Below, piece after piece: positions 1 through 32,259 of a stretch of DNA of 32,259 nt. Each line of letters begins with the position of its first letter. The first letter of the stretch is position 1. Position numbers and translations under genes: made by a program. The notes under the pieces are model-generated. The model worked only from the letters and a program-made list of their open reading frames with translations. It had not been told where the DNA came from and did not search any database. Origin of the DNA: Pseudomonadota bacterium (lineage in GTDB: Bacteria; Pseudomonadota; Gammaproteobacteria; Steroidobacterales; Steroidobacteraceae); contig JAJYFF010000028.1 in assembly GCA_021785405.1 (NCBI GenBank), positions 1 through 32,259 on the forward strand, given 5' to 3'.

Positions 1-608
1 CGGTGCCGGTCGCGGTGCTGTTCTTCTGCTGGATCGCGACGATCTGGCGCGGCTCGATGACCTTCGAGGCGCCGATGCTGTTCGCGATCGGCTACATCTT
101 CCTGTTCGGGATCGGCGGGCTCACCGGACTCGTCCTGTCCGACGCGGGCGCCGACCAGCAGTACCACAACAGCTACTTCCTCGTCGCTCACTTCCACTAC
201 GCGCTGTTCGGCGGACCGGTGATGGGCGTGATCGCGGCGACGTACTACTACCTGCCGAAGGTCACCGGCCGGATGTACAGCGAGGGGCTCGCGCGCTGGC
301 ACTTCTGGCAGACGATGCTCGGCTTCAACATCACGTTCATGGCGCAGTTCTTCCTCGGGATCGCCGGGATGCCGCGTCGGATCCCGGATTACGCGGTGCA
401 GTTCAGTCACCTGAACACCCTGTCGACCATCGGCGCGCTGATCCTGGGGTCCGCGCAACTGGTGTTCGTCTACAACTTGCTGAAGACGCGCACTGGCGCG
501 GGCGCGAAGGCGAGCGCGCGCGTCTGGGAGGGCGCGCACGGACTCGAGTTCACCGTGCCCTCGCCGCCGCCGTTCCACACGTTCATCACGCCGCCGGCGA
601 TCGACTGA
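1..608 (+). CDS. ctaD: Cytochrome c oxidase subunit I, C-terminal part (5' end outside window)
   Basis: This is the catalytic subunit of the haem-copper oxidase, which reduces O2 to water in the inner membrane. Only about the last 202 codons are present; bases 1-2 finish a codon that starts outside the window. The segment AHFHY (coding around 186-200) carries the paired histidines that ligate haem a and haem a3 in this family, within the usual HNSYFLVAHFHY context. Several hydrophobic membrane helices follow, then a soluble proline-rich tail. The stop at 606-608 lies 12 bp before ctaE, so the two are surely co-transcribed. Family assignment is very secure. Whether the enzyme is aa3 or caa3 cannot be decided without subunit II, which is not in the window. 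Confidence 0.97.
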   Translation, partial: VPVAVLFFCWIATIWRGSMTFEAPMLFAIGYIFLFGIGGLTGLVLSDAGADQQYHNSYFLVAHFHYALFGGPVMGVIAATYYYLPKVTGRMYSEGLARWHFWQTMLGFNITFMAQFFLGIAGMPRRIPDYAVQFSHLNTLSTIGALILGSAQLVFVYNLLKTRTGAGAKASARVWEGAHGLEFTVPSPPPFHTFITPPAID

Positions 609-620
609 GGAGACAGCACG

Positions 621-1478
621 ATGGCGACCACTTCCCACGGACACGGCAGCTACTACGTCCCGCAGCCGAGCCGCTACCCGATCTTGCTGTCGGGCGCGAT
701 CCTGTTCCTCGCATTCGGCGCGATCCTGCGGATGAACGGGCTGGGCGCCGGCGACGTCTCGCTCGCGATCGGCGGCGCGCTCGCGCTGTACGCGCTCGTC
801 GGTTGGTTCGGCAGCGTGATCGGCGAGACCCGGGCGGGCGTGTACCACGAGAAGGAGGAGCGCGCGTTCCGCCGCGGCATGATCTGGTTCATCACGTCCG
901 AGGTCGTGTTCTTCGCGAGTCTGTTCGGCGTGCTGTTCTACGAGCGCGAAATCTCGGTCCCGTGGCTCGCTTCGCTGCCGAGCCACTACACGCCCTGGCC
1001 CGGGTTCACCGCGACCTGGCCGTCCGCCGGCCCCGCCGGCCAGGCGTTCACGCCGATGACCCCCTGGGGCATTCCGGCGATCAACACCGTGATCCTGTTG
1101 AGCTCGGGCGTGACGATCACCTGGGCGCACTGGATGCTGCGCCGGGGAAAGCTCGGCCTGACGAGTTTAGGGCTGTTCCTCACGATCGCCCTCGGCGTGC
1201 TGTTCTTGGGGTTGCAGGCGCACGAGTACCACGAGGCCTACACGCACCTCGGTCTCACGCTCGGCTCCGGGGTGTACGGCGCGACGTTCTTCGTGCTCAC
1301 GGGATTCCACGGCTTTCACGTGTTCCTCGGGGCGACGATGCTCACCGTGATCCTGATCCGCTCGCTGAAGGGTCACTTCGATCCGAAGCACCACTTCGCG
1401 TTCGAGGCAGTGAGCTGGTACTGGCACTTCGTCGACGTCGTCTGGTTGATGCTGTTCGTGTTCGTCTACTGGCTTTGA
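621..1478 (+). CDS. ctaE: Cytochrome c oxidase subunit III
   Basis: A 285-residue integral membrane subunit of the aa3-type oxidase. Hydrophobic helices span most of the length, and the C-terminus has the family signature YWHFVDVVWLMLF. The GFHGFHVFLG segment (about residues 234-243) is also typical. The ATG at 621 is preceded by GAGGAGA, a good ribosome-binding site. Subunit III stabilises the catalytic core and its proton pathway. It sits between ctaD and a ctaG-like assembly gene. Many proteobacteria place cox11 (the other CtaG) just before this gene, but none is present here. Confidence 0.97.
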   Translation: MATTSHGHGSYYVPQPSRYPILLSGAILFLAFGAILRMNGLGAGDVSLAIGGALALYALVGWFGSVIGETRAGVYHEKEERAFRRGMIWFITSEVVFFASLFGVLFYEREISVPWLASLPSHYTPWPGFTATWPSAGPAGQAFTPMTPWGIPAINTVILLSSGVTITWAHWMLRRGKLGLTSLGLFLTIALGVLFLGLQAHEYHEAYTHLGLTLGSGVYGATFFVLTGFHGFHVFLGATMLTVILIRSLKGHFDPKHHFAFEAVSWYWHFVDVVWLMLFVFVYWL

Positions 1479-1494
1479 GGCGGCGCGGCCCGCG

Positions 1495-2364
1495 ATGAGC
1501 GTGTTCGCCGCGGCCCTGCGTTTTCTCCTGCCGTGGGAGTTCTCGCCGGTCGCGCTCGCCGGATGCGCGCTGCCGGTCGCCGCGTACCTCCGGGGGCTGC
1601 GCACGCGTCGCGCACGCGGCCGCCCGGAAGTCGCGTTGCGCGCGCTCGCGTTCCTCGCGGGCGTCGGTTCGATCTACGCGGTATTGCAGACGCACCTCGA
1701 CTTCCTCGCGCAGCACATGTTCTGGATCCACCGGGTCCAGCACCTGGTGCTGCACCACCTCGGGCCATTCCTGATCGCGCTGAGCGCGCCGGCGGAGACG
1801 CTCCTCGCCGGAACGCCGCGCACGCTCGCGAGGACGTGCCGACCGCTGGTCGCGAACCGCGTGGTCCGCGGCCTCTATCGCCGGCTGCAGCAGCCAGTGG
1901 TCGCCTGCGTGCTGTTCGTCGGCCTGATCGTGTTCTGGCTCACGCCTGCGGTCCACTTCTACGCGATGCTGATCCGGCCGATCTACCTCACGATGAACTG
2001 GAGCATGCTGATCGACGGGCTGCTGTTCTGGTGGCTGGTGCTCGGGCCAGAACGGGCGAGCGCGCCGCGCCTCGCGACGCGGATGGCGATGCTGGTTGCG
2101 GTCGCGATCCCGCAGGCGATCCTGGGTGCCTACCTCACGTTCACCGCCTCGCCGCTCTACGACGTGTACGGTCTGTGCGGGCGCGCGTTCGCGATCTCGC
2201 CGATCCTCGACCAGCAACTCGGCGGGCTGAACACCTGGATCCCTCCCGGGATGATGAGCGCGCTCGGGCTCATCGTGCTCGCCTCGCGCTGGATGCGCTC
2301 GGACGAGAGCGCGCGCCGCGTCTCCTCGGGCGCGCTCGCGCGCGCCGCCGGGCGGAGCGGCTGA
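1495..2364 (+). CDS. ctaG: Caa3-type CtaG oxidase assembly protein
   Basis: A 289-residue polytopic membrane protein of the Caa3_CtaG family, which is unrelated to Cox11 despite the shared name. The family is needed for assembly of caa3-type oxidase, probably in copper delivery to subunit I. Visible hallmarks are the histidine-rich stretch HRVQHLVLHHLGP (about residues 78-90), a QAILGAYLTF helix and the late NTWIPPGMM motif. The gene starts 16 bp after ctaE, and its stop region runs into the start of the Sco gene. Context and family agree. The exact biochemical role of this family is less settled than that of Cox11. Confidence 0.9.
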   Translation: MSVFAAALRFLLPWEFSPVALAGCALPVAAYLRGLRTRRARGRPEVALRALAFLAGVGSIYAVLQTHLDFLAQHMFWIHRVQHLVLHHLGPFLIALSAPAETLLAGTPRTLARTCRPLVANRVVRGLYRRLQQPVVACVLFVGLIVFWLTPAVHFYAMLIRPIYLTMNWSMLIDGLLFWWLVLGPERASAPRLATRMAMLVAVAIPQAILGAYLTFTASPLYDVYGLCGRAFAISPILDQQLGGLNTWIPPGMMSALGLIVLASRWMRSDESARRVSSGALARAAGRSG

Positions 2365-2369
2365 AGCCG

Positions 2370-3017
2370 GTGAGCACCCGCGCGAACCGGGATCGGACGT
2401 CGGCCGGCGGCGCGCGCGCGGGGCTCCTCCTGGGGTGCACGCTCCTCGTGGGCTGCGCACTGGCCGCGGCTGGGTGCGCGCGCGGGGGACGCTCGGCGGC
2501 GCACCTGCACCGCCTCTATGGACTGGCGCCGCCGCTCGCGTTCACGCTGCAGGACGCGGCATCGGGTGCGACCGTGACCGCGGCGGCCTTCCGGGACCGG
2601 GTGGTGATGCTCTACTTCGGCTACACCCACTGTCCGGACGTGTGCCCGACGACCCTCGCGAAGCTCGCGGCGGCCGTGCGCGAGCTCCCGGCCGCGGACC
2701 GCGATCGCGTGCGGATCGCGTTCGTCACGGTCGACCCGGCGCGCGACACGCTCGCGGTGCTGCGCGCGTATGCGGCCGCGTTCGGCCCGGAGGTCGTGGG
2801 CTTGCGCGGCACCCGGCGGCAGATCGACCGCCTGGCCGCACGCTATCGCGTAACCTATGCGTTCGGCGCACCGAACGCCCGGGGGAACTACGACGTGACG
2901 CACAGCAGTGCGGTGTTCATCTTCGGCCGCGATGGCCGCTCCGCCGCGGTCGTCGAGCCGAGCGACGGCGTCGCGGCGATCCGGATGACGCTGAACAGGC
3001 TCGCGAGCCGCGCTTGA
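2370..3017 (+). CDS. sco1: SCO1/SenC-type copper chaperone lipoprotein
   Basis: A thioredoxin-fold protein that delivers copper to, or reduces, the CuA site of oxidase subunit II. The CPDVC motif (C88, C92) and the distal histidine in DVTHSS (H178) are the three known copper ligands. I chose GTG 2370 because it lies just after the ctaG stop and gives a hydrophobic signal with a lipobox-like LAAAGC (C36). This suggests a lipoprotein anchored in the periplasm. The reading frame stays open far upstream across ctaG, but that part is shadow. The predicted product is 215 residues, normal for the family. It is the last gene of the oxidase cluster and converges on the next gene with an 19-bp gap. Confidence 0.93.
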   Translation: MSTRANRDRTSAGGARAGLLLGCTLLVGCALAAAGCARGGRSAAHLHRLYGLAPPLAFTLQDAASGATVTAAAFRDRVVMLYFGYTHCPDVCPTTLAKLAAAVRELPAADRDRVRIAFVTVDPARDTLAVLRAYAAAFGPEVVGLRGTRRQIDRLAARYRVTYAFGAPNARGNYDVTHSSAVFIFGRDGRSAAVVEPSDGVAAIRMTLNRLASRA

Positions 3018-3036
3018 ACGCCCCGCGGCGGGCCGC

Positions 3037-3813
3037 TCAGTAACGCGGGCTGCGCTTCTCGAGGAACGCTGCGATCCCCTCGCGACCCTCGGCACTCACG
3101 CCCTGCGCGGCGATCGCCTGACTCTCGCGCGCGAGCTGCGCCGCGTATCCCGGATCCGACTCCGCCAGCAATCGTTTCAAACGGCGGTATGCACCGGCCG
3201 GTCCTGCGGCGATTTGCGCCGCGAGCGCATCGACCTCACTGGCGAGCATCGCGTCATCGACGACGCGGTTGACCACTCCCCACGCGCAGGCCTCTTCGGC
3301 ATCCAACACGCGATTGGTGAGGAACCACTCCATCGCACGTTTGGCGCCGACCGCACGCGGCAGCCAATACGTGCAGCCGGCATCGGGCGTAAGTCCGACT
3401 CCCGTGTAGGCCGTCGTGAACTTGGCGCTGCGCGCCGCGATCGCAAGATCCGCGCCGAGCACGAGCCCGAGCCCCGCGCCAGCGGCCGTGCCGTTCACCG
3501 CGGCGATCACCGGGGCCGCCGCGCGCGCGAGATGCGCGAGCCCTGCATGCAGGTAGGTCGTGAGCTCGGCCAGATAGGCCGCCAAATCGCCCTCGGCGCC
3601 CACCATGCCCTTCAAATCGCCGCCGAAGCAGAAGTGCCGGCCTGCGCCGGTGAGCAGGATCACACGCGCCTCGCTGCGCGCCGCGGCGATCGCAGCGTCC
3701 AGGAAGTGGCGACCGAAATCGAGATTCATCGCATTGGCTGCCGCGGCACGATTGAGCGTCAGCCGAGCCACGTGGTCACGGATCTCGAAACGCAAGGGGG
3801 CGTCGGCTGCCAT
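3037..3813 (-). CDS. Enoyl-CoA hydratase/isomerase family protein, PaaG-like
   Basis: A 258-residue crotonase-fold protein. The oxyanion-hole segments HFCFGGDLKGM (residues 60-70) and NGTAAGAGLGL (107-117) are present. The two glutamates used by true enoyl-CoA hydratases appear to be absent. Instead GLTPDAGCTYWLPR (140-153) and the C-terminal EGREGIAAFLEKRSPRY resemble PaaG, the isomerase of phenylacetyl-CoA degradation, whose acid is an aspartate in PDSGG. I therefore favour double-bond or oxepin-type isomerisation of a CoA thioester over simple hydration. The open frame extends upstream, but ATG 3813 fits the family N-terminus. It lies 73 bp downstream of the MaoC gene on the same strand, so an operon is likely. 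Confidence 0.88.
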   Translation of the reverse strand: MAADAPLRFEIRDHVARLTLNRAAAANAMNLDFGRHFLDAAIAAARSEARVILLTGAGRHFCFGGDLKGMVGAEGDLAAYLAELTTYLHAGLAHLARAAAPVIAAVNGTAAGAGLGLVLGADLAIAARSAKFTTAYTGVGLTPDAGCTYWLPRAVGAKRAMEWFLTNRVLDAEEACAWGVVNRVVDDAMLASEVDALAAQIAAGPAGAYRRLKRLLAESDPGYAAQLARESQAIAAQGVSAEGREGIAAFLEKRSPRY

Positions 3814-3886
3814 CACGATGACTCTGCTGTTCGGGTGATCCAAGAGGTCCAGTTTACGCGCTTCGAGGACGTCGTGAAGCCGACCC

Positions 3887-4354
3887 TCACACCGCGCCGC
3901 CGCCGGGTCGGCGCTCGACGAGGTTGATGCTGCGACAGGTGAACACCAGTTCGTCGCGCTGGTTGAGCAGCGAATACCGATACTCGACCACGCCGCGCGC
4001 GGGCTCGCTGCGGCTCGGGCGCTTCGCGAGGCACTCGGCGCGGGCGTGCAACGCATCACCGGGACGCACCGGATTGGGCCAGCGCACGTCCTCCCAGGCG
4101 ACTCCGCAGATCCAGCGGATGTCGCCGCTGATCTCGTGATCCAACAGGCGCCACAACGCCGCGGTGTGGATGCCGGAGGCGATGATGCCGCCGAAGGCCG
4201 AGTCGCCGGCCGCCTGAGGATCCGCATGAAAGTACTGCGGATCGTAGCGACGGGCGAAGTCGAGGAGCTCCTCGAGCGTCACGACGCGCGTGTTAGACTC
4301 GCGTCGTTCGCCGACGACGAGATCCTCGAAATACCGGCGCGCCGCATCAACCAT
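3887..4354 (-). CDS. MaoC-like hot-dog acyl-CoA dehydratase
   Basis: A 155-residue single hot-dog-fold protein. The hydratase signature is visible as YDPQYFHADPQAA (residues 37-49), with the Asp38/His43 pair, followed by the central helix segment FGGIIASGIHT. Family members hydrate trans-2-enoyl-CoA thioesters with R-specific stereochemistry, although many homologues act on other acyl-CoAs. It is upstream of the PaaG-like isomerase and divergent from a SnoaL-like gene with only 15 bp between start codons. The substrate is unknown; a CoA intermediate of the pathway encoded to the right is a reasonable inference. Confidence 0.88.
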   Translation of the reverse strand: MVDAARRYFEDLVVGERRESNTRVVTLEELLDFARRYDPQYFHADPQAAGDSAFGGIIASGIHTAALWRLLDHEISGDIRWICGVAWEDVRWPNPVRPGDALHARAECLAKRPSRSEPARGVVEYRYSLLNQRDELVFTCRSINLVERRPGGGAV

Positions 4355-4355
4355 G

Positions 4356-4370
4356 TTGAGGAATCCTCAA
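4356..4370. promoter_or_regulatory. Palindrome supplying ribosome-binding sites to both divergent genes
   Basis: The bases TTGAGGAATCCTCAA form a 15-bp inverted repeat with a single central base, exactly between the start codons of the MaoC gene (ATG at 4354-4352, minus) and the SnoaL gene (ATG at 4370, plus). On the plus strand GAGGA lies about 8 bases before the ATG. On the minus strand the same arm gives GAGGA about 9-10 bases before its ATG. No promoter fits in 15 bp, so each promoter must lie inside the opposite coding region, or the arrangement is controlled in another way. Confidence 0.6.
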
Positions 4371-4942
4371 TGAACCGTAGATCGACCCTGACCCTCGAAG
4401 AGCGCGTCGCGCGCCTCGAAGCCCGCGCCGAGATCCGCGAACTGGTCGCCCGCTACTGTTTCACGGTCGACGCCCGCGACGTCGCGGGCATCGCCGAGTG
4501 CTTCACGCGCGACGGCGCGATGCGCTCGCTCGACGGAGCGATGGACGCGAGCGGCCGCGAGGCGGTCGTAAACCAGTTCCACGGTCGCTTCGCGGTGCTC
4601 GGTCCGAGCAATCACTTCACTCACGACCATCTGATCGAGTTCGATGCCAATGATGCGGACCGGGCCACCGGCATCGTCAACTCGCACGCCGAAGTGGTGC
4701 GCAACGGCGAGACGCTGCTCGCTTCGCTCCGCTACCACGACGAGTACCGCCGCGAAGAGGGACGCTGGCGCTTCCACCTGCGACTGCTGTCTTTCTTCTA
4801 TTACACGCCGCCCGCCGAGTACGCGACGGTACTGCGCGGCACGCTGCGAAATCGCGCTTATGCCGAGCCACGGCCTGCCGATTTTCCGGAAGGCCTCGAG
4901 ACCTGGCAGCGTTATCACCGAGAGCACCCGCCGATTCGCTAA
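4370..4942 (+). CDS. SnoaL-like (NTF2-fold) protein
   Basis: A 190-residue protein of the SnoaL_4/NTF2-like superfamily. The N-terminal segment EIRELVARYCFTVDARDVAGIAECF (residues about 21-45; quoted in part) is typical, followed by a NHFTHDHLIEF strand and an EYRREEGRWRFHLR strand. The fold is a cone-shaped barrel used by polyketide cyclases, dehydratases and steroid isomerases, and by many proteins of unknown role in aromatic and steroid catabolic clusters. ATG 4370 fits the family start and has GAGGA 8 bases upstream; the frame remains open upstream only as shadow of the MaoC gene. The reaction cannot be assigned. Confidence 0.85.
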   Translation: MNRRSTLTLEERVARLEARAEIRELVARYCFTVDARDVAGIAECFTRDGAMRSLDGAMDASGREAVVNQFHGRFAVLGPSNHFTHDHLIEFDANDADRATGIVNSHAEVVRNGETLLASLRYHDEYRREEGRWRFHLRLLSFFYYTPPAEYATVLRGTLRNRAYAEPRPADFPEGLETWQRYHREHPPIR

Positions 4943-5035
4943 CGCGGCAGGCGCCGCCGATTTCGCGGCACTCGCCGATCATCACCACCTCGGTCGGCGC
5001 GGCGAGCAGCAATCGCGCACGCCGACTGGCATCGA

Positions 5036-6328
5036 TCACAGGCCTCGCGGGTCGCGCAACCGATCGCCGAGGCTGCGCAGGAACGCCGCACCGACCGCGC
5101 CGTCGACGACCCGATGGTCCGCCGAAAGGGTCAGCGTCGCCATCCGCGCGACCGCGAGGTCATTGCCTTGCACCACCGCCCTCGGCTCGACCGCGCCGAC
5201 CGCGAGAATCGCGACCTGCGGCGCGTTGATGATCGCGTCGAAGCGGCTGACGCCGAACATGCCGAGATTGGAAACCGTGAACGAGCCGCCCGTGATTTGT
5301 TCGCGCTGCAGCGTGCCCTGGCGTGCACTCGCGATCAGCGCACGGCTCTCGTGCGCGATCTCGACAATCGACTTGGTATCGACCGCCCGCAGGATCGGCG
5401 TGACGAGACCCGCGTCCGCGGCCACCGCGATCGCGATGTCGGCATGCTCGAACTGCAGGATCTCGTCGCCTTCCAACTGCGCGTTCACGTCAGGGTGCTC
5501 GCGCAGCGCAAGCGCCGCGGCGCGCAGCAGGAAATCGTTCACACTCGGCCGGGACGGCCCCCCGGGAAGGCCCGCGCGCAGCTCGAGCACGGGACCGAAA
5601 TCGACGTCCACCGTGAGCCGGTAGTGCGGAATCGTCTGCTTCGATTCCTGCAGCCGCCGCGCGATCGTGCGGCGGCGCGAATTCATCGCCACGCGTCGAA
5701 ACGCCGAGGTCCCGACGGGCGTCGCCGCGTTGCTGGCGGTCGTCGCGCTCGCGACGGTCGATGCCGCCGCGGCCGGCGCGGTCCCGCCCTGCACCGCGGC
5801 CGCATACGCTTCGACGTCTTCCTTCGAGACACGGCCGTTGCGGCCGGTGCCGTGGACTTTCGACAGATCGACGCCGAGACGCTCGGCGACCCGCCGGGCG
5901 ATCGGACTCACCCGCGCCTCCTCGCTCCCAACGTCGTCCGCCGCCGCTGCGGAGATCGGGGCCGCAGTCGCATCGGCGAGCTTCGGCGGCTCTGTCGGCG
6001 GCGGGGCATCGGTCGGTTCGAACGACACCGCAGCCGCGACGAACTCGCGGGCGAAGCGCTCGATCTCCTCCTCGCCGACGTCTGCATCGGCGATGATGCC
6101 GATCAGCTCGCCGACCGAACGCGTCTCGCCCTCCTGCGCGATGATCCGCCGCAGCACGCCACTCGCCGGCGCCTCGACCGCGTTGACGATCTTCTCGGTC
6201 TCGACGTCGAGGATCTCCTGACCCTTCTCGATGCGCGTGCCTGGCGTCACGCGCCAGTTCGTGATGGTGCCCTCGGTCATCTCGATGCCCCACTTCGGCA
6301 TCGTCAGGGACGCGATCGGCGTCGGCAT
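5036..6328 (-). CDS. 2-oxoacid dehydrogenase E2 (dihydrolipoamide acyltransferase)
   Basis: A 430-residue E2 core. The N-terminal lipoyl domain carries the lipoylated lysine in DVETEKIVN (K46). An Ala/Pro-rich linker leads to a peripheral subunit-binding domain (about residues 140-175, SPIARRVAERLGVDLSKVHG). The catalytic domain ends with the active-site motif DHRVVDG (H405, D409). It transfers the acyl group from E1-bound TPP to CoA. There is a single lipoyl domain, as in acetoin dehydrogenase AcoC and many branched-chain complexes. Its start overlaps the E1-beta stop by one base (TGATG), indicating translational coupling. No E3 gene follows, so a housekeeping dihydrolipoamide dehydrogenase must serve. 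The product could also be pyruvate- or branched-chain-type. Confidence 0.95.
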   Translation of the reverse strand: MPTPIASLTMPKWGIEMTEGTITNWRVTPGTRIEKGQEILDVETEKIVNAVEAPASGVLRRIIAQEGETRSVGELIGIIADADVGEEEIERFAREFVAAAVSFEPTDAPPPTEPPKLADATAAPISAAAADDVGSEEARVSPIARRVAERLGVDLSKVHGTGRNGRVSKEDVEAYAAAVQGGTAPAAAASTVASATTASNAATPVGTSAFRRVAMNSRRRTIARRLQESKQTIPHYRLTVDVDFGPVLELRAGLPGGPSRPSVNDFLLRAAALALREHPDVNAQLEGDEILQFEHADIAIAVAADAGLVTPILRAVDTKSIVEIAHESRALIASARQGTLQREQITGGSFTVSNLGMFGVSRFDAIINAPQVAILAVGAVEPRAVVQGNDLAVARMATLTLSADHRVVDGAVGAAFLRSLGDRLRDPRGL

Positions 6329-7341
6329 CAGCTCACCTTCAAGACGTGGCGGATCGCGGCTTCGATACGCGGCGGCCCGGGCACATAAGCGCGCTCGAGC
6401 GCCGGCGCGAACGGCACGGGCGTGTGCGGCGGGGTGACCTGCGCGATCGGCGCCTTCAGCCGGCCGAAGGCGCGCTCGGCGACGGTCGCGGCGATGTCGG
6501 CGGCGAGGCTGCAGCGCGGCGGCGACTCGTCGACCACGACCAGGCGGCCGGTTCCCTCGACGCTCTCGACGATCGTGTCGAAGTCTAGCGGCGAAGTCGT
6601 GCGCGGATCGATCAAGTCGCAGGTGATGCCTTCCTTCGCGAGCGCATCGATCGCGCGCTCGGCGAACGGCACCATGCGCGCGATCGCGACCACCGTCACG
6701 TGCTCGCCCTCGCGCACCAGCGCAGCCTCACCGAACGGTACCGTGTACGGTTTCTCGGGCACCTCGCCCTTGCGTGGATAGAGCGCCTTGTGTTCCAGGA
6801 ACACCACGGGGTCGTCGTCGCGGATCGCCTCGATCAGGAGCCCCTTCGCGTCGTACGCGTTCGATGGGACCACGACCTTGAGACCCGGCACCGCGGTCAT
6901 CAGTGCGTAGATCGACTGCGAGTGCTGCGGACCCATGTTCATGCCCGCGCCCATCGCCATGCGGATCACCACCGGGCAGCGGCTCTTGCCGCCGAACATG
7001 TAGCGGAACTTGGCGATCTGGTTGTAGATCTGGTCCATGCAAACGCCGACGAAGTCGGCGAACATCAGCTCGGCAACCGGACGGAGTCCCGCGAGCGCGG
7101 CGCCGCCGGCGGCACCAACGATCGCGGATTCCGAGATCGGCGTATCGATGACCCGCCCGGCGCCGAACCGCGGCAACAGGCCCTTGGTCACGCCGAAGAT
7201 CCCGCCCGAGGCCTCGCGCTCGCCCGAGGTTCCGCCGGCCCCGCCGGAGACGTCCTCGCCGAGCACGATCACCCGCTCGTCGCGCTCCATTTCCTGGTGC
7301 AACGCTTGGTTGAGCGCATCGCGCATGGTCATCTGCGGCAT
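6328..7341 (-). CDS. 2-oxoacid/acetoin dehydrogenase E1 component, beta subunit
   Basis: A 337-residue E1-beta. Family hallmarks are VLGEDVSGGAGG near the N-terminus, the segment SGGIFGVTKGLLPRFG, RVIDTPISESAIVGAAGGAA and the MFADFVGVCMDQIYNQ helix. The C-terminal transketolase domain shows IDPRTTSPLDFDTI. The GGIFGVTKGL wording and the length are closest to acetoin dehydrogenase AcoB and its relatives. With E1-alpha it forms the TPP-dependent decarboxylase that passes the acyl group to E2. It lies 27 bp downstream of E1-alpha and overlaps E2 by one base. Substrate type cannot be settled by sequence alone. Confidence 0.95.
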   Translation of the reverse strand: MPQMTMRDALNQALHQEMERDERVIVLGEDVSGGAGGTSGEREASGGIFGVTKGLLPRFGAGRVIDTPISESAIVGAAGGAALAGLRPVAELMFADFVGVCMDQIYNQIAKFRYMFGGKSRCPVVIRMAMGAGMNMGPQHSQSIYALMTAVPGLKVVVPSNAYDAKGLLIEAIRDDDPVVFLEHKALYPRKGEVPEKPYTVPFGEAALVREGEHVTVVAIARMVPFAERAIDALAKEGITCDLIDPRTTSPLDFDTIVESVEGTGRLVVVDESPPRCSLAADIAATVAERAFGRLKAPIAQVTPPHTPVPFAPALERAYVPGPPRIEAAIRHVLKVS

Positions 7342-7368
7342 CGTCGCCTCGCTCGCGGTCGGTCAGTG

Positions 7369-8349
7369 TCAGTAATGGATGTAGACGTCGGTGTAGAGGT
7401 CCGCCTCGACCGGCGGCGGCGCAGCCTTCGCGTCCGCGACGATTCGCTCGATCAGCGCGAGCACCTCGGCATCGACCGCGTCGAGCTGCGCCTCGGCGAG
7501 CTCGCCGCCCGCGCGCATGCGCTCGCGAAACCGCTTCAGGCAGTCCATCGTCTCGCGGTGGCGCGCGACCTCGTCGCGCGCGCGGTACTTCTGCGGATCG
7601 CCCTCGAAATGGCCGTAGAAGCGCGTGATGCGCGCCTCGATCGCGGACGGTCCGCCGCCCGCCCGCGCCCGCTCGACGGCCCGTCCCATCGCATCGTAGA
7701 CCGCGTGGAAGTCGGCGCCGTCGACGCATTCTGCGACCAAGCCGAAGCCGCGCGCCCTTGCGGTCAGATCCTTCGAGCCGACCGCATAGTCGCAGCCGGT
7801 GTGTTCGCTGTAACCGTTGTTCTCGAACACGAAGATCGCCGGCACCTGCAACACCACCGCCATGTTCATCGCCTCGAACACGGTGCCTTGGTTTGCACTG
7901 CCGTCGCCACCGAAGGCGACGCTCACGTGGCCGCCACCGCGCAGCTTGCAAGCGATCGCCGCACCGACCGCGAGCGGCGGGCCACCGCCGACGATCGCGT
8001 TCGCACCGAGCATCCCCTTGTCGATGTCGGCAATGTGCATCGAGCCACCCTTTCCGTGGCACAGACCGTCCCGGCGGCCGTAGATCTCCTTCATCATGCC
8101 GCCGACGTCGCAACCCTTGGCGATGCAGTGACCGTGGCCGCGATGGGTGCTGACGATGTAGTCGGCGTCGCCGAGCTGCTCGCAGACGCCGACCGCAACC
8201 GCCTCTTGGCCCGCATAGAGATGGGTGAAGCCGGGAATCTCGCCGGTCGCGATCTCGACGTGCAACCGCTCCTCGAACTCGCGGATCAGTTTCATCTGCC
8301 GGTAGGCGCGCAGCAGTCGCGTGCCATCGAGCCGGGCGCTGTCGCTCAC
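7369..8349 (-). CDS. 2-oxoacid/acetoin dehydrogenase E1 component, alpha subunit
   Basis: A 326-residue TPP-binding E1-alpha. The TPP motif starts with GGDGSANQG (about residues 147-155) and ends with FENNGY (175-180). HGKGGSMHIAD (about 98-108) is the usual phosphorylation-loop region of this family. I chose GTG 8349 because it overlaps the stop of the upstream Rieske gene as GTGA and gives a normal N-terminus; the open frame continues upstream only as shadow. It binds TPP and, with E1-beta, oxidatively decarboxylates a 2-oxoacid or cleaves an acetoin-like diol or ketol. The tight overlap with an oxygenase gene implies that the two work in one pathway. Confidence 0.94.
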   Translation of the reverse strand: MSDSARLDGTRLLRAYRQMKLIREFEERLHVEIATGEIPGFTHLYAGQEAVAVGVCEQLGDADYIVSTHRGHGHCIAKGCDVGGMMKEIYGRRDGLCHGKGGSMHIADIDKGMLGANAIVGGGPPLAVGAAIACKLRGGGHVSVAFGGDGSANQGTVFEAMNMAVVLQVPAIFVFENNGYSEHTGCDYAVGSKDLTARARGFGLVAECVDGADFHAVYDAMGRAVERARAGGGPSAIEARITRFYGHFEGDPQKYRARDEVARHRETMDCLKRFRERMRAGGELAEAQLDAVDAEVLALIERIVADAKAAPPPVEADLYTDVYIHY

Positions 8350-9779
8350 TTCGAATCCTCCTCGGTCCGCCAGACGTCGCGGCCGACGCCGCCAGGAAAC
8401 AGGTAATCGTCGATCACCTTGTGGAAGTGGCGGATACGCAGCTCCTGACCGCCGATCCACAATCCACGGAAGCCGCGCGAGTGCATGCCCGCCTGCACGT
8501 GCGGCAGGTTCGCCGCATCCTGATCGAGCACCAGACCGATCGACTTGTCGCCGTGCTTGAACGACTGGTGTTTCGCGCGCTCTGGCCACTCTGCCCCCTC
8601 GGGCACGAGTTCGTAGGTCCAGATGTCGTAGTACATCTTGTCCGGATCGCTCGGGTGCGGCCGCTGCCGGAACACCCAGAAATCGTCGGCATGCACATTG
8701 AGCGACAGGTTCGGGAAGATCAGGTAGTGGTAGTCGTCGGTGAGCTGGTCGTCGTTCAGCTCCGAGTAGTCGCGGCCTTGGGCGGCGCCGGTGCGGCGCT
8801 TGTGCAGCTGCACGTCGCGGCGGATGTTGGCGATCGGCCCATCGTAGTCGGCCGGATCCATCCCGGCGGACTTCATGATCAGCTTGATCGACTCGGGGAT
8901 CGCGGGCGGCTTGCGCACGCGCGGCGAGACGGTGCCGAACGGGATCAGGTAGCGGCTGTGGCGGTCGTAGCAATCGATCTGGATGTCGAGATCATGCAGG
9001 TACCACAGCAGCTGCGGATGAATGCCCTGCACGTGGTAACTTTCGTTGAACGCATCGACCGACGTCTTCCAGTTGCAGTCCCACTCGACCGTGATGTCGC
9101 GCGTCTGCACCATGCGCTCGAAGTGATACGGATCGAGGTGCCGCGGGATCGGATCGAGGAACCGCGCGAGGGGCTCGGCCTGCGGGTTCATCGTGAACCA
9201 GACGAATCCGCCCCATTCCGCGCAACGCAGCTCGGTGAGTCCGTAGGGCGGCGCTCCCTGGGAGAAGGTGTCGAGATCGGGAATCCGGTGATACGAGCCG
9301 TCGAGTGCGTACTCCCAGTGGTGGTAGAGGCATTTGAAAGTCTTCGCCTCGCCGGTCGAACCGCGTCCGCAGGGCCTCAAGCGATTGCCGCGGTGCTGGC
9401 AGACGTTGTAGAACGCTCGCACGCCGCCATCGACTTGACGCACGATCAGGATCGACTCGGGACCAATCTCGGTCACCAGGTAATCGCCGGGCTTGCGGAT
9501 GTCGATCGCCCGACCGCCGAGCAGCCAGACCTTGGTCCACATCCGCTCCCACTCGAGGCGCATGAACGCCTTCGACGTGTAACGGCGCTGATCGATCACC
9601 TCGTCGCCGAGGCTTGGGTCTTCGGCCTTCTCGGCCGGCGTACCCGGGCGCGTGGAGGTGCGGCCGTCGTCCCCCGGCGTCACCCGACGTACCTTCGCGT
9701 ACGTCGGTGTTTTCGATCGCTCGCTGAGAGCGGCGTCCGTGGCCGGCAGAGCGGAGGGCTTGTTCGTGTCGCTGGACAT
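8346..9779 (-). CDS. Rieske non-haem iron oxygenase, alpha subunit (oxygenase 1)
   Basis: A 477-residue terminal oxygenase. The Rieske [2Fe-2S] ligands are in CQHRG (C127, H129) and CLYHHW (C150, H153). The mononuclear iron histidines are in the NESYHVQGIHP segment about 90 residues later. I chose ATG 9779 because GAGG lies 8 bases upstream; a GTG at 9788 is also open. The N-terminus has about 55 extra low-complexity residues before the core, and the C-terminal domain is long. It is a clear paralogue of the oxygenase at the right edge of the window (shared EWER-W---VWLL and QLTD segments). The next gene downstream overlaps it by 4 bp. Electrons could come from the small Rieske ferredoxin at 13848. 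Substrate unknown. Confidence 0.93.
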   Translation of the reverse strand: MSSDTNKPSALPATDAALSERSKTPTYAKVRRVTPGDDGRTSTRPGTPAEKAEDPSLGDEVIDQRRYTSKAFMRLEWERMWTKVWLLGGRAIDIRKPGDYLVTEIGPESILIVRQVDGGVRAFYNVCQHRGNRLRPCGRGSTGEAKTFKCLYHHWEYALDGSYHRIPDLDTFSQGAPPYGLTELRCAEWGGFVWFTMNPQAEPLARFLDPIPRHLDPYHFERMVQTRDITVEWDCNWKTSVDAFNESYHVQGIHPQLLWYLHDLDIQIDCYDRHSRYLIPFGTVSPRVRKPPAIPESIKLIMKSAGMDPADYDGPIANIRRDVQLHKRRTGAAQGRDYSELNDDQLTDDYHYLIFPNLSLNVHADDFWVFRQRPHPSDPDKMYYDIWTYELVPEGAEWPERAKHQSFKHGDKSIGLVLDQDAANLPHVQAGMHSRGFRGLWIGGQELRIRHFHKVIDDYLFPGGVGRDVWRTEEDSK

Positions 9780-9792
9780 CGTCGCCACCTCG

Positions 9793-10551
9793 TCAGGCGT
9801 CGAGCCTGGCCGCCCAGCGCAGGCTGCGGCGCAACAATTCGTGGTACACCGGCAGCTTCCAGCTGCCGCGCTCGACCGTCGGATATTCGGCGATCATCGG
9901 TCGCATGTCGAAGCGCCCGCGACAATGGCCGAGCGTGCAGTAGAGCACCTCGCCGCCCGCGTGCCGATGCAGATACATCACCGGCTGACGATCGTCCTCG
10001 CCCGGCCTCGGCCAGCGCTTCTCGACGAAACCCGGCGCCTCGCCGCAAAAGCGCGCGTGCAGGAGCGGCTCAACCTCGCCATGGTACTCGCAGAGATACA
10101 GCTCGTCGTCGGCCTCGAACGGTTCCAGCCCCGCGACCAGCGGATGCCGGGGGTCACTGATCTCGACCCGATACGGTGCAATCGGCGGATGCGCGAGAAA
10201 CTGACTGCCGAGCATGCGCATGAAACGCGGCGCCTCGCGCGGCGCGTCCCAGCCGCGGCCTTTCAAGTAGGTGAGCACCGAGTTCGTGCCGTGCAGCGCA
10301 ACCCAGCGCCGGCCAGCGGCGAGAAAGCGCTCCAGGGCGTCGATCTCGTTCGGGCCCGGCAGCACGTTGCAGGTGTAGGTCACCAGCACATCGGCCGCGG
10401 CGATCGCCTCGCCGTCGCGATAATCCTCGCCGATGCGCGTGCGAATGCGCTCGTGCTCGCCGAGGAGCTTGAGCAGTTCGAGGCGGGCGTAGTCCATGTC
10501 GTGGTAGAGCCCGCCGCACACCAGATAGGCGTTGATCGGTCCGGTGGTCAT
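9793..10551 (-). CDS. ThuA-like domain protein
   Basis: A 252-residue protein matching the ThuA-like class-I glutamine-amidotransferase fold. Visible features are CGGLYHDMDYAR near the N-terminus, ADVLVTYTCNVLPG, FLAAGRRWVALHGTN (about residues 77-91) and the late GGEVLYCTLGHCRGRFD strand. ThuA relatives occur in trehalose/sugar utilisation and in many catabolic clusters; their catalytic role is mostly unknown. It is the second gene of the minus-strand operon, between an SDR and oxygenase 1, with its stop only 13 bases before the chosen Rieske start. A hydrolytic or structural role in the pathway is possible but unproven. Confidence 0.8.
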   Translation of the reverse strand: MTTGPINAYLVCGGLYHDMDYARLELLKLLGEHERIRTRIGEDYRDGEAIAAADVLVTYTCNVLPGPNEIDALERFLAAGRRWVALHGTNSVLTYLKGRGWDAPREAPRFMRMLGSQFLAHPPIAPYRVEISDPRHPLVAGLEPFEADDELYLCEYHGEVEPLLHARFCGEAPGFVEKRWPRPGEDDRQPVMYLHRHAGGEVLYCTLGHCRGRFDMRPMIAEYPTVERGSWKLPVYHELLRRSLRWAARLDA

Positions 10552-10594
10552 CGGCGAACGGCGCGCGCGCCCTCTCAGGAGCCCTGTGCGCAGA

Positions 10595-11356
10595 TCACAG
10601 CTGCACGCGCTTGGTGAAGCCGTTGTCGGCGATCACGTTCGCGCCGGTGATCAGGCTCGCCGCCGGACTCGCGACGAAGACGATCACGCGGGCGATCTCC
10701 TCGACGCTGCCCATCCGTCCGCAGGGGATCTGTTTGAGCGCCCACTCGTAGAACTTCGGCTGCGTGCCCTTGATCATCTCCCAGGCACCGCCTTCGAAAT
10801 AGATCGGTCCAGGCGAGACGGTGTTCACGCGGATGCCTTTCTTGCCAACGAACTGCGAGAGCTGCTTCGAGTAGGTGATCAGGCCCGCCTTGATCGCGTT
10901 GTAGGCCATCGGCGCAGCGAAGGTCTCGACCGCGTTCGTCGAGCCGATGATCACGACGGATCCGCTGCCCGACTTCTCCAGGTGCGGCAGCAACGTTTCG
11001 CAACCGCGCACCGTGTGCAACATGTCGACCTCGAAGTTGCGCACCCAATTCTTCTCGCTGTCCATCCCGCCGCCGGCGCTCACCCCGGGAATGAAGATGT
11101 CGCAGCCGCCAAGCGCGGCCGCGGTTCGCTCGAGCCAAGCCTTGTAGGCGTCGCCTTCGCGCACGTTCACCGCCTCGCCGAACACCTGCTGGTCCGGGCG
11201 CTCGAGCGCCTTCACCGCGTCGGCGACCTCCTCGGCGGTGCGTGCGCAGAAGCCGACGTCGGCGCCTTCCGCGATCAGCAGCTCGACGATGCCGCGACCG
11301 ATGCCCTTGGTCGCGCCGGTGACGATCGCTTTCTTGCCGCGCAGTCCGAGATCCAT
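10595..11356 (-). CDS. SDR-family oxidoreductase (SDR 1), first gene of the oxygenase 1 operon
   Basis: A 253-residue classical short-chain dehydrogenase. The dinucleotide motif is TGATKGIG (residues 13-20), and the catalytic set is S139, Y152 and K156 (AYNAIKAG). NTVSPGPI follows in the usual place. ATG 11356 is preceded by AGGGGAG, a strong ribosome-binding site; the frame is open further upstream only through the promoter. It probably oxidises a hydroxyl or reduces a carbonyl of a pathway intermediate with NAD(P). The gene sits 71 bp downstream of a predicted TATAAT -10 and about 100 bp from the best copy of the palindromic operator, so expression is probably under the TetR protein. Confidence 0.92.
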   Translation of the reverse strand: MDLGLRGKKAIVTGATKGIGRGIVELLIAEGADVGFCARTAEEVADAVKALERPDQQVFGEAVNVREGDAYKAWLERTAAALGGCDIFIPGVSAGGGMDSEKNWVRNFEVDMLHTVRGCETLLPHLEKSGSGSVVIIGSTNAVETFAAPMAYNAIKAGLITYSKQLSQFVGKKGIRVNTVSPGPIYFEGGAWEMIKGTQPKFYEWALKQIPCGRMGSVEEIARVIVFVASPAASLITGANVIADNGFTKRVQL

Positions 11357-11426
11357 CGAGCTCCCCTCTGTGATGTACGCGATCGACGCGCCCGCATCGG
11401 GGCGGGTGCTCGAGCCGAATGTGCCG

Positions 11427-11455
11427 ATTATAGGTCGCCGCCGTCTATAAAACAA
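11427..11455 (-). promoter_or_regulatory. Promoter of the SDR 1-ThuA-Rieske 1-E1/E2 operon
   Basis: On the minus strand a perfect -10, TATAAT (11432-11427), lies 17 bp from TTGTTT (11455-11450). The -35 overlaps the left arm of the palindromic operator at 11454-11471, so a bound repressor would block RNA polymerase. The leader to ATG 11356 would be about 65 bases. Confidence 0.6.
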
Positions 11456-11471
11456 ACAGTCTTGACTGTTT
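11454..11471. promoter_or_regulatory. Palindromic operator, perfect copy
   Basis: AAACAGTCTTGACTGTTT is a perfect inverted repeat of AAACAGTC with a 2-bp spacer, flanked by A- and T-rich tracts. It stands in front of the SDR 1 operon. Five related sites occur in the window, at 12363, 19418, 21575, 27191 and 31084, always in front of catabolic genes or the TetR gene. Size and symmetry fit a TetR dimer. It resembles a stem plus T run, but a 2-base loop and its promoter position argue against a terminator. Confidence 0.75.
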
Positions 11472-11535
11472 TTTTAATGACCCGGCCGCGACTCGAAGCC
11501 GGCGTCGACGCCCGAACCGAGGCGCAGGCCGCGCC

Positions 11536-12294
11536 TCACTGCGCAACCAGGCCGTTGTCGATCAGGATTTCGGCGGCGTTGACGAAGCGCGACTCGTCGG
11601 AGGCCAGATACAGCACCAGGTGCGCGACATCCTCGGGTTTGCCGAGTCCGACCGGCGTCTGGTCATAGGCCGACATCTGCATGCCAAGTTCGGCGGTCGC
11701 CTTGACCACCATCGGGGTCTCGATCGCACCCGCATGGATCGAATTGCAGCGGATCGCGTACTTGTTCATCTGACAATGCACCGCGATCGACTTGGTCATC
11801 GAACGCACCGCGCCCTTCGCGGCCGAATACGCGTAGAACGCCGGATAGCCGAGATGAGTCGCTGTCGAACACATATTGATGATCGAACCGCCACCCGAGT
11901 CCTTCAGCAGCGGAATCCCGTATTTGCATGCGAGGAAAACGCTGTCCGTCATCACCCGCAGATGTTTCTGGAAGTCCGCGAGGCTCGCCGACTCCGGAGT
12001 CCCGATCACGACGATACCGGCGTTGTTGACGAGGACGTGCAGCGCGCCGAACCGGCGCCGGATCTCCTCGTAGACTTCCTGCCAACGGCTCTCGCTCGAG
12101 ACGTCCTGCACCAGAAACAGCGCGGCGCCGGGATGCGCGGCATTGATCCGCTCCTCGAGCGCCCGGCCGGCGGTCTCGTTAACGTCGGTGATCACGACCC
12201 GAGCGCCTTCGCTCGCGAGCAGCATCGCATCCGCCTTGCCGAGTCCCGAGCCGGCACCCGTCACCAGCGCGACCTTTCCACTGACCCGTCCCAT
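11536..12294 (-). CDS. SDR-family oxidoreductase (SDR 2)
   Basis: A 252-residue classical SDR. TGAGSGLGK (residues 12-20) binds the cofactor, NNAG (90-93) is intact, and the catalytic residues are S143, Y156 and K160 (YSAAK). D37 after the second strand (VVITDVNE) suggests NAD over NADP. The ATG at 12294 has GGGGAGA about 7-8 bases upstream. It is divergent from the TetR regulator with 113 bp between start codons, and a degraded operator lies in that gap. Likely role: oxidation of a secondary alcohol or 3-hydroxyacyl intermediate. It ends about 180 bp before the SDR 1 start, so the two SDRs are separate transcription units. Confidence 0.92.
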   Translation of the reverse strand: MGRVSGKVALVTGAGSGLGKADAMLLASEGARVVITDVNETAGRALEERINAAHPGAALFLVQDVSSESRWQEVYEEIRRRFGALHVLVNNAGIVVIGTPESASLADFQKHLRVMTDSVFLACKYGIPLLKDSGGGSIINMCSTATHLGYPAFYAYSAAKGAVRSMTKSIAVHCQMNKYAIRCNSIHAGAIETPMVVKATAELGMQMSAYDQTPVGLGKPEDVAHLVLYLASDESRFVNAAEILIDNGLVAQ

Positions 12295-12362
12295 GCTCGT
12301 TCTCCCCGTAACCCTAGGCGATGACCGAGCGCACGACGCTACCAGTCAATTCAGCCGGTTTC

Positions 12363-12380
12363 AATCATCCTTGACTTTTT
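12363..12380. promoter_or_regulatory. Degenerate copy of the palindromic operator at the TetR gene
   Basis: AATCATCCTTGACTTTTT matches the consensus AAACAGTC-N2-GACTGTTT at 12 of 16 arm positions. It lies between the divergent SDR 2 and TetR genes. Its core TTGACT also reads as a -35 for the TetR gene, which suggests weak autoregulation. It is the weakest member of the set and could be accidental. Confidence 0.45.
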
Positions 12381-12399
12381 CAAGCACCCACGCGATCTT
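12371..12399 (+). promoter_or_regulatory. Possible TetR gene promoter
   Basis: TTGACT (12371-12376) is a good -35. Seventeen bases later comes GATCTT (12394-12399), a mediocre -10. Transcription would begin only a few bases before ATG 12408, so the mRNA would be leaderless or nearly so; no ribosome-binding site is visible before that ATG. Confidence 0.4.
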
Positions 12400-12407
12400 T
12401 GCGAGCG

Positions 12408-13055
12408 ATGGCCACGACACCCCAGGACAATCGCCCGCTCGACCCACTCTTGATCGGCAGCGGTTGGCAGGCGCAGAAGAGCGCCTCGACCCGCACGCAG
12501 ATCATCGAAGCGGCGATCACCTGTCTGGTCGAACTCGGCTACGGCCGCACCACCACCACGGAGATCGCCAAGAAGGCCGGGCTGTCGCGCGGCGCGATGT
12601 TGCACCACTTTCCCTCGAAGATGGACATCATCCGCGCGTCCGTCGAGTATCTGCACGCGAAACGGCTGCGCGCGTTCCGCAAGGCGATGGCGAAGGAACC
12701 GACCGACGGCGACCATGTGCGCCTCGGCATCGAGGGCTACTGGTCGCACGTGAAGCATCCTTGGTTCGTCGCGTTCTTCGAGATCGCGGTCGCGGCGCGC
12801 ACCGACAAGGAACTCGCCGCGATCCTCTTCCCCGCGCAGGAGGCGTTCGAACGCGAGTGGTACGAGACCAGCCTCGAACTGTTCCCGGAGTGGAAGCGCA
12901 AAGGCGAGAAGTTCATGCTCGGCTTCGACCTCACGCGCTACGTGATCGAGGGCATGGGCATCAGTTTCCTCACGCACAAGGAAACCGAGCGCGACAAGCG
13001 CGTGCTGCGCTACCTCGAGGCGAAACTCAAGGATCTCGCCGACGAGGACCGCTGA
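12408..13055 (+). CDS. TetR-family transcriptional regulator
   Basis: A 215-residue TetR-type repressor. The N-terminal helix-turn-helix is visible as TEIAKKAGLSRGAMLHHFPS (residues 51-70), preceded by STRTQIIEAAITCLVELGYG. The C-terminal ligand-binding part is unlike any family I can name. ATG 12408 is used; a TTG three codons upstream is also open. It is the only regulator gene in the window and sits in the middle of the catabolic island. I infer that it binds the AAACAGTC-N2-GACTGTTT palindromes here and releases them on binding a pathway substrate or CoA thioester. A strong hairpin lies just after the stop. Confidence 0.93.
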   Translation: MATTPQDNRPLDPLLIGSGWQAQKSASTRTQIIEAAITCLVELGYGRTTTTEIAKKAGLSRGAMLHHFPSKMDIIRASVEYLHAKRLRAFRKAMAKEPTDGDHVRLGIEGYWSHVKHPWFVAFFEIAVAARTDKELAAILFPAQEAFEREWYETSLELFPEWKRKGEKFMLGFDLTRYVIEGMGISFLTHKETERDKRVLRYLEAKLKDLADEDR

Positions 13056-13063
13056 GACGCACG

Positions 13064-13080
13064 CGGGGCGCGCGGCCCCG
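13064..13080. terminator. GC hairpin between convergent TetR and ABM genes
   Basis: CGGGGC, a 5-base loop GCGCG, then GCCCCG make a perfect 6-bp all-GC stem starting 9 bases after the TetR stop. There is no T run on the plus strand right after it. It may slow polymerase from either side; it is a weak terminator call based on position. Confidence 0.4.
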
Positions 13081-13109
13081 AGCCGCGCTGCCGGCCCCGT
13101 GCGGTCCTT

Positions 13110-13403
13110 TCAACTCTTCCAGTCGAGCATGTGCAGATCCATCGCGCCGTCCACGCACTCCAGGATCGGCGGCACGAGTTGGTGATGCGAGGGACTCTGC
13201 ATGTGCGCGTCGAACGCGGCCTCGTCCGCGAAGCGTCCGTAGACCACGTAGGTGCGTTCCTTCGTGCGGCTCTTCAGCACGTCGTACACGATCATGCCCG
13301 GTTCGCCGGTATGCGTGAGCCCGGACAGTTCCTTCTGCAGCCGCTCGAATTCGGCCTCCTTGCCGCTCTTGATGACCAAGGTAGCGATGAACGTCGTCGA
13401 CAT
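13110..13403 (-). CDS. Antibiotic biosynthesis monooxygenase (ABM) domain protein 1
   Basis: A 97-residue protein of the dimeric alpha-beta barrel ABM superfamily. It has the usual pattern of an N-terminal strand (TTFIATLVIKSGKEAEFERL), YDVLKSRTKERTYVVYGRFADEAAFDAH in the middle (quoted as landmarks) and a histidine-rich SPSHHQLVPP loop. Relatives include quinol monooxygenases and haem-degrading enzymes that need no added cofactor. GAGGAG precedes the ATG. It forms a tandem with a second ABM gene 49 bp upstream. The substrate is unknown; a quinol or hydroxylated aromatic from the oxygenases would fit but is inferred. Confidence 0.82.
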   Translation of the reverse strand: MSTTFIATLVIKSGKEAEFERLQKELSGLTHTGEPGMIVYDVLKSRTKERTYVVYGRFADEAAFDAHMQSPSHHQLVPPILECVDGAMDLHMLDWKS

Positions 13404-13452
13404 GGCGATCTGATCTCCTCGGCTATCGATCTAGGTTGAACGCGATCGCGCT

Positions 13453-13743
13453 TCACAGCGCGTCGAAATATTCCCGCTCCCAGGTACCGTCGAGGCAGGC
13501 GGCGATCTTCGGTGCGATCTCGGCGAGCGCCTTGGAATTCATGTGGCGATGTTCGGCCGCTTCGTCGCGGAAGCTCTCGAGGACCGCGAATCGGTTCGGC
13601 TCGCGCAGCCGGTAGAACTCGTAGAGCAGCGTGTCCGGCTCGTTGGCGCGCACGTAATCCTGTAGTGCGCGACAGTGGCGCACGAACTCCGCCTCTTGCT
13701 CGCGCTTGCAGGTCATTCGGGCGATGAAGGTGATCTTTGACAT
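13453..13743 (-). CDS. Antibiotic biosynthesis monooxygenase (ABM) domain protein 2
   Basis: A 96-residue ABM-fold protein, related to its downstream neighbour in pattern: ITFIARMTCKREQEAEFVRH at the N-terminus, YEFYRLREPNRFAVLESFRD in the middle, then an HRHMNSKA segment. ATG 13743 is preferred; an ATG farther upstream (13812) would add a stretch without similarity to the family. Members act as small cofactor-free monooxygenases or have unknown roles. Its start is about 104 bp from the divergent Rieske ferredoxin gene. It is first in the ABM pair. Confidence 0.82.
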   Translation of the reverse strand: MSKITFIARMTCKREQEAEFVRHCRALQDYVRANEPDTLLYEFYRLREPNRFAVLESFRDEAAEHRHMNSKALAEIAPKIAACLDGTWEREYFDAL

Positions 13744-13847
13744 CTTTACGCTCACTGTCGATCGGGAAGATGAAGCGCGCCATACCGCCGGCGCGCACGG
13801 CGATGCTACCATTCCGCGGCGCCGACGATCACGAGGAGCCCCGCGCG

Positions 13848-14201
13848 ATGGAGAACCGTACGACGATCTCGATACCGCTCGCCGAACTCGCCGAAGGGCA
13901 CATGGTCAGCCGCAGCGTCGACGGTCGCGAGATCATGGTCTGCCGCACCAAGGGCGGCGTGTTCGCGGTCGACGACATCTGTTCGCACGCCTACGCGCGC
14001 CTCAGCGAGGGACGCTTGCGCGGCTTCCGCGCGATCTGTCCGCTGCATGGGGCCGCCTTCGACGTGCGCACCGGCGCCGTACTCGGCGCGCCGGCAACCC
14101 GGCCGATCGAGTGTTTCGCGGTGACCTGCGATGCCACGCATGCGACGGTCACCGTGACCGACTCGCGCGCGATCCCGCAATCCCCGCCGGCGATGCCCTG
14201 A
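13848..14201 (+). CDS. Rieske-type [2Fe-2S] ferredoxin
   Basis: A 117-residue stand-alone Rieske domain. Ligands are C45 and H47 (CSHAYA) and C64 and H67 (CPLHGAAFD). Such ferredoxins carry electrons from a flavin reductase to ring-hydroxylating oxygenases. GAGGAG lies 9 bases before ATG 13848; the open frame upstream is shadow. Three oxygenase alpha subunits are encoded in this window, but no ferredoxin reductase, so this protein may serve one or more of them together with a reductase encoded elsewhere. It is divergent from the ABM pair and converges on the acyl-CoA dehydrogenase. Confidence 0.9.
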   Translation: MENRTTISIPLAELAEGHMVSRSVDGREIMVCRTKGGVFAVDDICSHAYARLSEGRLRGFRAICPLHGAAFDVRTGAVLGAPATRPIECFAVTCDATHATVTVTDSRAIPQSPPAMP

Positions 14202-14226
14202 GGCGCGACGCACCGCGGCCACCCGC

Positions 14227-15393
14227 TCAGGCGCGGCCCCGTTGATCGAACCGCCGACCGACCATCGCAGCGGCGATGTTGACCTTCTGGATGTCGATCG
14301 CGCCGCCGGCAATGCCCCAGCCCCAGGCGTCGCGCAGACGCCGTTCCATCGGATATTCGCGCGAGTAACCGTATCCGCCCATCAACTGCACCGCGTGACC
14401 GGTGACCTCGCGGGCGATCTCGTTCGCGAAGCACTTCGCAACCGAAGACTCGAGCACGTTCGGCAGCTCCCCCTCGGCATTGCAGGCCGCACGCCAGATC
14501 AGCAGACGCGCTGCATCGACGCGGATCCGCATCTCGGCGAGGCGCAACTGCACCGCCTGGAATTCCACGATCGGCTTACCGAACTGGCGCCGTTCCTGCA
14601 CGTAGGAGACCACGTCGTCGAGCGCCCCGCTCGCCTGCGCCAGCGCCATCGTGGCGTTGCCGCAGCGTTCCAGATCGAACGCCTCCATCAGTTGCTTGAA
14701 GCCTCCGGCCGGCACGATCACGTTGGCGGCCGGCACGCTGCAGCGGTCGAAGTACAGGTCCGAAGACGGCACCCCACGAAAGCCCATCAGGTGCTCACGC
14801 TTGCCGAACGACAGCCCGGGCGTGCCCTTCTCGACGTAGATCGCGCCGATCCCTTTGGCGCCCGGCGCATCCGACATCCGGCAGTAGACCACGTAGCCGT
14901 CGGCGTGCCCGCCGCCCGAGCACCAGCGCTTGGTGCCGTCGATCACCACGCGATCACCCGATACCTCGGCGCGAGTGGTCAGATCGGTGAGCGCCGAACC
15001 GGCGGCCGGCTCGGACATCGCGATCGCGACCACGATCTCGCCGCGGCAGACGCGCGGCACGACGCGGCGGCGCAGGTCATCGCCGGCGAACTCGCAGATC
15101 GCGCGCACCGGACCCACGCAGGACTCGAACACCGGAAAGGCGACCGCCGAGGAGATCATCGCGAACTCTTCGAGCACCACGAGCGCCTCGAGGTTGCCGA
15201 GCCCGAGGCCCCCCAAGCTCTCCGGCACGTTGATGCCGAGGAAGCCGTGGCTCGCGTATTCGGCGATCAGCTCGCGACTCGGCGGCTCGCCGCTCGCCTC
15301 GATCTCCGCAGCGACGTCCGGCAGTCGATTGCGCGCGTAATCGCGTGCCGCGGCCTGCAGCGCACGCTGTTCCTCGTTCAGGTTGAAATCCAA
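14227..15393 (-). CDS. Acyl-CoA dehydrogenase
   Basis: A 388-residue FAD enzyme that makes 2,3-enoyl-CoA from acyl-CoA. Visible signatures are SEPAAGSALTDLTT (127-140), the GTKRWCSGGGHADG strand and QERRQFGKPIVEFQA. The usual C-terminal catalytic Glu (IYEGT) is replaced by IAGGA. E242 in FDLERCG lies where isovaleryl-CoA and long-chain dehydrogenases keep their base, so the enzyme is probably active. I chose TTG 15393 because it has GAGG 6 bases upstream and gives the normal start LDFNLNEEQ (as MDFNLNEEQ). An ATG at 15489 is also open but would overlap the divergent CoA transferase. Substrate unknown. Confidence 0.9.
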   Translation of the reverse strand: MDFNLNEEQRALQAAARDYARNRLPDVAAEIEASGEPPSRELIAEYASHGFLGINVPESLGGLGLGNLEALVVLEEFAMISSAVAFPVFESCVGPVRAICEFAGDDLRRRVVPRVCRGEIVVAIAMSEPAAGSALTDLTTRAEVSGDRVVIDGTKRWCSGGGHADGYVVYCRMSDAPGAKGIGAIYVEKGTPGLSFGKREHLMGFRGVPSSDLYFDRCSVPAANVIVPAGGFKQLMEAFDLERCGNATMALAQASGALDDVVSYVQERRQFGKPIVEFQAVQLRLAEMRIRVDAARLLIWRAACNAEGELPNVLESSVAKCFANEIAREVTGHAVQLMGGYGYSREYPMERRLRDAWGWGIAGGAIDIQKVNIAAAMVGRRFDQRGRA

Positions 15394-15462
15394 GGGACAC
15401 CTCGCATGAAAGGACCGTCGCGACGCGCGATCGTGCGTCCGCGAGCGTGTACACTGCGGCGC

Positions 15463-16692
15463 ATGCCGCTCCACCACGATGACACCCACGACCGCGCATC
15501 CGCATCCACGGTGCTCGCCGGGATCCGCGTGCTCGACTTCGGCCGATACGTCGCCGGTCCATATTGCGCGACGCTGCTCGGATTCCTCGGCGCCGAGGTG
15601 ATCCGGATCGAACGCCGCGAGGGCGGCGAAGACCGGTACATCGCGCCCGTCGCCGACGGCGGCGAAGGCGGCGTGTTCTTCCAGACTGCCTGCGGCAAGA
15701 AATCGATCACGCTCGATCCAGGACGGCCCGGCGCACGCGAACTCATCGCCCGCCTGGTCGCGAGCGCCGACGTGGTCGTCGCGAACCTGCCGCCCGCGCA
15801 GATGCAGAAGATGGGCATCGACTACGCCGCCCTGAAGGCCGTGAAGCCCGACGTCATTCTAACCACGCTGACCGCCTTCGGGGACGAAGGTCCTTATGCC
15901 GCGCGCGGTGGCTTCGACGGCGTCGGCCAGGCGATGTCCGGCGCGATGTACATCACCGGCGTGCCCGGCGCGCCGGTGAAGGCCGCGGCCCCGTACGTGG
16001 ACTTCGGCACCGCGGTGCTGGCCGCACTCGGCACGCTGGCCGCGATCCTGCATCGCGAACGTACCGGCGAGGGGCAGGAGGTCAAGGGGACGCTGCTCGG
16101 CACCGCGCTCGCGGTGTTCGGCTCGCATCTCGCCGAGCAGGGGGCGACCGGGATCAACCGCGTCGGCACCGGCAATCGCGTCCAGACCTCGGCACCGTCC
16201 TCGGTGTTTGCGACCCGCGACGGCCACGTGCTCACGCACGTCGTCGGCACCGGGTTGTTCCGCCGCTGGGCGCGGTTGATGGGCGAGGAACGGCGCTGGA
16301 CCGAGGATCCGCTGCTGCAAAGCGACCAGTCGCGCGGCGATCATGCCGAGGCGATCATCGAGCGCATGAGCGCCTGGTGCGCCGCGCGCAGCACGGCGGA
16401 GGCGCTCGCCGCGCTCGAGGCCGCGGGATTGCCCGCCGGCCCCGTCTACACGCCGCAGCAGGCGCTCGACGATCCGCAGGTTGCGGCGATGGGATTCCTG
16501 CATGCGATCGCCGACTTTCCAGGCCTGCGCCAACCGGTACCGGTCTCGGGCCTGCCGGTAGGCCTCGGCAGGACGCCCGGCCGCGTGCCCACCGCGCCGC
16601 CGCGCCTCGGCGAGCATACCGAGGACGTGCTGCGCGAGATCGGCTACACCGACGCCGAGATCGCCGCGCTGCGAGCCGACGAGGTGATTTGA
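15463..16692 (+). CDS. CaiB/BaiF-type (family III) CoA transferase
   Basis: A 409-residue formyl-CoA-transferase-fold enzyme that moves CoA between acids. Family features are LAGIRVLDFGRYVAGPYC at residues 18-35, GFDGVGQAMSGAM (150-162) and the nucleophile region PYVDFG, with D180 as the probable catalytic aspartate. ATG 15463 gives a short N-terminus but has no clear ribosome-binding site. ATG 15406, with AAGGGA 8 bases upstream, is a real alternative that would overlap nothing but lies just outside the dehydrogenase start. It is divergent from the acyl-CoA dehydrogenase; together they could activate and dehydrogenate an acid. The donor and acceptor are unknown. Confidence 0.9.
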   Translation: MPLHHDDTHDRASASTVLAGIRVLDFGRYVAGPYCATLLGFLGAEVIRIERREGGEDRYIAPVADGGEGGVFFQTACGKKSITLDPGRPGARELIARLVASADVVVANLPPAQMQKMGIDYAALKAVKPDVILTTLTAFGDEGPYAARGGFDGVGQAMSGAMYITGVPGAPVKAAAPYVDFGTAVLAALGTLAAILHRERTGEGQEVKGTLLGTALAVFGSHLAEQGATGINRVGTGNRVQTSAPSSVFATRDGHVLTHVVGTGLFRRWARLMGEERRWTEDPLLQSDQSRGDHAEAIIERMSAWCAARSTAEALAALEAAGLPAGPVYTPQQALDDPQVAAMGFLHAIADFPGLRQPVPVSGLPVGLGRTPGRVPTAPPRLGEHTEDVLREIGYTDAEIAALRADEVI

Positions 16693-16726
16693 ATTCCGCG
16701 CGACGCCCGAGAACCGATCGCGCGGC

Positions 16727-16756
16727 GTGCGCCGGCCCGTCGCAGGACCGGCGCAC
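16727..16756. terminator. Hairpin between convergent CoA transferase and TonB receptor genes
   Basis: GTGCGCCGG (16727-16735) and CCGGCGCAC (16748-16756) form a perfect 9-bp stem around a 12-base loop, in which CC and GG may pair further. It sits in the 76-bp gap between two stop codons. No T run follows, so it is a possible two-way terminator or mRNA-end stabiliser rather than a canonical intrinsic terminator. Confidence 0.5.
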
Positions 16757-16768
16757 CCGCTACGCACC

Positions 16769-19255
16769 CTATCGGCCAAACTTGTAACCGACCTCGCCGC
16801 CGATGAATCGCGGCTCGCCGTAGAACGACCAGATCCACAGCGGATCGACGTTCTGCGACGACTCGATGTAGACCTTGTCGGTGAGGTTGCGTCCGTACAC
16901 GCGCACGTACCAGCGATCGTCCGGCCCCTGGTAGGTGATCGACGCGCCGAGCAGTGCACGCGCCTGAGCATAGGTCTGCGTGAACGGCGCGTACGGCGCG
17001 GCGATCGAATACGTGTCGAGATTCTTCGACACGTAGTTGTCGTTCAGATCGAACACCAGGTGATGCCCGTCCGTGCCCGGAACCGCCATCCGGTAGTTCA
17101 GGTCGACGGTCGCCGTGACCGCCGGGCAGCGATTCACCGGCAGACCCGCCAGGTTCACGGACGTGCCCCCGGACGTCTGCGAGGTGAACTGACCGTACTC
17201 GCAATGTTGGAAGCTGAACGGTACGTGCAACAGCAGACCGTCGGCGAGCTCGGCCGTGAGCTCGTTCTCGATGCCGTAAGCCTTCATCGCCGCGGCGTTC
17301 CGGAACACCGTCTCTTCCGCCGTCAATCCGGCAGAATTGATGATCGGCTCGACGACTTGACGGATCAGATCCGTGTACTTCACGTAGAACAGCGCCTCAT
17401 TGACCCGGACGCGCTGATGGAACCATTCGCTCTTCATGCCGAGCTCGAACGAGTTGGCTTTCTCCGGGTTCGTGGGCGCCTTCTCCTGATTGGAGATCGG
17501 CGTGCCGCCGGTGCCCACCTGGTCGTTGTAGCCGCCGGCCTTGTAGCCGTGCGAGAAATTGACGTAGCCGAACAGATTCGGGTCGAACTGGTGCGACAGG
17601 ATGAACCGGTAGGTCGGCTGCGTCCACGAATGGCTGTCGGTCACGACGCCGAACGGGTACGCGGCGAAGTTCCCCGCGTTCATCAGGCCGCCGAGCTGCG
17701 GATACGTGAACGTCGGCACGATCGCGCCGGTCGGCGACGGCAGCTGCTGCACGAACACCTGCTGGCGGCCGATCCAGTTCTTGTCGTCCTTGGTGATGCG
17801 CGCGCCGATCGTCAGTGTGGTCGCGTCGGTCAACTTGTAGTTCGTCTCCCCGTACAATGCCGCGGACTTCGCGGTCTGCGCGTTGCACAACACCTGCGGA
17901 TTGTCGTTGTAGCCGCCGGGCTGCGTGCCCGGTGGCGTCGGCACGCCGAACAAATCGTAGATGCCGAGGATCTGCGAGACGCAGAACTTGGTGACGTCAT
18001 GCTGGTAGAACGCCCCGGCCACGTAGTTCCACTTGCCCATCTGTTTCGAGGTGAAGTGCGCCTCTTCCTGCCAGGTCTTGCGCCGGTCCGAGCGATTGGC
18101 GTCGAACACGGACAGCGGGCCGACGACACCGGTGTAGTCCGACGGCAGCGAGGAATCCTGCGACCGATAGCCCTGCACCCAGGAGAGCGTGCCGTAGTCG
18201 GTCTTCCAGTCGATGTTCAGGTGCTCGCCACTCGCATCGACCCGATGGCCGTTCTGCTCGTCGATCAGATAGCCGCTGCGGCCGTCGACGCCCGCGTTGC
18301 CGAGCGGATCGTTGCCCGTGTAACCCGGTAGTCCCAGCAGCGCGAACACGAAATACGGCGTGCTCGCGCCCGGCAGCGCATTGGTCGGCGTCGTGTTCAC
18401 CGCGCCCGGCGTCTGCGACCGATCGGTCAGCATTTCGTAGGTGAACAGCGCACGGAGCTTGTCGTTCGGTTCCCAGAGGAGTTTCGCACGGCCGGTGAAC
18501 ACGTCGGTGCCGCCGACGCTCTGGCCATTGCCGTGATAGGTCACGCCGCCGATCGTGTCGCTCGCGCCGTTGCGCATCCAGCCGTCCTCGCGATCTTCGC
18601 TCGCGACCACGCGCATCGCGAGCTGATGCGAGATCAGCGGAATGTTGAGCGCGCCGTGGGCGTTGAAGGCGTTGAAGCTGCCGAAGCCCATCTGCGTCTC
18701 GAACGACGTCTGGTCGAGCACCGGCGGCTTGGTCTTGACGATCACCGCGCCACCGGTCGTGTTCTTGCCGAACAGCGTGCCCTGCGGGCCGCGCAGCACT
18801 TCGACCTCTTGCACGTCGAACGGATCGAGCAACTGGGTCTGCGTGCTCGGCATCACGAAGCCGTCGATCACCACCGCGACCGGCGCCTCGTTGTAAACGA
18901 TGATGTCGGTGTTGCCGACGCCGCGCATCGCGAACGACGCGGCGTTGAAGCCGTTGATCTTGTTCGCCGAGAAGTTCGGCACCATCATCGCCAAATCCTG
19001 CAGCGTACGCGGCTCGAGTGCCTGGATCATGCTCGAATCGACCGCGGTCACCGCGATCGGCGTGGTCTGCAGGTTCGAGGTGCGCCGCTGCGCGGTGACG
19101 ACGACCTCCGCGAGGCCCTGTTCGGCTGACGCTCCGCCAGGCGCGCTCTGCGCATGGACCGCACCGGCGAATCCGCCGATCGCCGCCACTGCGCCGGTCA
19201 GTGCGCAGGTCGCGCGCATCGCGGACGACCGCTTCTTCCGATTGACATTCATCAT
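16769..19255 (-). CDS. TonB-dependent outer-membrane receptor
   Basis: An 828-residue TonB receptor. It has a signal peptide (cleavage likely after AVHA, residue 35), a TonB box AEVVVTAQ (49-56), a plug with the RGVGNTDI and VEVLRGPQGTLFGKNTTGG segments, and a long beta-barrel that ends in GGEVGYKFGR. Such receptors import substrates that porins cannot take, driven by TonB. ATG 19255 (or the next codon, 19252) matches the signal peptide; the frame upstream is shadow of the promoter. It is divergent from a PQQ dehydrogenase gene, and both share an operator. I infer uptake of the pathway substrate. A siderophore role cannot be excluded, but the context is catabolic. Confidence 0.95.
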   Translation of the reverse strand: MMNVNRKKRSSAMRATCALTGAVAAIGGFAGAVHAQSAPGGASAEQGLAEVVVTAQRRTSNLQTTPIAVTAVDSSMIQALEPRTLQDLAMMVPNFSANKINGFNAASFAMRGVGNTDIIVYNEAPVAVVIDGFVMPSTQTQLLDPFDVQEVEVLRGPQGTLFGKNTTGGAVIVKTKPPVLDQTSFETQMGFGSFNAFNAHGALNIPLISHQLAMRVVASEDREDGWMRNGASDTIGGVTYHGNGQSVGGTDVFTGRAKLLWEPNDKLRALFTYEMLTDRSQTPGAVNTTPTNALPGASTPYFVFALLGLPGYTGNDPLGNAGVDGRSGYLIDEQNGHRVDASGEHLNIDWKTDYGTLSWVQGYRSQDSSLPSDYTGVVGPLSVFDANRSDRRKTWQEEAHFTSKQMGKWNYVAGAFYQHDVTKFCVSQILGIYDLFGVPTPPGTQPGGYNDNPQVLCNAQTAKSAALYGETNYKLTDATTLTIGARITKDDKNWIGRQQVFVQQLPSPTGAIVPTFTYPQLGGLMNAGNFAAYPFGVVTDSHSWTQPTYRFILSHQFDPNLFGYVNFSHGYKAGGYNDQVGTGGTPISNQEKAPTNPEKANSFELGMKSEWFHQRVRVNEALFYVKYTDLIRQVVEPIINSAGLTAEETVFRNAAAMKAYGIENELTAELADGLLLHVPFSFQHCEYGQFTSQTSGGTSVNLAGLPVNRCPAVTATVDLNYRMAVPGTDGHHLVFDLNDNYVSKNLDTYSIAAPYAPFTQTYAQARALLGASITYQGPDDRWYVRVYGRNLTDKVYIESSQNVDPLWIWSFYGEPRFIGGEVGYKFGR

Positions 19256-19394
19256 TTGAACAGCCCCCGATGTGTCTTCTCGATACTTTTGTAATCTTTC
19301 GCGCGTACCGCGCGCAGGCCGAACCGATGCTCGAGCGACTCCCCGCCGGTCCGGACGCGTAGCCGCCCGATGCAATTGATTCTTAGCTGCGCAG

Positions 19395-19423
19395 AACATA
19401 CGCGTCGCATTTTAAAAAAACAA
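19395..19423 (-). promoter_or_regulatory. Promoter of the TonB receptor gene
   Basis: On the minus strand TTGTTT (19423-19418) and TATGTT (19400-19395) are separated by exactly 17 bp. The -35 lies in the left arm of the operator, the same geometry as at the SDR 1 operon. The leader would be about 130 bases. Confidence 0.5.
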
Positions 19424-19435
19424 GCCTGACTGTTT
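19418..19435. promoter_or_regulatory. Palindromic operator between TonB receptor and PQQ dehydrogenase
   Basis: AAACAAGCCTGACTGTTT matches the AAACAGTC-N2-GACTGTTT consensus at 14 of 16 arm positions, with long A and T tracts on either side. It can control both divergent genes. The right arm is perfect. Confidence 0.65.
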
Positions 19436-19590
19436 TTTTAGTACCGAACCGTGTCTAATGCGGCGATGGCTGGGAAGATCTCGCGGCCGCCACCGGCGGC
19501 GTGGAAGATAATCGGGCATCCCGTTCCGTGGCGCCGGCGCGACATCGCCTCCCAACCGAACACCGCCCCATCGCCCCGAGGAGGGTTCGC

Positions 19591-21507
19591 ATGCGCTCAC
19601 CGCAACCGCTGATTCGTTGGATCGCCCCCCTCGTCGTCAGTCTCGTCGCCATGAACGGCGCAAGCGGTGCAGCGGGGAAATTCACCGCGCTGCGCGCGAA
19701 AATGGACGCCTCGAAACACAGCGTAGATCGCGAAAAAATGCCCGGCGCTGCCGTGTATCACCGCGTTTGCGAACAATGCCACGACGGTCTCGCACCGAAA
19801 GCACCAGCCCGCACCTTTCTCGAGATGATGACGCCCGAGGCGATCGACCGGGCGCTCACCGTCGGCATCATGCGCAGCGAGGCCGCTGGGCTCAGCGTGC
19901 GAGCGAAGCGCGAAGTCGCCGAATATCTATCGGGCCTGCCGGTCGGCACCCATCCGCTGCCGCCCGCGCCGCGTTGCGACGCCGCGCATGCGCGCATCGA
20001 GACGAACCGCGCGCCGCGCCTGGTCGGTTGGGGCATGGAGAGCGGCAACGAACGATTCATTCCGGGCGCTCTTGCCGGCCTCGACGCCGCGCAGATCCCG
20101 CGGTTGAAGCTCAAGTGGGCATTCGCGTTTCCTGCGGCCGTGCGGGCGCGCTCGCAGCCGAGTTTCGCCTACGGCACCTTGTACATCGGCAGCCCGAACG
20201 GAGCGGTGTACGCACTCGATCCCGACTCGGGATGCATACGGTGGACGTACCACACCAGCGCCGAGGTACGTACGCCGATCGTCGTACCGCCGATGCAGGG
20301 GCCGCAGAAGCTCGCGTTCTTTGGCGACATCCTCGGCCACGTACACGCGGTCGACGCGGCCACCGGACGGGAACTCTGGGAGCGGCGCGTCGACGACCAT
20401 CCCAGCGCCACGATCACCGGCGCGCCGGTTTATCACGACGGAACGCTATATGTGCCGGTCTCCTCGCTGGAAGAGGCGATCGCAAGACCGAGCTATCCGT
20501 GCTGCACGTTCCGCGGCAGCGTGGTCGCGCTCGATGCCGCGAACGGACGGATACTCTGGAAGCGTTACACGATCGACGCACCGCCGCACCAGATCGGCGT
20601 GACGAAATCGGGAACCAAGATGTTCGGTCCTTCGGGCGCCGCGGTCTGGAACACGCCGACGATCGACGCCCGACGGGGCTTGCTCTACGTCGGCACCGGC
20701 AACAACTACACCGGCTCCTCCGTGGGTCGGAGCGACGCGGTACTGGCGCTATCGCTCGCAACCGGCCGGATCGTCTGGTCGCACCAGATCGTGCGCGGCG
20801 ATGCCTGGAACGTCGGCTGCATGGTCGGTCTCGACAGCTGCCCGCCGCACTCTGGACCGGACTCCGACATCGGCGCGGGCACGATGCTGGCAACGCTGGC
20901 GGACGGCCGCCAAGCGCTGTTCGTCGGCTTGAAGAACGGCACGGTGGTTGCCCTCGATCCGGCGCACCGCGGCAAACTGTTGTGGTCGCATCGGATCGGC
21001 CGCGGATCGATTCAAGGCGGAATCCAGTTCGGCATGGCGTTCGACGGACGAAGACTGTTCGTGCCGATCTCGGACATGGCTCACTCGATGGACGCTTCCG
21101 AGAAGGTGCGTCTCGCGAATGCCGGGCCACCCCACCCCGGCTTGTACGCGCTCGACCCGAACGACGGGCGGTTTATCTGGTCGATGCCTGCCGACGACGT
21201 CTGCGGGGGGCGAAGTTTCTGTGATCCCGGCATTCTCGCCGCGGTAACCGCGATCCCGGGTGCGGTGTTCGCCGGTCATATGGACGGGCGCTTACGCGCC
21301 TACGACGCGTCGACAGGCCGCGTGCTGTGGCAGTACGACACGACGCAACCGGTCAAGACGCTCAACGGCACCATGGCGCATGGTGGATCGATCGGCGACG
21401 GCGGACCGGTCGTCTACCACGGCATGGTTTACACGAATTCCGGATATGGACTCTATTTCCACATGCCGGGTAACGTGCTGCTCGCGTTCTCGATCGACGG
21501 TCGCTAG
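19591..21507 (+). CDS. Cytochrome c / PQQ-binding beta-propeller dehydrogenase (polyvinyl-alcohol dehydrogenase-like)
   Basis: A 638-residue exported protein. A signal peptide (to about residue 26) leads to a small cytochrome c domain with CEQCH (C60, C63, H64). From about residue 135 onwards there are repeated beta-propeller blades with the motif G-Y-A-L-D-P-x-x-G-x-x-x-W (GAVYALDPDSG, HVHAVDAATGRELW, VVALDAANGRILW and LRAYDASTGRVLW), typical of PQQ quinoproteins. The order cytochrome then propeller matches PVA-dehydrogenase-like enzymes, not methanol dehydrogenases. It should oxidise alcohols in the periplasm and pass electrons to the respiratory chain. ATG 19591 follows GAGGAGGG. PQQ residues are not individually proven here, so the cofactor is inferred from fold. 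Confidence 0.9.
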   Translation: MRSPQPLIRWIAPLVVSLVAMNGASGAAGKFTALRAKMDASKHSVDREKMPGAAVYHRVCEQCHDGLAPKAPARTFLEMMTPEAIDRALTVGIMRSEAAGLSVRAKREVAEYLSGLPVGTHPLPPAPRCDAAHARIETNRAPRLVGWGMESGNERFIPGALAGLDAAQIPRLKLKWAFAFPAAVRARSQPSFAYGTLYIGSPNGAVYALDPDSGCIRWTYHTSAEVRTPIVVPPMQGPQKLAFFGDILGHVHAVDAATGRELWERRVDDHPSATITGAPVYHDGTLYVPVSSLEEAIARPSYPCCTFRGSVVALDAANGRILWKRYTIDAPPHQIGVTKSGTKMFGPSGAAVWNTPTIDARRGLLYVGTGNNYTGSSVGRSDAVLALSLATGRIVWSHQIVRGDAWNVGCMVGLDSCPPHSGPDSDIGAGTMLATLADGRQALFVGLKNGTVVALDPAHRGKLLWSHRIGRGSIQGGIQFGMAFDGRRLFVPISDMAHSMDASEKVRLANAGPPHPGLYALDPNDGRFIWSMPADDVCGGRSFCDPGILAAVTAIPGAVFAGHMDGRLRAYDASTGRVLWQYDTTQPVKTLNGTMAHGGSIGDGGPVVYHGMVYTNSGYGLYFHMPGNVLLAFSIDGR

Positions 21508-21520
21508 TCTTTCGATCGAG
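21489..21520. repeat. Inverted repeat over the stop of the PQQ dehydrogenase gene
   Basis: CTCGATCGA (21489-21497) and TCGATCGAG (21512-21520) form a perfect 9-bp stem around a 14-base loop that contains the TAG stop (21505-21507). No T run follows. It could end transcription of the dehydrogenase before the next operon, whose promoter starts about 65 bp later. Confidence 0.4.
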
Positions 21521-21574
21521 CGCATCGCCACGGAGTCGGCGATCGCGGCCAAGGATGGCGGATAGCCATGAAAA

Positions 21575-21592
21575 AAACAGTCATGTCTGTTT
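21575..21592. promoter_or_regulatory. Palindromic operator of the Rieske 2/thiolase operon
   Basis: AAACAGTCATGTCTGTTT matches the consensus palindrome at 15 of 16 arm positions, with A-rich and T-rich flanks. It is 17 bp upstream of a -10 (TATACT) and 64 bp before the Rieske 2 start, so a bound repressor should block this promoter. Confidence 0.7.
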
Positions 21593-21614
21593 CTTTTTCG
21601 GGGTGCGGTATACT
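21586..21614 (+). promoter_or_regulatory. Promoter of the Rieske 2 operon
   Basis: TATACT at 21609-21614 is a strong -10. TCTGTT (21586-21591), a poor -35, is 17 bp upstream inside the operator; CTGTTT gives a 16-bp spacer. The leader to ATG 21656 would be about 35 bases. Confidence 0.5.
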
Positions 21615-21655
21615 CTAGGCGTGCATCGCCGGTCAGCCCCGAGGCTCGAGGGTCC

Positions 21656-22867
21656 ATGGATACCGCCACCGTACAACGCTTTCTCGACGGCATGAAGTAC
21701 GAGACGGAGCGCACCGCGCCGCCGCCCGGCTTTCCGCAGCTGCCCGACATCCCGGCAGGTCGCTACACCGATCCGCAGTTCCTGAAGCTCGAGACGGAAC
21801 GGCTGTGGCGGCGCAGTTGGCTGTACGCCTGCCACATGGACGACCTGCCCTCGCCGGGCAGCTACCTGCTGTGGAAGAAGACCGGTACGCCGATCTTGAT
21901 CGTGCGCGGCAAGGACGACGTGGTGCGGGCGTTCTACAACACCTGCCGTCACCGCGGCGGGCCGCTCGTCAAGAGCGAATGCGGTCGTCAGGACGGCTTC
22001 GTCTGCGGCTATCACGGCTGGACCTACTCGCTCGACGGCCGCCTGGTGAACCTGCGCGACAAGCGCGACTTTCCGGGGCTCGACCTGTCGCAGCGGTCGC
22101 TGATCGCGGTGCGCTGCGAGCGCTTCTACAACTGGGTGTTCATCAACGAGGACCCCGAGGCCGAACCGCTGCTCGAGCACTTGGGCCCGTTCCATGAATA
22201 CTTTCGCCAGTTCCAACCCGACTGTTGGCGGTTCGTCGCCAAGGAGAGTTTCGAGGTCCGCTGCAACATCAAGGTGCTGCTGGATGCGTTCCTCGAGGTC
22301 TACCATCTGAAATCGATCCACAAGGACACGGTGGATCGCTTCCTCGATCACCGCGGCACGACGATCGCGCTGTACCGCAACGGGCATTCCCTGATGGTCA
22401 CGCCGAATCGCCGGCCGGACTGGCAGGATCCGGGCACGCGCGGCATGCGGCGGATCGAGACCGCAACCGTGCTGTCCTCGCACAACAACCCCTCCTTCAA
22501 TTTCTACCCGAACTTGGTCGTGCCGGTCGATCCGACCGGCGCGCCGTTCCTGCTGTTCTGGCCCACCGGCGATGCGACGATGCGCATCGAGTGCCACTGG
22601 TTCGCGCCGGACTGGGGCGACGGACCGCCGCCGGAACTGTGGAAGACCCGCATCGCGAACTTCGACCGAATCCTCGACGAAGACCTGCAATTTGCCGCGC
22701 AGATCCAGGAGTCGCTGATGTCGCCGGGTTTCCGTGGCATCCCCTTGAACTATCAGGAGCGACGCATCTACCACTGGCACGAAGAGCTCGACCGGCGGAT
22801 CGGCGTCGAACGCGTCCCGCCGGACCTGCGGGTCGAACCGCGGATGCAGCCATTCTTCGAGAACTGA
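21656..22867 (+). CDS. Rieske non-haem iron oxygenase, alpha subunit (oxygenase 2)
   Basis: A 403-residue terminal oxygenase. Rieske ligands are C97 and H99 (CRHRGG) and C117 and H120 (CGYHGW). The mononuclear iron site has EVYHLKSIHK, giving the H-x4-H pair. The N-terminal PDIPAGRYTDPQF and LWRRSWLYA segments are typical of the CntA/phthalate-type and steroid-type monooxygenases. It is shorter than oxygenases 1 and 3 and differs from them in sequence. It is the first gene of an operon with the KAS-like/DUF35 fusion starting 4 bp after its stop. I infer hydroxylation or demethylation before C-C cleavage; the substrate is unknown. Confidence 0.94.
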   Translation: MDTATVQRFLDGMKYETERTAPPPGFPQLPDIPAGRYTDPQFLKLETERLWRRSWLYACHMDDLPSPGSYLLWKKTGTPILIVRGKDDVVRAFYNTCRHRGGPLVKSECGRQDGFVCGYHGWTYSLDGRLVNLRDKRDFPGLDLSQRSLIAVRCERFYNWVFINEDPEAEPLLEHLGPFHEYFRQFQPDCWRFVAKESFEVRCNIKVLLDAFLEVYHLKSIHKDTVDRFLDHRGTTIALYRNGHSLMVTPNRRPDWQDPGTRGMRRIETATVLSSHNNPSFNFYPNLVVPVDPTGAPFLLFWPTGDATMRIECHWFAPDWGDGPPPELWKTRIANFDRILDEDLQFAAQIQESLMSPGFRGIPLNYQERRIYHWHEELDRRIGVERVPPDLRVEPRMQPFFEN

Positions 22868-22871
22868 GCGC

Positions 22872-24317
22872 ATGAAGGAATCGGCCGCGATCCTTGCCTG
22901 CGGGATCCATGTGCCGCGCCTGAGGCTCTCGCGCGCTCGGATCGCCGCGGAGACGGCCTGGCTCTCCGCGCCGGCTCGCCCGACACCGCCGGGCGAGCGT
23001 GCGATCGGGAATTGGGACGAGGACGCCCTCACGATGGCGGTCGGCGCCGCCCGCGAGGCGCTCGCCGGCCGCAGCGCGACGCCGCCCGCCACGCTCGCGT
23101 TCTGCACGACGACCGCACCGTTCGCGGACCGCGACGATGCGGGCCTGGTCGCCGCCACGCTCGCACTGCCCGAGACCACCGCGACCCAGAACAACGGTGG
23201 CTCGCTGCGCGCGGGTACGCGAGCGCTGATCGGCGCCTGCGCGGCCGCCGGCAAGGAAGCGACGCTCGTGATCGCGAGCGACCAGCGCCTCGCACGCATC
23301 GGCAGCACGCAGGAGTTCGCCTACGGCGACGCCGCGGCCGCGCTGCTGGTCGGCAAGGCCGGCGAATCCGCGCCGCTCGCCACGGTGCTCGCTACGCATG
23401 CACGCGGTTCAGATTTCGTCGATCACTACCGGATGGCCGGCGCCCGTTTCGACTACGCGCTCGAGGAGCGCTGGGTGCGCGATGAATCGTTCCTGAAGAT
23501 CGTTCCGCGGACGATCGGCGAACTGCTCACGGCGGTCGCGGTGAATCCCGCGGACGTACGCCATCTCGCCGCGCCGCTCGGCGCCGGACTCGCCCGACGG
23601 ATCGCGCAGGTGAGCGGGCTCGCGAACGCCTCGGTCGACGAGCGACTGCAACGCGCCTGCGGCGATGCGGGCACCGCGATGCCGCTGCTCGAGATCCTCG
23701 CCGCGCTCGCGCGCGCCGCGCCGGGCGAGATGCTGGTCGCGATAGGACTCGGCCAGGGTGTCGATGCGCTGCTGTTGCGCGCCGAGGCGGGCGCCCCGCG
23801 CGCCGCCGCCGCGCTCGAGCGCGCGCTCGAGCGACGCCGCGAGGAAACGAGTTACCTGCGCTATCTATCCCACCGCGGACTCGTCGAAGTCGACTTCGGC
23901 ATGCGCGCCGAGCGCGACCAGCGCACCGCGCACACGGTCGCCTACCGCAAGCGCGCCGCGGTGAGCGCGTTCGTCGGTGGGCGCTGCGAACGCTGCGGCA
24001 CGGTGCAGTTCCCGCTCGCGCGCGTCTGCGTGAACCCGCAGTGTCGGGCGACCGACACGCAGCAGCCGCATCGACTCGCCGACTCGACCGGCCGCGTGAA
24101 GACCTTCACCGAGGACTGGCAGGCCTTCGCGCCGCGCCCACCCTACGTCTACGGCAACGTCGAGTTCGCCGAGGGCGGCAACCTGTTGATGGAATTCACC
24201 GACGTCGAGTCCGGCGAACTCGCGGTCGGCGATCCGGTGCGCTTCGAGTTCCGGATCAAGGACGAGGACCGCGCGCGCGGCTTTCGTCGTTACTTCTGGA
24301 AGGCGACGCGCGTCTGA
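22872..24317 (+). CDS. HMG-CoA-synthase/KAS-III-like domain fused to a DUF35 zinc-ribbon/OB domain
   Basis: A 481-residue two-domain protein. Residues 1 to about 340 have the condensing-enzyme fold of HMG-CoA synthase. A zinc ribbon follows (C372, C375, C386, C391) in the C-terminal DUF35 part, then an OB-fold strand set (YVYGNVEFAEGGNLLMEF and onward). The nucleophile cysteine usual at NACYGGT is missing: the aligned segment reads GGSLRAGTRAL, with no Cys between residues 105 and 122. I therefore infer a non-catalytic partner domain. The DUF35 part should hold the thiolase encoded next, as in archaeal thiolase/HMG-CoA synthase/DUF35 complexes and, from recollection, the PhlACB acyltransferase. 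A fusion of the two partners is notable. Confidence 0.85.
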   Translation: MKESAAILACGIHVPRLRLSRARIAAETAWLSAPARPTPPGERAIGNWDEDALTMAVGAAREALAGRSATPPATLAFCTTTAPFADRDDAGLVAATLALPETTATQNNGGSLRAGTRALIGACAAAGKEATLVIASDQRLARIGSTQEFAYGDAAAALLVGKAGESAPLATVLATHARGSDFVDHYRMAGARFDYALEERWVRDESFLKIVPRTIGELLTAVAVNPADVRHLAAPLGAGLARRIAQVSGLANASVDERLQRACGDAGTAMPLLEILAALARAAPGEMLVAIGLGQGVDALLLRAEAGAPRAAAALERALERRREETSYLRYLSHRGLVEVDFGMRAERDQRTAHTVAYRKRAAVSAFVGGRCERCGTVQFPLARVCVNPQCRATDTQQPHRLADSTGRVKTFTEDWQAFAPRPPYVYGNVEFAEGGNLLMEFTDVESGELAVGDPVRFEFRIKDEDRARGFRRYFWKATRV

Positions 24318-24338
24318 ACGCGCGCGGATGAGGTCACG

Positions 24339-25556
24339 ATGCCGAGCGGAATCAAGGACAAGGTCGTGATCGCCGGGATGGGCTGCTCGAAGTTCGGCGA
24401 GCGCTGGTCCGCCGGTCCCGACGACCTCATGGTCGAGGCGTTCGGCGAGGCGCTCGCCGACGCGGGGATCGAACGCGACCGGATCGAGGCGGCCTGGCTG
24501 GGGGTGTTCTTCGACGAACAGAGCACCGGCAAGTCCTCGTTGCCGATGTCGATGGCGCTGCGCCTGCCGAACGTGCCGACGACCCGGGTGGAGAACCTGT
24601 GCGCGACCGGCACCGAAGCACTGCGCGGCGCGGTCTACGCGGTCGCCGCCGGCGCTTGCGACATCGCACTCGCGATGGGCGTGGAGAAACTGAAGGACAC
24701 GGGCTTCGGCGGACTACCCGAGCGCACCAAGGGTACGTTCGAGGATCTGTACCTGCCGAGCAGCACCGCACCCGGCGCGTTCGCGCAACTCGCAAGCGCC
24801 TACGCCCACGCCTACGGCTACTCGATCGATGAGCTCAAGCGCGCGATGGCGCACGTCTCCTGGAAGAGCCACGAGAACGCGGTGCGCAATCCCAAGGCAC
24901 ACCTGCGCAACCGCATCACGATCGAGCAGGCGCTCGAGGCGCCGATGATCGCCTACCCGCTCGGCGTGTACGATTGCTGTGGCGTCAGCGATGGGGCTGC
25001 CTGCGCGATCGTCACGACGCCGGAAATCGCCCGCAGCCTCGGCAAGCGCGATCTGGTGTCGGTGAAGGCCCTGCAGCTCGCGCCGAGCAACGGCGTGGAG
25101 ATGGGGCATCAGTCCTGGGACGGCACGCACACGCTGACCACGCCGCTCGCCGCGCAGCGTGCCTACCGCGAGGCGGGCATCCGCGATCCGCGCGCCGAAC
25201 TCGACCTGATCGAGGTGCACGACTGCTTCTCGATCACCGAGCTCGTCGTGATGGAGGATCTGGGGCTTTCCGACCTCGGACGCGCGCCGCACGACATCCT
25301 CGACGGCCGCTACGATCGCGACGGCGCGATTCCCTGCCAGATCGACGGGGGCCTCAAGTGCTTCGGTCATCCGATCGGCGCGAGCGGCCTGCGGATGGCT
25401 TACGAGATCTACCTGCAGTTGCTCGGTCGCGCCGGCGAACGGCAGCTGCGCGGCCGCGGCGGCCGCGGGCCCGCGCTCGGCCTCACGCACAACCTGGGCG
25501 GGATTCCGAACCGCAACGTCGCCAGCGTCTCGGTGCTGGGGCTGCTCGCGACCTGA
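24339..25556 (+). CDS. SCP-x-type thiolase
   Basis: A 405-residue thiolase. The nucleophile is C88 in ENLCATGTEAL. HDCFSITEL holds H294, and GGLKCFGHPIGASG holds H344, the GHP histidine. The C-terminal NLGG motif is the SCP-x form and lacks the usual third cysteine. GAGG precedes ATG 24339 in the 21-bp gap from the fusion gene. Family members cleave or form C-C bonds: biosynthetic thiolases, the retro-aldol Ltp2 of steroid side-chain loss, or the acetyltransferase PhlC. With a DUF35 partner beside it, an aldolase or deacylase reaction on a CoA or aryl-ketone substrate is more likely than plain beta-oxidation. This is inference. Confidence 0.9.
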   Translation: MPSGIKDKVVIAGMGCSKFGERWSAGPDDLMVEAFGEALADAGIERDRIEAAWLGVFFDEQSTGKSSLPMSMALRLPNVPTTRVENLCATGTEALRGAVYAVAAGACDIALAMGVEKLKDTGFGGLPERTKGTFEDLYLPSSTAPGAFAQLASAYAHAYGYSIDELKRAMAHVSWKSHENAVRNPKAHLRNRITIEQALEAPMIAYPLGVYDCCGVSDGAACAIVTTPEIARSLGKRDLVSVKALQLAPSNGVEMGHQSWDGTHTLTTPLAAQRAYREAGIRDPRAELDLIEVHDCFSITELVVMEDLGLSDLGRAPHDILDGRYDRDGAIPCQIDGGLKCFGHPIGASGLRMAYEIYLQLLGRAGERQLRGRGGRGPALGLTHNLGGIPNRNVASVSVLGLLAT

Positions 25557-25587
25557 CCACGACGCACCACCGGGGAGGGACATCGAC

Positions 25588-26154
25588 ATGACCGACACCA
25601 CGTTCACACGCATCCCGCGCGCGGATCTCGCGGTCGAGTGGCAAGGGGCCTGGGACACGCTGCATCGCCTCACCGGCGATGCGACCTTCGTCGAGGTGTT
25701 CGCGCAAGCGCCGGAGATGCTGCGATTCGTGATGCAGCAGTTCTACGCGAAGGTGTTCTTCGGCGGCCAGGTCGCGCAGCGCTACAAGCAGCTCGCGCGC
25801 CTGCAGCTGTCGCTGATCCACGGCTGTCGGACCTGCAACCAGCAGAACGTGCCCGGCGCGCTCGAAGCGGGCTTCACGCCGGCGCAGATCGACGCGTTGG
25901 TCGAGGGCCGCCTGGAGGCCTTCTCGTCCGCGGAGCGCGCGGTCATCGAATACGCGCGCCAGGTCGCGCTGCCGAACCTGCAGGGACGGATGACACCCGA
26001 GTTGTTCGCGCGCCTGCGAGCGCACTTCTCGGAGGCCGAGATCCTCGAGCTCGGCACCGCGATGGCCGTGATCTCGGGGATGGCGAAGCTGTCGTTCGTG
26101 CTCGACCTGGTCGAACGCGAGCCGTATTGCCCGTTCCAACCCGCGGCCGCCTGA
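25588..26154 (+). CDS. AhpD-like / carboxymuconolactone-decarboxylase-family protein
   Basis: A 188-residue all-helical protein of the CMD/AhpD superfamily. The redox-type motif is HGCRTC (C80, C83), but the histidine normally 4 residues later is N87, so the classical peroxidase relay is incomplete. Similar proteins are common next to aromatic-degradation operons. It is the last gene of the Rieske 2 operon, with GGGAGGGA 31 bases before its ATG region. Roles could be alkyl-peroxide handling, CoA-linked lactone chemistry or none known. It converges on a minus-strand SDR. Confidence 0.8.
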   Translation: MTDTTFTRIPRADLAVEWQGAWDTLHRLTGDATFVEVFAQAPEMLRFVMQQFYAKVFFGGQVAQRYKQLARLQLSLIHGCRTCNQQNVPGALEAGFTPAQIDALVEGRLEAFSSAERAVIEYARQVALPNLQGRMTPELFARLRAHFSEAEILELGTAMAVISGMAKLSFVLDLVEREPYCPFQPAAA

Positions 26155-26220
26155 GGGGGCGTGGCGGGAGCGACCGCAGCGACGGCGGCGGCGCGAACGA
26201 CGAGTGACGAGTGACTGGGC

Positions 26221-27105
26221 TCAGCGCCCCGAGACCCGAAAGTAGTCCGGGATGCCGGCCGGCCAATCCTCGCCCCAGTTCTGCCGGCCGCCGTCGACCG
26301 TGAGCACCTCGCCGGTGATGAACTTGCCGGTCGGCGCGGCGAGATAGACCACTCCCTGCGCGATGTCGAGCACGTCGCCCAGGCGCTTCATCGGGTTCGA
26401 GAATACGAACGCCTCGGCCGCCTCGCGCGGATAGACGTTCAGACCTTCGGTGCCGATCGATCCCGGCGCAAGACAGTTCACACGGATATTGAGCGGAGCC
26501 CACTCGATCGAGACCGATTTGCTGAGATAGATCACACCGGCGCGCGCGGCGGCGGTGTGCGCGACCTGGGGCATCCCGCGGTTGACGACCGCGACGATGT
26601 TGACGATCGACCCCGGCCGCTCGTGCTCGCGCCAGAGGCGCGCCGCCTGCTGCATCATGTACCAGGTACCGTTCAGGTTCGTGTCGATGACCGCATGCCA
26701 GCCCTTCACGGTGAAGTCGATCGCGGCCTGGGGAAACTGTCCGCCCGCGCTGTTGACCAGCACGTCGAGCCGGCCGTAGCGCTCCCACACCTCGTCGAAG
26801 AGCCGCGCGACCTGCTCGGGATCGCGAATGGTCATCGCACGGGTCATCACCGACCGGCCGAGGTGCTGCTCGATCCCAGCGGCGGTCGCCGCCAGCTTGT
26901 CGGCACTGCGGCTGCAGACGACGACCTCGGCGCCGAGCCGTGCGAGCACGTACGCGGTCGCGCGACCGATCCCGCTGCCGCCGCCCGAGACGAGGCAGAC
27001 CTGTCCGGCGAGCAGATCTGCGCGATACGCCAGCGGCCGACTCGCGAGTTCGGCCTCGGTCAGGCCCCATTGCTTCGGTGGGTCGCGCAGCACAGAGTTG
27101 GTCAT
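26221..27105 (-). CDS. DECR-like SDR (enoyl-CoA reductase type) with altered active site
   Basis: A 294-residue SDR. SGGGSGIGR (residues 40-48) is the cofactor motif. The active region GMPQVAHTAAARAG (177-190) lacks the Y-x3-K: T184 and R188 stand in its place. It closely resembles peroxisomal 2,4-dienoyl-CoA reductases, whose QVHAGSAKA segment likewise lacks the tyrosine, but that family keeps the lysine. The later NIRVNCLAPGSIGTEGL also fits that group. I infer reduction of an unsaturated acyl-CoA using NADPH, with the Lys-to-Arg change as a caution. ATG 27105 is divergent from the ligase gene across an operator. It is a lone gene, convergent with the AhpD gene. Confidence 0.85.
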   Translation of the reverse strand: MTNSVLRDPPKQWGLTEAELASRPLAYRADLLAGQVCLVSGGGSGIGRATAYVLARLGAEVVVCSRSADKLAATAAGIEQHLGRSVMTRAMTIRDPEQVARLFDEVWERYGRLDVLVNSAGGQFPQAAIDFTVKGWHAVIDTNLNGTWYMMQQAARLWREHERPGSIVNIVAVVNRGMPQVAHTAAARAGVIYLSKSVSIEWAPLNIRVNCLAPGSIGTEGLNVYPREAAEAFVFSNPMKRLGDVLDIAQGVVYLAAPTGKFITGEVLTVDGGRQNWGEDWPAGIPDYFRVSGR

Positions 27106-27164
27106 GAGGTTCTCGATGCGGGTGTCGGCCTCGGCGCCGCCGATCCTGGTGTTGTTGGAGCGGT

Positions 27165-27193
27165 AGTATAGAAGGGCCGGTTCTCAAAAGAAA
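27165..27193 (-). promoter_or_regulatory. Promoter of the DECR-like SDR gene
   Basis: On the minus strand TATACT (27170-27165) is a good -10, with TTTCTT (27193-27188), a weak -35, 17 bp upstream. The -35 touches the operator at 27191-27208. The leader would be about 55 bases. Confidence 0.45.
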
Positions 27194-27208
27194 CAGGACT
27201 GACTGTTT
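27191..27208. promoter_or_regulatory. Palindromic operator between DECR-like SDR and acyl-CoA ligase
   Basis: AAACAGGACTGACTGTTT matches 14 of 16 arm positions, with a perfect right arm and A/T-rich flanks. It can serve both divergent genes. On the plus side TTGTTT (27207-27212) and a weak TAGTGT (27229-27234) give a possible ligase promoter. Confidence 0.65.
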
Positions 27209-27272
27209 GTTTTTGGATCGGGGCATGCTAGTGTCCAACTCAATCGCTGCATCGAGCAGGGGCTGATCACTC

Positions 27273-29147
27273 ATGGCTGTATCCAAGCGGACCACGCGCG
27301 GTGCGCGCAAGAGTTCCCCTCCACCACATCGCGGCTCCGCGAAGGCGGTCGGTGCGAAACGCGCCGCGGCGACCCGAACCACGGCGCGAGCCGCCGCTCG
27401 CCGGCCGGCGAAACCCGCACGTGCCGCCGTCCGGCCGAGCGCGAAGCGCGCCCGGGGCGTGACGCCGGTCGTGCCGCCGGCGGCGACGCGGGTCGAGGAT
27501 CTCGCGTCGCTGCGCATTGCCGTGACGACGATGGGGGATCTGCTGCTTTCGGCCGCGGATCGTTACCCGAAGACGCTCGCGCTCGTATTCCCGGACGCGG
27601 AGTTCACCTACGAGGAGCTCGCGGCGCGCGCGCTGCGACGCGCGCGCAGTCTGCTCGCGCTCGGCGTGAAGCCGCGCGACAAAGTCGGCATCCTGATGCA
27701 CACCTGTCCGGCGTTCGTCGAGGTGTTCTTCGCCGCGTCGCTGTGCGGCGCCGTGGTCGTGCCGATCAATGCGCGCTACCGCTCTACCGAGCTGAATTAC
27801 GTGATCGAGAACGCGGACATCGCGACGCTGGTCACGACCGACGCGATCGCCGAGCAGGTGAGCTTCGTCGAGCGCTTGGGCGGCGCATTGCCCGACCTCA
27901 AGTCGCAGCACGATCCGCGCAGGCTACGACTCGCGCAGGCACCGAAGCTGCGCAACATCGTGATGATCGGCGAATCGACGCCGCACGGCTTCGTTTCGCA
28001 GCGCGATTTCGACCGCGCGGCCGAGGACGTGGCGGAGATCGCCGTGCACCGCACGCGCCTCGGCGTGCGCGTGCGCGACGTCGGGTTGATGCTCTACACG
28101 TCCGGCACCACCGCGCATCCGAAGGGCTGCCTGATCACCCACGAGGCGCAGGTGCGCAACTCGATCGCACTCGGCCGCCACCGCTATCAGCTCACGCACG
28201 CCGACCGCTTCTGGTCGCCCCTGCCGATGTTCCACATCGCCTCGGTCCTGCCGATGCTCGCGATCTTCGACGTCGGCGGCACCTACCTCACGATGGGTCA
28301 TTTCGATCCGGGCGTCGCGCTGAAGATGCTCGAGAAGTACGAGGTCACCGCGACCTACCCGTGCTTCGTGACCATCATGCAGGGACTCATCTACCACCCC
28401 CACTTCGCGAAGACGAACCTGAAGCGGGTGCGGCTGATGAACTCGAACTTCGCGGTGCAGCCGCCAGAAGTCGCCGAGTCGATCATGCGGGCGATGCCGC
28501 AAGCCTTGCAGGTCGGCAGCTTCGGCATGACCGAGACCGCCGGAACGGTGTGCACCGGCGCGCCCGACGAGCCGCAGGTGTCGCGAATCAGCCGGCTCGG
28601 CCGTCCCCTGCCCGGCCTCGAGGTGCGCATCGTCCAACCCGACACCGGCGAGGAGGCGGCCACGGGCCAGCGCGGCGAAGTACTGGTGCGCGGCTACAGC
28701 ACGCTCGAGGGGTACTACAAGGATCCCGAAAAGACCGCTCAGGCGATCGACGCCGAGGGCTGGTTCCACACCGGCGACATCGGCTCGCTCGACGAGCACG
28801 GCGCGATCATGTTCCACGGCCGTTACAAGGACATGCTCAAGGTCGGCGGCGAGAACGTCGCCGCGGCCGAGATCGAGGCGGTGCTCGCGCGCCATCCGGC
28901 GGTCAAGCTCGCTCAGGTGGTCGGCATCCCCGACGAGAAGTACGTCGAGGTGCCGGCGGCGTTCGTCGAGCTCAAGCCCGGCAAGAAGGCGAACGAGGCC
29001 GAGTTGATCGCTTTCTGCAAGCGCGAGGTCGCCGGATTCAAGGTGCCGCGCGCCGTGCGCTTCGTCGAGGAGTGGCCGATGTCCTCGAGCAAGATCCAGA
29101 AGTTCCGGCTGCGCGACGATCTGGTCCGCGAACTCGGGCTCGGCTGA
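27273..29147 (+). CDS. AMP-forming acyl-CoA synthetase with a basic N-terminal tail
   Basis: A 624-residue ANL-family ligase. The phosphate-binding loop is YTSGTTAHPKG (from Y275), then FGMTETAG, YKDPEKT, GWFHTGDIG and the C-terminal hinge GRYKDMLKVGGEN. The late segment SSSKIQKFRL carries the catalytic lysine region. The catalytic part begins near residue 87. The first 62 residues hold 19 Lys/Arg and no Asp/Glu, with many Ala, Pro and Thr, resembling a histone-H1-like tail. The start ATG 27273 has AGGGG about 11 bases upstream; ATG 27531 would remove the tail but has no ribosome-binding site. The enzyme should convert a carboxylic acid to its CoA ester using ATP. Substrate unknown. Confidence 0.92.
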   Translation: MAVSKRTTRGARKSSPPPHRGSAKAVGAKRAAATRTTARAAARRPAKPARAAVRPSAKRARGVTPVVPPAATRVEDLASLRIAVTTMGDLLLSAADRYPKTLALVFPDAEFTYEELAARALRRARSLLALGVKPRDKVGILMHTCPAFVEVFFAASLCGAVVVPINARYRSTELNYVIENADIATLVTTDAIAEQVSFVERLGGALPDLKSQHDPRRLRLAQAPKLRNIVMIGESTPHGFVSQRDFDRAAEDVAEIAVHRTRLGVRVRDVGLMLYTSGTTAHPKGCLITHEAQVRNSIALGRHRYQLTHADRFWSPLPMFHIASVLPMLAIFDVGGTYLTMGHFDPGVALKMLEKYEVTATYPCFVTIMQGLIYHPHFAKTNLKRVRLMNSNFAVQPPEVAESIMRAMPQALQVGSFGMTETAGTVCTGAPDEPQVSRISRLGRPLPGLEVRIVQPDTGEEAATGQRGEVLVRGYSTLEGYYKDPEKTAQAIDAEGWFHTGDIGSLDEHGAIMFHGRYKDMLKVGGENVAAAEIEAVLARHPAVKLAQVVGIPDEKYVEVPAAFVELKPGKKANEAELIAFCKREVAGFKVPRAVRFVEEWPMSSSKIQKFRLRDDLVRELGLG

Positions 29148-29161
29148 GCGCGTCGAAACCC

Positions 29162-29695
29162 ATGAGCGCCTTCGTACCGCTGTTCGGACCGATCGTCCAG
29201 AACGCCTACGTGGTCGCCGATCTGCAGGCCGCGGTCGCGCATTGGACCGACAAGGTCGGCGTCGGTCCGTTCTACCTGATGGAGCACGTCGCTTTTGGCG
29301 ACGTCTGGTTCCGCGGCGCGCCGCTCACGCTCGATCTATCGGTCGCCATCGCCCAGTGGGGCGAGATCCAGGTCGAGCTCGTCACGCAGCACGACGCCTC
29401 GCCGTCGATCTACCGCGAGTTCGCGGCGCGTCACGGCGAGGGACTGCAGCACGTCGGCGTGATGACGCCTTCGGTCGAGCAACACCTGCGCCGCCTCGCG
29501 GACCGCGGCATCGAACCGGTGCAGCACGGCGCGACCGCGAACGGCATGCGCTTCGCCTACGTGTCGACCGACGCGCATCCTGGCGCCATGATCGAGCTGA
29601 TCGAGTCGGGCCCCGCGGTCGACGCGTTCTTCCTGATGGTGCGCAACGCGGCGCGCGGCTGGGACGGCTCGCGTCCGCTGCGTCGGCTCCGCTGA
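29162..29695 (+). CDS. VOC-family (glyoxalase-like) protein 1
   Basis: A 177-residue vicinal-oxygen-chelate protein. The strands GPIVQNAYVVADLQ and LQHVGVMTPS give the paired beta-alpha-beta-beta-beta modules, and MIELIESG near the end supplies the usual glutamate ligand region. It begins 14 bp after the ligase stop; the frame upstream is shadow. Members include glyoxalases, methylmalonyl-CoA epimerases and extradiol dioxygenases. It resembles the next gene (GVGPFYL-, YRG/FRG-P), so the two arose by tandem duplication. A metal-dependent epimerase or lyase step on a CoA or diol intermediate is possible. The substrate is unknown. Confidence 0.82.
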   Translation: MSAFVPLFGPIVQNAYVVADLQAAVAHWTDKVGVGPFYLMEHVAFGDVWFRGAPLTLDLSVAIAQWGEIQVELVTQHDASPSIYREFAARHGEGLQHVGVMTPSVEQHLRRLADRGIEPVQHGATANGMRFAYVSTDAHPGAMIELIESGPAVDAFFLMVRNAARGWDGSRPLRRLR

Positions 29696-29721
29696 CGGAC
29701 GCGCGGCGACGGTTCGAGGCG

Positions 29722-30273
29722 ATGTTCGGCCTACCCTCCCGACCGGTTCAGATCGCCTATCACGTCGCCGACCCGGCGCGCGCTGCGCGCGAATGCGCGC
29801 GCGACTTCGGCTGGGGGCCGTTCTACCTGTTCGCGCACATCCCGCTCGCGCGCTGCGTATACCGCGGCCGTCCCGCGCACTGGGACCACAGCTCGGCCTA
29901 CGGCCAAGCGGGGAGCCTCATGGTCGAGTTGATCGCGCAGCACGACGATCAACCCTCGGTGCTGCGCGACACCTACGCGCGCGAGGCGGTCGGCGTGCAC
30001 CACGTCGCGCACTTCGTGCCCGATCTCGCCGCGGCGCTCGCGGCGGCGCGCGCCGCCGGCGTCGAGGTCGCGTTGGAGGCGACCACCGCGACCGGCACCG
30101 AATTCGCGATGCTCGACCTGCGCGCGCGGCTCGGCCACATGGTCGAGTTGTACGCGCCGGACGGCGGTCTGGCGAAGTTCTACCGCTACGTCGAGCGCGC
30201 GGCCGAGGGTTGGGACGGCACCGATCCGCTGCGCGCGATCCCCACGAGGAGCGCAACCGATGGCTCGCATTGA
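29722..30273 (+). CDS. VOC-family (glyoxalase-like) protein 2
   Basis: A 183-residue VOC protein similar to its upstream neighbour. The landmarks are VQIAYHVADPARAA, GWGPFYLFAHIPL, VHHVAHFVPDLA and GHMVELYAPDGG, with His and Glu candidates for the metal site. ATG 29722 fits the family start; the open frame farther left is shadow. A GAGG lies close before the ATG. The last 14 bases overlap the SDR 5 start, which argues for translational coupling. It may form a heterodimer with VOC 1 or act on a different stereoisomer. No function can be assigned by sequence. Confidence 0.82.
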   Translation: MFGLPSRPVQIAYHVADPARAARECARDFGWGPFYLFAHIPLARCVYRGRPAHWDHSSAYGQAGSLMVELIAQHDDQPSVLRDTYAREAVGVHHVAHFVPDLAAALAAARAAGVEVALEATTATGTEFAMLDLRARLGHMVELYAPDGGLAKFYRYVERAAEGWDGTDPLRAIPTRSATDGSH

Positions 30274-31099
30274 AGGCAAGGTCTCGATCGTGCTCGGCGC
30301 GGCTGGCCAGGACAACATGGGTCAGACGATCGCGCGCCGATTCGCCGCCGAAGGCGCGCGGGTGATCGTCGCTGGACGGCGGGAGGAGCCGTTGCGCGCG
30401 CTCGCCGCCGAGCTCGACGGCGCGTATCGCGTCTGCGACGTGACTCGCAGTGACGAGGTCGCCGGGCTCGCGGCGTTCGCGGTGGAACGCTTCGGCCGGA
30501 TCGACGCGGCGGTCAACTGCACTGGCTGGGCGCCGATGACCAAGCTCCTCGACGTGCGCGAGGCTGAACTCGACGCGCTGTGCGCGCTGCAGTTCAAGGG
30601 TGTGTATTTCTTCCTGCAGCACATGGTCGCACAGATGACCGAGCACGGCGGCGGCTCGATCGTGCAGATGTCCTCGGCGTCGGCCTACGCGCTCCTATAC
30701 AACCACGCGGCCTACATCGCCACCAAGACCGCCGGTGACGCGCTGGTGCGCTGTTTCGCGAACGAGTTCGGCATCAAGGGCGTGCGCGTGAACTCGATCG
30801 CACCGGGACTCACCGCGAGCCCGATGACGGAGCGCGAGATCGGCCTGCCCGGACTCGTCGAGGCATTCGTCAAGGAGTATCCCCTCGGGCGCATCGGCAC
30901 CGCCGACGACATCGCCAACGCCGCGCTCTGGCTGGTCTCGGACGAGAGCTTCGTCACCGGCCAGGTGCTGCAGGTCAACGGCGGACTCACCCTGCGGCGC
31001 AACCCCAGTCCGCGCGAGATCAACGCGAGCCTGCGCGCGCACGCACCGCAGGCCGCGGCCGCGAGCACCCCCGGCGCCGCAAAAAACAGTCAGCCGTGA
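30260..31099 (+). CDS. SDR-family oxidoreductase (SDR 5)
   Basis: A 279-residue SDR. The catalytic residues are S138/S139, Y152 and K156 (AAYIATKTAG), and VNSIAPGL follows. The glycine motif is unusual: LGAAGQDNMGQ is longer than the normal TGxxxGIG, which is a feature of enoyl-reductase-like subgroups. The C-terminus carries about 25 extra residues rich in Ala and Pro that lead to the stop. GAGGAG is 9 bases before ATG 30260. The gene overlaps VOC 2 by 14 bp, and its own stop lies inside the next operator (31084-31105). Likely an NAD(P) dehydrogenase or reductase on a ring or side-chain hydroxyl. Confidence 0.9.
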   Translation: MARIEGKVSIVLGAAGQDNMGQTIARRFAAEGARVIVAGRREEPLRALAAELDGAYRVCDVTRSDEVAGLAAFAVERFGRIDAAVNCTGWAPMTKLLDVREAELDALCALQFKGVYFFLQHMVAQMTEHGGGSIVQMSSASAYALLYNHAAYIATKTAGDALVRCFANEFGIKGVRVNSIAPGLTASPMTEREIGLPGLVEAFVKEYPLGRIGTADDIANAALWLVSDESFVTGQVLQVNGGLTLRRNPSPREINASLRAHAPQAAAASTPGAAKNSQP

Positions 31100-31105
31100 T
31101 TGTTT
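31084..31105. promoter_or_regulatory. Variant palindromic operator with 6-bp spacer, over the SDR 5 stop
   Basis: AAACAGTC (31084-31091), a 6-bp spacer AGCCGT, then GATTGTTT (31098-31105). Arms match the consensus at 15 of 16 positions, but the spacing is 4 bp longer than in the other sites. The TGA of SDR 5 (31097-31099) lies inside it. It may bind the same regulator in another register, or be a degraded copy. Confidence 0.5.
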
Positions 31106-31128
31106 TCCAGCGACGGCCTGCTTAACAT
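31100..31128 (+). promoter_or_regulatory. Promoter of the Rieske 3 gene
   Basis: TTGTTT (31100-31105) and TAACAT (31123-31128) are exactly 17 bp apart, the same layout as at the SDR 1 and TonB promoters, with the -35 in the right arm of the operator. GGAGGAG at about 31152 then serves ATG 31165. Confidence 0.5.
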
Positions 31129-31164
31129 CGGTCCGCGCCCCAACGTCCATCGGAGGAGTCGCCC

Positions 31165-32259
31165 ATGTCGGTAAATTACAAAGTCGAGTGGCCCATGAGC
31201 CTGAACGCGCCGGCGGATTCGCTCGAAGCGAAGCAGCCACCGGTCGACAATGGCGTCGACGTGCCCGATCCGTCGCGCTACTACTCGCGAGAGTTCATGC
31301 AGCAGGAATGGGAGCGACTCTGGCCACGCGTCTGGCTGCTCGCCGGCGTGACGCCCGACCTCCCCGAGCCGGGCGACTACACCGTGTTCGAGATCGGCCA
31401 CGAAGAGTTCATCGTCGTGCGCCAGGCGGACGGTTCGATCAAGGCGTTCTACAACGTCTGCCCGCACCGCGCGAACCGGGTGTGCCTGAACGAGCGGGGC
31501 AGCGTCGCGCGCTTCACCTGCGCGTTCCACGGCTGGCAGTTCGGCTGCGACGGCCACCTCGAGAAAATCACCGACGAGTCGACCTTCGACAAGCGCCTGA
31601 TCGCGCATCGGCCCGGCCTCAAGGAGGTCCGCTGCGACCACGTCGGAGGACTGATCTTCATCAACATGGACGGCCGGGCACCCGCGCTGCGCGACTGGAT
31701 CGGCCTGCCGCCGGGCTACATCGAGAACTACGAGATCGACCGGATGCACGTCGTGCGGCACGTGCGCAGCGAATGGCGCGCGAACTGGAAGACCGGGATC
31801 GACGCGTTCTACGAGACCTATCACCTGCCGCACATCCACCCACAGACGCAAGGGGTCATGGAGGACTACAGCCAGTACGATCTGTATCCGAATGGCTTCA
31901 GCCGCATGATCGTCCCGATCGGCGTGAAGTCGCATCGGGTCGCGGACCAGGAAGCGATCGATCCGTACCAGAAGTACATGATGGCGGAGGCCGGCATCGA
32001 CCCGGCGACCTTCAAGGGCAACGCGCGCGACGTGCGCGAGGCGATCCAGAAGGCCAAGCGCGCCCGCGGCCGCCAGTTCGGCCTCGACTACTACGACAAG
32101 CTCACCGATGCGCAACTCACCGACAGCTGGGCAACCGGGTACTTCCCGAACGTGCAGATCGGCATGCACCCGGAGGGCGTCTTCATCATGCGTTTCCTGC
32201 CGCACGCGACCGATCCGGAACGCTTCTACTACGACAACATGACGATGGTGCGTCACGTC
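31165..32259 (+). CDS. Rieske non-haem iron oxygenase, alpha subunit (oxygenase 3), 3' end outside window
   Basis: The first 365 codons of a terminal oxygenase; no stop is reached. Rieske ligands are C99 and H101 (CPHRAN) and C119 and H122 (CAFHGW). The iron site shows YETYHLPHIHP with H220 and H225. It shares the EWER-W--VWLL block, the QLTD segment and an insert-rich C-terminal region with oxygenase 1, so the two are paralogues that lie about 21 kb apart and on opposite strands. GGAGGAG precedes ATG 31165. A variant operator and a TTGTTT/TAACAT promoter stand before it. Monooxygenase or dioxygenase activity and substrate are unknown. Confidence 0.93.
   Translation, partial: MSVNYKVEWPMSLNAPADSLEAKQPPVDNGVDVPDPSRYYSREFMQQEWERLWPRVWLLAGVTPDLPEPGDYTVFEIGHEEFIVVRQADGSIKAFYNVCPHRANRVCLNERGSVARFTCAFHGWQFGCDGHLEKITDESTFDKRLIAHRPGLKEVRCDHVGGLIFINMDGRAPALRDWIGLPPGYIENYEIDRMHVVRHVRSEWRANWKTGIDAFYETYHLPHIHPQTQGVMEDYSQYDLYPNGFSRMIVPIGVKSHRVADQEAIDPYQKYMMAEAGIDPATFKGNARDVREAIQKAKRARGRQFGLDYYDKLTDAQLTDSWATGYFPNVQIGMHPEGVFIMRFLPHATDPERFYYDNMTMVRHV

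Follow-up and report, generated by a model that had tools for sequence, protein, structure and literature searches.

FadRSa of Sulfolobus acidocaldarius is a TetR-family repressor that acts on a catabolic cluster through a few semi-palindromic sites, with a measured stoichiometry of one dimer or a dimer of dimers depending on the operator sequence; that report treats this dependence as a property of the archaeal protein, in contrast with two separate bacterial classes (PMC6449355). QacR and CprB bind their long operators (28 and 22 bp) as dimers of dimers (PMC4150764). In Sphingobium, PheR, which belongs to the IclR family and has an essential GCAACG core, is presented as one repressor that joins the uptake and the catabolism of a hydrophobic substrate (PMC13273656). 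The window analyzed here (the whole stretch of 32,259 nucleotides) carries a catabolic cluster together with a gene for a TetR-family protein at 12408 (Table 1). We consider it likely, from the sequence comparisons described below, that palindromes recurring in the window are operators of this TetR, which would block the promoters of the cluster through their -35 regions until released by a ligand from the pathway, and would thereby control Rieske oxygenases, SDRs, a TonB receptor, an acyl-CoA ligase, a thiolase and, weakly, its own gene. We found no published account of the motif (AAACAGTC with TetR; CAGTCATGACTG) or of the regulon in the open papers searched.

Table 1. Genes and predicted operator sites of the window
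Feature	Position	Strand	Identity or form	Remarks
tetR	12408..13055	+	TetR-family regulator, 215 aa	Sole regulator gene recognized in the window
SDR1	10595..11365	-	Pfam adh_short_C2	First gene of the operon under operator 1
Rest of putative SDR1 operon	3037..10551	-	ThuA-like, RO1, E1a, E1b, E2, MaoC, enoyl-CoA hydratase	RO1 Rieske oxygenase at 8346-9779 (NCBIfam matches); E1a, E1b, E2, 2-oxoacid dehydrogenase subunits; operon names other than RO1 read from translations
SnoaL-like gene	4364-4942	+		Within the span of the putative SDR1 operon, opposite strand
SDR2	11536..12294	-	Pfam	Divergent from tetR
TonB-dependent receptor	16769..19255	-	Pfam Plug and barrel	
PQQ-type dehydrogenase	19591..21507	+	Pfam	Cytochrome c domain match under curated cut-off
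RO2 Rieske oxygenase, HMG-CoA-synthase-like/OB-fold protein, thiolase, CMD protein	21656..26154	+	Pfam and NCBIfam	
SDR3	26221..27105	-	Pfam	
Acyl-CoA ligase, two VOC proteins, SDR4	27273..31099	+	Ligase by NCBIfam	VOC and SDR4 named from translation
RO3 Rieske oxygenase	31165..32259	+	NCBIfam	Runs off contig
Operator 1	11450..11475		Perfect 18-bp core, 11454-11471	Before SDR1 operon
tetR/SDR2 divergent promoter element	12340..12380		22-bp-type sites, 12359-12380 and 12340-12361	
Operator 3	19414..19439		Core 19418-19435, 2 mismatches	Between TonB receptor gene (-) and PQQ dehydrogenase gene (+)
Operator 4	21571..21596		Core 21575-21592, 1 mismatch	Before RO2-HMGS-thiolase-CMD operon
Operator 5	27187..27212		Core 27191-27208, 2 mismatches	Between SDR3 (-) and acyl-CoA ligase operon (+)
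Operator 6	31084..31105	+	Perfect 22-bp form AAACAGTCA-GCCG-TGATTGTTT	Before RO3

A preliminary description of this DNA had pointed to copies of the palindrome at 11454, 19418, 21575 and 27191, and a pattern scan for AAACAGTC-N2-GACTGTTT at 0 to 2 mismatches returned these four copies in the window, with the degrees of match it had given. This is far above chance, as 0.02 matches were expected in the window at up to three mismatches and 0/100 shuffles reached four. The organism's own genome (133 contigs, 2,923,224 bases) held five sites with at most three mismatches, four of them in the window, and none for a reversed control pattern; the fifth (C20:11669, three mismatches) lies within a called gene, so that matches inside unrelated genes, which had been raised as a possible counterindication, came to this one genome-wide. 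A weight matrix built from 39 sites of related genomes (a training set that excludes the G013 sites and one G052 site, C18; bit thresholds and -10 scores are our own) ranked the four window sites first at 32 to 35 bits, followed by 31084 (16.1 bits) and 12363 (14.3 bits), and all remaining matches of at least 5 bits were these six sites again, read with a shift or on the opposite strand. In a window of 67% GC the sites are AT-rich, as they would be if they had arisen by chance or as compositional repeats where promoter gaps are AT-rich, but shuffles, the reversed pattern and permuted matrices yielded almost none and the sites are conserved before orthologs. We rejected a chance origin on the strength of these controls and regard its probability as negligible.

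The weaker sites at 12363 and 31084 are also real. The first, known from the earlier work as a weak copy before tetR, fits better as a 22-bp form with four mismatches (12359-12380; mean of 0.05 in 20 block shuffles), and next to it is another 22-bp-type site with five mismatches (12340-12361; 0.45 expected in shuffles). TetR-family proteins bind palindromic operators as dimers, usually close to their own genes. Sequence comparison among relatives revealed a conserved palindrome at and near tetR, and the right-hand element, at up to two mismatches, was present upstream of 56 of 80 tetR homologs. This promoter element includes the -35 hexamers of tetR (TTGACT) and SDR2 (TTGAAA), and its weaker match to the motif suggests that autoregulation would be mild. 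The second, previously seen as a copy with longer spacing, is indeed present; what had escaped attention is that it represents a second regular class, in perfect 22-bp form, and perfect 22-bp forms likewise precede RO3 in relatives G002, G005, G007, G008, G013 and G017. Because the first 16 bases of operator 6 overlap the 3' end of SDR4 (30260-31099), the earlier statement that no copy lies inside a gene is only loosely correct. At least five operons had been proposed; as three of the six sites sit between divergent genes, up to nine transcription units could be under their control. The SDR1 operon probably spans 3037-11365.

In a comparison of upstream regions, which the preliminary description had proposed, the motif also precedes orthologous catabolic genes in relatives. 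Operator 1, which contains two overlapping 22-bp readings (11450-11471 and 11454-11475), is kept before SDR1, operator 4 is kept in loci L068, L073, L079, L086 and others, and the operator 3 variant AAACAAGCNTGACTGTTT was found again before TonB and other genes. In the window itself the matrix scan found no site in the ACAD/CaiB gap or in the ABM2/Rieske-ferredoxin gap; in some relatives these genes are preceded by sites.

Presence of the motif followed presence of the TetR. The 18-bp form at up to two mismatches occurred in 11/11 TetR-positive relatives (40 sites; reversed control, 5) and in 11/48 TetR-negative relatives, where it was no commoner than the reversed control (14 sites versus 23); with the organism's own genome added, Fisher's test for co-occurrence gave a p of about 1e-6. 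The 22-bp form at up to one mismatch was found in 10/12 TetR-positive genomes, its own included, versus 1/48 TetR-negative ones, with a control of 0/60. In 80 TetR loci, 12 of which come from the training genomes, the matrix, whose training sites were first chosen with the window's pattern, found 81 sites of at least 20 bits in 56 loci, and ten column-permuted controls yielded 0 to 1; in 11 of the 80, none of three criteria yielded a site (L106, L109, L141, L142, L150, L164, L165 and L168-L171). With genes in the relatives called by our own codon-model script, only 1 of 65 sites in L104-L171 was centred in a called gene (82% coding; P, 1e-46). One TetR-negative metagenome-assembled genome (MAG), G013 (82% complete), has well-matching sites in a cluster of orthologs, and its tetR may be unassembled.

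Because cluster and TetR co-occur, presence and absence alone cannot tell the 12408 protein from a regulator encoded elsewhere (a paralog of TetR, or some protein unrelated to it) that owns the sites, with the present TetR simply accompanying the cluster; the contig stops at the window's ends, and TetR paralogs of 38 to 47% identity occur in 4/12 TetR-positive genomes (in G017, adjoining the cluster's tetR), where a second binder could be at work. But no such paralog was found at E <=1e-20 in 8/12 TetR-positive genomes, its own included, and the tetR promoter itself carries a conserved element. Moreover, in the distant loci L172-L183 (Halieaceae and similar; TetR identity, 43 to 47%), 8/12 have a site of at least 20 bits upstream of the matched TetR, at a distance of 450 bp or less, amid other neighbors: apart from TetR, no window protein matched there at >40% identity, in sequence where our script misses genes, since only 39% was called as coding. 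Beside the TetR paralogs of the 4/12 genomes, we found no regulator family common to at least four clusters; the unknown genes shared that widely encode a GST, a P450 and a 2Fe-2S ferredoxin, and another conserved regulator was rejected on this basis. Six families, L067:17573-18838 among them, are common to three genomes; the five others, scanned through one member each, were an ABC ATPase, a kinase-like protein, a lactamase-like protein, a hydrolase-like protein and a mutase fusion. In G007, whose cluster lies on a single contig, TetR is the only regulator among the recognized genes. We therefore think it quite improbable that the sites belong to another regulator; that the TetR at 12408 runs the regulon is well supported by these comparisons, from which we infer that it binds the sites.

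The protein has an N-terminal helix-turn-helix domain (PF00440, TetR_N; E, 1.9e-13; 50.4 bits versus a cut-off of 24) and, in an AlphaFold model (pLDDT, 85.8), the all-helical fold of the family, with nine helices. None of 18 listed named NCBIfam TetR equivalogs (ScbR, BetI, FasR, AcrR and others) matched above its curated cut-off, the best reaching 46.3 bits versus 150, and the ScbR-type model matched over residues 24-93 only, far under its cut-off. The 50 listed Foldseek matches of the model in the PDB are all transcriptional regulators, many named as TetR family, and in a sequence search against solved structures the best 60 of 85 matches were mostly confined to the DNA-binding half. A GWQAQKSA arm and an RG-AMLHHFPS region are invariant in 13 TetR orthologs.

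A spacing scan with the half-sites CARTCA/TGAYTG showed two spacings and no others, 0 and +4 bp. The peak at 0 was expected, because the half-sites were picked after the 18-bp form had been seen, and the news is thus the peak at 4. Both classes share a frame of 22 bp, AAACARTCA-N4-TGAYTGTTT, the presumed common binding unit, and each 18-bp window site, like the compact palindrome of many promoters, admits two readings of this frame, overlapping and 4 bp apart. The dimer-of-dimers subclass to which QacR and CprB belong has two overlapping inverted repeats bound by two dimers. In the two readings here the outer half-site is degenerate, maybe only an A-tract, and the 22-bp sites likewise have an A-tract on one side, so that flank conservation is ambiguous for binding by two dimers. 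By analogy with the archaeal FadRSa, the two spacings suggest a dimer versus a dimer of dimers. We tentatively propose, with rather less than even confidence, that one dimer binds each site of the 22-bp class and two overlapping dimers bind each site of the compact 26-bp class. Across a single regulon, the spacing of an operator would then fix both its stoichiometry and its strength, with the promoter-proximal frame always in the same register to the -10.

Whichever the class, the -10 lies most often 16 to 17 bp past the 22-bp frame, the last six bases of which occupy the -35 place. For the 18-bp core, 65/91 best -10s were at offsets 16 to 21, 47 of them at 20 to 21 (shuffled, 2.9/37), and for the 22-bp sites 18/35 were at 16 to 17. 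On the minus strand, operator 1 provides SDR1 with TTGTTT in the -35 place and TATAAT 17 bp on, and on either side of operator 5 a -10-like hexamer (TATACT, TAGTGT) stands 16 bp past the 22-bp frame. For the window's RO3 promoter the top-scoring -10 was at offset 66, with TAACAT at 17 scoring lower. The earlier claim of a -35 and -10 arrangement overlapping the palindrome is thus good for several sites, with a -10 spacing conserved in relatives; the window RO2 promoter is an exception, its -10 (TATACT) being 12 bp past the frame. With the promoter-proximal half-site standing for the -35 hexamer at this distance from the -10, bound TetR should block RNA polymerase, and repression would follow from covering the -35.

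Most TetR proteins are repressors, and repression in the family is relieved by a ligand. A class-II activator sits with its centre near -41.5, at a promoter with a poor -35. The operator centre is near -40 to -42 in most promoters here, so that although overlap with the -35 fits repression, the distance to a near-consensus -10, almost constant in several promoter families, also fits a TetR that runs the same regulon by class-II activation of the catabolic promoters, with only tetR repressed. Outside the TTGTTT, TTGTAT and TTGAAA promoters the -35 is poor (TTCTTT, TTTTTT), as at RO2, SDR3, TonB and PQQ, and both the weak family matches and the structural neighbors include FasR, an activator per NCBIfam. 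But the -35 place keeps TTG in the window SDR1, RO3 and acyl-CoA ligase promoters, and the proximal half (in the direction of the promoter) is TGATTG, giving this TTG, in 15/17 of the SDR1 and RO3 22-bp sites, though in 26/39 overall versus 18/39 distal halves, a count that makes repression slightly less certain. In the window genus, RO2 shows a shift of 4 bp, and tetR and 6/14 ferredoxin promoters deviate from the class-II pattern: in these promoters, divergent from SDR1 in relatives (ferredoxin identity confirmed in 14/14), the best -10 is only 10 to 13 bp past the core in six, which puts the site over the -35 place and therefore fits repression rather than activation. We judge activation to be unlikely, perhaps one case in several, and favor repression. 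The earlier proposal of repression by the 12408 TetR accordingly divides, its regulon standing on co-occurrence, orthologous genes and distant loci, and repression being the probable mode suggested by promoter geometry.

A previously uncharacterized catabolic cluster, found in numerous MAGs (Steroidobacteraceae, Woeseiaceae and other relatives), gains a defined regulon and, with it, a set of genes likely to work jointly on a single substrate. The operator can help to locate missing pathway genes in fragmented genomes, as it did here for RO3, and the two spacings offer a test of one- versus two-dimer binding by one bacterial TetR, set by the operator.

Among the 50 listed Foldseek matches, FadR (Bacillus), EthR2, FasR and AcnR share the fold (E, 6e-5 to 1.6e-4) at 16 to 23% identity to the present TetR. 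Their operators differ from this one. The 26-bp extended site resembles the long operators of QacR and CprB in length; the second spacing class found here is not mentioned for either in the available part of their account (PMC4150764). Like PheR, this TetR would place uptake and catabolism under one regulator, PheR being of the IclR family. A close parallel is FadRSa: it is archaeal and its stoichiometry was measured, whereas the one proposed here is suggested by half-site spacing, yet it too is a TetR-family regulator of a catabolic cluster, and operator-dependent stoichiometry of its kind would explain the two operator classes described here.

The four 18-bp palindromes that the preliminary description had picked out were all recovered, with 0, 1, 2 and 2 mismatches (see the table below), against a chance expectation of 0.02 matches in the window at ≤3 mismatches. 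At this tolerance the whole assembly (2.92 Mb in 133 contigs, of which the window is one entire contig, C34) gave 5 matches, 4 of them on the window contig; the remaining match falls in a called gene (contig 20, L099). Besides one perfect 22-bp form (AAACARTCA-N4-TGAYTGTTT), all other window sites can also be read as that form with 1 to 4 mismatches. Two divergent promoter gaps in the cluster carry no operator in the own genome; in locus L163 a site is present at the gap between CaiB and ACAD. The acyl-CoA ligase frame either opens with the basic, Ala- and Pro-rich stretch listed in the table or has its true start further in, the gene caller having picked 27459.

The nearest relatives in public records are Steroidobacteraceae and gammaproteobacterial or proteobacterial MAGs. 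At E ≤1e-20 the TetR-family protein P0002 was present in 12 of 60 genomes, own genome counted. We found the 18-bp motif (≤2 mismatches) in all 11 TetR-positive relatives (40 sites versus 5 for the reversed pattern), compared with 11 of the 48 TetR-negative genomes (14 sites versus 23), giving p ~1e-6 for motif and TetR presence by Fisher's test with the own genome included; a tolerance of ≤3 mismatches blurs the contrast, with a match in 57 of 60 genomes. The 22-bp form (≤1 mismatch) was present in 10/12 TetR-positive versus 1/48 TetR-negative genomes (control, 0 in 60). In that single TetR-negative genome, G013, a perfect 18-bp site and similar ones accompany clustered orthologous genes (L098, L102), and because the genome is 82% complete, its tetR may be absent from the assembly only.

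As comparison of upstream regions showed, sites in related genomes precede the genes that also have one in the window, namely, the operons of the short-chain dehydrogenase SDR1 and the Rieske oxygenase RO2, SDR3/acyl-CoA ligase, the TonB-dependent receptor (TonB) and PQQ-type dehydrogenase (PQQ) genes and RO3, and also genes without a site in the window. Across 80 TetR loci (the best 80 of 279 from the TetR alignment, 12 of them from genomes used to build the matrix), 81 sites scored ≥20 bits, in 56 loci, and ten column-permuted matrices gave 0 or 1. Such sites were centred in a called gene in 1 of 65 cases in L104-L171, where called genes make up 82% of the DNA, and in 0 of 16 in the distant loci L172-L183, from Halieaceae and similar bacteria, where they make up 39%. 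The distant TetR proteins are 43-47% identical to P0002 and, TetR apart, no window protein was matched there at >40% identity. Nonetheless, in 8 of these 12 loci a site scoring ≥20 bits lies no more than 450 bp upstream of the matched TetR; among the remaining four, one locus reaches 13 bits and three show nothing at ≥6 bits. At least one 18-bp site, exact 22-bp site or tetR-promoter element (below) was found in 69 of the 80 loci and none of these in 11. In L168-L171, where the neighbours differ, a sequence resembling AGACAGTCCTGACGGATT in degenerate form (8-12 bits) lies ~100 bp ahead of the start of the matched TetR, and the operator may have drifted. The MAG records of loci L129, L130, L135, L136 and L168-L170 carry this TetR at 53-68% identity and, in part, its cluster under the titles Klebsiella pneumoniae, Janthinobacterium lividum, Candidatus Planktophila lacus, Rhizobium and Candidatus Kuenenia, which look wrong for this DNA.

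With n varied between 0 and 15, a scan of the window, the 80 loci and 22 others for CARTCA-N{n}-TGAYTG returned 22 distinct contexts at n=0, 29 at n=4 and 0 or 1 at every other n (scrambled pair, 0 to 3). Of six 22-bp places on contigs not previously covered, four lie in promoters of RO3, which was identified by match in L188-L190 and from its first codons at the contig end in L191, and two (L192, L193) precede another oxygenase-like gene, 32-37% identical. Within each 18-bp site there are two 22-bp frames, 4 bp out of step. The two spacings may reflect binding of the 22-bp class by one dimer and of the compact class by two overlapping dimers. In the compact class, the outer half-sites are degenerate and could be no more than A-tracts.

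Features of the window and of related loci, with the hexamers at the -35 place of window promoters
Feature	Position	-35-place hexamer	Remark
tetR (P0002)	12408-13055 (+)		215 aa
18-bp palindrome	11454		0 mismatches
18-bp palindrome	21575		1 mismatch
18-bp palindrome	19418		2 mismatches
18-bp palindrome	27191		2 mismatches
22-bp form	31084-31105		perfect
Divergent promoter gap	13716-13770		no operator
Divergent promoter gap	15393-15463		no operator
Acyl-CoA ligase frame, first part	27273-27460		~60 residues with much Lys, Arg, Ala and Pro, unless the true start lies further in
SDR1, RO3, ligase promoters		TTGTTT	
SDR2 promoter		TTGAAA	
SDR3, RO2 promoters		TTCTTT	
TonB, PQQ promoters		TTTTTT	
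Additional TetR	L075:8970-9695		in two genomes of the set
Paralogous TetRs	L103:6588-7202; L019, L021, L022		38-45% identity to P0002; in four genomes
B12-binding/MeaB/methylmalonyl-CoA mutase fusion	L072:2-2233		adjoins cluster in G007

Both spacings share one preferred promoter register. Among 124 non-redundant promoter-oriented 18-bp sites (of 154), 91 had a -10 above threshold (shuffled sequences, 37), 65 of these lying 16-21 bp past the core (shuffled, 2.9) and 47 at 20-21. The 39 promoter-oriented 22-bp sites gave 35 scored -10s, 18 of them 16-17 bp past the site (a count without shuffle control); the registers agree, because 20-21 past the 18-bp core is 16-17 past the promoter-proximal 22-bp frame, whose last six bases occupy the -35 place. 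Counted along the promoter, TGATTG forms the proximal half in 15 of 17 SDR1 and RO3 sites and 26 of 39 overall, and the distal half is of TGATTG type in 18 of 39; in one group of SDR1 promoters (eight loci, L110 to L123) the proximal half is a true TGATTG, and in others TGTTTNTTT. The proposal of a TTGTTT-like -35 at 17 bp from the -10 holds in its hexamer at SDR1, RO3 and the ligase, but at the window RO2 promoter the -10 stands at 12, not 16-17, and TonB has no clear in-register -10. At RO3 the best-scoring -10 is off register (offset 66), an in-register TAACAT scoring lower.

Upstream of tetR we read by eye a conserved element of the type TAnCAGTCA-N4-TGnCGGTTTCAATCA-N4-TGACTTTTT. In 56 of the 80 loci its right part shows ≤2 mismatches, and a stricter form was found upstream of 51 of 80 tetR genes (82 occurrences across loci, both strands). 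The TTGACT of the element is likely the -35 of tetR, followed by a weak -10 at 17 bp, and TTGAAA on the opposite strand is likely that of SDR2. The Woeseiaceae tetR promoters of L159, L163, L166 and L167 have two complete overlapping operators, ~19 bp apart.

Repression has one main rival, activation from about -40 to -42; the fixed -10 register would fit it, as would the poor -35s at several promoters. We favour repression, because at most target promoters the site and the -35 place overlap, and in relatives the site fully covers that place in 6 of 14 promoters of the ferredoxin gene divergent from SDR1 (gene identity confirmed in 14/14). One protein on one site would then shut both divergent promoters, and a pathway compound would release it.

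P0002 matches TetR_N (Pfam, E 1.9e-13) and none of the 18 listed named TetR equivalogs at cut-off. Its predicted structure is all-helical (pLDDT 85.8), with remote structural neighbours (15-24% identity among the 50 matches listed). Thirteen orthologs share the region RGAMLHHFPS and an invariant arm, GWQAQKSA, which precedes or opens the first helix and could grip A-tracts flanking the operators. Four of the 12 TetR-positive genomes also encode TetR paralogs at 38-47% identity, in G017 on one short contig with the cluster's tetR; none was found in the other 8, own included. Unassigned genes common to at least four genomes were GSTs, P450s and a 2Fe-2S ferredoxin; small regulators may have escaped the gene caller. 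The mutase fusion in G007 hints at branched or propionyl-type products.

A catabolic TetR regulon spanning a cluster is of a known kind. To our knowledge, the exact two-spacing rule with a single promoter register is unusual, and we found no description of it in our searches of open papers. FadRSa is reported to occupy its operators as one dimer or a dimer-of-dimers (PMC6449355), and could serve as a model for the two spacings here; QacR and CprB are reported to bind long operators as a dimer-of-dimers (PMC4150764), which would resemble two dimers on the compact site.
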